A stretch of 64,000 bases of DNA from Nitzschia sp. pyKryTriq1 (lineage: Eukaryota > Bacillariophyta > Bacillariophyceae > Bacillariales > Bacillariaceae), in contig OY101116.1 in the NCBI GenBank assembly GCA_956465555.1, positions 3,224,001 through 3,288,000 on the forward strand, read 5' to 3'. The notes under the pieces were generated by a model, which saw nothing but the letters and a program-made list of their open reading frames with translations, was not told the origin of the DNA and did not search any database. Below, one piece after another: positions 1-64,000 of the stretch; the first letter of the stretch is position 1, and each line of letters begins with the position of its first letter. The position numbers were made by a program, and so were the translations under genes.

Positions 1-929
1 TGGCCATCTGCCTGTCGAAGTTTGGCTCGAAAAGACAGCGGAGCCAGGACGTAGGAGTGTGGCAATATGGGAGCAGGCGCCAGAAGAGGAGGCTCAGCAC
101 CATTGTCGTCGCTGGTTTCGGCGGTAACAGCTTCTTGAATCGCTCCCAGGGACATTTTGGCCGTAACGAACTTTTCCGTGTTAGAATTTTCGTGATCCAA
201 ATAGATTCCGAACCCTTGCATGAGTAGCATTTTGTGCAAGAAAGAATCGTTGTCCCTGTCTTTGGTTCTGTCCACAAAGACTTGTTTTCCTTCTTTATCT
301 GTAGTGACAAGGGACAAAGACTCCAGAACGACTCCTGCAGTTCCCTCCATTTCAGTAATCTCAATATGAACATCTTTGATTTCGATTTGAATGTTCTCTA
401 TGATCCGTCTCACCAGCCGTGAACTGAATGAGGACGACGACTGCTTGGAACTGTCCTCAATCTCGTCACTTTCTGCTGCCAGTTTCCGTACCATATAGGC
501 TTGCTGTCTGTATTTCTCCGATAGTAGAATCGAGTTTTCTCTCGCCTGTCGAATTTTGACAGCTCTGGCTTCTTCACTTCCCACAACCGTTTGCAAATGA
601 TCCGTCGTCGCCAACCTATCGTGCGGTCGGACACTGATGTGCAACCCCTGGGCTCTCAAAACCACGGAGCGACTCGTCAGAGATGCCCAGGGAACATCGA
701 CCTCGAACGACTGAAACTGGCCACTCAAGACTTGCAGGGGCAAGGCCAAGTTTGGCGCCTCAGCGGCTCGTCGATCGAGCTCGGCGTTCACGGCCGCCAC
801 ATCCAGCTCCAAGTTGTTCAAGGCAATCTTGCCACTCCACACAGCCACATTCAAGGATTCTGCATCCAGGTTCTTGACATACTTTCCAATCGTCTGCTCC
901 AAGACGTCCAGCAACGCCTTTTTCGCCAT
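1..929 (-). CDS. VPS13: VPS13-family lipid transfer protein, N-terminal part
   Basis: This frame is open from the ATG at 929 to the left edge (309 codons, no stop), so the gene is cut by the window. The first residues (MAKKALLDVLEQTIGKYVKN, then a Leu-rich stretch with SGKIALNNLELD) are the chorein N-terminal domain typical of VPS13 and related bridge-like lipid transfer proteins. Known VPS13 proteins are several thousand residues long, sit at membrane contact sites and move bulk phospholipid through a hydrophobic groove whose end is this domain. The start has purine at -3 (ATCATGGCG) and matches the family N-terminus, so I trust it. It is divergently placed to POLK with about 1.2 kb between starts. 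Autophagy protein ATG2 shares the chorein fold, but the N-terminal sequence fits VPS13 better. Confidence 0.85.
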   Translation of the reverse strand, partial: MAKKALLDVLEQTIGKYVKNLDAESLNVAVWSGKIALNNLELDVAAVNAELDRRAAEAPNLALPLQVLSGQFQSFEVDVPWASLTSRSVVLRAQGLHISVRPHDRLATTDHLQTVVGSEEARAVKIRQARENSILLSEKYRQQAYMVRKLAAESDEIEDSSKQSSSSFSSRLVRRIIENIQIEIKDVHIEITEMEGTAGVVLESLSLVTTDKEGKQVFVDRTKDRDNDSFLHKMLLMQGFGIYLDHENSNTEKFVTAKMSLGAIQEAVTAETSDDNGAEPPLLAPAPILPHSYVLAPLSFRAKLRQADG

Positions 930-2094
930 GATTTATGATGATTTATTATGTTTTCCAAGAGACGGAGAACGAGAGATTCGACAGATTCTCGATGGATTGA
1001 TGGAAATTTTTCGAGAGTGAGTGCGTCGGTCGTCGCTCGATCAACCTAACGGGTCGTCGTTCTCATGGGCGATCCAGATGTTTTCGCTCAGGGATAAGAA
1101 TTGTTGTGATACTTCCAAAGCAGTTCTCAGGCTACAGCATTGCATTACGGTATTGTAGTCCATCATCGTCATCTTTTCGTCAGAGACGGCAGCCAGATGA
1201 TCCACGACCTACACAGATACATCCGGTACTGTATGTAATGCTTGAGAACTGAGGACGAGCGGGGTGCGCGGGGCTCTTTTGCCGCGCGGCTTCCGAAAGC
1301 TTTGTGGTTGGTTTCTACGCTTTTCTCGTGTCGTGCGCATTTTTTGTACACTTTGATTTATCCCCGTAGCCCCCCAGTAAGTGCCGGTGCCCTGAACTGA
1401 TGCTTACTACAGTAGTAGTAGTACGACGAGCGAGGAGGAGCAGTAGTACATACTGCGTAGTGAGGAGGAGCTATTCAATCAATTCATTATATCGGTGACG
1501 ACTGACTCCTCATTGCAATTCAAATCAATAAACCTACTGCACATGTAACTCTTTAAAAACTTCATCGTCTACTAGTAGAGGGGGGCTATTGCGACAACAG
1601 TTTTCTGCTTCTCGTCGTACAGTAGTAGCTCTACTCTGTCCTGCATACAGGGTATCATAGTTTGTGTACTGTACTACAGGGGATGGCTATGATATGTATG
1701 TATGCATATGGCTGTATCATTGTTGGGTTTTCTCCCCCAAGTCGAACTTTTAGCACTCCCCCGATGTACCACCCCGGTTGGAGAACGGACCACTGAGGCA
1801 AGACCGAGGCATCGCACTGTTCACTGTTGTACGTTGTACAAGTATCATACCGTATCGGAAAAGCAGCAGCAGAGGAGCATGTCGGTAGGAAGTAATGGAG
1901 GATGGAGGAGGAGGAAGGAGGAGGAGGAGTCCTGTCGGTACCAGTACTCGTGCCGTATTATACATAGCTCCAACCGTCCTTCGAATAAGAAGTACATGCA
2001 TGCATCAATCACTCTCCTCTATTACCAGTAGACTGTTCTACTAGAGACTCTATCGAGTATAGTGTGTTCACGTTCCCCTCTCGTTACCAAGCAG
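930..2094. other. Intergenic region between VPS13 and POLK
   Basis: I see no gene here. It must hold the promoters of the two divergent neighbours. Short low-complexity words cluster at about 1400-1470 (TAGTAG and GAGGAG runs) and 1890-1935 (GGAGGA-rich purine strand). Small reading frames in this stretch have no recognisable product. Confidence 0.6.
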
Positions 2095-4284
2095 ATGCGA
2101 AATCCTTACGTGACAAAAAACAAGGCCACCCCCAAAACAGGGGATGACGACGACGACTCCACGACATCATCACACCCGGGGCCACCGCCGAACAATGAGA
2201 ACCAAGATCCAAGCCGCGCCAGGCGAAAGAGACCGCTCGAGGTAGGGCACGACGCTTTGAACGATGGCTGTCCCTCCTTTGCGACAAGTATTGCCATCCC
2301 CATGCCTCCCAACACCACTGGCAGAAGTACCGCCAAAGAATCGGCGTCGGCATTAATCATCAGTGCCAGCGCCAAGGCTGGCATGGACGGGGTGGATCGG
2401 ACCCGCATAGATGAAATTATCTTGCGAGAATCGGGAAATTCCAAGTTCATGCAGCAACAACGTCGACGCGATGCCAAGGTCAACCAACGAATTGAAGCCT
2501 ACCAGAAACAAATAGAGCAGGCCACTCCTTCCGATTATACGGTTACACCCGCGCTGGAGCAGCGACTCCGCCAATGGCAATCTGGCCAAGCGACACGGGC
2601 AACCTGTGTGGTGGTCGATATGGACATGTTTTACATGGCGTGTGAGTTGTTGGATAAACCTCATTTAAAGGATGTCCCGGCATGTGTTGGCCGGGGTATG
2701 ATTTTGACCAGCAATTACCAAGCGAGAAAATTCGGCGTACGTTCAGCCATGCCATCTTGGGTTGGTGACAAACTGGTCGAGGAAATATCAAATGGCAGAC
2801 AGCGGCTGGTTCACGTTCCCTCTAATTTTGATCTCTACAAAGAAAAATCGGTCCAAGTTGTGCAAGTTCTCAAAGAATTTGATCCCCATCTGAAATCCTA
2901 CAGTTTGGATGAAGCCTATCTGGATTTGGGGCCTTATGTGGCTCTCTACTTGCAGCAAATAGGGCGGCAGAATGAATGTCGATCGACTCTATTAGGGGAA
3001 CAAAAGTGTTACAGCTGGAATCACTCTCTAATTTGCGATACACTACATGAGAAAGATACTACGGCTGCAGCAAGGGAATACAATCACGTTCTACGAGCAG
3101 TCTCCAACCATACATGTCAGCAAGCAGTGGAGCAAGTCGTCCACTACATGAGAAGCCGTGTTGAGCAAGGGACGGGAGGATTGACATGTTCTGCAGGTAT
3201 TGCACCCAATTTTTCGTTGGCCAAAATTGCAAGCGACAAAAACAAGCCAAATGGACAGTGCCTTGTCGACCCCAACCATGTCTTGGAATTTGTGCGACCG
3301 CTGCCCGTACGCAAGATACCAGGAATCGGTCGAGTGACCGAGAAAGTTTTGAATTCCTGTCGAATTACCACTGTGCAAGACTTATATGATCAGCGAGGCT
3401 TGGTTCATTGGTTATTTCCCGCAGCGACTGGTGAATTCCTCTTGAAAGCGTCTGTGGGATGTATGGGAAGCGAGGACCCGGAAGAAGATACACAAGGCTC
3501 CAGCTTGACCAAAGAGACGGAACTTCAGAAGGGAATAAGTCGAGAACGAACTTTCTCACAGAATGATTGCTGGACAGCACTGAATAGTAAATTGGAAGAC
3601 CTTGCCCACCTCGTTGCTCAGGATATGTCTCACAAGAAGGTGCTGGCGCATACTGTCACTGTTAAGGTCAAACTGGACACATTTGACGTGTACAGTCGGT
3701 CCAAAAGTCTTGAAAGGGGTGTCTATATCCAAGCACAACACGAGCTGGCCGCCATTGTTGCTCCTTTGTTTGCCCAGATCCGCGCGGATCATCTGAATGC
3801 CAAAGGAAAGCGAACCTTTACTTGCAGGCTTTTGGGTGTTCGATGTTCCAACCTCGTAGAAGAAGATGACTTTTCAAATACGGCACAAGAGACTCTTGAC
3901 AAATTTCTGTGCAAGTCTGTTCCATCCACTCTGAAGATTGCGAGTGCGCGTCTTATCGCACCTCCTGTATTGGGATACCCAATCCCCGGAAAGGGTCAAG
4001 GGACAAAGCCTCTTGATTCTTTCGTCTCGAAAGACACCCCCCAAGCTGGTTCAACAACTACGAGCCAATGCTCAAGTCCAAAAGAGGAGTCACACCAATA
4101 TGTGGAATGCCCTCTTTGCCAACGGAAATTCCCAGCCATGGAGAACGTTGCGTTGAATCAACATATTGATACCTGTTTGAGTGGTTCCACTGTACGGCAA
4201 GCTGTCCGCGACACCAAGGATCTCCCTGCGAAGGAAGAGGCACCAAAGAAACGCCATCGATTGACCGACTGGTTGGTCAAGTGA
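2095..4284 (+). CDS. POLK: DNA polymerase kappa (Y family, translesion synthesis)
   Basis: The 729-residue product is a Y-family polymerase that inserts nucleotides opposite damaged bases and extends mismatched ends. Around residues 93-139 it has the N-clasp peculiar to pol kappa (KAGMDGVD, then VNQRIEAY). The palm carries the catalytic acids in DMDMFY (D175 and D177) and SLDEAYLDL (D272, E273). A helix-hairpin-helix region (IPGIGRVTEKVL) and little-finger domain follow. Residues about 672-694 form one UBZ4-type zinc finger (CPLC, then H-x3-C), expected to bind monoubiquitylated PCNA. The last residues (RLTDWLVK) resemble a degenerate PCNA-interacting box; that is inference. The start is the ATG at 2095, since the frame upstream begins only at a GTG. 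No intron is apparent. RAD51C follows on the same strand. Confidence 0.95.
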   Translation: MRNPYVTKNKATPKTGDDDDDSTTSSHPGPPPNNENQDPSRARRKRPLEVGHDALNDGCPSFATSIAIPMPPNTTGRSTAKESASALIISASAKAGMDGVDRTRIDEIILRESGNSKFMQQQRRRDAKVNQRIEAYQKQIEQATPSDYTVTPALEQRLRQWQSGQATRATCVVVDMDMFYMACELLDKPHLKDVPACVGRGMILTSNYQARKFGVRSAMPSWVGDKLVEEISNGRQRLVHVPSNFDLYKEKSVQVVQVLKEFDPHLKSYSLDEAYLDLGPYVALYLQQIGRQNECRSTLLGEQKCYSWNHSLICDTLHEKDTTAAAREYNHVLRAVSNHTCQQAVEQVVHYMRSRVEQGTGGLTCSAGIAPNFSLAKIASDKNKPNGQCLVDPNHVLEFVRPLPVRKIPGIGRVTEKVLNSCRITTVQDLYDQRGLVHWLFPAATGEFLLKASVGCMGSEDPEEDTQGSSLTKETELQKGISRERTFSQNDCWTALNSKLEDLAHLVAQDMSHKKVLAHTVTVKVKLDTFDVYSRSKSLERGVYIQAQHELAAIVAPLFAQIRADHLNAKGKRTFTCRLLGVRCSNLVEEDDFSNTAQETLDKFLCKSVPSTLKIASARLIAPPVLGYPIPGKGQGTKPLDSFVSKDTPQAGSTTTSQCSSPKEESHQYVECPLCQRKFPAMENVALNQHIDTCLSGSTVRQAVRDTKDLPAKEEAPKKRHRLTDWLVK

Positions 4285-5089
4285 AGAAGGACGTCAATAG
4301 TACTATGTCAGTAGTACTATCTTTGACCTATTATGGTAGCGCACACTCTAGAGTAGAGCTAGTAGAGAGGGATTGCCACTACTTTTTGACCTTATCAGCC
4401 AGTGGTCATAGCTACCGGTAGCCTACTAGCTCTCGATGATTTTCGTAGAACAGAATGTGATTTTGAGCCAGCCGGCGGGAAACCAGCCTTTGGAAACCAG
4501 AAGGTACTGTAGATTTGGGTCGAGTGATTAGCATACCATACCGGGCGGCGGGGGCGTCCGGGTGGCGGGGGGAGATTTTCTTTGGGGTTGGCTCTACTCT
4601 AGTTTCCAAACTTCACTGCGGGGGCCCGGGCGCGTCCCGTCGAGACGACGTCGCTGGATGGGGGGGGGGTCTACTATGGACAGTACTTCTACACAGTACC
4701 AGTACTGGCGTGCGCCGTGTGTACATACCGCGGTACGTACTGTACCTGTTCGGTATGTAGCGCATGGTAACACCGCATCGTACCTGGTACGACGGTACAG
4801 TACCTGGTACCGGTGTACATAACGGTAAGTATACCTTTTGCCGCTTGATGGTGTAGATGGCGCGAAGTTTTCTGCGACGCAACAACATCATGACGATGAT
4901 GATTGATTTTTACTCGTCCCACGATGATGAAGCAGGCGGCGGCGAGGAGCAAGGAACGAGGAACGGCGCATAGGTGCCGTGTACTCATACAGTGTATTAA
5001 ACAGTTTCCAGTCTCCATGTTGTAGATCGAGCGTTGAATACAATCTAGCCAGACAAAATCAATCACAAAGACAGTACCGTAGCTTCACC
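4285..5089. repeat. Intergenic region rich in GTAC/CCGG palindromic words
   Basis: There is no gene between POLK and RAD51C. About 4670-4835 is a dense cluster of self-complementary words (CAGTACCAGTACTGG, GTACCGGTGTAC, ACCTGGTAC). Around 4290-4370 lie CTACTAG/TAGAGAG words, also found downstream of other genes in the window. The RAD51C promoter should lie in the last few hundred bases. Confidence 0.6.
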
Positions 5090-6592
5090 ATGCCACCAAC
5101 TTCATCCTCGTCCACGTCCACGTTGCCACTGGCTGAATTGCACCTGCGGCCCTCCACGTTGACTCTCTTGCAGCAACGAGGATTCGTGACGCTGGGAGAA
5201 TTGGTGGAGTCCAAAGAATCTGGGGCAGGTCTGGCGACGCTAGCGGCCGAGTTGCAAGTCGAGCTGCCCAAGGCGATGCGGCTGCTGAGAGAAATTCAAG
5301 ATTGCTTGACGGCGTCGGCGTCCGCGTCCGCTGCGGCAGTGACGGCGATGGTGGGCGACTCCTCCTCTTCTTCAAATGTCGCAATCGAAATTGACAAGGA
5401 AAATCAGCCATGTCAAACTCAAAGTCACACTGAAACGAGGACGAATCCTGCAAACGAGGCACCAACTCAAACCCCAGAGGCTCCCATGATTTTGACACCT
5501 CCCCCGATGCTGACCGCTAGTGATCTCCTCGCACAACTCCATCCGCCCCACTCGTCGGGATCTGCTCGTCGCCACAAGACAGCAAGTGGCAACGACAAAG
5601 ACATATCTTCTCACAAATCAACATCTCAATCCACTCCTGGTGGTATCATCACTTTTTGTCGTTCCATCGATACTCTGCTCTTCACAGGAGGCATTCCTCT
5701 CGGAAGTGTCACCGAGTGCGCTGGTCTTCCCGGGGTGGGCAAGACACAACTTGCTATGCAACTGGCCGTCAATGCGCGATTACCAAGAGGCCTAGGCGGA
5801 GTAGAAGGCCAAACACTCTACGTAGACGCCGAAGGTAGTCTCGTGGCCGAACGCCTCCACACGATGGCCCAAGCGTTGCTGCATCATGCTCAGGGGACCG
5901 TGCGGCGACGGAGGCCTCATGATCCCTCCCTACCTGCTGACTTTTCAAAGGTGGAACAAGTTCTTGACTCCATCCATGTCTTTCGGGTACACGACGAAGC
6001 GTCACAAACGGCAACTCTGTATTCTCTGCCGTATTGGATAGAGCTGATCAACAACAACAGTGCCAAGGAGGGCGAAGAAACATCACAATCCATACCCGTC
6101 AAGTTGATCGTTGTCGACTCCATCGCCTTTCATTACCGCACACAGAATTCGGCTTCTAAGGAATTCTATTTGCATCGAACCAGAGCATTGACGCAAATGG
6201 CAGCTTTTCTGAACGATCTAGCACGAGACTACAACGTGGCCGTGGTATGCTTGAATCAAATGACCACCAAAATGGACAATAATGTTTCGAGACTTGTTCC
6301 CGCCTTGGGCGAATCATGGGCCCATGCAGTTACCACGCGTCTCTTGCTCTCACAAGAGGATCTAAAGAGCCCTCGCCGAGTATGTAGACTCGTCAAGTCT
6401 CCTTGTATGCCTTCAGGGACCGCTTTCTATCAAGTGACGGAAAGTGGTATTCGAGATGTGTCATTGGCGCCCACAGTAGATTCCGACAAAACCAGGGATG
6501 ACGACGAGAATGAAGAACTGAACGGAAATGCTACCGGTAATGGTACTCGTATGACGAACCCCAACCAACAGAAACGCCTCCGAACCATCTAG
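5090..6592 (+). CDS. RAD51C: RAD51C-like recombinase paralog
   Basis: The product (500 residues from this start) belongs to the RAD51/RecA ATPase family. In RAD51C it works with other paralogs to load RAD51 and process recombination intermediates. An N-terminal helical region (LHLRPSTLTLLQQRGF) precedes a long low-complexity linker. The ATPase core has Walker A GLPGVGKT at 212-219 and Walker B LIVVD at 339-343, followed by CLNQMTTKMD and LVPALGESWAHA, which match RAD51C better than XRCC3, RAD51B or DMC1. The linker before the core is longer than in animal RAD51C. I chose the ATG at 5090 (TTCACCATGC, a good context); the frame is open to another ATG at 4979, which would add 37 residues. It ends tail to tail with RPN8, 159 bp away. 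Confidence 0.9.
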   Translation: MPPTSSSSTSTLPLAELHLRPSTLTLLQQRGFVTLGELVESKESGAGLATLAAELQVELPKAMRLLREIQDCLTASASASAAAVTAMVGDSSSSSNVAIEIDKENQPCQTQSHTETRTNPANEAPTQTPEAPMILTPPPMLTASDLLAQLHPPHSSGSARRHKTASGNDKDISSHKSTSQSTPGGIITFCRSIDTLLFTGGIPLGSVTECAGLPGVGKTQLAMQLAVNARLPRGLGGVEGQTLYVDAEGSLVAERLHTMAQALLHHAQGTVRRRRPHDPSLPADFSKVEQVLDSIHVFRVHDEASQTATLYSLPYWIELINNNSAKEGEETSQSIPVKLIVVDSIAFHYRTQNSASKEFYLHRTRALTQMAAFLNDLARDYNVAVVCLNQMTTKMDNNVSRLVPALGESWAHAVTTRLLLSQEDLKSPRRVCRLVKSPCMPSGTAFYQVTESGIRDVSLAPTVDSDKTRDDDENEELNGNATGNGTRMTNPNQQKRLRTI

Positions 6593-6751
6593 AGGATGAC
6601 TGGAACAACCCCTACGACTCTCACAGTCAGTATGGTACTGGGTTACTCTAGAGGACAGCACGATATACTCTCACTAGCATACTGTAATACGTAGTATACC
6701 AATGGTCCACACAGTTTCGATTCGTAATCAGTTTTTAAATCGTCTGTTTGC

Positions 6752-7937
6752 CTATTTCTTGCTTTCCTTCTTTTCCGTACCCTTCGCGCCTTCCTTTTTC
6801 TTGTCGTCCTTGGACTTGTCATCTTCCTTCTTTTCCTCTCCCTTGTCATCCTCTTGGGAATCCGCCCCATCTTCCCCGTAGCGAATCTTGTTATTGATGA
6901 GATCATGAATCGCAATGACCGATCGAATCAGTGCACTCAAATAGATCGCCATGTGCATATCATTGGTCTTGATCAACATACTTCGGACCATTTCGTCCGT
7001 ATTCAAGTTTGGCAAGAGATTGAGAATGGTTTGTAAGTTGGCGACAATGTCCGGGTTGACTTTCACATCGCCCCGCACACACGACTCTAAATAATCCTTG
7101 CATTCAATCAGCTTTTCTGTCAAGGTGGCCAGGCCCGCGATCTTGCCCTGGATCAGGCTGGCAACGGTGCTAACAGTCGGATCATTGATATCCCGCAATA
7201 AGTGCTCGACGCCGACTTCTTCTGCTTCCATAGCTCCCATTTTACAAGGAACATGTGCAAAACTAAGCTGCACTTGGCGTTGTCCGTTTAGGGTGGAGAC
7301 TTCTTCCACGACTTTGTAGGCCGTGGTGGGCATGGACTGTCGGTCGGGGCGAATGTCGATGATGCAAAAAATGGGGGGCACCGGGGTGGAGGAGGGCAGG
7401 AAGCGCTGGACAATGTCGTAAATTCGCAAATCATTGGAGCGGATTTGAGGGCCCGTACTGTAAAAGCCAACGACGCGTTCTTTGGCATTCACTTTGCGAA
7501 ACATGGCCAACATGTTTTCTAGATAATTGTGATCCAGGTAAAAGACGTCCTGGGAGCACAAGAGATGAGAAGAGAACAGAACAGGAGGAGAGGAGTGAGG
7601 ATCTCGTGTCTTGTCTGGAACTGACGCCTCTCGACAGAGTCTCTACGGAGAATCAGTTGCAGTTGCAGCTGCAGCTGCAACTTCTGCGCGCCAAACTCAC
7701 CGGGTTGCGAGAGTCTTCTTCAAAGGGAACAGCAAAGGAATTCGTGCAGTCAACGACCCCTTTCGATACCATGCCGAGCAAAACCCCGACGACGCGCTTG
7801 CGGGTTCCACGGGCGACTCTGTGGTAGTGATCGGCGGCACTTAAGAGGACTAAGGGATGCATTGTGACTTCGTCAATGTTGCCAAGCTTGGGCGTGGCTT
7901 CGACGACATCGTCAGTATCAAGGGCCATGGATGTCAT
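6752..7937 (-). CDS. RPN8: 26S proteasome regulatory subunit RPN8 (PSMD7)
   Basis: This is the MPN-domain lid subunit that pairs with the deubiquitylase RPN11 in the 19S particle. There are two exons: 7701-7937 and 6752-7549, with a GT-AG intron at 7550-7700 (GTGAGT donor, CTCCCAG acceptor) in phase 0, giving 344 residues. The N-terminal exon holds [17 protein letters not shown] and the fold's GVLLG strand. The RPN11-type metal ligands (HxHP) are absent, as expected for the inactive partner. Exon 2 begins at the family signature [10 protein letters not shown] and includes [14 protein letters not shown] and the C-terminal helix ending in LINNKI. The tail is a run of Lys, Asp and Glu, also seen in animal PSMD7. 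TRAPPC4 starts divergently 655 bp away. Confidence 0.95.
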
Positions 7938-8592
7938 TCTGGAAAGATTCGTCCTACTGGTACGAGTGCAGTAGTTTGGAAGCTTATCAAGGAATAATCA
8001 CGGTACAATGAAGCGCTATACGAGTACTTCTTCTCTAGCTGGACTCGAGAGAGGTCTACAAGAATGTTGATGAATGCAGACTTGACTTTGACTGCGGCAC
8101 AGGATGCGGTATGGTACTCGTATTGATGGTACTCGTATGTGTGAAGGCTTCATGCCCAGCCGCAGGCGCAAAGGAGATCGTAGCCACCAGGACAGGAGCG
8201 CCATCGTCCATCACCGGGAAAAAATCATCGGCTCCATTATTTTTCGGTCCCCGTCTTTTTGCTTCTTTTCGACGATTGACTACTCGGATCACTTCTCACT
8301 TTTCGTCTGACGCCGCCAGACGGACGTCGAGCGACAATGCAATGCACGACTCATTCGAACTCATAACTTTTTTTGCTCCTCTCGAGCGCAGCGGTTGCTA
8401 CTGGTACAGTACCTCTCTACATGTATTTCTACCCGCTAAAAGAACGGGGTAGTGAACAAGTAGTAGAGAGAGTAGAGAGAGGAGTCCCGGTGTCTCGGTA
8501 CTCGCATCAATTCACCAGACACCAGAATTTATTGTCTACTACTACTAGTAGAGTATTGCGATCAATCGATCAAACCTCCAGGACAGAGCAGC
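7938..8592. other. Divergent promoter region RPN8/TRAPPC4
   Basis: No gene seen. Repeated short words (GATGGTACTCGTAT at about 8100-8140, AGTAGAGAGAGTAGAGAG at 8460-8480, CTACTACTACTAGTAGAG at 8535-8555) are the only structure noticed. Confidence 0.5.
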
Positions 8593-9170
8593 ATGGTCTT
8601 TCTTCATTTGTTCATTGTCAACAAGTCAGGCGGGCTCATTCACCATCGAGCGCTCAGCGACAAGGCCCCCAAAATTGGAACCAACGAATGGTTGCGGATT
8701 GGCTCCACTTTCCACTCCCTGCATGCGATTGCCGCCGAAGCCAGTCCCATACGATTGCCTTATAATAAAAATACAACTACGGGGGCCGATGACGGAATCG
8801 AAGAAATCCAAGCGTTGGGAATGGTACTGCGAAGCTTGCAAACAAGAACAGGAGTCAAATTTGTCATCACGTGAGTGCATTGGGCATTGGTGGTTCTTCT
8901 ATGGACAGTGGATAGCGAAGAATGGACAAGTTGCATAAACCTTCCACTCACAACTCTATCTCATCTGATACTGAATTTCGCAGCGCTGAAACTAGCACGA
9001 CAGTTGATTTGGATGCTGTGTTACGAGAAATCTATATTCTTTATACTGAATGTGCTTTGAAGGACCCCTTTTACGAGTTGGAGATGCCCATACGCTGTGA
9101 ACTATTTGTCAATAGTGTAGATACTTTGATTCAGCGAATGGAAAAGGTTGCTATTCGTGGGGGACGATAG
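8593..9170 (+). CDS. TRAPPC4: TRAPP complex subunit 4 (Trs23-like)
   Basis: The gene has two exons, 8593-8870 and 8984-9170. The 113-nt GT-AG intron (GTGAGT donor, TTTCGCAG acceptor) splits a Thr codon, and the joined product is 154 residues. TRAPPC4 is a longin-fold core subunit of TRAPP tethering complexes, which activate Rab1/Ypt1 in ER-Golgi traffic. Diagnostic stretches are the N-terminal FIVNKSGGLI, STFHSLHAIA, the T-x-T-G-V-K-F strand, and near the end PFYELEMPIRCELF, which is almost invariant in the family. Its length matches the plant form and lacks the large insertion of animal TRAPPC4. It is convergent with the EF-hand gene, 285 bp away. Confidence 0.95.
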
Positions 9171-9455
9171 ACATAACAACATGTGCTGTAGGAATAGAGC
9201 TTATATGAGTATAGTCGTTTGAAGTTTCTAATCGGTGCGGTTGGGAATTCTTAGACCTGCCGATTCCAACGAGGCTTTCAGATCCAGTTAGACCTTATTT
9301 TCACCATAGCTGACGCTTCGATGTAAAGGATTCTATTGGTTAAATAATGGCTTGTGGTCAGCCATGTTGGATTGCGAACCCTGGGCGATTGCTTGAACGG
9401 ATACGCGAGAAGGGGGAACAGCTGGGAACTGGGAACTGCAATAAGCATGGTGATT

Positions 9456-12267
9456 TCAGTCATTTTCAATGTTTTCCTGAACTCTAGACTCGTCGGAATC
9501 CCCGAAGGTCATAGCCTCAAGATCAAGAGTAGGGGTCTCATTCGATTTAAAGTTTCCCTGTCGCCCGAACCAGTCGCTGATTTCATTTGTTAGTTGTTCA
9601 TTTTTTGCTTCGCCCTCCCGTTCAACAAGGGTGTATCCTTCGACAAAACGCGCAAAGAAACTTTTGGGTTTTGGTTGTTGAGCCGGTAAGCGAAACATTG
9701 AAGGAAAGACACGACGTCGAGAGGCGAACTCTCGGGCGGACTGAAAGATCCGCCGTCCCGATACATCACGCCCTTTAACCTTCTTAGCCCCGTCGACGTC
9801 TCGAAGTAGACGTTTTTCTCGGGCGGCAATCTTTTTGTTTTTCCGGGCGACTCTAATGCCTTCTTTCACTCGGTCCATGGTGATGATGAAGGTCCTCATC
9901 GGTAATGTAAAAGCCAAGTAGTGACTTCCCAGGAAGCGGCCTGGTCGCAAGACGGAGCGCATTTCAAATCGCAACTTGCCATCCTTGATGAAGATTTTTC
10001 GCAACTGATTGTCTTCTCCCATATCGAAGCCTGCATTCTCGTTCACTTTAAATGGCGAATATATTGGAAAGAACGAATACAATGGTTCCGGGCGTTTCGG
10101 GGGTGGCATGCCCATTGCCTCGTAGACCACCGATAGACTGTGCAATGACGAGTAGCAAATTAGACCGGGGCAGCAGAATCATTTTCTTTCGGCGTCTTCC
10201 TCAAACTTACCCATTTTCCCATGTCTGTGGGCACTCAAAAACAAATGCCAGCTCTGGTTCTCGTAGGCCAATAGTCTGCCCATTATTGCCAGTTCCAATC
10301 TTTGTGCGAACTTTGAAAGTATTTGTGACCACCGGGGCATCGGGACTTGTTCGAATCCGGGCACGGCCAGTCAAAATCATTTTATCACCACTGAATTCAA
10401 CATTGGAAAGACCAAGAACTTGTACAACAGGAGCCGACTTGCTCGCCATTTTCCATTGGCGACCGAAAAAATAGGCTCCATCCACGACATCTCGAAAGGA
10501 TCTGACACGAACCCGAATGGCTCGAGCCACCAGTAAACGTAGCCCCATATCTAGTAGAAAAGACCCCATAACGTCTTCACGCGTGAATGAGCCCCGTATC
10601 GTTGTTGTGAAAGGCTCCAAAATGAGTGGTCCTCCTGGGGTGATTCGTTTCACGACTGGAAGTCCACCGAAAGCCAGGCGGCGAAGATCAAGATTCAAAT
10701 CGGACAAAAGGATGGATCCCATTTCTCGCTCATTAGGATCGAACTCTGGAGCTCCCGTACGGCTGGTAGCAGCTGCGGCAACCTGGGCCGCCTTTTCTGA
10801 AATGCCTTTGGAAATAGACTGAACAGAGTCCTTCACTTTCTTCAACGGTGAAGCCTTTTTATCATCTACTTTTTCAGAAGAGGGGGCGCGCAGCTTTGCC
10901 ATATCTTCCACCATCTGTTGGTATTCCTCTCGATCAACGACACCGTCGCTGTTGACATCGTACAGACTCACTAATTCCGATGCGAGCTCATCGATGGAAT
11001 TCTTGTCGGTTTCCAGTTCTGATATCATACTCAAAGCTTCTGCGATTTCTTCCCGATCCAAAGTGCCGCTCTTGTCTTTATCAATCCTATCAAAAGCTTC
11101 ATCAGCAGACTCCACCAAAGAGAGGCCTTCTTCTTCATCACCGAAGGCTTCCTTGAGAATTGCATTGCCTTTACGGTCATACTTGTCACTTCCTCCCATT
11201 CTTATAGGCTTGAATCCCAAGCGAGAGAAATTGATGCGGATTTCCTGCACTTCTTTTCTCCAAAACGGAGTCTTCGGTTTTGTTTTCAGCTCAATATCAA
11301 GGTCTTCGATTTCCTCCGCAAGTGCATTAATAAGACCCATCAGGGTCCGTTCAATATATTTTCTACCTTCCGGTCTCGCATCGATTTGGGCTCGGTTGAG
11401 TAAATCTGACAATTCGGTCGCTTTTTCGCGACGTATCCCCTCTTCTAAAGTCCGTGCATGACGCCGCCTCCACAGTCGCCGCAACGATAGAGCTTCGGGT
11501 TCATTAGGACTCAATCCTTCCGTGTCCGATGTTATAGAAGTTTTGTTTTCTGACGACACTTGGTTGCCATTCCGGAGTACTCGAGCTTGATCTAGCGCGT
11601 ATCTATACAGGCCCCTGAAAGGAGCCAACGTTTTGTTGGTGATGTTCGCTGTGAATTGCTGGCCGTCGGAAAATAAGGAGGTTTCCTTCCAGGATTCCGA
11701 TTTACTCGTTGGTTCCTCCAAAGACTTCTGGAAAAATATCGTTTTTGCCTTCTCAAAGTTGGAACTAAAGCTCTCAGCTGGCATTCTTGTGATGTTGAAA
11801 AAATTGTAACCGTTTGTCTGTCCAATTTGTCTTATCGGCATGGAATTCGGAAAAGGAAAACCACCACCTGGCTCGGTATCCACTTCTTTGTCAGTTGGAT
11901 TGCTAAAAATCTTGTAGCCGTTGGCGACTTGGGTGGATGTCCTAGGACAATCATCTTCGTCTACTCCCTTCGGATCACGAGACTCAAGCTTGGCACCATT
12001 GACTTGGGTGGATACACCAGAAAAGTTCGAAAAATCGGACTCATTGTCCAAGGTGGAGTCATCGCTTTCTGCTTTGGACTCAGGCAAGTCCAGGGAAAAT
12101 AAAACTGGCTGTGGGTACCTCACTCGGCTGGGGGCAATTCGGTGGACCCTAAACTGTCGCCGCCTTGTCAATTCTTGGTTAGGTATATAACAGAAAACTG
12201 CGGGAGCTGCCAGTACACTTAGCGCAGCGATACCAAATCCTGTGCGCCGACTTGCGTTCGGGCTCAT
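9456..12267 (-). CDS. Putative plastid EF-hand protein with lipid-binding-like (DUF2993-like) domain
   Basis: There are two exons, 10211-12267 and 9456-10137. The 73-nt intron has a GTAAGT donor and a TTGCACAG acceptor and splits a Gly codon. The product is 912 residues from the ATG at 12267; another ATG at 12303 would add 12. The N-terminus (RRTGFGIAALSVLAAPAVFC) looks like a signal peptide, so plastid or secretory import is likely. A charged helix precedes two EF-hand loops at about residues 390-402 (DKDKSGTLDREE) and 435-447 (DVNSDGVVDREE). From about 510 to 720 is a beta-rich region (ITPGGPLILEPF, VRVRSFRDVVDG, LTGRARI) that recalls LmeA/DUF2993 lipid-binding proteins; this is inference. 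The last 190 residues are basic and unrecognised. A calcium-responsive plastid envelope or thylakoid lipid protein is the simplest reading. Confidence 0.7.
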
Positions 12268-12968
12268 GCTGCTTGCTTCCAGCACGTCGGATTTCTTCAA
12301 CATACAACCCAACACATAAATACAACAACAAATTTGCCCTTGTCGGTATTAAGATCCGCTTTTTGATACTATCGATGCCACCCGAGAACCAAGATTCATT
12401 CGAACTTTCTGAAGTCTCTTACTTCCGAACTTTTACGACCACTGCTCCTGTCAGATGTCAGAAGTTTTCCCTCGACGAGATCCTCTATCTTCCCTCCACT
12501 CTGAGAAGAAAAAAATGATTGTGGCAAACGCCTATTCTCTCTAGCTAGTAGTAGTAGGGTAACGGAAGTGAACGTGCATCAGTGTGCAGCGGATAGTGGA
12601 TGGAGATGTGTACCTGGTACTTGTACTGAACCTGGTACTGTATGTACCAGCAGGTACCCGTGTACAGGTACATAGTGTACCGGTAAGGACCATCAGTACC
12701 AGTGGTACCAGGTGCTGCACTGAGTACCGGTACCGTAATTTACACGTTTACGTACCCCCCGTACTTCCGTACCCCCCCCGTACCGCGCTGTACATTTCAG
12801 TGTGCCGGCTGGCGCGTCCGAATATGCTTCTGTGGGAATTCCTTCACGCCGGATTCCCTTTCATGATCCTTGCGCTCACGCGGCTCGATCGGGACTGCCT
12901 TTGTTGTGCGTCGCAAAATAATGATGATCGGCCTCATCGCCGATCGCCGACACAAATAAAAATTGACC
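12268..12968. repeat. Intergenic region with GTAC/CCGG word cluster
   Basis: No gene seen. From about 12605 to 12790 the sequence is nearly all GTACC, CCGGTAC, CCAGTACC and CGTACCCCC words. TAGTAGTAG occurs at about 12548. The region separates two divergent genes and must hold their promoters. Confidence 0.6.
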
Positions 12969-13589
12969 ATGGCACAACCTGTTTCAGGTGCTGTTGTAGC
13001 CATCTTTGGCACTGAGAGTCCCATTCTTGGGTGCTCTTGCGAATACCATTCTATCTGTGGACACTGTGTGGACCTTGACTCTTTGATCCGGTTCAAAATG
13101 ACTACTGTAGAGGAAGGTAAGTGTATTTATTCTTACTTGCATTTCTTGATTATTCTCTCATCTCCTCCTTTCAATTCGTCAGCTAATAACGAATATAGGA
13201 CTATTATTGGAGCCTTCTGGGTTACTGAAGGCGCGGATAGATGTATTGTTGGGAGGCTTGCTCCTGAATTGAAGGAGCAGGCCAGTAATTTGGAAGGTCG
13301 AATTGCACAAGTTGTGGATATATTCTCAAGATCTCAAGCACCTTCCAAGATTGCTTATTCCAACAAGCATGGAGGTGTCTGTCATGCCATTTTGGTGGAT
13401 AAAGCGGCGCCAATGGATAAGCTTTTGAATGCCTTGCTTCCTGCCAGTGAACTCAATGCTGCAATACACACGGTCTACGCGACTCGTACGACCATAGTCT
13501 GCCCGTCGTCGGTAGATAATGTCCTGAAGGATCTCCACGCTAGTGCGCGCCGTGCATGCGCAGACGCCCTAGCCACGACCAGTCGATGA
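12969..13589 (+). CDS. Unrecognised protein with in-frame 66-nt intron
   Basis: The ATG at 12969 has a strong context (ACCATGG). A GT-AG intron at 13117-13182 (GTAAGT donor, pyrimidine-rich tract, TCGTCAG acceptor) is likely; it is 66 nt and free of stops, so the frame stays open with or without splicing (184 residues spliced). The N-terminus carries close Cys and His residues (GCSCEYHSICGHC) that might bind zinc. Later comes an Ala-rich beta/alpha segment (GAFWVTEGADRCIVGRLAP). I do not recognise the family with confidence. Small proteins of this style occur near mobile elements in diatoms, and an LTR-element remnant lies just downstream, so the C-terminus may be altered by that insertion. 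Expression and exact end are uncertain. Confidence 0.45.
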   Translation: MAQPVSGAVVAIFGTESPILGCSCEYHSICGHCVDLDSLIRFKMTTVEEGKCIYSYLHFLIILSSPPFNSSANNEYRTIIGAFWVTEGADRCIVGRLAPELKEQASNLEGRIAQVVDIFSRSQAPSKIAYSNKHGGVCHAILVDKAAPMDKLLNALLPASELNAAIHTVYATRTTIVCPSSVDNVLKDLHASARRACADALATTSR

Positions 13590-13788
13590 CGTGGTCGGCC
13601 CGTAATGACTCGGGTGCGTGTGAGACGCGCGACGTACGACTGGCCCCCGTCCGTTGCTAAGACTCAACAGAAACTACAAGTCTATGTACTAGACTGCAAC
13701 TGCCAAACAGGCACCGAAAATAGCTCATCACATAAAATGAGAGTCAAGCCACATGAAATAGATTCATCTGGTCAACCATGTGAAAGTC

Positions 13789-14436
13789 ATGCAAGATTAA
13801 TATTTCGCCTAGTCAGCGCGATATCTTTTCTCAACAATTGATTTTGAAACAAGTAGTTCCAAAATAACCATTCTTTTCTAGCTCATAATTTACACTTTCA
13901 ATCATTCTTGTCGACTACCTCGTGCATAGGGCACTGTAAATTTACACCCAAATCAAGTGCATTAGCAACATGAAAGTAAACACCCCCAACCCCAGCCAAA
14001 AGGCACGCATCGTGCCACCCATTCCTTTGGAGCGAGTCGAGAACCCTCCACTTGAGAAAGGCGAGTACTTGACGTACAAGCTCCGTAATAACCCCACGGA
14101 TGACAGCAGTCCACTGTACGAACTCTCGGTTCCCTTCTTCGGAACCGGTACTCCGGAGCAATGGCTCAAATTTATGGAGAACCTGTCGCGCGTGTGCGCA
14201 GGTCAAAACGTAACTAACGGTCCAGGCAAGTTCGCCGTTGCGCGACGCCTACTTAAGTCCGATGCGCTGGCAGCCTTTAACGAAGCCGTTGATGCAAGAT
14301 TAATATTTCGCCTAGTCAGCGCGATATCTTTTCTCAACAATTGATTTTGAAACAAGTAGTTCCAAAATAACCATTCTTTTCTAGCTCATAATTTACACTT
14401 TCAATCATTCTTGTCGACTACCTCGTGCATAGGGCA
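13789..14436 (+). mobile_element. LTR retroelement remnant (gag start between direct repeats), fossil
   Basis: Two 145-bp direct repeats, 13789-13933 and 14292-14436, appear identical base for base and end in GGGCA. Between them, from the ATG at 13970, is the start of a gag-like protein (GTPEQWLKFMENLSRVCAGQ, then TGPxKxAxARRLLxxDAL-like spacing), a pattern I associate with Ty3/gypsy-like gags of diatoms. The repeats are read as parts of the two LTRs. The element is broken: protease, reverse transcriptase and integrase are absent. The left border of the upstream LTR is not resolved and may lie as far left as about 13590. Identical repeats suggest a recent insertion. Confidence 0.6.
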
Positions 14437-15197
14437 ATGCACCTTCCTTTATGGACGAATAAAAACCAATTGAAAAAAGGGCAGTCAGATGACACTGTTT
14501 GCAAACCCGGTTTTTTTCCACGTTTCTGCCTCCAGTTGAGATACTGCCTTGGGTCAAGACCACTGCAGCTCCATCATTACGGTGCTCCTGGGCGAACACT
14601 TGGCGTTCGTGAACGTTCGTGGACGTTTCGGACGTTCTCTGTCCGATCGGCGACATTTTGCGTACGAGGAGTGAGAGTAGTATCGGTACTCGTACGGTAC
14701 CAGTACTGGTACTCGTACCAGGTACCGGTATGGATACCAGCATACAGCATACCGGTAGAGGGGCTCCGGTGGACGAGTACAAGGAGCAATTTGTGTTCCA
14801 TAGGCCCAAAGATCTGTTCGCCACTTGAACTATGACGCCCGCAAAGTCATTTCGAACGTTGGTGCGACCGTAGAGAATGTACTAAGCGCAACACAGACCT
14901 ACACGACTATATTATTTATCGACTATGACCGAGACAAAAACTGATTAGAGGAGAAGAAAAACCGAACCCCGGCTGTGGTATTGTGGGGAAAGGATCCTCA
15001 CCATCCTGTCCATCATCCTGCCTGCCTGTCATGATGTCAAATGTCAAGCTTTGATTTGAAGAAGATACGGCCGAAGTAAGAAGGACATCACCTCGCCCCG
15101 CGACGACCGACGCTTCCCATGAAGAAAATCGAAATGACCCTGTCGGTTTTCCCACTCTCTCATATTTTCCATTTCGCCCCAAAGCAACTTGGAAACC
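14437..15197. repeat. Intergenic region with GTAC word cluster
   Basis: No gene seen between the LTR remnant and the phosphodiesterase-like gene. A GTAC/CCGG word cluster spans about 14670-14765. CGTTCGTGAACGTTCGTGGACG at about 14605 is a short tandem word. The last 250 bases should include the promoter of the downstream gene. Confidence 0.55.
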
Positions 15198-17820
15198 ATG
15201 TCTGAAGGTAAGAAAACAATCATGACTTATGCAACAGCGCTTGCCACGAGGAAGTTTGGTCTGACCTTTCGTGTTTTATTCTTGTTGTGTTTCTACGCCA
15301 ATAATGACCCTGTAGCCAAGCAAGAATCGGCTCAATTGATCACCCGGTTGATTGACTGGAACTCCGATGTCCTCCTAAAACTCCTCAAACAGGTCGTCGC
15401 CAAGCGTGAGGCCTCAGGAAAGGGAGGATGGGACGATGATCCACCCATCGAAGTAAAGGCAAACATAGAGGACGAGCTGGTTGACGTTATCGCTCTCCCT
15501 CCATTTGACAAGGAAGCCCACAAGCATCCCAAGTCGATCGACGTCGCCCCACAAGTGGCCCAGCAATTGAAAGAATTTGTTTCCGCCATTGCACAAGCGT
15601 ACCGTCCGAACCCATTCCACTGCCTTCAACATGCAAGCCACACCACAATGTCTGCTACCAAGCTCATCTCTCGCATTGCTGTATCGGATATCGAGAGTGG
15701 CCAAGTTTCCGAAGGTGACGATGCCATGGATTCTGACCTTCTAGCTGCCTACATGCACAATCAAACCTATGGTATCGTTTCTGATCCTTTGACTCAGTTT
15801 GCTGTCGTTCTGGCAGCTTTGGTCCACGCCGTCGATCACCGCGGCATCTCAAACGAGACTCTTGCAAGTGCAGACCCTGAACTCAAGGCCAAATACGGCA
15901 GCAATGCACTCACTGAGAAGCTTTCCTTCGAAAAAGCATGGGAGAAACTCCAGAGTCCTTATTTTGAAAATCTCCGTCGTTGCATCTACGCCGACGAAAC
16001 TGAAAAGAAGCGATTTCGGCAAGTCTTGGTGAACTCTGTTCTTGCAACCGACCACGATGACCCGGAAGCCCAGGCACTCCGTCAAGAGCGCTGGGACAAG
16101 TCTTTCGGACCCGCTGCCGTTGACGAGGATATAAGCCGCAAGGCGACCAGTGTGATTGAGGCCTTGATGCAAGCGTAAGTTTGCCATTTTATGAGTTTCC
16201 ACATTTCTTGTCGACTCGGGCTAATTATTTGTGCTATCTCCCCATAAATTCAGCGCGGACGAGTTTCACACTATGCAACATTGGCATGTGTACATCAAAT
16301 GGAACGAGCGTGGTTTCGAGGAAGCTACCAAAGCGTACAAGGAAGGACGCACGGTTGCCGACCCGGCAAAGACATGGTACCGCGACGAGTTAACCAAATT
16401 CGACAACTTTGTTATCCCTCTCACCATGCAAATGAAGGATATTGACGCTTTTGTCGTCTCCAGTGACGAGTACCTCAACTACGCCCTTCAGAATCGCCAG
16501 CGTTGGCATTCCAATGGGCGCGAAATTGTTGCGGCTCTTGTTGCCAAGTACACCACGGGAAGTGCGACTGCCAAGGTTGACCTCATCAAGGCCATTTCCA
16601 AGGAAGGAAAGGACGAGGAAGCCTCCACCAAAGATGCAACTTCTACGAAGCATTTGCAGCGTCTCGTTGACTGGAACAATGAGGTTCTTGAACAATTTCT
16701 CAAACAGATTCTGGCTAAGCGTGCGGCCAGTGGGAAAGAATGTCAAGATGAAATTCCCATCATCAGAACTCCGGATGGAAAGACTGTTCTCGACGAGTTC
16801 CCGGACACTATTGATTTCCCCAAGTTTGATCCCAATTCGTCCGTTGACAAGCTGAACCTCTCGGAAGTCCAGTTGCCCTTGGCAGTTGCATCACAATTGA
16901 AAGAATATGTTGGGCACGTATCCTCGCAATTCCATGACAACGCCTTCCACTGTCTCGACCATGCGTCATACGTCTCCATGACGGCGAAGAAGCTTCTGGG
17001 ACGCTTGGTTTTGCAGTCTTCCGATCTTTCTTCAGAAGAAAAGCACAATCAATCGTTTGGGTTGATATCTGATCCTCTTACTCAATTTGCTGTGGTTTTT
17101 GCTGCTCTCATCCGTGACATGGACCACAGTGGAGTGCCCAATGCACAGCTGGCTCAAGAAAATGACGAGCTTGCAAAGAGATTTCACAACCGTTGCATCT
17201 CGGAGCAAAATTCTATCGAGCTTGCATGGAATCAACTAATGCAACCAGAATTCGAGGATTTGCGTGCCGCCATCTGCGCCGATGAAAGCGAGCTCAGGCG
17301 TTTCCGTCAAATTCTTGTGAAGTCGGTACTCGCGACCGACTTCAACGATTCGGAGCTTGTGGAAAGGAGAAAGAAAAATTGGGAAATGGCGTTTGGTGAG
17401 TCGAGCGATGATATGGATCTCAAGGCGACAATTGCGATCGCACTGCTGTTGCAGGCATCCGACTCTTTCCACACCATGCAGCACTGGGCCGTCTACAAGA
17501 AGTGGACCGAGAGGAACTTCTTTGAAGTGTACACTGCATTCCAGAAGGGGCGAGCAAAGCAAGATCCATCTTTGTACTGGTACAAGAGCGAGATGGCACT
17601 TTTGGACGAACACATCATCCCCTTGTGCAAGGACATGCAGAAGCTTGGTATTTTCGGAAACTCTGCTGATGAATACCTTGCTTTCGCCACCACAAACAAA
17701 ATGCAATGGGGAATGAAAGGCACAGAGATCGTGCAAGGCATGGTTGACAAATTTCACGGTAGGGAGGAAAAGAAGTCCAAAGCTGACAGGATCTCTCAAC
17801 GCGTCAGTCTCAGGAACTAA
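15198..17820 (+). CDS. Double cyclic-nucleotide phosphodiesterase-like protein, ligands altered
   Basis: Three exons are inferred: 15198-15207 (only 10 nt, ATG plus two codons and one base), 15316-16174 and 16254-17820, all with GT-AG borders, giving 811 residues. Two copies of a PDEase_I-like domain follow each other (about 5-385 and 400-811). Each has the family landmarks SDPLTQFAVV, ADExExxRFRQ-like and FHTMQHWxVY. In domain 1 the first histidine pair is kept (H105, H109), but the HD metal-binding pair is H174-A175. In domain 2 H522 and H526 are kept and the pair is R577-D578. Active PDEs need both. The protein may therefore be a weak or dead PDE that binds nucleotide or partners; that is inference. 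A paralog lies at 33749-36404 on the other strand. No transmembrane segment or cyclase domain is seen. Confidence 0.85.
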
Positions 17821-18124
17821 GCTGCGGGGTTTGCTGATGGCCCTCGCTCTTTCATGCCATGTCACAAGTAATATGGATGAGTTCACAGCCATAGTATTGG
17901 CTGCCTCGAACATTAATTTAAAAGTAAGCAATGCATTATTATTATTCACAACTACGTATTCGTACCCTCTAGGGTACCCTCTAGAGTAGAGAGTAGGAGC
18001 TTGTGCGGAGCTGTGGTTGTGAGCCAGCCGAAAAAACAACAGCAGGTTGGCAAAAGGACGTTAAGGCTGCCCGACTGTTTCTATTTATTGCCGTAGACTT
18101 TCTTCCAAAAGAATCGGACGAAAT
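17821..18124. other. Tail-to-tail spacer
   Basis: Spacer between the convergent phosphodiesterase-like gene and the first cation transporter. It holds an inverted word GGGTACCCTCTAGAGTAGAG near 17970-17995 and nothing else I can name. Confidence 0.5.
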
Positions 18125-19284
18125 CTAGTAGATGGGTCTCGTCGGATCAGTCGATACTGCCACAATTTGTCTGGCCGTTGAAACTAAGCCGTTCAGTAAG
18201 GGTAACAGACTTACAAGGATGATGACCGATACCACAATGGTTGCCATGGCGTCTGCGAGTTCACCGGAAACCAATTCAGGCCAAATCTGCGAGATAATAG
18301 CTGCCACCAAAACCGCTGTACTTCGCATTGTATCTGCGCAAATGTGCTGTTGCACGAGAGCAAAAAAATACGGATCCATTGGTTGAGTTGGGAAAATAGA
18401 ACCGTCCATCGTCGAAGAATTTGCATTTACTCGGGATACGTACCGTCCATGCTGTTGCAAGGGTCGAGATTGCATTATTGAGAATGGATTGTTGAGATTT
18501 GCAGATTCGCAAACGGCTTGCGCATTTTAAAGCTAAACTACTTACCAGAGCACATGTTGAGATTTACGAGCATCTGCTCCCCCATCCCTAATCCTTCGCC
18601 ATCAGACTCTTCCCCCTCGCCACCGGCATCGTCGACAATCAAGTGCTGGGTCTCGGGATGAATGATTCTGTCACCGCCTCGAACGGAATACCTTGTGGGT
18701 GCTATCTCGCGTCTCACCGTTGTCAACCCAAAAGCTTGGTGCGCCCGAGCAAAGCAAGTCACATTGACAACATCCAGCAACAAGTTTGCCCCCGAAAACC
18801 ACATCATAATATTAACGTCAACGTCTTCTTCTGGCACACTATCAGGCAGCCTCAATGTCATGAGTGCATCTTTGATGGCGTATGCAGTCACAATGACCAA
18901 GGTGGTGACGCTTATCAGCGGCGGGATCAGCTCCAAATACAGTCGCATCAGCTCCCTTTTATATTCTCGCACCGCTGCTGGTAATTTCATCTCTTTCTCG
19001 TTATAGGGACGGTGCTTGATTCGTTCGGCACATAAATTGAAAAGGTAAGTCAATGCATCGACGCTCATGGCTTCGGCATCTTCGAGCATTGCCTGGCTGT
19101 TCGCGATTAGCGCAAAAACAGCTTCCAGCAACAGAAAACCCAAGAACGTCCAAAAGGCGACATTCAATACATATTCATTGGTTATCTCACCCCCTCTTGG
19201 CTCATCTTCTGCCTCTACCAAAACCTTGCTGTGACGATTCTCATTCTGATAGCTCTGCGCTGAGCGGTTCTGGAGAGATGTCAT
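18125..19284 (-). CDS. Cation diffusion facilitator-like transporter, copy A, with 8-nt microexon
   Basis: Three exons are inferred: 18546-19284, a microexon of 8 nt at 18444-18451, and 18125-18346; introns of 94 and 97 nt are GT-AG. The join gives 322 residues and restores the motif C-S-A-W-T-H-I-C-A-D that the paralog encodes without the extra intron. CDF proteins exchange zinc, manganese or related metals for protons across membranes. Helix 2 carries D69 and D76 (SQAMLEDAEAMSVD) and helix 5 carries H250 and D254 (HICAD), in the positions of the usual HxxxD/DxxxD metal sites. Six hydrophobic helices can be drawn. The loop before helix 5 is acidic and Gly-rich instead of His-rich, so the metal is uncertain. 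Copy B lies 1.7 kb away in the same orientation. Confidence 0.8.
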
Positions 19285-19969
19285 TATCACCTGTTATTCC
19301 TTATGACGACTCACTTGGGACGGATTCTCAATGCAAAAGTCCTCTTTCGAAGCAACGGAGGTCAATGCTTTCTTTCTGCAGAATTGGACTTCTATCGAAG
19401 CCAAGGGAGGAAGGATGTCGATGATGAATGTGAAGATGTTAACTGGAATACAAAATAGGAGCAAATACAGATGCAGTTGATGATAACAACTACGATAGCT
19501 CTATAGTAGAGAGACTATTGTGTCGATGGTCTACTTTGTAGTAGAGAGTAGATGCTGCACTAACTCAGTAGAAGTACACCATTGTACGGTACGGTACAGT
19601 ACGTATGTACTGTACAGAATGCATTGTATTTTAATTCGACCGCACCCAAGATTCTCTTCTTCGACCACGTACGCGAGATCAGTCCGGATGACAGCCAGAC
19701 TGACACAAAATATCCATGACTCAAAATCGAAAAGGAGAGTCAGTCGTCGTGCGGACATTTTGCGTAAAGTACTGTACCATACTGTACTGGTACAGTACAA
19801 TACGAGGGTACCGGTACATGTACCGGGGTAGACGCTGTACCGGTACAACTGTAGGGCATGTGCTGTAGGCTGTAGGCTGTAGGATTTCGTTGCCGGTCGA
19901 AGAAGTCGAAGTACCAGGTACTGCATCCTACTCTACAGTACCTGGTACTCGTACGAGTACAGTATTCGT
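19285..19969. repeat. Intergenic region with GTAC/CCGG words
   Basis: No gene is seen upstream of copy A. Words of the GTAC/CCGG type dominate 19500-19640 and 19765-19970 (for example TACCGGTACATGTACCGG). A short tandem GCTGTAG run sits at about 19860-19882. Confidence 0.55.
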
Positions 19970-19981
19970 ACCGGTATCGAC
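19970..19981 (+). repeat. Target-site duplication, left copy
   Basis: ACCGGTATCGAC directly precedes the SINE-like element; the same 12 bases recur at 20538-20549 directly after its tail. Confidence 0.75.
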
Positions 19982-20537
19982 AAGGGTTACGTAGCTCAGG
20001 TGGTGAACTGATTTGGGAGGATCAGTGAGGCCCTGAGTTCGAATCGTCGCGCGATGACAGCTTTCTATGCTGTTTGTCGTTACACTCAAGCCCAATATTT
20101 ACGTTTAAGAAGTCCGATCTGTCCAGCCACCTTGTGTGACCGAATGCTGACGCAGATACACGGACTCAACTCCTGAGGATGCGCAGGCGGCGCAGGCCCC
20201 CCTGTTTCGCAAGCAGGGCAGGCCTTCCATCGCGAATCTCTGCATGGACTCATGTACCCCGCCGTGACACTAGCAGACACCCATTAACGATACTGCGAGC
20301 GTGGCACACTTGCGCCTTCTGTACTTAACATCAAAGGAAAACCCGCCGGGCCTCTGCTGGGATCGATATCCCGAACTAAGCAAGCCCCCCGGCTAGTAGT
20401 GAGATGACAGACGACGCTAAAATGAGCGGTAGACCAACCAGAGCAGCCTAGGTGCCCGCGAGCCTCTGCCGGGATTGGCATCCCATGCTGGGCAAGCTCA
20501 ACGACACCGGAGGTAGTTAACAACAACAACAACAACA
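19982..20537 (+). mobile_element. SINE-like element with tRNA-related head and (AAC)n tail
   Basis: The 5' end resembles a tRNA: A box TAGCTCAGGTGG at 19992-20003 and B box AGTTCGAATCG at 20036-20046, with a paired anticodon-like stem (ACTGAT/ATCAGT) between them. The acceptor and T stems do not pair, so it is not a functional tRNA gene. A body of about 470 bp follows. In it two 38-bp related units (20348-20385 and 20460-20497) each hold a GGGAT-loop-ATCCC hairpin. The 3' end is seven AAC units (20519-20539). The 12-bp duplication ACCGGTATCGAC on both sides is the expected footprint of LINE-machinery insertion. I see no coding capacity. Only one copy is found in the window. The two metal-transporter genes flank it. 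Confidence 0.7.
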
Positions 20538-20549
20538 ACCGGTATCGAC
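20538..20549 (+). repeat. Target-site duplication, right copy
   Basis: A second ACCGGTATCGAC, exactly matching 19970-19981 and overlapping the end of the AAC tail by two bases. Confidence 0.75.
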
Positions 20550-21013
20550 TACTACTGTAGAGTACCAGGTACCTGGTAGTCTGGTAGCTCTACTACTACT
20601 AGTAGAGCAAGTGAAAGTACGATGTTCGTTGGACATAAATGTCGAATGTTGTACAGTACTCAGTACTTCGTACGAGTAGCTACTGTAGGAGGAGGTCTGA
20701 AGGGATGCCACCCCCTCCCAGCAGCTAGTACGGGGAGATGCTGTAACATCCGAATATTCTAACAGTCGAAGAATATAATAAAGTTTTCTCAAAATTTGCA
20801 ATACTATTATTAGTCTACGAGTATAGCATTATTTTGTCGAACGCGATGACTCTGACACTATTCGAGCATGTCTTGGCCTACCGGTAGCGGACGATGATGA
20901 TGATTCGTTCTCTCGCAGGACAAGAAAATAAGTTCCAGACCAAGGGGATTCTGTTAGCTCGAGATGAGAAGAGACGAGGACCTTGCTTTGAAAATCCTAC
21001 TTGATACGGCCAG
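20550..21013. other. Intergenic region downstream of transporter copy B
   Basis: No gene seen. CTACTACTGTAGAG and CTACTACTACTAGTAGAG words lie at about 20550-20605, and GTAC words continue to about 20690. The rest is unremarkable. Confidence 0.5.
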
Positions 21014-22192
21014 CTATGACGTCCCTGTGCTATAATTGCTTGTAGAAAAAGACGAACCACCTCCTCGTCCCAAGGCGCGAATCTCAATTGCTGTCGAGTA
21101 CAAGCCCTGTATAAGCGGTCCCAGGCTCACAATTATGATGATCGAGATGAGAATGGCACCCCAGGAATCAGCATTTGCCGCTGATAGGACCTCGGGGAAA
21201 AGCGCTGCAAATCCAGCTGCCAGCAAAGTGGCGATGCTCCTCAGCGTATCGGCAGCAACATGCTGTCAATCAAGCCATCCCACGTGTAAGACCACTGGAA
21301 ACAATGCTCAAAGACAAAACTCACCAAAGCAACCACTTACCGTGAATGCACTACACATGTTCAAATTTAAATGGTTTGATGACGAAGATTGATCGTCGTC
21401 ATCTTCGTCAAGCCCCAGTAGACTCATGTCCGCGTGTGAAGCAGCCGTGTAGGTTGTCGAATCGTTGCCATCGTCGACTGTCTTTAAGAGGCCAGTCAAC
21501 TCTGTTTCTGTTTCATCTCTATCATGCGATAAGTCCAGAAAAGTTGATGGGATACCGACGACTGGATGTTCCGCCCTGGCAAAGCATGATACATTGACAG
21601 CATCCAGAAGTAGATTCAATCCTGAAAACACCAGCATAATAATGACATCAGGGGGAGTACCAACAGGCTCGTCATCAATCAGCACGTCAATCGCTTGTTT
21701 GAGGGAATATATTGTAACAATCACAAGAGTAGTTACGCTGATCAATGGTGGAATAAGCTCAAGATAGAGCCTCTGCAGTCGTCGTCGCCGGTGAAGTATT
21801 ACGGCATCCATCGATTTTTCTTCCTCGGTAATTTCCCGATGCTTAACCCGCTCGGCGTAATAGTTGAAGAGATAGGTGATCGCGTCGACAGCCATGGCGG
21901 CGCAATCGGCCATCATTGCCTGGCTTCTTGCTGTTAGAGCAAAGACAAACTGTAGCACCGTAAAACAAAAGAAGGACCCAAATGCAACGTTCTGGTAAAG
22001 GCCGGAAGTCAGAATATTTTATTTTTCGAAAGGAACAAATTTTCAAAGGTTGTCTTTTGCTAACAATTGACTCACCAGGACATATTCGTTAGAAGTAACA
22101 CTCGTTGTCTTCAATGGCAGGTTGGTGGTAGCAGTCGGTCCATTCTTTACGGGACCTTCGTCCTCGTAGTTGTTCGACGACTTTGGTGCCAT
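21014..22192 (-). CDS. Cation diffusion facilitator-like transporter, copy B
   Basis: Three exons, 22076-22192, 21341-21991 and 21014-21262, are all joined in phase 0 by GT-AG introns of 84 and 78 nt, giving 338 residues. The sequence parallels copy A throughout: NEYVLNVAF, RSQAMMADCAAMAVDAITYL (D68, D75), LYLELIPPLISVTTLVIVT, and HVAADTLRSIA (H257, D261) after NMCSAFT. The predicted role is the same: a six-helix metal/proton antiporter, with the metal unknown. The first intron of copy B falls after NEYVL, where copy A has none, and copy B lacks the intron that creates the microexon in copy A. The C-terminus is short and Gly/Ser-rich. An Asp-rich loop (DEDDDD) before helix 5 may replace the His-rich loop of zinc transporters. 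The two genes look like an old tandem duplication. Confidence 0.85.
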
Positions 22193-22542
22193 CTTATGTT
22201 TATCGCCCGAATAGGGGTCAGCCGACCGGGTCTGTTCTCAATCGATGATTCTTCGAACGCAATGCTACAAGTACACTGCAGAATGAAATCAGCAAAAGGC
22301 GGGGGCCTCGGAAGAAGAGCGGCATCCATGATGACGATGATGATGATTCTTCATCATTCATGCATGACGATGGTTGAGGAGCGTCGACAAGTCGTGGAGT
22401 GAGTGAGCCGAGCGATGATGTGAGCGGTGAGCGCGCTACAGTATCAGGTACCAGTACTTGCATACCGTACGGGGGAGTACGAGTACCGTACAGCGTACAG
22501 TGGGGCGGTGCCTGGTCTACTGGTACAGCATATGTACCGGTA
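22193..22542. other. Upstream region of transporter copy B
   Basis: No gene seen. GTAC/CCGG words cluster at about 22440-22545 and abut the border of the Copia LTR. Confidence 0.5.
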
Positions 22543-22893
22543 TGTTAAAATCCATGAGTTCTAGGCAGTGGCTAGCGGCTCAGGGATTCGGGCTAAAGGA
22601 CTAATTTGACTGTGGGATAACGAAGTGCGCTATCTTAAATTAATGAGCTCTTGCTCTAACTGATGAAATGAACTTTTGTTCATTTCTACTTTTCTTGAAT
22701 CGTTGACATGTATATCGATAGAAGTCCGTGGGCTTCTTATAGTTTCTTGGAGGATCATAGACTGTCTCAGAGGGTCTTAGAATGAATCTCTGGGTCGTGA
22801 TCGAAACGTGCGTCGTGCGTGATCGTGCGTAATTGCGAACGCTGGTCGCGTCCGTCCGTCGTTCCGTGGACGTTCGATGTAGATATTCGAACA
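22543..22893 (-). repeat. Copia 3' LTR
   Basis: A 351-bp segment bounded on the minus strand by TGTTCGAA at its start and TTTTAACA at its end, giving TGTT/AACA inverted termini. It is preceded by a purine-rich tract (GCGAGAGGGAG) just after the pol stop, as expected for a polypurine tract. Confidence 0.7.
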
Positions 22894-23830
22894 CTCCCTC
22901 TCGCGAGTAGGTAGTGAGTCGATTACCATCCGTTCATGCTCTTTCGGTGACGCTTGAAATCCGGCTCGTTCAGCGGTTTGGTCAGTATGTCTGCCGGTTG
23001 GTCGTAGGTACCAATAGGATGGATTGAGATCCAACCCTTCGTGACGTAGCTTCTAAAGTGGAAGAGTTTGTTGTTGAGGAATTTGGTTCGGGGGCGGAAC
23101 TTGTGGTATCGTGCGATCTCGATAGCCCCGGAATTATCCTCGAACACCTTGCAGTGCACTTCGGTGCGCGAAGTGTTTATCTCGAAACCTCGCTTCTTCA
23201 TTTCCCTTAATAAGCTAATAATTGGGATGGCTTCTCGGAGGGCATATGATAAGCCGGTGATTTCGCTTTCTGTCGAAGATAGGGCGATTTCTTGTTGCAG
23301 TGTTGACTTCCATGCGATGGGAATTCCCGCGTAGCAAATGAAATAACCGTGTCGTGATCGCGCGGTGGAACGATCTTTACCTGCAAGTTCCGGATCGCAG
23401 TTTCCTGCGAAATCTGCATCGACGTAGACCTCTAGCGATTTCGTTGCGTCGGGTTTGAGAATTGTGCCCTCATCTTTCGTTGCTTTTAAGTAACGGCCAA
23501 TCCATTTAACGGCTTTTGCGTGCTCCATTTTTGGCTCTTGGGCGAATCGCGCACATTGATGGACTGCGTATGCGATCTCGTTTCTCGAACCTGCGACGAG
23601 ATAATGCAGTTTCCCGATGACTGATCGGTAGTTGAAATGGTTGTCGAAAGGTCTCGAATCGGGGTGTCGCGATAGCAGCTTGCTTGATGCCATGGGGGTT
23701 TCCTTCGTTGCAACATTGTCGTCGTTGAGCCTGAGGTCGTCCAGTACTTGTTGGACTATGATCGAGTTCTTGTCGGTAGTTCCACTGTTCGTGCGGGTTC
23801 GCCATCCTCGTTGCTTGGATGTGCCCGTGT
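22543..23830 (-). mobile_element. Ty1/copia-type retroelement remnant, fossil
   Basis: Read on the minus strand, this holds the 3' part of a Copia pol (end of the reverse transcriptase, from about 23800, then RNase H ending at 22923) followed by a single LTR. Recognisable pieces are FNYRSVIGKLHYL, YVDADFAG, ALSSTESEI and DQPADILTKPLNEP, typical of diatom Copia elements. Gag, protease, integrase and most of reverse transcriptase are missing, and no second LTR is seen at the upstream end, so the element is a truncated fossil. The upstream limit is approximate. Age cannot be judged from one LTR, but the pol frame that remains is still open, so it is not very old. Confidence 0.85.
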
Positions 23831-24385
23831 GGGTTCGCCTGGCGTATTCCCGAGGTCGCTCCGAAGCGTCGGCGGGCGTTCGGTTTGCGAGTCAGGTTCA
23901 CAGTTTCCCGTTATGACGTGCTCCCCCATGAAACAGTCTATCGACGTTGCCGCGCGTGTAAAAATCCAACGAGTCGTCGTCGTCTGGTCGTCGTCAGTCG
24001 TCGTATGCGACTGGTTTGACTAAAACAATCGTAACGTGTAACGTGTGCGTCGCACGCGTGCCGTTATGTGGCGCGAAAAAGCAAATGATATCTATAAGTA
24101 CGTATATAATTCATTAACATATCACAACCAGTCGGTCCCCGAGAACGAAGCGCGCCAAATCGGAAATGCACCGACCGACATAACAATAATACAAACGGCC
24201 AAAATTGGTCACGACACAAGATTCACACAACCTCCATCAAATAATGATATCCTGATACTGTAACAGTACTCGCCGTCTCTAGAGTAGAGATTGCAGGAAA
24301 TCGGACTCAAGAGGCGCACAAAGAACCAACAGTAGTGATCCCTAGCAACAACTCTTGTACTCTACATATATTTCGCTATTTCAGA
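23831..24385. other. Region upstream of the coiled-coil gene
   Basis: No gene recognised. The stretch 23830-24020 is GTC/GTCG-rich and may contain more decayed mobile-element sequence, but I cannot assign it. A TTTCAG just before the ATG at 24386 could be a 5'-UTR splice acceptor. Confidence 0.4.
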
Positions 24386-25810
24386 ATGTCGGTCGATACA
24401 GCTTTAGATGGCTCTACTGGTGGCAAATCATCGACGAATTGGGAGACAGAGAATAGGCATTTTATATCGACACTCACTGAATCGGCACCCGGAGAACCAT
24501 ACCCACCGGTCCTAATTACACCCACAGCTGACAACACATCCGCCGTACAAAGAGAAACTCCCGACTCGCCACCTTCATCGCCACCCGAGGCAGCTCCCGA
24601 CGATGTATCTGATGATGGAGCTTTGCTATTATACCGCCGGGACGCCGAGCAATCCGCACAAGCTTTAGAGAATTTGAGTGAAGGGATCCGAGCTGTAAAG
24701 CGCATTCTAGAGAGATGTGCATCTGACGAGAATGATACACAGGAATATTGCACGAAAGATATCCAGCAGGTACACAGGCTAGCATCGAGGCTATACGGAG
24801 TCTTGGGTTCGGACTTAATGGCATTAATTAACGCAGCAGATATGATTCGAGAGCATTCCAAACTTGCATTTCTGGAGACATCAGAAGTCGTCACTGATCT
24901 TACCAGAGCCAAACTTCAAGCAGAAGAATCAGCTCTCCAGGCAAAGCAAGCCAGAAAAGTAGGGCGTCAGCTGCTTGAAGAGAATTTGTTGCTCAAAGAT
25001 GAAATCGACAGGCTAAGACGAGAAAAGCGCCTGCTCGTAAAGGAAGTCAAAACGTTACGCGAAGAGGCCGCCGAAACCCGTAAATTCGACTCTTGGCGTC
25101 TATTGGAGCAACATATCTTAGGGTCGATGGCTATTCACGAAATGGTGTTAAAAACTCCAACAACTCCGAGGCTCAACGTATTCAAAGAAAACGGAAGCTT
25201 TGGCGGCGAAACCACTCCAAACGACGTTGAAAAGGAGAAGCTTGAAGACAGATTGGATCCTGAACATACTCAAGGTTCAGGAAGCTGTACGGCAGGATCG
25301 GCTTTTGGAGGAAGGTTGGTCGGATTTCGAGCAGCCTTTAGAAATCGCACGATTCCTTCGCCTGCCAATGACACTACAAATGGGGAAGAACACGAACAAG
25401 AAGCCAGCAAGGAAGATAAGCCTTCTGATGAGGCGGACGACCCGACGAAGATAGCTCTTGGGTTGTCCTCGCGGCTTAAAACGAAATCTCCAATCCCAAG
25501 TCTTGGCGAAGTCTCATCCTTCACAGACGACAGTTCTGCCACGAAAACACCCAAGAACGCCCGCACTAGCATGGAGTCGCACATCGATAATGGTACGAAA
25601 AACTTCAGTGCAACTTTCTTCCCCGCAAATGTTGCATTCGGAAACAGCGCAGTGTCGCCCCTTTTGACCCCAAATGAATACCCTGACACCGCCGATCACA
25701 AACCGAGTTGTGATCCAAATATTTTGAGGACGCTGGCCATTCCATCAACAGAGCAACCTTCTGTAGGATACAAAGATGCGTCACCTCACGAGAGCCTGTA
25801 CGAATGCTAG
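24386..25810 (+). CDS. Coiled-coil protein of unknown function
   Basis: The product is 474 residues long from the ATG at 24386; the frame upstream starts only at a GTG. Residues 1-85 are Ser/Thr/Pro-rich. From about 85 to 250 the chain is helical, with a clear heptad coiled coil at about 175-235 (alternating Leu, Lys, Glu and Arg; LRREKRLLVKEVKTLREEA). The remainder is a disordered, Ser/Thr-rich acidic tail with several S/T-P sites (KTPTTPRL, SPLLTPNEY) that could be phosphorylated. No domain of known function is recognised and there is no signal peptide or membrane segment. A cytoskeletal or scaffold role is only a guess. It is convergent with the BAF60 gene, with 142 bp between stops. Confidence 0.7.
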   Translation: MSVDTALDGSTGGKSSTNWETENRHFISTLTESAPGEPYPPVLITPTADNTSAVQRETPDSPPSSPPEAAPDDVSDDGALLLYRRDAEQSAQALENLSEGIRAVKRILERCASDENDTQEYCTKDIQQVHRLASRLYGVLGSDLMALINAADMIREHSKLAFLETSEVVTDLTRAKLQAEESALQAKQARKVGRQLLEENLLLKDEIDRLRREKRLLVKEVKTLREEAAETRKFDSWRLLEQHILGSMAIHEMVLKTPTTPRLNVFKENGSFGGETTPNDVEKEKLEDRLDPEHTQGSGSCTAGSAFGGRLVGFRAAFRNRTIPSPANDTTNGEEHEQEASKEDKPSDEADDPTKIALGLSSRLKTKSPIPSLGEVSSFTDDSSATKTPKNARTSMESHIDNGTKNFSATFFPANVAFGNSAVSPLLTPNEYPDTADHKPSCDPNILRTLAIPSTEQPSVGYKDASPHESLYEC

Positions 25811-25952
25811 ATCGGCAGTCAAACAGCTCGCCAAGCTTGCCCCTTTGAAATAGCTCTGAACAGTGAAGTTTATTCTAGGCAACGGCCTTCACTGATACAA
25901 CAATATCTTTAGTACAGTACAGCGTTCAAGCTATTTTGTTACCTCTATTAGC

Positions 25953-27656
25953 CTACGCGCCCCTTGCCAATGTCCGACAATCTTCGACTAAATCCCAGGC
26001 AACTTGAGCTTGCCGGGTGCATTCGTCCAGCCGGCCTATCAGAGCGCAAGTTTTAGCGTCGGCTTGAGCGACGCCTCTTGCCTCGCTATTTGGAGGAGCA
26101 GCCTTGGCAAGAGCCAAAAAGATGGGAACATTTTCCTCGACATAGCCGTATCCCGAGATGCATTCGCCAATTTTCGTCTTGACAATATCCTCATTGCCCC
26201 TGCTGGCGACAAGCATATATCGTCCTTTAGTGCGTGAACTCGTGTATTCGAATTCCCGGCGCTTGATTCGTCTCATGATCTCCCGGGCTCTCCAATGAAA
26301 AAAGCTTGGAATGCACACATCCATGTCAAAGGATAAAACTTGGTAATGATGGCCTTCCGGTACCTCCACGACTGTGTCTTTTGGTGGAATTTCTTGCGGA
26401 GAGGTGGTGCTCGTTTTCATTACGTATGTCAGCACTACGGGGTCCTCTTCGGGTTCTAGAGGTGTGATGAGCTTTTTTGCCAGGAGAGTGGCCTGCAAGT
26501 CCCCAAAGTTGAGACTTTCGCATTCCAGAAGTTCCGATAGAACCTTATCGCATAAGATCAAGCTCTTATCCCCCTCGTCTTGTAGTTTTTTGTCCGTAAT
26601 ATATTGCAATAGACACATAATGATTTCATTGAGAGTCAGATGAGAAGGGACATGAATGTCGTTCTCGAGTGGTATGGAAAGATCATCATCGAGGGAAGTC
26701 CCATCCTCTGCAGCCTTGCGCCGCTTGGCGATTCTGGGATGAGTTCCAGCCACATGCTTGGGAAAGAATTTCTCCGCCAGTGCCCCCGAGGGACGATACA
26801 TCGTTTCTCCTTGAGTCGGATGCGCAATGACAGTCGCAACGACACTGTGAAACTTCATAGACTCGGGTGCTTCCACGCCAGCATAGTTGACGCGAAACGC
26901 GTGGGCATCGTTGCTCTGTTTCCTAGTCCAGGAGAAGTTGGTGGGTTTGGACGACCTCAAATATTTGGGATTGATTGCGGCGGGTGCTTGGGGCACTTCT
27001 ACCTTTCGCTTGCGAGACTTTTTCGGTGGAGTCAAGTTAGAAGAGGACTGAGGAGGAGTCTCGGGCTGCCAGATGGTTTGGAAGATGAATTCCACTTTAT
27101 CGAAAGCATGTGTGAACAAGGTGGGTTCTATGGGATCTTCCTCTACGTCTCCCACCGAGCGATATCGGTTCCGATCGGCGCGCGACGAACCTCCGCCTTC
27201 GGCTCCGTCGGTGGCTCCTGGCTCGGGCACAGTGGGTAGAACCGACGATGATTTGATATGGAGGACTTCCTCCTCCCCTTCGTCTCCTCGGGATTTGCGA
27301 ACAAAGGCTCCGTGCTTGTCCACTCGCTGAGCGCTCGCGTGGTCCAGCAGACCCACCAGCAATTTGCCTTCCACCGCCAACGTCCACATGCTCGCATCTT
27401 GCTCATTTTTCTCGTTCTTGTGCGTCACAAAAACTCGCAAATGCGATCGGCGATAGGGAACTTCCTGGTCTACGGCACAGGTGACGCGGCGGCGAAACCG
27501 CTTGACGTGCTCATCGAGTCGTTTTTCCAGCTCATCTATCTCATTGAGTCGCCGATGAAAATGTTGCCAAATTTCAGGAATTCGAGACTGTGGAAGAATC
27601 TCTAGATCGTTTGGAGCCTCGGGTTCCTTATCCTTGTCGCTGGGTGAAGATGACAT
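25953..27656 (-). CDS. BAF60/SMARCD-like SWI/SNF subunit with SWIB domain
   Basis: From the ATG at 27656 the product is 567 residues; an upstream ATG at 27734 would add 26. SMARCD (BAF60, yeast Swp73/Rsc6) proteins bridge transcription factors to SWI/SNF chromatin remodellers. Diagnostic pieces are the N-terminal helical stretch ELEKRLDEHVKRFRRR, then SHLRVFVTHKNE and SMWTLAVEGKLL. At about residues 360-440 is a SWIB domain (LLQYITDKKLQDEGDKSLI, CDKVLSELL). A C-terminal helix-rich region follows. The linker between the two conserved parts is long and holds a basic patch (PPKKSRKRKVEVP) that may be a nuclear localisation signal. There is no intron. It is convergent with the coiled-coil gene. 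Confidence 0.85.
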   Translation of the reverse strand: MSSSPSDKDKEPEAPNDLEILPQSRIPEIWQHFHRRLNEIDELEKRLDEHVKRFRRRVTCAVDQEVPYRRSHLRVFVTHKNEKNEQDASMWTLAVEGKLLVGLLDHASAQRVDKHGAFVRKSRGDEGEEEVLHIKSSSVLPTVPEPGATDGAEGGGSSRADRNRYRSVGDVEEDPIEPTLFTHAFDKVEFIFQTIWQPETPPQSSSNLTPPKKSRKRKVEVPQAPAAINPKYLRSSKPTNFSWTRKQSNDAHAFRVNYAGVEAPESMKFHSVVATVIAHPTQGETMYRPSGALAEKFFPKHVAGTHPRIAKRRKAAEDGTSLDDDLSIPLENDIHVPSHLTLNEIIMCLLQYITDKKLQDEGDKSLILCDKVLSELLECESLNFGDLQATLLAKKLITPLEPEEDPVVLTYVMKTSTTSPQEIPPKDTVVEVPEGHHYQVLSFDMDVCIPSFFHWRAREIMRRIKRREFEYTSSRTKGRYMLVASRGNEDIVKTKIGECISGYGYVEENVPIFLALAKAAPPNSEARGVAQADAKTCALIGRLDECTRQAQVAWDLVEDCRTLARGA

Positions 27657-29092
27657 CCTTGAAGGATCTCCGAATAGCTGCCGATATTGTACGAATGACG
27701 AATGGGAGGGAGAGATGAAGAGACCAAAGCACATGAGGTTGGCGGTTGGCGGTCTGCTGTGCGGTCTGCTGGTCTGCTCTGTCGATGTGATCGCTGGGCG
27801 CTGGGGAACGTGGTGGCTACTGTACTACCGGTAGACCTGCGGGGGAATCGAGGCAGTCTGTCCACCTGACCTCGAAGCTTCAGTCGAACCTGTCCAACAA
27901 GGTCAATCGAGTCGAACTGTTTTAGGTCGAAGAAAAGATCTACCGGTACTGGTACACGTGGCTCCACTACGTTCTGCCACCTACGTTGCTTGTTGAATTG
28001 GGTCCGGTCTATTAATGCGAATCCGGGGTGTGGCAAAAAGGGGGATTTACTGTTGTCAGGATCCCTGCCCTTCCATCCGATTCGCTTGATTCGCGAGGGT
28101 CGGCGGGGGCGGGCAGGTGGGTCAGCATTAAAACTATCTACATAAGCGTCTCTTCTGCACGATAGCAGGGGTCGAACGATATCGACCCGGACGAAACAAA
28201 GAAAGTGCCATCGTCATGCATCTGAGGCGCAGAATCTCCAGGATGGCGGATCTGTTCTCCAGGGGATTCTCCACGGGATTCTCCAGGGGATTCTCCATGG
28301 TCTCCTTAGAGATTCTCCTAGGAGAAAGGTCATACGTTCTTCCTTTACATCCAATTGCCGAATTCACCTGCCGAATTCACCTGCCGAACCCACCTGCCTG
28401 AATTTGCGCAGAAAAATTCTCCAGACAAATTCTCCAGACAAATTCTTCCTAAGAATTTGATGGGGCTTTCTCCATGTAAAGGGACTCGCGTCTTTCCGTT
28501 GTATGATATTATTTGAACAGCAACTCAATCCCAGCCAGCGTCAGACCAATCGACTTCCCAATCGCACCCGATACTTCCTTGTTGCTTGGCACTGGTTCTG
28601 GTCTGTTAATGACCCAAATTACATAGGCAGATTACCAAAAAGGAGTTACTCACCCCATACACTAACCCAAAGAGCGCGCATGGTAATTGGTAATCCAAAA
28701 CCTTCCCCACCCACACCCAAAAACGAGAGTTCCTAGTAGGTAGGAACTAGTGAATGATGATGATCGCGAGAAAAAGGGGGCAGAGCGGAAGAGGGTACAT
28801 ACTGGTACTTTACAGTACCAGTACTCGTACCAGGTACTCGTACAGTAGCTCTTTCAGTACGCATGCAGTCAAATACAGTAGGCCGTACGTTATCCAATAG
28901 TACAGTTTCTAGCAGGCCTACTACAGTACATCGCGCCAAGAGGATTTCATCGGTAGAGCAGCTAGGGTACCCAATGAAGGAGAGAACAGTCCGTCGCTGC
29001 TTCTATGTATCGGTACTATTCTAGAGCTCAGATGCTTTCGAATAAGGTCTTCTCTTTCTCTCTAACTATGCTCGAAAAGTTTCCTATTTAAT
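27657..29092. other. Intergenic region with three short tandem arrays
   Basis: No convincing gene in 1.4 kb. At about 28226-28330 a 12-bp unit (GGATTCTCCAGG) repeats about five times, imperfectly. CACCTGCCGAATT repeats three times at about 28368-28400. AAATTCTCCAGAC repeats about 28414-28446. A reading frame on the minus strand through the first array would encode ENPLENPVENPLEN, but it has no other support. A GTAC word cluster lies at about 28795-28930. Confidence 0.55.
28226..28446. repeat. Short tandem arrays sharing a TTCTCCA core
   Basis: Three adjoining arrays (units of about 12, 13 and 13 bp) follow each other; the first and last share the core TTCTCCA, so they may come from one expanding unit. 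None has the spacer and repeat structure of a CRISPR array. Confidence 0.6.
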
Positions 29093-31339
29093 TCATGTTG
29101 GCTTGGGAATTGTGATTGTGTAGTCGCCGCGATTCTTGGGACCTTGTAACTTGGCCAGGGAAAATTCACCTATGCGTTCGCGGTTCTTTTTCGTCGTGGC
29201 ATCTTCAACGTAGACTTCGCCCCCACAAATCATGAAATCTTTATCTTCGTCGCTCGTCTTCTTGGCCATAGCTTCCAAATGAGGAATACCAAAGGCCTTG
29301 GACGCCATGGGAATATCAGACGAACTCATACCGATTCGATGTACCCGGCCGATCATTTCAATAACGCGTTGTTTTTGGGGTGGTATCACTAACCGAATTC
29401 GGAGCTGAACCTCCCCATTATCACCTTCTAGAAATTTCCAGGTACCACCCGCCGCCTTTTGATTTGTCTCGGGATCTAATATTGGCCCACCCGCCGTAGT
29501 CCCATCGATTCTCAATATCAGGTTCTCGCTGCTGTCGTTGGTTGACGCTTCCACAGCAAACCCTGTCGGACTCGACACAACGTGCCAAATACCCGCAAAA
29601 TGTCGGCTGTTGGGGTAGGGTCCTAGATCTTTCTTCTTTTTCTTGGGGCGATCACTCTCTGGTACCAATGTGCCCTCTTTGTAGGCTTTAAAGAGTGGAT
29701 TTTCGGCAACAGGGGGCATCTCCTTCTTCACCGGCTTCCGCGCTTTCTCGCTTTCCTGGGACTCGATCGCATTTCTTATCCTAGTCTTCATCCAATCTTC
29801 AATAAAATCATCGGGGGAAGCTTGATTTTGTGATGCTACCGACAAATCTGCCAGCTTCGCTTCGTCGTCATCCTCGTTGTCGTCACTCTGATCCTTCGGT
29901 GAAACGGTAGCTTCTACCACACCTTCAATTGCGTCTTCCTCCATGAATCCACTTTCACCCCCGACAGATTTACTATACAGTTGCTCAAGTCGTTCGTAAG
30001 TTTTGGTCACGAGTACATCTCTCTCTTGCTCTTTAGGTTTAGTGGGTTCACTTGACGTTTCCGTTGCCCCTTCCGGGCTCAGTTGCCTTTCCTGTTCTTG
30101 CATCCGTTCATCTTGGTATTTTTGAAATTTTTCTTCTGATCGCATTATCACAGAATTTGCATCGGGCAGGGCAATGGTATCGTAGGGCATGTAGAACATG
30201 GAATAGCTCAAGTCGGAGGATAACGCCGATACACCTTGACTGCGTGGATAGATGCCAATCTCTTTGAGTCTAATGTTTCTTCCAAAGACATCGTCCCACC
30301 ATTGGCACCAAAAGATAGGTGAAATACCATTTCCACCTTCGGATGAATTCAAAAATTCAAAGTCCTCATCACTTATTGTTGTCGATTCATCCTTGAATTT
30401 GCTCAGGTTGTCATCAAAATCCCTCGGTAACTCCATGAACGGTATTCTGGGTCGAAACTCTGGGCTAGACGACGTCATCCGTTCGCCCCCCTCCGAAGAT
30501 GCTCTCTGTGGATCGGGTGGGAAAGCCACCTGCCAGCCTAGGCCTTCGATGGTTGTTTTCAAGTCTTTCACCAAGGTTTGGAGCTTATTAGTGCCGTCGT
30601 CTCCCGCTAAGGCAACTGTATTGAGTACATTATTGTTTGACCCATCAATTTCCAGTGACTGGAAAGTCATGGTCAACGGGCGATACCCATCGACATTCAA
30701 AAGCTCATCATCTAAGTCATCTTCTTCTCCTTCTCCCGGTTGGTACTTCTGGAATATATGCTTTTCTACCAATGTTTGCACTGTTTTCGCCAATTCGTTG
30801 GTCGCTTGCGCGGAAGTAGCGCTGGAGGCTTTGACATATAGTAGAGGTAGTCGCGTCACGGCACCAGGAATACAAGCATCCGTCAGAATGGGGCAATGGT
30901 AGAGAATCGCCCGTTGGACGGATTCCAGTTCCAGCAAAAGTTCATACGATGTGTCCATGGGAATGGCAATCAAATGTGTCGCCGTCGCAATGTCGTCGGA
31001 AGAGAAGGGCGGTGCTGTATCCTTTGGACTGCGACCAGCTGATGCCGCCTCTTGCGAGGACGACGACGACTCCTTCCCTTTTCCTAAAAATTGGGCCACA
31101 TAATCAGCCATGCGACTCTTTTCGGGACCCAGAGGGACGCCGTCTTCATCGCCCTCGTCGTTATTTCCTGTTTTGTCGGCGGAAAGAAGTAGAACTGAAA
31201 TTGGCGTTTCTCGACCATTTCGGCTCTGCTGCGCCCGAACTGGTTTACGTGTCTGTGACTGCGATGACAGAAAACCATCTGTGTATTCGTAAAGTAGTAA
31301 AATCGATAGTATCGATAGAAAAGCTACTGTTGTCGTCAT
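29093..31339 (-). CDS. Putative plastid-targeted protein of unknown function
   Basis: The intronless frame gives 748 residues from the ATG at 31339. The N-terminus has a hydrophobic signal-peptide core (VAFLSILSILLLYEY) followed by DGFLSSQSQTRKPVRAQQ. The F at the likely cleavage point and the basic, Ser/Thr-rich stretch after it fit a diatom plastid bipartite presequence. Residues about 100-400 contain an alpha/beta region with no recognised family. An acidic, disordered linker follows (KDQSDDNEDDDEAKL). The last 160 residues form a compact beta-rich module (FAGIWHVVSSPTGFAVEA, AAGGTWKFLEGDNGEVQLRI). This module is lipocalin-like in texture, but I cannot assign it. Its upstream neighbour, the DUF819 gene, starts divergently 489 bp away and is also predicted plastid-bound. 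Confidence 0.75.
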   Translation of the reverse strand: MTTTVAFLSILSILLLYEYTDGFLSSQSQTRKPVRAQQSRNGRETPISVLLLSADKTGNNDEGDEDGVPLGPEKSRMADYVAQFLGKGKESSSSSQEAASAGRSPKDTAPPFSSDDIATATHLIAIPMDTSYELLLELESVQRAILYHCPILTDACIPGAVTRLPLLYVKASSATSAQATNELAKTVQTLVEKHIFQKYQPGEGEEDDLDDELLNVDGYRPLTMTFQSLEIDGSNNNVLNTVALAGDDGTNKLQTLVKDLKTTIEGLGWQVAFPPDPQRASSEGGERMTSSSPEFRPRIPFMELPRDFDDNLSKFKDESTTISDEDFEFLNSSEGGNGISPIFWCQWWDDVFGRNIRLKEIGIYPRSQGVSALSSDLSYSMFYMPYDTIALPDANSVIMRSEEKFQKYQDERMQEQERQLSPEGATETSSEPTKPKEQERDVLVTKTYERLEQLYSKSVGGESGFMEEDAIEGVVEATVSPKDQSDDNEDDDEAKLADLSVASQNQASPDDFIEDWMKTRIRNAIESQESEKARKPVKKEMPPVAENPLFKAYKEGTLVPESDRPKKKKKDLGPYPNSRHFAGIWHVVSSPTGFAVEASTNDSSENLILRIDGTTAGGPILDPETNQKAAGGTWKFLEGDNGEVQLRIRLVIPPQKQRVIEMIGRVHRIGMSSSDIPMASKAFGIPHLEAMAKKTSDEDKDFMICGGEVYVEDATTKKNRERIGEFSLAKLQGPKNRGDYTITIPKPT

Positions 31340-31828
31340 GTTGAAAGGTTTGATGGAGTTAACGAGTACACCGGCAGAGTATTTCTTATGAAAATACCGG
31401 TACCGGTATGGTGTATGGTGTTTGCGCGACCGTATTATGATGTTTCCAAAAAATCGTTCTGTTGGCGGTTGGCTCTGATGGTGACGAGGAGTGACGACAG
31501 ACGACAGACGAACGCGCTTTCAACGCGCGAAGATCTGGATCTTTCTGACTTCTTCGCGAATTTGATTGTGGTGCAGGTTAGTGCGTGCTTTATTGCCCTG
31601 ATGAGTGCTTATTTTCGAATATGCGTGATCGATGGCGAAAGATTTCAAAAATTGAGCGAAGGCAAAACATTCACAGTGTTCCGCGCCGCTTGCAAGCCAT
31701 TTTCATTGCATTGGTTGAAGCACCTGTGCGAGTATTAATGCTTGGCACATTGCTCTGAACAGTGGATACAGTCAACCAACACACGAACGTTCGAGTAAAG
31801 TGTCGGTCTGAAGAAAAATTGTCTCAAC
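31340..31828. other. Divergent promoter region
   Basis: Lies between two divergently read plastid-protein genes. A reading frame of 116 codons on the plus strand (31388-31738) has no recognisable features, and I do not call it. Short direct repeat GACGACAGACGACAGACGA at about 31493-31511. Confidence 0.5.
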
Positions 31829-33621
31829 ATGAAGAAATTCTACTCCTCCGTCTTCACGAGCTCGATGCTGCTCGCCCATCACTTCTCGACCGTCGACTCG
31901 TTTTCCAGCTTTCGGCCAGCTTACCACGTCCGCCACGACTCGACAATTGCAAGCACAATTGCCAGTACAAGTACAAGTACAAGAACTCGTACTTTCAGTC
32001 GCCACGATGGGGTCCCCTCTGGGCTGCAAAAGTCCACACATAGTTGGAGTCCAACTACTCATAGTACTTCCCGACAAAAGACGTCGCTCAATGGATTCTC
32101 GGATATCGCGGCAGGAATTCAATCTTTGCACGGGAATACCAGCTACGTGCTGACTGTAATTTTGTGGTTGTCCACCTTTGGGGTGTCTTTGGAACGCCGA
32201 ACGGTCATTGGCAAGGCTCTCTCCGCTCCCTTGGCTACGATGGCACTGGCCTTGACGACGGCCAACTTGGGTCTGCTACCTTTTGAATCTCCCACCTGTA
32301 AGATTTTCCAGTTCGGAAGACGATTTTTCACCTGCTTCAATCTCTTCTCATTTGATATCACTGCTTGTTGTTGTTGTTCTTGTTCTTGTTCTTGCTCAAG
32401 ATGCCATGATCAACCGCTTTTTGATCCCTCTCGCTGTTCCGTTGTTACTCTTCGACTCTGATATGAAGCGAGTTATAAATGATACTGGAACCCTACTTGC
32501 CGCCTTTGGAGTTGGCGCCGTTGCAACCGTCGTGGGCACGATTGTCGCTTTCCCCATAGTACCGCTCACTTCGTTGGGTCCGGGTGTGGGTTGGCGAGTT
32601 GCGTGTGCATTGGCGGCACGCCACATTGGGGGTGCTATCAACTTCGTAGCGGTGGCAGAAACACTCAATGTCGGAGGAAGCGCAGTATCGGCCGCAAGTA
32701 AGTACAGTACTGTATTCCTCTCTACGACGAGTAGTAGAATTTATAGCGACGGATTCTCACTACTTCGAATACGACGACGCGACTCCTCATCGTATCTACA
32801 GTTGCCGCGGACAATGTCGTTGTTGCTTTGTATTTTGCGTTTCTTTTCTCAATTTCAAAAGCAGGTGAACCAGCCACCTCAAAGGACCAAAATGAAGAAT
32901 CCAGCAACGATACGAGTCCGGAAGGAACAATTGCGGAAATGGCGGTCGAGCAACAGCAAGGGACGTCATCTATCACATTAGCTACCCTTGGAATATCGAT
33001 ATCGGTCGCCTCTACGCTAGTGTCGGCAGGAATGCTATTCACACGCCTTTTCCTGCCATCAGGGACGTCATCCCTCCCAATGATCTCTGTGTTGACGGTC
33101 GCCGCGGCTACTCTTTTTCCTAAATTCTTTTCTCGAATAAGTGAAACAGGGACTGCTGTAGGCGTGACTTTCATTCAGATGTTCTTCGCAGCATCAGGGG
33201 CGGCTGGATCGATCAGACTTGTTATACAGCAGGCTCCAGCTCTGTTCGCCTTTTCGGCCATTCAGATTGGTATCCACTTTGGTACACTGATGGCAATAGG
33301 GAAGGGACTATTTCGTCTACCTAATCGCGAGCTCTATTTGGCGTCGAACGCGAACGTTGGCGGGTAAGTCATGTCATTATGAAAACTGATGATGTTTGCC
33401 TCTTCGATTACGTGCTGATCTCGTATATTGTTTTTACCTTGCCGCTTTCTTTTCACTTTCCTTGTAGGCCGACCACCGCAGCCGCCATGGCACAAGCCAA
33501 AGAGTGGAAACGGTTGGTGTTACCAGCGCTCCTGATTGGAATCCTGGGATATGCCACGGCGACGGCTATCGCGCTTGCATTAGGTCCAATTCTGCTTCGT
33601 CTACCAGTCATTCAGTGGTGA
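31829..33621 (+). CDS. DUF819-family plastid membrane protein
   Basis: Four exons, 31829-32297, 32401-32697, 32802-33363 and 33468-33621, joined by GT-AG introns of 103-104 nt, give 493 residues with every join in frame. The N-terminal signal-like region with VDSFSSF suggests plastid import. DUF819 proteins are polytopic membrane proteins found in bacteria and plastids; transport is suspected but the substrate is unknown. Family signs are LLPFESP, FLIPLAVPLLLFDSDMKRV, ARHIGGAINFVAVAE, AADNVVVALYFAFLFSISK and the C-terminal GPTTAAAMAQAK, which is completed only across the last intron. Ten or so hydrophobic helices can be drawn. The acceptor of the first intron is preceded by an unusual TTG/TTC repeat tract, and intron 2 contains the genome's GTAC words. 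Confidence 0.9.
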
Positions 33622-33748
33622 GCTAATACAAAAATGGAATTTTGAAAAATAATCGTTTAGCTTTGCTATCATATATATCTTGTATCATACTTCATATCTA
33701 TCAAGTATCCCCAAGCCCCCACATCCTGTGGCAAGACGGTGCAAAATC

Positions 33749-36404
33749 CTACGCACTAGAAGCACTCAAACTCATTCGGCGGTAGGCTCTTCTGGTGCGG
33801 ACCTTCTCGATCTCGTTTCCATGATATCTAGCCATCATCGAAGCCACATGATCTCCTCCCTTTGCAGCCCACTGTTGACGATTCCCAAGAGCAAAACTTA
33901 AGAACTCGTCTCCGGTGGACCCAAAGACGCCTATTTCTGCGATTTCTTTGCACACCTGCACGACATGCTCGTCAAAGAAGAGAAGCTCTGATTTATACCA
34001 AAAGATTGATGGATCTTGCATCAAGCGACCCTTCTTGAATGCTGTGTAGACTTGGGTAAAGAGGCGCTCATTCCACTTTTGGTAGAGATGCCAGTTCTGA
34101 GTAGCATGGAACACATCGGAGGCTTGCACGAGAACTTCGAGCACGATTGTCGCCCGTCGGTTTCGATTTTCAATGGAGTTATCGTGCCGACCGCAGACAA
34201 ATGCCTTCTCCCACCGCTTCTTTCGAAGGAAGGTCAAGTCCTCGTCAGTAAAATCAGTCGCAAGAACGCAATTCACAACAATCTGGCGAAAGCGTTTAAT
34301 CTCAGTTTCGTCTGAGAAGATACAAGCACGGAGATCCTCAAACTGTGGCTGCATGAGGTGGTCCCAAGCGGTGGCAATGGAATGCTGTTCCAAAATACAG
34401 CGGTTGCTATATTTGGCAGCAAGAGGATGCCCTTCCCTCACAAGTTGAGAATTAGGAACACCTTCATGTTCCAGCCCAGAGATCAAGGAAGCGAATACCA
34501 CAGCAAATTGTGCCAATGGATCCGAAGAGATTCCAAACGTCCGGTTGTCCAGATCCGAAGCAGCGTGCGCTGCGTTTTCGTTTGTGAGAATTGTTGAGAT
34601 TCGTGAAAGCATCTTCTTTGTGTTCATACATACTTGACTTCCACGGTCTACACCATGAAATTCATTCTTTCTGAATTTCCCTGAGATGTCTTGAACAAAT
34701 TGGAGAAGTTGTTCATCGACAGCGGAGCCTAGATCAATCGAGTCAGAGTTGAGCTTGTCTGGCGAGACAGACGGGTCAAATGGTGGAAATTGGATCACCT
34801 CGGCAACCTCTTCAATAATACTTTCGGCGTCGGTCTGATCAAGGGATACACCCTTTACGTTCGACATGCCCAAGGCCTCCCGCTTTGCGACCACTTGCTT
34901 CAGTAGCTGCTTCAACATTTCTGCGTTCCACTTGACTAGTCGTTGCATGTTTTTGTATGCTTTGGCAACCTCCTCGTCTTGCGTCACGGTCTCAGTAGGG
35001 TTGACTGGGCTTACGGCGGGTTCGCTAGGAACACCATTGGTCACCGTATTATCAGCGTTGATCTTAGCAAGCAGAGCAGGAACCAACATCTTGCCCTTCG
35101 TCGCAAGGTGTTGTCGGTTCTTCAGTGCAAGGTTGAGATATTCGTCGCTACTCACAACGAATGCGTCACAATCCTTCAGTTGCATAGCCAATGGGATGGC
35201 ATAGTTGTCAAAGAGATCCAATTCTTCCTGATACCAAGTCAATGAAGGATCTTCTTTGGTCCTCCCATTTTTGAAAGCAAGGTACTGCTCTTCAAAGTTC
35301 TTGGAGCACCACTTCTCGTAGACGAACCAGGGCTGCATTGTATGGAAGATGTCCGACGCTTGCATGAGATGTTCCAGGACAATGGTCGCCTTTCGGTTGA
35401 TGTCATCTCGGTTGATGTTGTACGCTCCATGGCTAAAAGTCTTCTCCCAACGAGACATTCTGAGATTCTGCAGTTCGGCTGAATTGTCGGTGGCAAGAAC
35501 AGAGTTGACCACGACCTGGCGAAAACGCTTCAATTCTATGTCATCAGCATAGATACACTTTCGGAGGTCTGCAAAAGCAGGCTCCATGAGTTTCTTCCAC
35601 GCCTTATCGATCGATCGTTGTTCGATGATGCTCCGATTCTTGTAAAGGGCTGCGGTTTCCGGATCTTCCTTGACCAGCTGCGCATTTGAGAGTCCTGAAT
35701 GATCTACGGCGTGAATGAATGCCGAGAGAACAAGGGCAAATTGCGTGAGGGGATCGGACGTAATACCATAAGTGTGATTGTGTAAATGAGAAGCGATTTC
35801 GGTCGCTCCCCCAGCTTCATTGGAGGATTCCGATGAATCATCCTCGTCATCCTCGTCCTCTTCTTGAATGCCATCAAGATCGTTGACCACAATTCTCGAC
35901 AAGAGCTTGCTCAAATGCATTGTGACCGCCGAAGCGCGTTGAAGGCAATTGAAAGGATTGTTGTGGTAGGCATTCGCCACAGCCGCGACAAAGTTGTGAA
36001 GTTGGTTCTTGGCCTCAGGTGGCAGATCAATCATGTCAGGATCTTGAGGTCTTTTGAAGACGAATCCTGGGAGATCAATAAAATCAGCGACTTCGTCGCA
36101 GACGACCTGATCCTCTCCTCTGACCAACACTGGCTCTTCCTCCCATTCTTTCTTTCCCATTGCAACACGTTGCGCAACAACTTGCTTGAGAAGCTTGTGC
36201 AAGATCTCCGTATTCCAATCGACCAAACGCTTGATCTGGACAGGTACCTCGTCAATTCGACCTGAGAAGGAAAAAATAAAAAATGTCATGGTTCATGGTG
36301 GAAATCAACATGCATTATTAAAATATGTTAGACAAAAAGACTTGGAGCATAAGCACCGTGATCACAGCCATTCGTGACGTATATGACTGACCTGAGCCTC
36401 CCAT
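33749..36404 (-). CDS. Double cyclic-nucleotide phosphodiesterase-like protein, strongly degenerate
   Basis: Exon 1 is 36392-36404 (13 nt, MGGS plus one base) and exon 2 is 33749-36261, joined through a 130-nt GT-AG intron; the product is 841 residues. It is a paralog of the gene at 15198-17820, with two PDEase_I-like domains in tandem and the same landmark strings (SDPLTQFALV, RFRQVVVNSVLATD, WYxEELDLFDNYAIPLA). Ligand loss is greater. In domain 1 the first His pair is N109/R113 and the metal pair is H188-A189. In domain 2 the second His is Arg (FHGVDRGS) and the HD pair is Ser-Gly (SGLEHEG). Hydrolysis is therefore very unlikely in domain 2 and doubtful in domain 1. Regulation by nucleotide binding or pairing with an active PDE is possible; that is inference. 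The intron inside the first domain of the paralog is absent here. Confidence 0.85.
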
Positions 36405-37095
36405 GATTTGATGATGGTGGTGGTGAAAGAAGAATGGATGTTTTATTCTATGTCAGGTCGATTTTTATGATCGTGTCGTTGTGGTTGATTTTGGAAAGAA
36501 GAAGCGAGATTTGGTATTTTGGTGTTAGTTGATACTGTAGTGCATAGGGGCGGGAATGTCATCATCAGACGCAAACACGCAGATTGAGCTATTAATATCC
36601 CAGCGAACCTTGGCGTTTTATCACGATTGGGCCTACGAGCAGAATGTCCTACTGGTCGAAAAGCAGCGCGACGTACGTAGGTGCGGATGACCCTGGCAGT
36701 TCGGGTCATTTCTTGAGTTCGCGTTTTGACACTTTCCGACAGCTTTCGTACGTACTGAACAATGAAAACCGAAGTACGAATACTCGTGCTTGAACATCAA
36801 CAGCAAGGTGTTCGCCGTTCGTATCAGAAATGTCAATTGAAAGCTCGAAGGGCTCGAAAACTACTGTACATATGATGTACTGTACATCATACCAGTACTC
36901 AGTACCAGTACACACCAGTACTGTATCATACAAAAAGGATAAGGGAAGTTGTGAAAATGGGGGAATCGACGAATCAACATCCCCCAAATCCAATTTCACA
37001 CGGGACAGACGCGCACGTACCGGTAGAAAAAATTGGCACAATCACAACTAATTACGACTCACTGGACCACATCTTTCTGCGTGTTTTCCTCACGC
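36405..37095. other. Upstream region of the second phosphodiesterase-like gene
   Basis: No gene seen. Around 36865-36925 is a GTAC cluster (GTACTGTACATC, CCAGTACTCAGTACCAGTAC). Confidence 0.5.
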
Positions 37096-37246
37096 TGGCG
37101 CAGGCGCCAACAAACCCTCAACTCTCTCGGACACTGTAGACCGATGGTATAGTACTGTTAGTGAAATAATTCGTCCTCTCTCGGGGATACCCTTGGGTAC
37201 ATCTCCTTGCCTCGTCCTTGTCAAGGTGTGAAGGGATGGCGGGCGG
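37096..37246 (+). repeat. Dispersed repeat, copy a (short form)
   Basis: A 151-bp copy beginning TGGCGCAGGCGCC and ending GGCGGGCGG. It matches copy b at 37409-37603 almost perfectly but lacks one internal 44-bp block whose ends carry the direct word TCGT. Confidence 0.8.
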
Positions 37247-37408
37247 GTTTTTAAAGCTAATTAATCTAGAATTCCGAAGTTGGGATTTGCGATACCGAGG
37301 TTGACTCGATGATCTTATGAGGTTCATCGGTCGTCTCTCTTGGTATCGGTTTCGGGTTTGGGTGTTCGTTCGACTTCTTGTCTGTCCTTCGTTCGTTGGG
37401 GGTAGCCA

Positions 37409-37603
37409 TGGCGCAGGCGCCAACAAACCCTCAACTCTCTCGGACACTGTAGACCGATGGTATAGTACTGTTAGTGAAATAATTCGTTGGCCTATGCCCC
37501 TGATCGATTCCGATTTGCATAGCAGGATCGTCCTCTCTCGGGGATACCCTTGGGTACATCTCCTTGCCTCGTCCTTGTCAAGGTGTGAAGGGATGGCGGG
37601 CGG
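37409..37603 (+). repeat. Dispersed repeat, copy b (long form)
   Basis: A 195-bp copy of the same repeat. On the minus strand the extra block covers the C-terminal codons and the stop of a short frame (PERGRSCYANRNRSGA) similar to the end of the frame at 45772-46149. Confidence 0.8.
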
Positions 37604-38242
37604 CCATGATCGCCGAAAATGGACTGTCTTCGATTGTATGACACGGTAGTGTCTTGCGCCTGTCGCAAAATTCTCTTATACATGCCTGCAAAGAAAGCGT
37701 AAAATATCATTTCGGAGTAATACGTAAGTAATCCGTGTCGCATTCTGAGGGCTTCAACGAAATAGGACCTAGTCGTAGATTCTACAGTAAACCAGTAGCA
37801 ACAGGAGAAATAACACGCTGGGGTTCGGCCACAAGTGATCCCGAAATATTTAGCCTATAAGTAATTACTTAACAAAAAAATAAAGGAACCCGGAGTTCTG
37901 CACTGTTGGGTCTCCCTCCAAACCTCCCTCTGCTAAGTGCTCGGATATCCCAGGATGGCGCGAAGTTCTGCATCACCATGTCGCTTGTACGAAGTACCTG
38001 TACGAACCGGTACCGGTACCATACCTGGTGTGGTACCACACGCAACATTAACAACCTTTCTGCTCTCATCATCTCTCTGATGCTTGGGGCTTGATAATTA
38101 TTTTGTTTTTCGACGAATAGAATAGAAGAAACAGCGAGGTGCCGAGATTTGAGCACTGAATACAATCAACTCGTACGTACTGTATTAGACGGAATCATCA
38201 ACATCATCATCGGGAAGAGGCACAAACATCACGATCTCCACC
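37604..38242. other. Upstream region of RAD54B
   Basis: No gene seen. A GTACCGGTACC-type word cluster occupies about 37990-38045. The promoter of RAD54B is expected here. Confidence 0.5.
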
Positions 38243-41113
38243 ATGATGCCAAGAATTCTATCCAACAGCAAGGCTGCTGTCAACGATGACAACGGGACCG
38301 GGAACCACAAAGCAGTGTACACAGTTCTGTACTACAAACGCAAGAACAAAGTACACAAATCAAAGGGTGTGAGCAAAATGGATGGAATTCTGACCATTCT
38401 TGCTCCCCCAAAATCGCTGGTGAGCCTGACAACTCCCACAGGGACGGCAGTCGTGGGAGCAAGACGGGAAAGCGAGATCGCCTCGCAGGAGTGGGTAGAC
38501 GACAGCATTCTGAATCTAGGCCAGTATGAAGTCGAAATCCTTTCCAAAGTCTCGACTTCGTCGGCAGGCTCCTCAGCGTTGAACTCCAACAAGAGTCAGA
38601 AGATGGCTCCTCGGCCTCTTTCGACGACATCGAAAAACAGCACGAATGTGATCCGAAGAAGAGCCGTGCTTGGACAGATACAGGAATCCCTGGCAAGTTC
38701 GTCTTCCTCTACAAGTACTACCGATATTCCCTTGAAATTCGGCCTCAAGAAGTCCGTTCCTGCTGCGTTGTCGTCGGCAGCCCGCAGGCAGCCTTCAACC
38801 GAGGAGTTGGCTACGGCAACGGCAGCAGCTGCAACTATTCCAAAAGCAATGACAGAATCCCTACCGCACAGATCCTCGTCCTCGGTTTCTAGTGGCAAGC
38901 TTGCGTTGAAACGATCTCTGCCTCAAGCTTCCAGATCTCAAGCGTCTCTACAGTCCCGTCCCCACAAAAAGCTTCACACGCCTCCTCAGCACAAACGGGA
39001 GCACAAATCGTCCTCCTCCAGCACCACTGCCGACCCTGTACCGTCTTCAGCCACGACGATTTCAGATCTCTCTTTTCCTGGGGCTGTCGGCAGCATCGAT
39101 TTGCCTCACTCCATCGCCTCCGTCTTGAAAGCACATCAACGCTCTGGTGTCGTATTTCTATGGAATTGCTTGACTGGCAATGCGGAGAAGTCTCCCCATG
39201 CCCATGCCCATGCCCATTCCCTGGGCGTGGACAGCGACGACGAAACGTCTTCTCGCATGACTATTACTTCAGCATACAAGGGTGGCTGTATTCTTGCGGA
39301 TGAAATGGGATTGGGTAAAACGCTGATGACTATTGCCACCATCTGTGCCTTGTATCGGCAGAGAAGAGACAAGGTAAGTGTAGACGAGTTGACCTCTTGT
39401 TGCCAATCCGTCGTATTCAAGATTCTTTCACACTCATCCCTCCTCTATCATTCCCAGAAATACATTGTCGTGTGTCCATCTTCTCTCGTGTCGAACTGGG
39501 CCAAAGAATTCGACCAATGGCTTGGAAACGCCTGTCAGCCCAAACGCGTCGTTGTCAACAGGGGCGGCCACGAAGGTGTCCAGCAAATCAAAATCTTTTG
39601 TCAGCCGGTCAAGACGCACCAGGCACCGCAAGTCTTGATTGTCTCGTTTGATATTTTTCGTCGGAATGTGGGCCTCTTTCAAGCCATGCCGCCTGCTGTT
39701 ACGAGACTTTTGGTCGTCGATGAAGGGCATCGACTCAAAAATACTTCCAAATCCTTGACTCTGACGGCACTAGAATCTGTCTCATGTGAATCACGGCTCC
39801 TCTTGACCGCTACGCCTGTTCAAAATGTTCTGAGCGACTTTTTTACCATTGCGGACTTTTGTTGTCCTGGCTTGCTGGGAGATTTGAATACCTTTCGGCG
39901 GGAATTTGAAAGACCGATTTCGGCTGCAAACAATAAGAATTGCACCCTTCAACAACGCCAGAGAGGGAACGAGCAATCTCGTATCTTGGATGAAATAACC
40001 CAGACCTTCATGCTACGTCGTCTACAAAAAGACATCCTTCAAACCATGCTCCCTCCTCGACTAGAAGTCATGCTGTTCTGCCGTCCAAGTGCCCTTCAGT
40101 GTTCACTGTACCAGCAACTGACATCGTCGCAACGAAAAGGGGTTGATGGTTGTGGGGCCACTGCAGACGCCTTGAAGACTCTCACCAATCTCCGCAAACT
40201 TTGCTTGCATCCCAGTTTGTTGAATTCCGAAGAATACAAGATGCCCGAACCCGCTATTATCGCTCAATCTGGAAAGGTAACAATTCTGGATCAATTGCTC
40301 GCAGAGATAAAGAAAAGCGCTCCGGAGGACAAGGTTGTCATTGTCTCCAATTTCACCTCCGCCTTGGGTTTGATTGAACACTCCATTCTGCAACCGAGAA
40401 GCCTCTCTTATGTTCGATTGGACGGAAGCACAGAACTCTCGAATCGCCAGTCCGTTGTTGATACCTTCAACAAGACGTCTTCAGAGAGGACATTCGCCTT
40501 TCTTCTGAGCTCCAAGGCGGGTGGATGTGGACTGAATCTCATTGGGGCAAACCGTCTCATTATGTTTGATCCAGATTGGAACCCGGCCTCAGACATTCAG
40601 GCAATGGCTCGAGTGTGGCGACAAGGGCAACAGAAGCCATGTACCATCTATAGACTTTTTACTTCGGGAACCGTTGAAGAGGTCATTTGTCAACGTCAGA
40701 TCCAAAAAGGAAATTTGGCCTCTCGAGCCGTCGACAGCAAGAAGGGCAGTGCATCCCTTGGCTTTTCCAAAGAGGAGCTCCGAGACTGCTTCACTCTGAA
40801 GAAAAACTGTGCGTGTGATACGAAGGAGAAGGTCGGGGATTCTTGGCCACATTATGATGGACCGGCAAGCATCGTCTCTCAAGGTTGCGATGACGCTTCC
40901 TTGATACAAGTTGCCTCAAATGCACGAGAACTTGCCTTTGTGCACGTGGTCACGGAAGCTCCTCAAGAAGTCTGGTCAGAAGCTTCAGTGGACGACACCG
41001 GTTCCATCACGAGCGAAGAGGAATGGCAGGACTTCGACGAGATGATTGGAAATGGTGGCGGTGTCGACGATGATGATAATTCGTCAAGCGACGAGGAGAA
41101 CGAGTTTGAATAG
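38243..41113 (+). CDS. RAD54B: RAD54B-like SNF2 DNA translocase
   Basis: RAD54B and RAD54 are dsDNA translocases that help RAD51 in strand exchange and remodelling. The product is 928 residues if an 84-nt GT-AG intron at 39374-39457 (AAG then GTAAGT; CCCAG acceptor) is removed; its length is a multiple of three and it has no stop, so read-through would give 956. The N-terminal AVYTVLYYKRKNKVHKSKG matches the RAD54B N-terminal module, which plain RAD54 lacks. Helicase motifs are: motif I DEMGLGKT at 353-360, motif II DEGH at 465-468, SSKAGGCGLNLIGA and RVWRQGQQKPCTIYRL. A Ser-rich linker separates the module from the motor. The start has a good context (CCACCATGATG). It is convergent with RNASEH2B, with 114 bp between stops. 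Confidence 0.92.
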   Translation: MMPRILSNSKAAVNDDNGTGNHKAVYTVLYYKRKNKVHKSKGVSKMDGILTILAPPKSLVSLTTPTGTAVVGARRESEIASQEWVDDSILNLGQYEVEILSKVSTSSAGSSALNSNKSQKMAPRPLSTTSKNSTNVIRRRAVLGQIQESLASSSSSTSTTDIPLKFGLKKSVPAALSSAARRQPSTEELATATAAAATIPKAMTESLPHRSSSSVSSGKLALKRSLPQASRSQASLQSRPHKKLHTPPQHKREHKSSSSSTTADPVPSSATTISDLSFPGAVGSIDLPHSIASVLKAHQRSGVVFLWNCLTGNAEKSPHAHAHAHSLGVDSDDETSSRMTITSAYKGGCILADEMGLGKTLMTIATICALYRQRRDKVSVDELTSCCQSVVFKILSHSSLLYHSQKYIVVCPSSLVSNWAKEFDQWLGNACQPKRVVVNRGGHEGVQQIKIFCQPVKTHQAPQVLIVSFDIFRRNVGLFQAMPPAVTRLLVVDEGHRLKNTSKSLTLTALESVSCESRLLLTATPVQNVLSDFFTIADFCCPGLLGDLNTFRREFERPISAANNKNCTLQQRQRGNEQSRILDEITQTFMLRRLQKDILQTMLPPRLEVMLFCRPSALQCSLYQQLTSSQRKGVDGCGATADALKTLTNLRKLCLHPSLLNSEEYKMPEPAIIAQSGKVTILDQLLAEIKKSAPEDKVVIVSNFTSALGLIEHSILQPRSLSYVRLDGSTELSNRQSVVDTFNKTSSERTFAFLLSSKAGGCGLNLIGANRLIMFDPDWNPASDIQAMARVWRQGQQKPCTIYRLFTSGTVEEVICQRQIQKGNLASRAVDSKKGSASLGFSKEELRDCFTLKKNCACDTKEKVGDSWPHYDGPASIVSQGCDDASLIQVASNARELAFVHVVTEAPQEVWSEASVDDTGSITSEEEWQDFDEMIGNGGGVDDDDNSSSDEENEFE

Positions 41114-41227
41114 ACATATGTTGAAATAATTGAGACTAGAGATGCTACAGCGCGACGATCCTTGTGATTGTGACAGTCAGTACATTTCGATATACGGTCA
41201 ATTCTTTCTTGGGAAACCAGGTCGTCT

Positions 41228-42286
41228 TTACCCCTTGCTAGTTGTTTGTTTCTTTTGGGGGGGGCCGAAAAATGATGCCAGCGACGACATACCGCGTTTG
41301 TTGACCTTTTCCAACCTTTTGTTGGCAACTGATCGAGCAGGTTCCGCCTTCTTGGGCTTGGGCGTTATCTTGGCAGGCGTTGTGCTGGATGACACAGGAG
41401 CTCCTAAACTTTTCTCGTAAATGTTTTTTGACGTATCCCCGCCATTTGTAGTTGTGGCTTTCTGGGATTGAGGAGGAGCAAAGACTTGGTCGTGAGAGAG
41501 CTCCATAGTGACTAAAAGCTTGGTCGTCCATTCGTCCGAGAGGTAATTACAGACGATCTGAAGACTGTCAAACTTTAATTGTTGCAATGTCCCGTGTGAA
41601 ATGACTCCATCCTTAGTCGTGTGCGAGGTTGACGGTGTCGCAGCCATCGGATCTTCGGGAACGTAGAAGGTAGAACTGACAGAACCGCCCGCCTTGCTCG
41701 TAGAACCCTGTGGACGATTGATCAGCAATTCGTCGAGGCGTCGTTGACGTGCTTGCTCTTGCTGTACCAAGCATTGCTGTACCCGTTCCTGCTTCTTTTT
41801 CAGCCACGCCAACGCCTTGGTCTCTGAAAACTTGAAGTAAGCGACATTATCTGTTTGGTCGTTGCAGAGCGTCTGGCACAAGTGTCCCAATTGCGATTCC
41901 GTGACGCAATCTCGAACGACCTTGTCGTGACATAGGCATTCCAATGCTTGTTCAAAAGGCTGCCACGAACTGGGCTGGTTGTTCTGGATTTTGCCATGGC
42001 CTTGCAACACGAAAAAGAGAGGATCCACCGGACTCAATACGTACAAATTGCCATCCTTGACCACATGTCGACCCACTAGAAAGCTGGAGAAGTCTGCCTC
42101 GAGACTCTGAGTCTCGACTATCATGTGAGATCGCCCATCGTTTTGAACCACGACGTATTGCCGTCGCTCTCCCGTGCTAGGATCACTCAGTTGGGTTATC
42201 TCGGAGCGACTGATTTGATCTTTAGAAAATACCTTGGCGCAAATGGCGACCATCCATTTGGTGCTGTCAGGCGTAGTCATCCGCAT
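41228..42286 (-). CDS. RNASEH2B: Ribonuclease H2 subunit B
   Basis: RNase H2 removes ribonucleotides from genomic DNA and RNA of R-loops; subunit B is the non-catalytic scaffold that docks on PCNA. The intronless frame gives 352 residues, close to the human length. The triple-barrel part has VKDGNLYVLSPVDPLFFVLQ. A helical region follows, with YFKFSETKALAWLKKKQERV, equivalent to the human KYSKEKTLKWLEKK. Near the C-terminus is KVNKRGMSSLASFFG, a good PCNA-interacting box in the same place as in human RNASEH2B. A Gln-rich helix (QQCLVQQEQARQRR) is longer than in animals. It is tail to tail with RAD54B. Confidence 0.92.
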   Translation of the reverse strand: MRMTTPDSTKWMVAICAKVFSKDQISRSEITQLSDPSTGERRQYVVVQNDGRSHMIVETQSLEADFSSFLVGRHVVKDGNLYVLSPVDPLFFVLQGHGKIQNNQPSSWQPFEQALECLCHDKVVRDCVTESQLGHLCQTLCNDQTDNVAYFKFSETKALAWLKKKQERVQQCLVQQEQARQRRLDELLINRPQGSTSKAGGSVSSTFYVPEDPMAATPSTSHTTKDGVISHGTLQQLKFDSLQIVCNYLSDEWTTKLLVTMELSHDQVFAPPQSQKATTTNGGDTSKNIYEKSLGAPVSSSTTPAKITPKPKKAEPARSVANKRLEKVNKRGMSSLASFFGPPQKKQTTSKG

Positions 42287-43146
42287 GTTTGGATGTGGAA
42301 GCGATTAAATTATAGAACAAAGGGCGAAAAGCGAATCTGTACTCGCACTGTACGAAGTGTCAAACGGAATAACGATGATAAAAGTCAACAACAACTACTT
42401 GTACATTGGTGCCGGGTTGTTCGTATGTACTTGGTACAATATATGTCGTCTACTGTAATCGGTAATCGTACCGGTACCACAGGTACGACGGTATTTTGTA
42501 CAGTACAGTACAGTACAAGTACTGTACCGGTACGTGTACAAGTACATCATCATCTCCGACCACCGACCACCGACCATGCCAACACCAATGCGCATCTTTT
42601 GACTTCGCGCCAAAAATGAAAGACTGCCGACTGCCGATGAGGCTTCTGCTGGTGCCTGTTGCGCCGACAGACGTACGAACTATGTATGGTCCACCCGTAC
42701 CGGTATTGCATACAGTGTACAGTACTGGTACAGTACTGCACCAGTACGTACTGTACCTGGTAAACTTACACTAGTACAGTACAAGTACTGTACGAAGTAA
42801 TGCACCGACCGCGTACGGTAGTCTACTAGCTAGCTACTAGTAGTAGAGTAGAGAATTTTTCTAAACCGAGTCAGCACATGAAGAAGAGTTAATCGTCGAA
42901 GTGTACCGACCAGGTATTTTCAATTTTCATCTCAGATCTTAGCTCGAGACTAGCTAGCGGTACTCTTGTGATGTACTCGTAATAGAGAGCTGTCGAGACG
43001 CTCTCTCCAGTTGTAGAGCTACTGTACTACTAGTAGCTCTATATCGTAAAGCAGCGAAAAAGTGCACTGTCTATATTAGTTGCTACATTGACGGTTGAGA
43101 GCAATTAATCTAGCACTCCTCTCTAGAGTAGAGTGTTGCTATTGAT
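42287..43146. repeat. Intergenic region dominated by GTAC/CCGG words
   Basis: No gene. From about 42415 to 42800 most of the sequence is made of GTAC, CCGG and TACTG words (for example GTACAGTACAGTACAGTAC at 42497). At 42820-42860 and 43010-43130 the CTAGCTACTAGTAGTAGAG word type takes over. This is the densest such tract in the window. Confidence 0.65.
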
Positions 43147-45447
43147 TTATCGATCCATAATGTCCTCCTCGGTCTCGTCTTCATCGTGCCCATTCAAGCC
43201 TTCCACTTCCTGCATCAATGGATCAAATGTCACTGCATCTTCCCGGAAAAAGGTCGATTCGTCCATGTCCTGTAAGCGATTCTCTCGTCGCACAATGTTG
43301 AGACTGAGCAACACGCAAGTGACTCCGACGGCAAAGGCTATCATGAGTTCGGCTGTGATCAAGATGATGACCCAGGAATTGCGAATGGGAGGGATTGGGG
43401 ACTCGGAGGTAAAATCAAAGTCATCCACGAGGAAATGGTACAAAATGGATGCTGTAGACGTGGATGTCAATTCACATTCGTCCAGCTGGAAGCTGCCATC
43501 ATTTGCCGAGATCGCCGAGAAAGCCTCTTGAAATTGGGTAAGATTGCGAGCACAACTGCTATCGATGGGACTGTCGTTTTCCCGGGTGCCACTCCCACCA
43601 CTACAAATTAGCTTGATTGTGGCATTGGTGAGATACTGAGCAAAAGGGGAAAATGCGTCCTTCTTCCGTGATAAGCCGATCCCCACAAAATAATTCCAAC
43701 GCGGGTCAATAAAATTAGAAGGCGAGGTATCGTCACACCCACTTGACCAAATGGGGTACGAATCGCTGCAGTCGAAGGAATTTTTGCCGGTGTGACGCAA
43801 TAGCTGCATTGCCATCTCCTGCAGACGCTGGTCCACGTCCTCATCGTGTACTTGTACTGTACTATCGAGATGGGGGCTAACGCTAGCAAGGACGCCAGGT
43901 CGATCATGCCAATCGTACCAAAATACCATCAAATTATTGGCAGAAGGCGTTCGGACATTGCGCATGGTGGGAAAAGGATGCTCGGTTGTGTTGAAATTGA
44001 GAGCCGCATCCGCATAGCGAGATTGAAACGTCTGCTCTTGAGAATTCCACAAAAGGCCCATCACATATTCATTTTGCCGATTCCAGCCTTCAAGACGAGC
44101 CATGCGCGTCGCCCAAGAGAATGATGACATGGTAGCACCTCCACCTTGAGCTGACAACCACAACCCCACCGTTTGTAGATCCCTATCGGCTTGGGCCACG
44201 GCTGCCGCATAGCCTATATCGAGCATAGCAAATTGACAAGCTTCCAACAATAGATTTTCATGTCGAGTCGCGTCTCCTTCGTAATCATAGGGATACTGGT
44301 GTTCGTCCATCGGAGCAATTTGGTTCGCTATGCATTGGTTCAAGTACAGCATGCCTTTGAAAATGGTCTGGTTGTAGCTGTATGAATTTCGGATTTGTGT
44401 CGGTATTTCAAACGGTATAGTCCAGTTGGAAGCTGTGATACGTTCCAGCGTAGATTTGAGGGCGACGTGCCACGTTGGGGACGAGGGTGCCTCCAATAGA
44501 CTCTCCCAAGGGTGCAAAATATTGTAGCAAGGAATATTGGTATGGTTGTTGCAACCTCGCATCACTATATCATGGATATACTCATGATTGTCAAATATGC
44601 GGTTCCAATAATGAGTCAACTGATGCAGTTCAGTTTGTGTCAGACCTACCAGGGGCTCATCTGGCTCTTCATTTCGATCGTGCCGTCGCCGTTGTAATTG
44701 CAGAAGTAGTTCCAGTAAAATCGTGCCGTGGAAGGGGATGGCTGAAATGCGGCCGGATCCCACCCAGCAAGAGGTTTCATTCCTTCGGCAGGGAGATCTA
44801 CCCGAACTACTCCTACCTTGGCTCTGGAATAGCGGCCAATTTGGAATCCGTGTAGAGCCCACATAAAGGGGCTCCTGTTTGCTTGTCGCTGCATCCACCG
44901 GGTAGCTAAATCGAGGAATGAAACCTCGCGACGAGACAACGAAGAGCCCGTTGAAATAATGCCAGAGGTTGTGCTTTCGAAGAGTGACGTTGTCCGCCTT
45001 GGTGAGTGCTGTGGCTACCAACAGGGACGATGTTGATTCCATGACTTTTCCGTTTGTGGCGAGACAAGGAGGAACAAAGGCCACACCTCCGAAGGATGCA
45101 TTGGCGGGGAGCGGGGATGTGCGATCCAATATTCGCTGCAACGTTGTCCGAGCCAACGCGGCCCTATCGGTACTGGTACTGGTACTGGTACTGGTACTGG
45201 TACTGGTACTGGTACTGGTACTGGTACTGGTACTGTTGGAGAGTGGCGAACTGCGAGTTTCCGTCACGCGCCAAGGGTTGTGGTTTGAATCCAAGAAGGA
45301 CATCAGAAACTCGTTTGGAGAATGATTTCGATTCGTGGATTGAACCTCGGAAATGTCCCGAACCTTGCTAACCACCGTGAAAATTCCCAAGGAGACCAGC
45401 AGAAGGGTTGCTAGCCATGCCATCCGAAACAGCTTTCGCGGAGACAT
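43147..45447 (-). CDS. Membrane-anchored six-hairpin glycosidase-like protein (GH63-like)
   Basis: From the ATG at 45447 the product is 766 residues. The frame is open further upstream, but that part has no similarity and lacks a good start. A single helix near the N-terminus (MAWLATLLLVSLGIFTVV) and another near the C-terminus (WVIILITAELMIAFAVGVTCVLLSLNIV) bracket a large domain rich in N-x-S/T sites. Within it, YNILHPWESLLEAP, AVAQADRDLQTVGLWLS, the helix spacing and NLMVFWYDWHDRPG recall (alpha/alpha)6 enzymes such as GH63 glucosidases and mannosylglycerate hydrolases. The usual D-N-S-P after HPWESG is changed here, so activity is uncertain. Residues just after the first helix include a Ser-Thr dipeptide repeated eleven times, encoded by the array at 45169-45234. 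Confidence 0.6.
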   Translation of the reverse strand: MSPRKLFRMAWLATLLLVSLGIFTVVSKVRDISEVQSTNRNHSPNEFLMSFLDSNHNPWRVTETRSSPLSNSTSTSTSTSTSTSTSTSTSTSTDRAALARTTLQRILDRTSPLPANASFGGVAFVPPCLATNGKVMESTSSLLVATALTKADNVTLRKHNLWHYFNGLFVVSSRGFIPRFSYPVDAATSKQEPLYVGSTRIPNWPLFQSQGRSSSGRSPCRRNETSCWVGSGRISAIPFHGTILLELLLQLQRRRHDRNEEPDEPLVGLTQTELHQLTHYWNRIFDNHEYIHDIVMRGCNNHTNIPCYNILHPWESLLEAPSSPTWHVALKSTLERITASNWTIPFEIPTQIRNSYSYNQTIFKGMLYLNQCIANQIAPMDEHQYPYDYEGDATRHENLLLEACQFAMLDIGYAAAVAQADRDLQTVGLWLSAQGGGATMSSFSWATRMARLEGWNRQNEYVMGLLWNSQEQTFQSRYADAALNFNTTEHPFPTMRNVRTPSANNLMVFWYDWHDRPGVLASVSPHLDSTVQVHDEDVDQRLQEMAMQLLRHTGKNSFDCSDSYPIWSSGCDDTSPSNFIDPRWNYFVGIGLSRKKDAFSPFAQYLTNATIKLICSGGSGTRENDSPIDSSCARNLTQFQEAFSAISANDGSFQLDECELTSTSTASILYHFLVDDFDFTSESPIPPIRNSWVIILITAELMIAFAVGVTCVLLSLNIVRRENRLQDMDESTFFREDAVTFDPLMQEVEGLNGHDEDETEEDIMDR
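45169..45234 (+). repeat. (GGTACT)11 coding microsatellite
   Basis: Eleven perfect copies of GGTACT on the plus strand; on the coding strand they read AGTACC, i.e. Ser-Thr pairs. The unit is the same word that is scattered through intergenic DNA in the window. Confidence 0.95.
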
Positions 45448-45689
45448 GACACAAACTGGCGTGAATACCTGTAGTATCATCGTGATACCAGTAACACAAC
45501 GACAAAAGGATATGTAGCGAGGATGTTTTGAGAAAATTTCGTACCCAAGAATGCATGCAAGTACCTGGTGCGGTACTTGTAGCGATGAACCTACTGTAAA
45601 ATGGCACGCCGTTTCTTCTGACCACGCGACGAGGAGCCTCCGCTCATCAGAGACGACGACGACTGAGACGATCACGGGTAAGTCGGAGT
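45448..45689. other. Upstream region of the glycosidase-like gene
   Basis: An open frame continues through here on the minus strand but without similarity or a convincing start; I treat it as 5' leader and promoter. Confidence 0.45.
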
Positions 45690-45808
45690 GGCGCAGGCGC
45701 CAACCAGCCCTCAACTCTCTCGGACATTCTAGACCGATGAATATTAGTGTATAGTTTTCAAATTCGTTGGCCTAAGACCCTACTCGACTTCGAACTGCGT
45801 AGCTGTTC
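45690..45808 (+). repeat. Dispersed repeat, copy c (diverged)
   Basis: Begins TGGCGCAGGCGCC like copies a and b, then keeps ACCCTCAACTCTCTCGGACA-like sequence with several differences, and further on TTCGTTGGCCTA. The similarity fades after about 45808. Confidence 0.7.
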
Positions 45809-46149
45809 TGATCACGTTCCGGGAGCCTGCTAGAGAGCTCCGGCATGGTGACTTCGTATCCCGCCTGGAGTATAGGGGACGAAATGTTGAGCATCATGCG
45901 CTTCTTCATGGGGGTTTGCGTCCCCTTCATCCTGGCTTCGTCGTCTACTTGCCGGATGAAACGCTTCACTTCCTCATCGGGTTGGGGGCTCTGGGCAAGT
46001 AGCCCATTGAACAGAGTAGTCCATGATTCCAGTAGGCGCGTATCTTCCAGGTACCGACCAACACGTTCCTCGTTCACTCCCAATTGTGCACGTGGAATTG
46101 TGGGGTCGATGTGAACGGAGTCTTGCTTGACACTGGTAAAGATGAACAT
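45772..46149 (-). CDS. Unrecognised small protein whose 3' end belongs to a dispersed repeat
   Basis: From the first ATG of the frame (46149) the product is 125 residues; the frame is open upstream to a GTG at 46212, and a true first exon may lie further off. The chain has LGVNEERVGRYLEDTRLLESW, VKRFIRQVDDEARMKG and an end PERDQNSYAVRSRVGS. The last part matches the truncated minus-strand frame of copy b. No domain is recognised. It could be the end of a duplicated host gene or of a mobile-element protein; the sequence does not decide between these. Confidence 0.35.
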   Translation of the reverse strand: MFIFTSVKQDSVHIDPTIPRAQLGVNEERVGRYLEDTRLLESWTTLFNGLLAQSPQPDEEVKRFIRQVDDEARMKGTQTPMKKRMMLNISSPILQAGYEVTMPELSSRLPERDQNSYAVRSRVGS

Positions 46150-46932
46150 GATTTCTCCCTCGAGCGAGGAGGGAAGCTTCACCTTCAAGCAACTGGTAGA
46201 CGCAATTTCCACTCAGCTCTCTTTACCTTAGCTCTGTGTTCAAGCTCTTAACTGTTGATCAATTTCAGTAACGGATAGTTGCTTCAACGAGGTTTGCTGT
46301 CTTAACCTTTCACTTCGAAGCGTGTTACAAACTCTCGTGTCTCTTTAGCGTAATGTCCGCTTACTAAAATTATGAGCACTTCTACTCTACTATTTTCTTC
46401 TCATGTACTTTCGGTCAAACGTGTGTCTTTCTTCATATCGTTTCTCCGATATTCTCCAGGGGTCTTCGATTCTCTCCGAATCCTTCAGAATCATACAGGA
46501 TCATTCGCCGCGTGTCTCAATATTCGATTCCTTCGAATCATCATGAGCAACACTCTCCAACAGACCCCACCTCTGGCGCACCATCCATTGGTGACTTCAA
46601 GACTTCCGGGTTTAGCGCTATTAATGTACCACCCTTGGTGACACGCTTTTGCCTCCTCGTGGAAGCGCCGCTCCGCGGCTCTCCCCTTCCGCCCAAAATC
46701 AAACATCAACCCCATCAACCATCAAACATCACCCATACAATACCGGTACCGGTATAATCATCCGACCACCGACCACATCAAGAACCAGCGAATTTCGTTT
46801 TGTTCGCCAATCGACGCATTTGCACTCCCAACAATATTGATATTGCAGCTTTTCATATCCACCGCTTTCTGCACCACTATCCAACGACTAGAGTATCCAT
46901 AGAGCAATACGAGGAAATTGAAATTTCTTACC
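46150..46932. other. Intergenic region
   Basis: No supported gene. Small frames occur on both strands without similarity. CGATATTCTCCAGGGGTCTTCGATTC at about 46448 shares the TTCTCCAGGGG word of the array at 28226. ACCGGTACCGGT lies at 46743. Confidence 0.45.
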
Positions 46933-47688
46933 ATGTCACCACGCGCTTCTCGATTGCTCGTGCCGGTATTTTTGGCCATTGTTTCCAGTCCTTGGATGAT
47001 GACTGACGGATTTTCATCCCGACCGAACCCTGTCTGTCGCAACTCCTTGGAACGGCCAAGTATGCTCCACTCGCCCTGGGGTCTACATTCTCCTTCACCA
47101 AGATTGGAGACGACTCAATTGAATCTTCTAGTGGAAGTTCCCGATTACTTTTTCACCATCACCTTTCCTATTTTGGGCATCATATTGAGTATTTCCAAGA
47201 GTTTTGGTCGGTTGCGAATGGAAGAGCGAGCGTGGGAACAGCGTCTTGAGGAAGCACGGGAAAAGAGGTTGCGCGAAGACCCCACTGTGACCGAGATTGA
47301 ACTGCGTCGTAAAGAAGCCGCATTGGAATGGAGTGCCTACGGCAAACCGCAGGAGGAGCAGCAAGTAGAACGAGAGAGCCGATCAGGTCGACGTGTCAAA
47401 GTAATGGAGCGAGACGAAAGCTCTTCGGAAGGATCCGAATCTAGGAATAAAAATCGCATGTCAGATGATGAGATAGCATTGTTCGAAATGGAATACGGTG
47501 TCGAATACGATCCCTACTACGACGACCCGTATACTGAGGATGAGCTTCCTGACGATGTTCCATTCAACGTGGACCGGCGATACGGAGATCGAATCTACGA
47601 GAATGGTGAGATATTTTATAAAGACAAGGAAAGTGGCATGTACTACCGTCAAGGTGCAAAACCACGAAGCTTGTCGTTTTGGAACTAA
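46933..47688 (+). CDS. Putative plastid membrane protein of unknown function
   Basis: The product is 251 residues from ACCATGTC at 46933; the frame upstream starts only at a TTG. The N-terminus (RLLVPVFLAIVSSPWMM) is a signal peptide, followed by TDGFSSRPNPVCR, whose Phe and basic context fit a plastid transit region. One membrane helix follows at about 82-100 (VPDYFFTITFPILGIILSI). Next is a charged coiled coil (EERAWEQRLEEAREKRLRED). The C-terminal third is very acidic and Tyr-rich (EMEYGVEYDPYYDDPYTEDE), then ends with a conserved-looking YKDKESGMYYRQGAKPRSL. I know no family with these features. A thylakoid or envelope-anchored accessory protein is plausible. Confidence 0.75.
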   Translation: MSPRASRLLVPVFLAIVSSPWMMTDGFSSRPNPVCRNSLERPSMLHSPWGLHSPSPRLETTQLNLLVEVPDYFFTITFPILGIILSISKSFGRLRMEERAWEQRLEEAREKRLREDPTVTEIELRRKEAALEWSAYGKPQEEQQVERESRSGRRVKVMERDESSSEGSESRNKNRMSDDEIALFEMEYGVEYDPYYDDPYTEDELPDDVPFNVDRRYGDRIYENGEIFYKDKESGMYYRQGAKPRSLSFWN

Positions 47689-48218
47689 TGGATAAGGACT
47701 ATTGCTCCCGTTCATGTTCTCTCTCTCTCTCTCGCTCTACTAGCTAGATACTGTTCCGGTACGGTACATTACCGGTAGTCTCCACTCTCTCTCTCTCTCT
47801 AGAGTACCGGTAGAGGAGAGGGACTACTACTACCGGTAGAGTACTGGTACCGTAGATAGAGTTGTCTGTCACAAAAATCTTGGAGACACCGACTAGTTCG
47901 AACCTCAATTTCCGTCCGTCTGTCAACAGAGAACACTCGCCATCAAAAGAAAAATCCCGCTTTGTTTTCTTTCTACTATCGGTACAGTAGACGTACTGTG
48001 CTCGTACCGGGTACCAGGTACCGGTAGACCACACGATTGCGCTGAATACACGGTCCACATGCTTTACTGATAGGAGAGACAAAAGAATCATCATCACCAC
48101 CAACAACAATCACAGACTCTCTCCACCTGCAAGAGGATTTGAATTGCAGTATTCGAAATCGCCACTTTGATTTTAACTCGACCACGAACGACACGGCAAC
48201 TAAAAACGCATCCCCACG
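47689..48218. repeat. Intergenic region with CT runs and GTAC words
   Basis: No gene. CTCTCTCTCTCT runs at about 47719 and 47788, GTACCGGTAG words at 47755-47855 and 47980-48030. Promoter of SNW1 expected near the right end. Confidence 0.55.
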
Positions 48219-50009
48219 ATGGCCTCACTGTCGCTCCCTCCTCCCCGCAAAACAGCTCCGACCTTGCCCAAACTTTCCGGTTCTTCTCAATTGGGAGCTT
48301 CGTCGTCCTCTACGAGTATGGACCTGGTGGTCTCCGTGACGGACGATGCTGCGCCTTCACCTTCAACCGCTGCCGCCGCCGCCCGGAAGGCTCAACGAGC
48401 ACCTTCGTACGAAGAACGCTGCAAGGCTGCGGCGGAACTCGCCAAACTTTCCAAGGAGCAACGGAAAGGGCGCAAACTATTTGTTCCCCGGAGCTTGCAA
48501 GACTTTGACGACGGCGGCGCTTTTCCAGAAATTCACGTCGCTCAGTATCCGCGCCACATGGGAAACCCGCACCTGAAGAAGAAGACTGCCACCACTAGCC
48601 GAGCGATTGTCAACGTCGAAGTGGACGAAGCTGGAGAAGTTTCCTATGACGCCATTGTGAAGAGCGGAACGAACGCCGATAAGAAGGTATACAGTCGCCT
48701 GGAAGACATGCAGGCTAAGGAAGCCAAAGCCGAGGATATCGTTGTTCCCTCCACCGAAGACGAGCAAGAGACCGCCCAGCGGACCCAGGCCGCGCTAGAG
48801 AAGTTGCTGGCGGACAAAACTGCACTGAACAAGCCGTCGGGGTCCGCCATGGTTAACGCGGAAACCTCCAAGAATATCGAAGAAAAGACTCAATTCATCA
48901 AATACACTCCCCGTCCAGATGCACCAGGCTACAATCCGGCCGCGGCTCAGCGGGTCATTCAAATGGTGCCTGCACAAGTGGATCCCATGATGCCTCCCAA
49001 GCACAAGCACGTCAAGGCGCCCAGGGGTCCTGCTGAAGATCCTGTTCCCGTTTTGCATGCGCCGCCGCAAAAACTAACGAAGGAAGAACGTGACAAATGG
49101 AATGTTCCAGCGTGTATCAGTAATTGGAAGAATAGCCGGGGATACACCATTCCACTCGACAAGCGATTGGCGGCGGACGGTCGCGGCTTGCGCGAACACA
49201 CCATCAATTCCAATTTTGCCACCTTGTCAGAATCTCTGTATGTAGCAGAAAATCAAGCTCGGCAAGAAGTACGGATGCGAGCTCAAGTTCAAAAGAAGCT
49301 GGTCATGCACGAAAAGGATCGACGTGAAGAAGAATTACGTCAATTGGCGAATCAAGCACGCTTGGAACGAAGTGGACTGGCGGCGGCGCCGAAACAACAA
49401 GACTCTGACGACGAAGACAGTGAAAGTAATAGATCTCCTCCCAAGCGACGACAATCTCTGCCCGATGATCAGTCAAGTGATGATGATATCCCCGGTGCTG
49501 GCAGTCGACGTCCTCCAGAAGAAACAGACGAAGAAGTGGCTGCGCGTCAACGAGAACGCCTACGCAAAGAGCGACGCCGGGAACGAGAAAAAGAACTGAG
49601 GCAAGAAAATAATATGGAATTGAAAAAACGAAAGCTGGAAGGCGAGCGTGATGTGTCAGAAAAGATCGCTCTCGGTGTTCACACGGGAACGGGAGGAGGC
49701 GCCGGAGAGGTCGATTCGAGACTGTACAATCAATCCGCAGGAATGGACTCGGGCTTTGGAGCTGAGGACGAATACAATACGTACAGTAAGCCACTATTTG
49801 ATCGACAATCAGGTGTCACCTCAGCGAGCATTTATCGTCCAACGAGGGGAGAAACGGAGCACAACGCGGACGAGTCCTACGACAAGCTTGTCAAGGGCGC
49901 AACGAGCAAGTTCCAACCGGCAAAGGGATTCGCAGGAGCCGAAGGTGGTGGGGAGATCCGGGCTGGACCCCGAACAGCACCTGTTCAATTCGAGAAGAGC
50001 AACAAGTAG
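48219..50009 (+). CDS. SNW1: SNW domain protein (SKIP/Prp45), spliceosome and transcription factor
   Basis: SNW1 is an intrinsically disordered component of activated spliceosomes (Prp19-associated) and a transcription co-regulator. The intronless 596-residue frame has the YIRYTP-like block (QFIKYTPRPDAPGYN) at 226-240 and the SNW motif SNWKNSRGYTIPLDKR at 301-316. The basic/acidic helix EVRMRAQVQKKLVMHEKDRREEELRQLA follows the SNW core, as in human SKIP. After it comes an RERLRKERRREREKELR segment, and the C-terminus has the family's YNTYSKPLF and RPTRGE pieces (GAEDEYNTYSKPLFDRQ). Length is close to human (536). It is tail to tail with the dioxygenase gene, only 80 bp between stops, so the 3' UTRs probably overlap. 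Confidence 0.95.
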   Translation: MASLSLPPPRKTAPTLPKLSGSSQLGASSSSTSMDLVVSVTDDAAPSPSTAAAAARKAQRAPSYEERCKAAAELAKLSKEQRKGRKLFVPRSLQDFDDGGAFPEIHVAQYPRHMGNPHLKKKTATTSRAIVNVEVDEAGEVSYDAIVKSGTNADKKVYSRLEDMQAKEAKAEDIVVPSTEDEQETAQRTQAALEKLLADKTALNKPSGSAMVNAETSKNIEEKTQFIKYTPRPDAPGYNPAAAQRVIQMVPAQVDPMMPPKHKHVKAPRGPAEDPVPVLHAPPQKLTKEERDKWNVPACISNWKNSRGYTIPLDKRLAADGRGLREHTINSNFATLSESLYVAENQARQEVRMRAQVQKKLVMHEKDRREEELRQLANQARLERSGLAAAPKQQDSDDEDSESNRSPPKRRQSLPDDQSSDDDIPGAGSRRPPEETDEEVAARQRERLRKERRREREKELRQENNMELKKRKLEGERDVSEKIALGVHTGTGGGAGEVDSRLYNQSAGMDSGFGAEDEYNTYSKPLFDRQSGVTSASIYRPTRGETEHNADESYDKLVKGATSKFQPAKGFAGAEGGGEIRAGPRTAPVQFEKSNK

Positions 50010-50089
50010 TAGCGACAAATGTTTATACTTATGGGGGTATCTCTTTCACCTGCACTTTCCAAGTTGGCAAGCTCTCAAATGAAGAAACT

Positions 50090-52579
50090 TTATTCCGATG
50101 CCTCACGAATCGATCGCATCATGGCTTCATACTGAGCGCTGCATGCCATGAGCTTTTCGTTGCCTTCCTGCTTTCGTTGCCTTGCGGCGTCCATTCTCTG
50201 CGTCCAGGCTAAAGCTTCTTGCTCCTCTCCACGGAGAATCGCTGCCTCGATTTCAGAAACACATCTACCTTCATCTGTCATGGCGTCACTGATTTCTGTC
50301 AAGATCGGATTCGAATCGTTCAACTGGCTAGTAAAGCAATCCACCTGTTTCCGTGCTAGCGCGCTTTTGCTGTCATCACCCCGATGCTTGGCTTCGGCAG
50401 CTTCCCGCATAGCTTTACTCAATTCAATCGACAAGAAAAGTGTCAAAAAGTTGCGAATGCTGACAGACAAAACGGTAGGGAACGCCACTATCCAGTGAGA
50501 TAAGGGAACTCATAGAAACCAGAAATTTCCATAATGACAACACCTTACCCAAATCCACCGCAACCTGGTTTGATCTTAACAGGGCAGCCATTGTCACTTT
50601 GGCACTCGGAACAAACCCGTTGAATAAATTCGAAGAAGGGCGCCTCTTCTCCTGGATTCCTCTGTAGAATGTTGCTCGTGAAAATTTGATAGAGAATATC
50701 TTCCCCCTGAACATCCACCAGAATCTGGTTCCGGACAATTCCCATGTAGGTAGTTTCGGATACGTGGTGGCGAAGAAGGGCGTAGACGTTGCGATATCGT
50801 GATGATAGAATCGCATCGACGACAGCCTCTTTGTTTTCTTCATAGGTACAGTGATCCTCTGCAGAGTCCAAAATGGCAGAAATATCATGCCTTTCTAAAG
50901 ATAGGTCTACCGCCCCGTCTATTGAAACCACGTGATTCCTTTCACACACTTCCAACAGCGACCTCGCCAGGTCTTTCGGAATTCTAGCGGTTGCTTCTAG
51001 GTACTCCCATGTGAGGACTCCGTAGTAAGGACGGGGGATCTTCAAAAAAGTAAAGCCCTGAATACAGTACATACCACGAAAGGTGTTAGGACCATGCAAA
51101 ATTATTTTCACGCTACTAGCAGAGCTCACTTGAGAATCCTCGTACCTCCCCAGTAATTTCTCGGATCCGATTGCAACGTTCCACGAACTCCACCAAATTG
51201 TCAACGCGCGACGCAACATGTTGAACGCCTTGTCCGATCTCTTCCAAAAATCCATGCACATGCCTGAAACGACGAATGTTTCACAAGTATGAAAAACATC
51301 AAGATTAGCAGAGGAGCAAATAACCTTCCAAAGGCTGGAGCGACCGTCACATAAATAATGTATCTTACCCTACTTTGGAGAGCGCATTGTTGATTGGAAG
51401 AAAAATTTGACTTTGGTCCCTCAAGGCCTCGACCTTGTCCCCGGTCTCAAACAAAGAACTATTTCCCGTCACGGTACTTTCAATTTGAGCCTCACCAGCT
51501 GCCACCACGCCTGCGTTGAAATCTACTTTAGGCGTGAATCCTAAAGTGTCTTCAAGCGTACTGATGAATTCGGTGCGACTGAAGACGTTGGATACCCAAT
51601 GATCACAATAAGCAGGCTGACTCACTGAATCAAAAACTGCATCCAGTTTTTGCAAGCCGGGAAGAATGCAGAACCCATTGCTATCCCCGCCAACTTCCAC
51701 AAATCGGAGGAGAGTTCCCTTGTCGGGTTGCTTGATGGCTGCTCCATCTCTCTCGCTAGATACATCACGGCAATAGTAGGCAAATACTTGTAACACCTTG
51801 GCACATCCACCGCCCTGTTTCTCATAGCTATGGTAGGAGTGAACCAAATTGGGGTGTAGACTTTGGTAACGGCGACGGATAATGTCGACATCATTCACGG
51901 CGAAGCCAAGAACGGCGATGCCCTGCCTATTTGCGTGATGATAAAAAAACTGCCGCAAGTGCCCTGACGGAGAAATGATCATATTTCAGTGAGTTGCCTC
52001 TAGTAGATCAACGACGATAAAATAGTCAACAGCATCGGAACAAAAAGTTCACTTACCAACATCAAAGTGAATGTAGTCATCCTGCGTGAGGTTTTCGTTG
52101 ACAGCAGAGGCAGATGCAGTTACCACAATTTGGACACCCGATAAATCTCTAGAAGTCACCAAGAAAGACCTAGTCGTCACCCTATCATTTCCTTCCTCTG
52201 GGATCCGATATCCAGTCACTCTGAAACCAAATCCAACCATCAGCTGTTTGATGGCGTCGCGATTGTGCGGGGAGAACGAGGCTTGCGTCGAGGGGCAGGT
52301 ACCCGTCAACGCCTCCCAGAGCCTTCGTTTATCATCCACTGTAAGAGGGGAAGCCGAGGAGGAGACACGGGCGTGAAAATGGTTTAGATCGTCTTCAAGC
52401 TTTTTGTAGACGTCGAGAGATTCGACACGATCGACATAGAGCTGGACATGCGAAAAGGAAACTTGCAAATCCTTTGCAGATGGAAGGAATGAGGTGCTCA
52501 TAGTCTTCTTGGCAGCAGCAGAAGTGACGGTTCCGGAAGACACAGAAACAATGGTCTCATCCTGGAGTAGTGGCTCCAT
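50090..52579 (-). CDS. HPPD: 4-hydroxyphenylpyruvate dioxygenase-family enzyme, extended
   Basis: Five exons are inferred: 52057-52579, 51369-51963, 51146-51263, 50549-51057 and 50090-50459, all with GT-AG borders and in-frame joins, giving 704 residues. HPPD converts 4-hydroxyphenylpyruvate to homogentisate in tyrosine breakdown and in tocopherol/plastoquinone synthesis. The three iron ligands expected for the family are visible: H296 (YCDHWVSNV), H388 (GVQHVA, spliced in exon 3) and E555 (FFEFIQR). Other family pieces are RDQSQIFLPIN and the end GCGGFGIRNFLTLF, completed across the last intron. It is far longer than the usual 390-440 residues: there is an N-terminal extension, an insert of about 60 residues before the strand NQILVDVQGEDILYQIF, and a C-terminal helical extension of about 110. 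No clear plastid presequence is seen. Substrate could differ from classical HPPD. Confidence 0.8.
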
Positions 52580-53036
52580 GGCTAAGATTTCCGTACGCGA
52601 GGAGTAAGTTCGAGATGAATGAATCAATCCAAACGAAGAGTGTCATGGGCTGTCATCTATCTTGACAGAGAGAATAAACATTTTTTGATGTCGATGTCGA
52701 CCGTATTATTATTTGCATTCTTGTTCTTATTTTGGGCGGGAGTGAGCGAGTCGTGTGGTGTGTGGTATGATATTATGACGTCATAATCATTCCGCGCGCG
52801 CCAGCTGCCTGGCCGGCTCTCGCCTTCACTCAGAAAAGTTCGTCGTGCGGGAATGAATGTCGTCACCCTGAAAACTACAAGTAGTACTTTGAACCGTCTA
52901 CCGTTGCTGCCCACTCGTTCCACTTTCCCGAAGATCTGGATCTGAACGAAACCGCCAATCTTGCGGAATCATCATCATTGTTTCGCACGCAGCCATAACG
53001 AAAGTCAGCGAGGAGTCCTCAAAACCTTCAAGCGCC
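52580..53036. other. Divergent promoter region
   Basis: Lies between the dioxygenase gene and the Cys-rich gene. No gene seen; a GATGTCGATGTCGA word at about 52687. Confidence 0.5.
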
Positions 53037-53780
53037 ATGGCTACATCTGCTGGACAGCCTCTCGCCGCGTCACCTTGTTCGGGCAAACGTGCAGTGGGTG
53101 GCCGTCGCCTGGGCCAGCGATCTGACATGCCCGCCATCGAGCAGTGTTCCATGCAAGGTTGTTCTGGCCCGGTAACTGCCATGATGTCGAGTATCTGGAC
53201 TCCTGGTAAGGAATGGAAAGTTTGTGATACCTGCCAATGGCTTTTTGACCCAGATTCTCTCGGTTCGGACGAAAACATTCAGAGCGAGGGAGCATGGACA
53301 AAGGGTTCTTCCCGGGTCTTTCTCGACAGCGAAAATGAAGCGTCTGCGTGCGTTCTCCAGGAGACAACGATGTCAACCAAGAACCACCACAATCTTTCCT
53401 ACGAAGGCTCCTCCAACAAGTACAACGAAAAGGCGCTCGTTGCTGCTCCGATCGCAGCCTGGCACAAGTTTGAGAAGGTGCTATCTTTCCGAAAGCTCAC
53501 TGGAAGCAGGATGAAGAAATGCAATATGGATGACTGCGATCTTGGTGCCTGTTCTCTATGGACAATCTGGGACCAAAGTGATGCTTCTGATATCCCAACA
53601 AAGAAGCCACTCTACCTCTGTCTCGACTGCCAGGAGCAAAAGTTCGGTGGATGGCCCACTTCGATTGAGCTCCTAGGCAAAGGTTTCATGAGCGAAGAGA
53701 AACGCGATGTCATCACAAGGAGATGCTCGAAGCAGTCGAACCCTATCATGCCGCCCGCCTTCGTCAAGGATCTTGCCTAA
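53037..53780 (+). CDS. Cys-rich protein with two similar zinc-binding-like modules
   Basis: The product is 247 residues from CGCCATGG at 53037. Two related halves can be seen. The first has CSMQGCSGPVTAMMSSIW, then WKVCDTCQWLF about 20 residues later. The second has CNMDDCDLGACSLWTIW, then LYLCLDCQEQKFGGWP. Each thus gives C-x4-C followed by C-x2-C, a pattern able to hold one zinc ion. Between them is a Ser/Asn-rich linker. The protein ends with a basic segment. I do not recognise the family; a treble-clef or ribbon protein binding nucleic acid or protein is a reasonable guess, no more. No signal peptide or membrane segment. It is convergent with the eIF4B-like gene. Confidence 0.65.
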   Translation: MATSAGQPLAASPCSGKRAVGGRRLGQRSDMPAIEQCSMQGCSGPVTAMMSSIWTPGKEWKVCDTCQWLFDPDSLGSDENIQSEGAWTKGSSRVFLDSENEASACVLQETTMSTKNHHNLSYEGSSNKYNEKALVAAPIAAWHKFEKVLSFRKLTGSRMKKCNMDDCDLGACSLWTIWDQSDASDIPTKKPLYLCLDCQEQKFGGWPTSIELLGKGFMSEEKRDVITRRCSKQSNPIMPPAFVKDLA

Positions 53781-53967
53781 GATACCGCCATGCTCACACT
53801 ACGTTCCTGGAATCATCAACGTGATGATATGGCAGTGCCCTGTCCAAGATGTAACGAAATGAACTAGCTAGTACTTAGCCGTCTTTGCCTACGCGTCGCA
53901 CGGTACTTGCCTTGTCACCAATGAGTGCTTTTCGAACGCTGAGCGATCACTAGATATCGAATTGCGC

Positions 53968-56385
53968 TTACTCCTCGTAGTCTTCTTCCTCCTCCTCCTC
54001 TTCCTCTTCGAGCCAGTTGAACCATTCAACTGTTTGGATGACGGCGTTCACTTTGCCCCCTTCGTGCGCTTCCGACTCGTCTTCTTTCCACAACTCAAAG
54101 GCTTCGTCCGACGCGAGATCATACTTGTACATCGAGCGGAACATCGCTTGGATAACATATTCATCATTCAGTTTGGGCATTCCGATCTTATTGCAGTACT
54201 TTTGGATAGCAAATAATATATCGACTTGTTTCAGAAGATCGTCCTCAACCAACGACACCAACGCAGCGCCGTACTTGTCGGGTTCGGCCCAAGCACAGGT
54301 GATATCCGGATTCAACTTTTCGGTTTCATCCAAGAAAGTGAAAACCAAATTCTCGACGCTCGGGACGATTTGATCTGCCAGCCAGGCTTTGAGGTCCTCT
54401 CCTAATCTCTTTCCACTGACGAATTCTGAAATCAATGGAGCATCATCCACGACAGGGACGGTAGCCGGAGCTGGCGCCTTTGCTGGAGCAGCATCAGACT
54501 TTTCCTTCGGCGGCTGAGGGACACTGTCCGCTTTTTCTTTCGTGGGAGGCTTCAAAATATTATCGGCGTGTTGCTTTGTCGGTACCTTGAGTATGTTTTC
54601 TTCCAAGGGGCGAGCCTTGGGCTTGAGAAGATCGGCGACAGAACTTTTCGGGGGCTCAGGTTCCGCGGGACCATCTTCTTCGCCGCGATCATTATATCTG
54701 TCGAATCCACCACGTCGCGGTCCATCATAACCGTCATTGCCGCGCCTATCGAATCTGTCACCACGACCACGATCATCGAATCTTTCACGGTCGCCACCGA
54801 AACCTCTTTGGCTCGGTTCGACATAATCCTCGTCGGCAGCAACAGCAGCTGCAAATCGAGAATTCTGAGGAATTGGTCCTCCCCTATCATCACGGCGACC
54901 AAAGCCATCTTGATCGCGTCCAAGTCCTTCCCGTTCGCGCTCCTCTTCCGCCATGGCGGCCGCCGCCGCGAATCGCGAATTGGCTACAGGTGGAGGACCG
55001 CGATCGTTTCGGCGGTAATCATCATTAGAACGGTCAGCCTCTGCCGCCGCTGCAAACCGAGAATTAGCTACTGGGGGTGGGCCACGGTCATCTCTGTCGC
55101 GGAAAGTTGATCGATCCGCTTCGGCTGCAGCAGCAAAGCGAGAGTTGGCCACTGGTGGAGGGCCCCTCTCATCCCGATCGCGGTACGAGGAACGATCAGC
55201 TTCCGCAGCTGCAGCAAAACGAGAATTGGCGACTGGTGGTGGTCCCCTCCTTGCCTCTCTGTCTTTGTTCTTTTCGCGCTCTTCATCGGCCAATTCCGCG
55301 AATCGTTTGTTCACAATAGGAGGGGGACCTCTGTTGCCTCCACGATCGTGACGAACACTAGACTGTATCATGAGGACAAGAAAATTGAGTGACGATGAAA
55401 AGATTCAAATAATAGCCACCGTTTCAAGAAAGAATCCTTACATCACGTTTCGTATCAGGGGCCTCTCCAAGCATTGCAGCTCTAGAGTTGACAACTTTTG
55501 GTGTTCTGCGTTTTGGGTCGGCATCATCAGCCGTGGACCCTGTTTCCTCTTTAACAACCGGCTTTTCTTCTGCCAACGCAGGTTCTGACTCATCTTTCGG
55601 TTTGTCTGTTTTCACTTCAGCGTTGGCAGGTTTCTCGGCAGGACTACTTTCGATGGCGGGGGCATCAGATTTAGGGGCTTCTTCCTTCTTTGGTTCAGGC
55701 TTGGTGGCAGTTCTTGCTTTCAATTGAAGGCGAGGGCGTTCACCTGTGGGGGCAGGGGTTGGAGCCCCCCTGTCAAGTCCGCCATTTCTGCTGCTGCCTC
55801 GTTCAAAACCACCTCCTCGATCACGGTCAAAGCCCCCACGGTCGCCTCCAAATTTGGAGCCACCGTCTCGATCAAACCCGCCACCTCGTCGATCGAACCC
55901 CCCGCGGTCTCCTCGGTCGAAACCACCTCCACGATCGCTACCACGATCAAAACCACCACCGCCGCCACCGCGCTCAAAGCCACCTCCTCGACGATCATCG
56001 CGGTAGCCACCACCACGGTCGTCACGGAAGCCTCCATGATCTCCAAATCCGCCGCCGCCGCCACGATCATCACGGAATCCACCGCCGCCGCCGCCACCGC
56101 CACCGCCTCTTCGCCAGCTGCTATCTTGATCAGCCCGGGAGATTTCTCTGTCTGGACCGTCGTCACGATGCGACCGTCGTTGGAAGGAGCCGTCGTCATC
56201 AGGTCTGCAAGAGGAAAATAATTAGACATGTTGACGAACAAGTACAACAAAATAAGAAAGGTTCCCCACTCAGCCGTGTCTCACCCTCGTTGTTTGGGAG
56301 CCGTGGGCAGCACATCCATTTCATTGGAGGGAGCACCACCCATGAAATCCCCCAAGGACATCTTCACGCCTTTGTTATTGGGCAT
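53968..56385 (-). CDS. eIF4B-like translation factor with C-terminal W2 domain
   Basis: Three exons, 56285-56385, 55442-56204 and 53968-55362, with 79-80 nt GT-AG introns, give 752 residues. The start (VKMSLGDFMGG, then LPTAPKQRG) resembles plant and yeast eIF4B, where this region binds the 40S ribosome. Exon 2 is an RGG-rich RNA-binding region (repeated GGFDRGGD-like units) followed by a Lys/Glu/Pro-rich stretch. Exon 3 holds six copies of a unit of about 23-26 residues built on RGPPPVANSRFAAAAEADR. The last 150 residues are a W2 (eIF5C) domain: LAWLADQIVP-like helices, DEAFELWKEDESEAHEGG and VIQTVEWFNWL, ending in a poly-Glu tail. W2 occurs in eIF5, eIF2B-epsilon and eIF4G2-type proteins, not in known eIF4B, so the combination is unusual. 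Confidence 0.75.
54840..55340 (-). repeat. Coding repeat array (NSRFAAAAEADR units)
   Basis: About six successive units of roughly 70-80 nt encode variations of RGPPPVANSRFAAAAEADR. The first (VNKRFAELADEER) and last (PQNSRFAAAVAADED) are the most diverged. The middle three are nearly identical in protein but differ in codons, so selection, not recent copying, keeps them alike. Confidence 0.75.
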
Positions 56386-57285
56386 TGTGCTGATTGATAA
56401 CTGTATGGTAAATTCGACCGACGAAAGTTCTTTTGAGACTTTGAACTTTCACTCCACTTTCCTAAGAACTCTTATCCAGCAAGGCGATGATTACTAGAGA
56501 TCACTTCTTGTACTTGATCTTGTACTTGTACTGTACTTGAGCAGCACCTGGTACTTGTAAAGAAAATGTATGATGAGTATTGTGTTACGTACCGGCACTG
56601 GTACCGGTATGATTGCATTGTTATTGTCGAAGCGAATTGCCACCGCCGTTTTGACTATCACGGACCACGAATGACGGAGCGCCTTCTGGCATTCCATGTT
56701 CCATGTACAAATTCACGAAACGCTCAGTATGCACCGGAATGTTGAATTCTTTCATTAGACGTACAGTACAGCAGTACCAGGTACCGTTACTGTACGGTGC
56801 AGTAGACTGTGGTTTGGATGGCCACCAATTTGAGTGGCTGTGACCTACCGTACTGTACCGGTACTGTACAGTACGAGTACGCGCGCGGGGCAACGAAATC
56901 CGTCAGTCATGCATTCACGAATTGAGGGTCACGAGAAATTGCTTCCACGCGGCCGCTATTCGAGCACGTCATCATCGGCTAAAAATAATATTACTATTAT
57001 CCCATCCCGCAAGCAAGTACAGTACTGTACCTGGTACTGTGTACTGTAGTAAACTCAGCCCCGCCGACGACGCCCGAAGAAAAGAAGTGGCAAGCTGGCT
57101 TTCGACCCGCCGCCGCCGAAAGCTTCTGTTTTGGATCGGCCGATGATGATTGGGACGTCACCATGCGCACCAACAAGTAGCCACAAGCAACAACATAGTA
57201 GAGCTGAAGGCCTTAGAACCAAGTTGTTACTTTTACTACCCAAGTTATTACTTTTACCACCCTAAGATTGATCGAAAGGCCTGTA
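56386..57285. repeat. Divergent promoter region with GTAC words
   Basis: No gene. GTAC/CCGG clusters at about 56510-56620, 56757-56800, 56845-56885 and 57015-57050. Just upstream of clpP a 21-bp unit (AAGTTRTTACTTTTACYACCC) is duplicated at about 57221-57263. Confidence 0.55.
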
Positions 57286-58300
57286 ATGATGCTGAAGATT
57301 TTCACCTTGGCTTGTGCAGTCGCCACAGGATGTAAGTAGAAGTTGTTGATCCTTTGAATTAGAGCTTGGAAATCACAAGTCCGATGCATTTTCAATTATA
57401 ATATCTGAATATCTCTAACTTGCATAATTTCCTGCTTCTCTCGCAGCTGCTTTCCATGTTGTCGGCAATGCTGGTGTAGCAAGGACATCACTGGCCTCCA
57501 TGGGAAGTCCATGGATGATGCCCGATGAGGTGAGTCCAAAAACGCTCAAGATACTTCGTAGTCTATACATATAGTTCGAATGCCGAAAGTTTGCGAAGCA
57601 GATTTGCTGATAACTTGTTTCTCCACCGATGATCATAACAAATGTAATACAGCCTGCTGAACCAAAGCCGGCTCCCAAGCCTCGTAAGCAACCTCCTCTA
57701 CCCACCGTTGATGGTGAATCTGGCCAATTGGATGTTGTATCGAGGCTCTTGAAAGATCGCATTCTCTTGTTGGGGACCGACGTGAATGATGAAGTCGCCA
57801 ATGTATTGGTTGCTCAGCTTCTGTACCTAGCAAATGAAGATCCTGATAAGGATATTACCTTGTACATCAACAGCCCCGGTGGTTCGGTCAGTGCTGGTTT
57901 GGCTATTTACGATACGATGCAATTCATTCCCTGCGATATTCAAACTGTATGCTTCGGCATGGCGGCCAGTATGGGGGCCTTCTTGTTGGGAGCCGGGACC
58001 AAGGGAAAGAGAAAGTCGCTTCCGAACGCTCGTATCATGATTCATCAACCGTTGGGTGGTGCTCAGGGCCAAGCTGCGGATATTGAAATTCAAGCCAAGG
58101 AGATTCTTTTCACAAAGGCTTCTTTGAACAAGTTCATGGCTGATTATTGTGACCAACCAGTGGAAAAGATTGCCGCTGATACGGATCGTGACTTCTTCAT
58201 GACTCCGTACGAGGCCTTGGACTATGGAATCATCGATGAGGTCATCAAGACCAAGACAAGTCACATTCCGGTTCCCGCCATGCCTAGCCTGCGCGGGTAG
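57286..58300 (+). CDS. clpP: Plastid ATP-dependent Clp protease proteolytic subunit
   Basis: Three exons, 57286-57331, 57447-57529 and 57653-58300, with GT-AG introns of 115 and 123 nt, give 258 residues. Exons 1 and 2 encode a signal peptide ([10 protein letters not shown]) and, across the first intron, the motif GSAFHV, the classic diatom plastid import site. ClpP forms the tetradecameric barrel that degrades proteins fed by Clp ATPases. The catalytic triad is S149 (GMAASMGAF), H174 (IMIHQPLGG) and D223 (TDRDFF). The body ([36 protein letters not shown]) is an active-type ClpP rather than a ClpR. Two ATGs stand in tandem at 57286 and 57289. The import peptide is built from separate exons, a common arrangement for nuclear genes of plastid proteins. 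Confidence 0.95.
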
Positions 58301-58557
58301 ATCTATTGTTACTAGTCAAACCTTAGATTCTCTCACAATACCAGCACAGGACTCAAAAAAATTTCCATTAGAGCTCTAATAGGGAAACAGCTCTCATTGC
58401 AGTAGTTTCGAGAAGCGCTGCAGGTGACAAGGTAGAGAGATTTGCCATGTTTGCTTGTAGACTATTGTAGTTTGCTTAGACTATTCTGAATACAACACAA
58501 ATTTGAGAAGATCGTACGCCTATACAGTGGTGCCATTACTTTTGTCCCAAGCTCGTA

Positions 58558-60648
58558 TTAGCTTCCCGCACGCCCGTCGTAAACGTGATCACTGCGTCTC
58601 GTAGCATAGTTGCGCTTAAAAGCCTCGATCCAGTAATGATCAACTTTCTTTCGTTCCGATTCTGGTGTTTTCGCCATGTAGCTCTCTAGACGAGCTTCCT
58701 TGGTTTGTTTCTTCGATAGCCGCTTGCTCGAAGAACGTTCCTCGCTGGAAAGTGAGGTTTCTGGTGTCCTTGAATCATCTAGTTTGGAAACATGCAGCTT
58801 GCGATCCACGGAACCAGAAGTTCCTGAGGCATGGTTGCCGTCGTCTTTTTTGGCCTTTCGTTTCCATTTTCCAACTAAATTGAGAGTGTCCTTGAATGTT
58901 TTGTTGTTAATTTGTGGCTTGTTTTGCGCGGTGTTCTTCGAATACAGGAAAGTTGCAACTGGTACCACGTCACTCGCGGATATCGAGAAGCTATCGTCAA
59001 GTAGCAAATGACTGCCATGGTCAGCATCGGTTGAGTGCATGCCAGGCCTCTGTCTCTCGGAGGAAGGCGACCTGCTCTTGGGGCCTGCATAGACAGAAAT
59101 CACACGCCGAGGAGGATTGAGCGTTGAGACCTTGCGTGACTCTGATTCCAGCGTTGCTATTGAGCCAGAGCTTTCCATCATTCTTGCCGACTTCGACCTG
59201 ACTAGGAAGGCTGAGCGCCTGGACACTCGTCTCGGCGAAAGTGTACCCTTGGAATTTCGTCCAGGTGAAGATGGAATTGGCGGTACAACAACTTTCTTTC
59301 GCCGAGGTGTCTCTGGTGGAGAGACTGCCCGGTGGGAAAGCTTTCGCCGTGGTGATGCGCGCTTGGATACGTCGTCCTTCGCAGGTGCCTTAAAGATGGG
59401 AATGCGGACGCCGAGTTCAGAGAGGGACTTGCTCCTTGGAGGAAGTGAGGGGCGGTGACGGGGGGTCGTCGGCGTGTCATCGGTAGCAACCTTCTCGACG
59501 GAGAGTGAATGCAATCTTTTGGGTGTTGACGCAGAAATTGAGCTTGAAACTTGCGCAATTTGCAGTGAATTGCTTCGTATAGGGGCTCTCGGGCTACGTG
59601 TACTTTCATTCCCCCTAGAAGAAGTCTTTGAATGTCTCCTCCCTCTCCGAAGCTGTTTACTCTTGTCTTCTGGTACGCGCGACGTCAAACGGACGTCTCC
59701 CGGGCCGGACAATACATCATCCATAGGTTCCGAATCCCTCTTTTGCAGCTGTTCCGAATTTACGCTTGAAACGGAACTTGAAAGTGGCACCACTGCCAGC
59801 GACTTGCTTCGCGTAAGTGCTCTTCTCGGGTTTTGTACGTTTTCATTTTTTGTGGTTGAAGAATTCTTTGAATGTTTTCTCCCTCTCGAAAGCTCTTTGC
59901 TCTTTTCCTGTGGTGCGAGTGGTGTACGAACAAACTCCGCCGAATCAGTCGCAATGACAGGGAACGATTGATGCATCATATGGTTGGTTGTTTGAAGTGG
60001 GACGGGGTATGAGTTGGCTGCCTCAAAGGGTCCTGCTGAAAAGGAAGATGCGGAGCTGTGAAGTGGCTTGAAAGCTCCATCGGAAGAAAACAACGACACA
60101 GATACGTCATTGAATTTTTTTTCAAATCTCCCACCTATGGGTAAGAAAGGTTGTACAAGTAGCGACTTTGTCCGCCGAAGGGGCATCGGTTTTGGTTTGG
60201 GGGTTTCAATGTCAAGGTGCTGCGGCGGGGAGGATGTGAAGGAAAGCGATCTGGTAGGTACCTGCCTCTCTACCGTTGCTGATTGGGAGCGTTTACCTTT
60301 TCTCATTCTATGCTTTGGTCCCTTCGTTGTGATAGTGGTGGTGCTATTGGCCTTCTCGACGAATCCAAAAGAGGGGCAAGAATAGTTCAAATTCTTTTTC
60401 ACTTTCAATTTTCTCGGAATTTTCACTTTGGCCTTAGGGACCTGGTCATAAGAGGCATGAAAATCTACACCTTCCGGTGGCTCCATGTTCATCAAGTCCT
60501 CAAAATTCAGAGACGCATCATGATCATTTCCATCGGCTCCAACGCTTTCTACATCGCCAAGGACGAGCTTGCTCATCGAAGGCAAGTGGAACACCTTGCT
60601 ATCGTGCAAATCATACGATGACTCCTCGACACTATCTGAGTCGATCAT
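58558..60648 (-). CDS. Ser/Arg/Pro-rich disordered protein with repeated RSKSL motifs
   Basis: The intronless frame gives 696 residues from the ATG at 60648. Residues 1-90 are acidic with FEDLMNMEPPEGVDFHASY. The bulk is basic, Ser/Pro-rich and probably disordered. A short motif of the type R-S/T-K/N-S-L recurs at least five times (RRTKSLLVQ, TRSKSLAVV, IRSNSLQIA, PRSKSLSEL, VRSKSARMM), a good basophilic kinase or 14-3-3 site. Two segments around RALTRSKSLAVVPLSSS and RAPIRSNSLQIAQVSSS look like an internal duplication that also includes KELSRGRKHSKNSS and KQLRRGRRHSKTSS. The C-terminus is a Lys/Arg-rich helix (ESERKKVDHYWIEAFKRNYATR). No family is recognised; a phosphorylation-controlled scaffold is only a suggestion. 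Confidence 0.7.
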   Translation of the reverse strand: MIDSDSVEESSYDLHDSKVFHLPSMSKLVLGDVESVGADGNDHDASLNFEDLMNMEPPEGVDFHASYDQVPKAKVKIPRKLKVKKNLNYSCPSFGFVEKANSTTTITTKGPKHRMRKGKRSQSATVERQVPTRSLSFTSSPPQHLDIETPKPKPMPLRRTKSLLVQPFLPIGGRFEKKFNDVSVSLFSSDGAFKPLHSSASSFSAGPFEAANSYPVPLQTTNHMMHQSFPVIATDSAEFVRTPLAPQEKSKELSRGRKHSKNSSTTKNENVQNPRRALTRSKSLAVVPLSSSVSSVNSEQLQKRDSEPMDDVLSGPGDVRLTSRVPEDKSKQLRRGRRHSKTSSRGNESTRSPRAPIRSNSLQIAQVSSSISASTPKRLHSLSVEKVATDDTPTTPRHRPSLPPRSKSLSELGVRIPIFKAPAKDDVSKRASPRRKLSHRAVSPPETPRRKKVVVPPIPSSPGRNSKGTLSPRRVSRRSAFLVRSKSARMMESSGSIATLESESRKVSTLNPPRRVISVYAGPKSRSPSSERQRPGMHSTDADHGSHLLLDDSFSISASDVVPVATFLYSKNTAQNKPQINNKTFKDTLNLVGKWKRKAKKDDGNHASGTSGSVDRKLHVSKLDDSRTPETSLSSEERSSSKRLSKKQTKEARLESYMAKTPESERKKVDHYWIEAFKRNYATRRSDHVYDGRAGS

Positions 60649-61914
60649 GATTGGTGTTTATGGGCACTGTGTCTCCCGTTGGATGAATAATGGAGTTCGG
60701 TTAAACAGTTTGAGTGAGTTTGGGTACAACATGTGGTGGTTGTGTTGTTGTGAGGTGTTCACAGTGAGAGGTGAGGCGTCTCCAGGGTGAGAAATTTGCT
60801 TAGTTTCGTACTTCTCACCTTCTCGCAATACCTGGTACTCGTACCGGTACTGTACTCATACTGTAGGTACCGGTACTGTACCACAAGTACTCTGTACCAC
60901 AAGTACTCACTCGTAGTACTCGTACGAATACGCATCAAACATGCCGTCGCAGTTGACAAGTAGTGCTAATAACAATAATTATGCTCCGGTCATTATACGA
61001 TTAAAAAAAATAAGAATACATAGCCCGCGCTGCTCTATCTCTAGCCGCTGCGCGTTTGGACGACTGTTTTGTGTTTTGTGGGAGTGTTGTGAATATACGT
61101 TAAGTAGTGTTCTCGAAAGGCTTATATGTATATTGACATTCTTCGTCCATGGATGCATCGAAAGAATAACCAGGGAGATAAAAGAGGTCATCTCTCGCTA
61201 CCGATACTCGTATCTACAGTTCTCTTCTGGGCTACTACTACTACTACTACTGCTGCATTGCTCTCGACAGTCAAGGTAGTACATAGCTAAATTAGAACGT
61301 GCACTTTTTCGGGATGCTTCACAATACGTACCGGTATACTGTACCGGTACTGCTGGTAGGGTACTGGTACCGTAGGAGCCAAATACTCTTTCTATCACAT
61401 GCGTAAAGCAATGGCTTCCTGCTTGTCTCTGTTCACTCTAGGCTATCGTAGTAACTCATGGCTAAAGATGGCTTTGAATTGTAGTATCGTAGTATGCTAG
61501 ATGCTGGTAGGGATGTCAACTACCTGGTTGGTTGATATCTGAGATTGTCTTCGTCTGACTTGCTTGGACTTGTCTCTCGATCAGTCTCATCGGCTCTCGC
61601 CGATGAGCCTTGAGCTGTAGGAACACCCAAGATGTGCATCGGTTGCCGCCCGGCTCGTATAGACTGATCGGACTCGTCATGGACTTGGCTAGTCCTTCTG
61701 CTCCCACATTACGCATGCCAGCAACACGAGTAGAAAATAAAGGATTGGGTTTCACGATGTTCAGATGGATGGTTCTGGAAGTGCACCCTCTACTAGCTAG
61801 ACTATGACGTAATCGAGTAGCTCGAAAAGATTCCGACCAGGGATTGATTTGATGGTCAAGTTTCGTATATTCCAAGTTACTACTTAGTAAAAGGACCAGC
61901 TTCTCGCAACTCTA
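60649..61914. other. Intergenic region with GTAC words
   Basis: 1.27 kb without a supported gene. GTAC/CCGG words lie at about 60825-60930 and 61318-61375. CTACTACTACTACTACTGCTG at about 61232 is a short trinucleotide run. A minus-strand frame of 119 codons at 61516-61875 has no recognisable features and is not called. Confidence 0.5.
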
Positions 61915-63994
61915 CTATGGCTGGACTTCAGAAACTGCCACGGGTTCAGCTGGCATAGCATCACCAATACCACTGTTGCCATCCGCTTTCATTTCATCCT
62001 CCACGGCTTGCATTGACCTTCGGGCATTCCATGAAAGGAGCTTGTTCAAGGCGGAGACATATGCACGGGCAGAAGAAGTAATGATATCCGTGTCAGAACC
62101 CGATCCCGAGAATTTTCGGTTCTTGTAAACGCCGTTCTGCGAGTGGATTGACGGAACATCGTTGGGTCCACCTTCCTTGGGAGAAACGCTGACTCGTGTA
62201 ACAGCCAACGCCTAGACAAACAAAGAAAAGAATATGAGATCGAACTTGTTGATAGATGTCTAATCATCGTTGCATCATCGTCCCACATACCTCGATTCCT
62301 TCGTTGACTGCAGACAGAGAGTAGTTCTCCAACTCGACGGAAACACCGACGATCTGATCAATAGCTTTGTACACAGCATCCACGGGCCCCGTACCGGTGG
62401 AAGCAACAAACCGTTCTACCATATCAGGTCCCATCATTTTTACTGTGGCTGTAGGGATACCTGACATGCCAGTGGAAACTTGTAGTCCAGTAAGCCGCCA
62501 CATCATGTTGATGACACCGGCTTGATCGATGACAAGAGCCTCCAGATCTTCATCTTCGAGGCCGCCCTTTCGCTTCTCTGCAACTTCTTTAAACCGGGCA
62601 AATACAGCGTTGAGTTTATCGGGCTCCAAATCATAGCCGAGCTCCTTCAAACGGGTGCTGACAGCATTGCGTCCAGAATGCTTTCCCAAGACAATACCAG
62701 CTCCTGACTGAGCATCACCTCTCATGAGACCAATGCTTTCGGGGGTCATGATTTCGTAGGTACTCTTGTTCTTGATCATGCCGTCCTGGTGGATACCCGA
62801 CTCATGTTGGAATGCATTGGCGCCAACAATAGCCTTATGAGGTTGGCAGATCATGCCAGTGTATTCGGATACCATTTTTGATGTAGAAGTGATATGCACA
62901 GGGTTAATGGCCGTATAGAGCTTTCCTGTGCCGGGGCTGCCTTCGAATTGGGTATCACCCTTCAGAGCCAAGGACATAACGATTTCCTCCAGGGAAGCAT
63001 TTCCGGCTCGTTCACCGATTCCATTGATGGTGCACTCAAGCTGACGAGCACCATTCTTGGCACCGGCAAGAGAATTTGCTGTAGCCAGCCCCAGATCGTT
63101 TTGACAGTGAGTGCTAAAGACAACCTTCTCAGCACCTTTAACATTTGCTCTCAACAAGTTGATAAGATTTCCGAATTCCCACGGCATGTTCCATCCAGTG
63201 GTATCAGGAATGTTCAAGGTTGTGGCTCCCGCCTCGATGACTGCCGAGAGAATCTTGTATAGGAACTCAGGGTCCGAGCGTCCCGCATCTTCGGGGGAGA
63301 ATTCAATATCGTTGCAGCCCAGGCTTTTGGCGAATGTCACAGCGTTGACGGCGATCTCCACGACCTCGTCTGGCGTCTTATTGAGTTTGGTCTCCATATG
63401 AATTTTACTAGTGGCAATGAAGGTGTGAATTCTAGGCCTTTTGGCTCCCTTCACGGCATCCCAAGCACGTTCAATATCCTTTGGGTTAGCCCTCGAGAGA
63501 CCGCAAATAACTGGGACGTATCCATCATCAAAGACTTCGTTTCCAACGGTATCGGCAATTTGTTTGACAGCGGCGAAGTCATCGGGAGAGGCAATCGGAA
63601 AACCAGCTTCAATAATGTCCACGCCCAGCTTGGCCAACATGCGAGCAATCTCTAGTTTTTCTTGAGACGTGAGGGTGGCACCAGGACTTTGCTCTCCGTC
63701 GCGAAGGGTAGTATCGAAGATGCGAACGTAATCGGGGTCGGGGATTTCTCCAGGGATATAGGGGGGACGAGGCCGTCGAACATTAGGAGCAGTCTTGGCG
63801 TCGATGTCTTCGGTGGTAGAAAAGATGGGGGCTGGAGCACCTACTCGTTTTCTGTTGGAGAGACCGGCATTGAAGCGAGAAAGGGAGGCACCATTCTGCT
63901 TCTGCAGGGCAAGTGGAGTGAAGGCTTCGGTCGAGAAAGAATTGTTGGAGGCCGAAAGGACAGCCAAAAGAGCACCACCGATAGTTATCTTCAT
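61915..63994 (-). CDS. IPMS: 2-isopropylmalate synthase, plastid form
   Basis: This enzyme condenses acetyl-CoA with 2-oxoisovalerate, the first committed step of leucine synthesis. Two exons, 62291-63994 and 61915-62211, with a 79-nt GT-AG intron (GTATGT donor) give 666 residues; the join completes the family segment VNEGIEALAVTRV. The N-terminus has a signal peptide and the motif [10 protein letters not shown], indicating plastid import. The catalytic barrel shows [10 protein letters not shown] at 96-105, the metal-binding [15 protein letters not shown], and [14 protein letters not shown]. The regulatory (LeuA dimer) domain follows, with residues after [15 protein letters not shown] forming a short disordered tail. 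Feedback inhibition by leucine is known for the family and the domain is present. The related methylthioalkylmalate synthase of plants lacks this regulatory domain, so IPMS is preferred. Confidence 0.95.
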
Positions 63995-64000
63995 TGTTTT

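Follow-up and report, generated by a model that had tools for sequence, protein, structure and literature searches.

Background

The active site of class I phosphodiesterases (PDEs) is contained in one domain. The Asp of the HD pair bridges both metals, and the first His of the first His pair is the proton donor and not a metal ligand. In PDE10A2, the HD Asp is presumably D564. Pseudokinases and pseudophosphatases are well known, and receptor protein tyrosine phosphatases combine an active first domain with a pseudo second domain. For the class I PDE fold, no prior description of a natural pseudoenzyme was found among the open-licence papers listed. According to the available part of the source, PDE4D D201N was crystallised with its substrate cAMP (2PW3; PMC13095499), and the available part of entry 2OUY gives PDE10A2 D564A with cAMP. 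Dead PDEs that are overexpressed displace active enzyme, as stated in the accessible part of PMC5085705. In Seminavis robusta, sex pheromone raises the expression of a GC/PDE (accessible part of PMC4726125).

Results

The window analysed here is a stretch of 64,000 nucleotides from Nitzschia sp. pyKryTriq1 (contig OY101116.1, positions 3,224,001 to 3,288,000). It encodes two proteins with two PDE domains each, termed D1 and D2 (Table 1). The initial annotation described both genes as full-length open frames; its coordinates hold, and splice models yield the protein lengths given in the table. Each gene starts with an ATG (at 15198 and 36404) in a first exon of 10 bases. The N-terminus of gene 1 is resembled by those of P0030 and P0037, and the gene 2 splice model is matched letter for letter by P0002, which spans the splice junction. 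Both genes belong by descent to the class I PDE superfamily: the PF00233 (PDEase_I) profile scores 75.8 and 47.9 bits for the exons of gene 1 and 154 bits for gene 2 (cut-off 24.8). The class I PDE fold was also recovered for gene 2 D1 and gene 1 D2, each searched separately.

Table 1 Features of the two tandem PDE genes in the window. Motifs are given as H1, H2, H3-D3, D4 (H3-D3, HD pair; D4, later Asp)
Feature	Position	Strand	Remarks
Gene 1, double PDE-domain protein, 811 aa	15198..17820	+	three exons: 15198-15207, 15316-16174, 16254-17820; GT-AG introns
Gene 1 D1, motif H,H,H-A,D	15471..16551 (approximate)	+	split by intron 16175-16253; Ala for HD Asp
Gene 1 D2, motif H,H,R-D,D	16789..17751 (approximate)	+	
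Gene 1 C-terminal tail, last residues QRVSLRN	17776..17817	+	R-x-S-L motif
Gene 2, double PDE-domain protein, 841 aa	33749..36404	-	two exons: 36395-36404, 33749-36264; equals P0002
Gene 2 D1, motif N,R,H-A,D	35060..36100 (approximate)	-	
Gene 2 D2, motif H,R,S-G,D	33827..34816 (approximate)	-	
Gene 2 C-terminal tail, last residues RRMSLSASSA	33752..33799	-	R-x-S-L motif

Reading the motifs residue by residue reproduced the altered HD pairs that had been reported (H-A and R-D in gene 1, H-A and S-G in gene 2), as well as the loss of the first His pair in gene 2 D1 (N,R) and of the second His in gene 2 D2 (R). The first His of the pair, the proton donor, had been counted there as a metal ligand. 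The metal site, which consists of a His, the His-Asp pair and the later Asp, is incomplete in each of the four domains, D4 being retained throughout. Judged by these motifs, the products of the two genes would very probably not perform normal catalysis.

Ligand loss as in gene 1 and gene 2 is not the norm for the PDEs of this genome. All five motif residues are present in 42 of its 49 non-tandem PDE domain rows; a ligand is lost in four (C4:1698463, C4:2702296, C6:2550581, C7:2417675) and the first His pair is not readable in the remaining three (C4:1722083, C7:2345373, C17:786490). An apparent loss of the second His in many single-domain PDEs of the genome was rejected. Nine rows read Val at this place, an intron starts near the codon, and eight of them splice to His, C4:1722083 being the sole one without a His reading after splicing. 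Among 30 junctions tried near the His motif, 27 give His at both places once spliced and three give no clear reading.

On sequence similarity, both genes are members of a double-domain family of Nitzschia-like diatoms. The family comprises at least 60 proteins or fragments among the matches listed, many of them from metagenome contigs, and both domains are readable in 35. For each protein search, about 8,000 candidates were scored and the best 120 taken; within this scope, the last search returned fragments only and no further full-length member. The protein collections hold open frames only, so that broken copies would appear as fragments or escape. P0002 and P0122 were removed as copies of the window genes, and P0053 and P0055 were found to lie outside the tandem family. 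The two N. inconspicua genes sit on contigs of equal listed length and may be neighbours. Rows filled in fewer than 200 columns were excluded from the tree and the counts, among them five of the genome's own (C15:240858, C3:918013, C3:919087, C13:1128317, C16:471192).

The domain tree was built by a quick method after removal of the ligand columns, with SH-aLRT as the only support measure. D1 and D2 each form one clade (support 99 and 100), and the data support a joining of the two domains through internal duplication. The nearest canonical relatives in the tree, among the matches listed, are diatom cyclase-PDE fusion enzymes (support 83).

Within the listed matches, the HD Asp is absent in 38 of 38 D1 rows (A 25, E 8, V 3, C 1, Y 1) and in all seven further D1 fragments (A 6, E 1). 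The substitution pattern on the tree supports a single change from HD to HA at the D1 root. The eight rows with Glu form one D1 clade, and this Glu might still be able to bind metal. D4 is kept in 28 of the 38 D1 rows, and 13 D1 columns hold one residue in ≥85% of the rows, the same residue occurring in <15% of canonical PDEs. In 568 of the 595 pairwise comparisons among the 35 proteins, conservation is higher in D1 than in D2.

The D2 domains follow another course. All five motif residues are present in 12 of the 57 D2 rows among the listed matches, including P0037, a close Nitz4 relative of gene 1. Orthologues with intact ligands, named in the initial annotation as evidence against its reading, thus exist for D2 but not for D1 (0 of 38). 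The data support a D2 motif that was complete at first and was then lost at least seven times on the tree, both window genes being among the losers. Of the 57 D2 rows, 54 have D4, 56 have the His that donates the proton and 50 have the downstream Asn. Reconstruction on the tree gives 17 changes to 12 states for the HD His. For the second His, all five inferred changes from His lead to Arg (4) or Lys (1), compared to 4 of 14 basic outcomes for the HD His (Fisher one-sided p 0.011); the numbers are low and depend on the tree, and the reconstruction also contains one reversal from Arg to His.

Since D1 was altered by one ancestral change and D2 is intact in some rows, the predicted founder combined an altered D1 with a motif-intact D2. 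"Intact" refers to the five motif residues only, and the canonical base pocket is found in 3 of 11 readable motif-intact D2 rows; that the ancestral D2 was live is therefore something we infer. The notion of a double-domain pseudo-PDE lineage kept as full-length frames is borne out by the 60 proteins or fragments, the tree and the substitution pattern, but a family that was fully dead from the start is not.

Most family members have an eroded base pocket. Among the matches listed, a canonical purine pocket is present in 6 of 38 D1 rows and in 4 of the 55 D2 rows that can be read, compared to 61 of 63 canonical rows. The invariant Gln is Glu in all four window domains, as it is in 62 of the 63 canonical rows. 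The hydrophobic clamp is changed in three window domains, to Gly and Lys in gene 1 D1 and to Asn and Leu in both gene 2 D1 and gene 1 D2. It is intact in gene 2 D2, which keeps the canonical base pocket in full. In the nearest listed relatives of this domain, P0003 and P0004, the clamp contains His and the pocket is not canonical; gene 2 D2 was thus rejected as a proven nucleotide sensor.

All 55 complete non-redundant C-termini of the family among the matches listed carry the R-x-S-L motif. In each of them the serine is preceded by R at -2 and followed by L at +1, and 33 also have R at -3; of 140 other PDE proteins listed, 10 show a looser form of the tail motif. The consensus of AGC-type kinases is R-x-S with a hydrophobic residue at +1, and the tail matches it as a conserved basophilic site. 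By this motif match, the serine is a putative kinase site.

The identity between gene 1 and gene 2 is 50%, with pS 0.841 (saturated) and pN 0.347. When gene 2 was left to drift neutrally in a simulation until 84% identity was reached (60 runs, substitutions only), a mean of 7 and a minimum of 2 stops arose; P0003, which is 84% identical to gene 2, is a single 827-aa frame. Three relatives are MMETSP transcripts (P0008, P0016, P0030). The comparison of gene 1 with gene 2 and the protein comparisons, rather than orthologue DNA, form the basis on which the data support purifying selection on both domains. Both genes thus combine missing catalytic residues with a fold and frame under selection, as is characteristic of pseudoenzymes.

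Discussion

The reading we favor, at a probability of about 0.5, is that these genes encode diatom tandem class I PDE pseudoenzymes acting as a phospho-regulated, non-catalytic regulator or scaffold. D1 would be a non-catalytic partner domain that holds or controls D2 in those relatives whose D2 is intact, and in the window genes the entire protein would serve as regulator or scaffold. The most plausible route would be pairing with active PDEs or cyclase-PDE fusions, or competition for their docking sites, for which the displacement of active enzyme by dead PDEs is a precedent. Phosphorylation of the invariant C-terminal serine could be the switch. This regulator mechanism is proposed tentatively, at slightly less than even odds.

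Several other readings were weighed. The domains might bind cAMP or cGMP uncut and report occupancy, as the initial annotation suggested. The PDE4D D201N (PMC13095499) and PDE10A2 D564A (2OUY) structures, as far as their available parts go, indicate that binding can survive loss of the Asp; gene 2 D2 has its whole canonical pocket, and the basic residues at the second His in five of five changes may replace a metal. However, erosion of the pocket in most members argues against a general nucleotide sensor, as do the altered clamps of the other three window domains and of P0003 and P0004, and the Arg/Lys count has the limits given above. The sensor idea is weakened accordingly and is unlikely. 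A more specific and rather improbable variant would make the proteins PDE-fold receptors, in which basic residues in place of metal ligands hold a cyclic nucleotide or another phosphate uncut, with the dead-dead tandem and the phosphorylated C-tail as readout; if true, a PDE would have turned into a cyclic nucleotide effector, and eukaryotes would have a receptor class on the class I PDE fold. It is likewise improbable that the domains are reduced or altered hydrolases, still holding a single metal and sufficient parts of the site to cleave slowly or to act on a different phosphoester. This would fit the widespread retention of D4, proton donor His and downstream Asn, the 12 complete D2 motifs and the Glu clade of D1, but the bridging Asp is missing from all 38 D1 rows, no window domain has the full motif, and in gene 2 D2 three of the motif residues are gone.

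That different ligands are missing in D1 and D2 had led to the idea of composite sites drawing ligands from both domains. A class I PDE site is known to draw all its ligands from a single domain, and with a pTM of 0.52 the structure model does not fix the D1-D2 arrangement, so that packing is uncertain and composite sites are without structural support; they are scarcely credible. Finally, the repeated loss of the D2 motif with its varied HD His substitutions and the faster divergence of D2 than of D1 are what genes en route to loss might look like. Against this stand the long frames in 35 two-domain proteins, the absence of the stops predicted by neutral drift, and the D1-specific conserved residues. 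Decay of gene 1 and gene 2 is unlikely given their 50% identity despite saturated synonymous sites, the transcribed relatives and the higher conservation of D1 than of D2, and we consider progress towards loss very improbable.

Under the favored pseudoenzyme reading, the family would form a graded natural series, with D1 altered from the outset and D2 carrying the complete motif in certain lineages but an altered one elsewhere. With such a series, one can examine directly how a dead PDE domain affects a live partner, and which functions persist in proteins where neither domain is live. It may also point to an unrecognised layer of cyclic nucleotide control in diatoms, given the pheromone-raised GC/PDE expression described in the accessible part of PMC4726125.

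Comparison with known systems

Compared to class I PDEs (PF00233) such as human PDE3, PDE4 and PDE5, the window proteins have two domains per chain, lost ligands and a mostly eroded pocket, and share with their diatom relatives Glu in place of the invariant Gln. With the diatom cyclase-PDE fusions, to which they are closest among the canonical PDEs in the tree, they share a last motif of the variant form HTMQHW. Unlike the tandem family, these fusions have one ligand-intact PDE domain, usually together with a cyclase domain (PF00211), among the matches listed. Other parallels are the engineered dead PDEs that serve as dominant negatives and the crystal mutants PDE4D D201N and PDE10A2 D564A, where a metal-site Asp is lost. 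The D1 change is presumably of the same kind as in D201N and D564A; these are laboratory mutants, whereas the change in the family is natural, old and fixed in D1. Like receptor protein tyrosine phosphatases, the family has tandem domains of a catalytic fold, one of them non-catalytic, but the folds are unrelated, the order is reversed, and in the diatom family the motif of the second domain has also been lost repeatedly.

Catalytic residues of the tandem genes

The window (G000:C2:3224001-3288000) belongs to a genome of 40.65 Mb in 20 contigs that contains 58 matches to the class I phosphodiesterase (PDE) domain PF00233, and the nearest named PDE relatives are diatom proteins. Gene 1 and gene 2 each have two PF00233 domains, referred to as D1 and D2 of each protein. 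The initial annotation had described altered metal ligands in all four domains; a residue-by-residue re-reading, with H-x3-H, H-D and a later D as the canonical set, recovered the same changes (see table). Among the 49 non-tandem PDE domains of the genome long enough to score, all five residues are kept in 42, a ligand is lost in four, and the first His pair is unresolved in three. Further apparent losses in the genome were mostly intron read-through artefacts. The database protein P0002 is identical to the spliced gene 2 product and probably derives from spliced RNA, as its frame spans the splice junction.

Ten further large open frames of the window, out of 47 listed, were scanned against Pfam. 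Six matched (Y-family polymerase, EF-hand, SWIB, SNF2 helicase, SKIP, W2-domain), four had no Pfam match, and none of the ten indicates cyclic nucleotide signalling.

Table. Features of the two tandem PDE genes; domain residues follow the order of the canonical motif
Feature	Position	Strand	Length or residues
Gene 1, exons	15198-15207, 15316-16174, 16254-17820	+	811 aa
Gene 1 D1			H,H,H-A,D
Gene 1 D2			H,H,R-D,D
Gene 1, R-x-S-L tail	17776-17817	+	
Gene 2, exons	36395-36404, 33749-36264	-	841 aa
Gene 2 D1			N,R,H-A,D
Gene 2 D2			H,R,S-G,D
Gene 2, R-x-S-L tail	33752-33799	-	

Outside the tandem family, the PDE domain L021 (G000:C4:1698463-1699452) lies in a single open frame and reads H,R,C-S,V. 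Its second His, its last Asp and the whole HD pair are gone, but the base pocket is kept, which makes it another candidate pseudo-PDE. L044 (G000:C4:1715207-1717497) is a separate two-domain tandem with all five motif residues in each domain, similar to those of the metagenome protein P0055, and looks like an independent duplication with catalytic residues retained. PDE domains at G000:C7:2417675 and C6:2550581 have Asn for the last metal Asp as their sole change.

Relatives and order of losses

Homologues were collected by two single-protein searches and one profile search, each scoring about 8,000 candidates and listing the best 120. Within these lists, double-domain proteins without a cyclase domain rank first, followed by single-PDE and cyclase-PDE proteins. 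The tandem family was represented by 60 proteins or fragments, including both window genes. Members with a named source come from Nitzschia inconspicua (P0011, P0035), from Nitzschia sp. Nitz4 (P0024, P0037) and from a Bacillariaceae MAG (P0015); P0008, P0016 and P0030 are MMETSP transcripts. Since N. inconspicua and Nitz4 each have one protein of the gene 1 type and one of the gene 2 type, gene 1 and gene 2 are an old pair. Among the matches listed, Seminavis, Cylindrotheca, Amphora and Epithemia have only PDEs outside the tandem group, which is no proof of absence.

In a tree of 158 domains, calculated with the ligand columns taken out, D1 (38 rows) and D2 (57 rows) each form a single clade (SH-aLRT 99 and 100). 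They are joined with support 98, and canonical diatom PDE domains adjoin with support 83. The HD Asp is missing from 38/38 D1 rows, for which one D-to-A change at the D1 root suffices by parsimony (later states: E in 8 rows, V in 3, C and Y in 1 each), and from 7/7 additional D1 fragments. D2 is motif-intact in 12 of 57 rows, spread over both gene branches, and seven D2 losses are required on this tree. In the 34 proteins readable in both domains, D1 is never intact and D2 is intact in five. As D1 is altered in every row and D2 intact in some, the founder most likely fused an altered D1 to a motif-intact D2; the window genes are cases where D2 became altered too.

Selection and the C-terminal tail

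Gene 1 and gene 2 share 49.6% protein identity (pN 0.347; pS 0.841, saturated). When gene 2 was drifted neutrally in simulation to 84% identity, a mean of 7 stops arose (minimum 2, 60 runs), while P0003, at 84% identity, is a single 827-aa frame; this is supportive but not decisive, as only open frames enter protein collections. Similarity is higher for D1 than for D2 in 568/595 pairs from 35 proteins (means 0.594 vs 0.530), so that constraint is stronger on the domain never found with its catalytic Asp. In 13 D1 columns, a single residue uncommon in canonical PDEs accounts for ≥85% of the rows.

Of the non-redundant family proteins whose C-terminus is complete, 55/55 end in a basic stretch containing R-x-S-L, and 33 of them also have Arg at -3. 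A looser motif, up to about 60 residues past the domain, occurs in 10/140 other PDE proteins from the searches. By its consensus, the tail looks like a basophilic kinase site.

Nucleotide pocket

Pocket positions (PDE4D numbering) were assigned by us via the motif alignment. Of the 63 canonical rows (49 from this genome, 14 other PDE proteins), 61 have a canonical purine pocket, compared with 6/38 D1 and only 4/55 readable D2 rows; among the readable motif-intact D2 rows it is kept in 3/11. Ile336 is replaced by His in 31/56 readable D2 rows, five of them motif-intact. Gene 2 D2 keeps the pocket, unlike its nearest relatives. In 62 of the 63 canonical rows the purine-binding Gln, an invariant residue of class I PDEs, reads Glu. 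Because the same change in human PDE9 is reported to lower efficacy about 50-fold for cGMP and 5-fold for cAMP (PMC3069055), base recognition in diatom PDEs may differ.

The D2 second His shows five inferred changes from His (four to Arg, one to Lys) and one Arg-to-His reversal, compared with 4/14 inferred changes to Arg at the D2 HD His (p 0.011, tree-dependent); these basic replacements are a lead only.

Proposed function and comparison with known systems

Tandem duplication, early D1 loss, repeated D2 loss, selection on both domains and an invariant tail are supported. The tandem proteins would be non-catalytic PDE-fold regulators that pair with active PDEs or displace them, the C-terminal tail being a possible switch. 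Displacement of active PDEs by overexpressed dead ones is described as a laboratory technique (PMC5085705).

Other readings rank below such a regulator. A nucleotide sensor would draw on cyclic nucleotide binding, which is possible where the pocket persists, because cAMP is still bound in crystals of the PDE4D D201N mutant (PMC13095499) and, by its structure title, of PDE10A2 D564A. A slow enzyme and a composite site between domains likewise rank lower, as does decay, the family pattern looking instead like new constraint.

No naturally occurring pseudoenzyme of the class I PDE kind turned up in the literature searched. The class I PDE fold, pseudoenzymes and tandem domains are each of a known kind; their combination and history in this family are, as far as the literature searches show, new.
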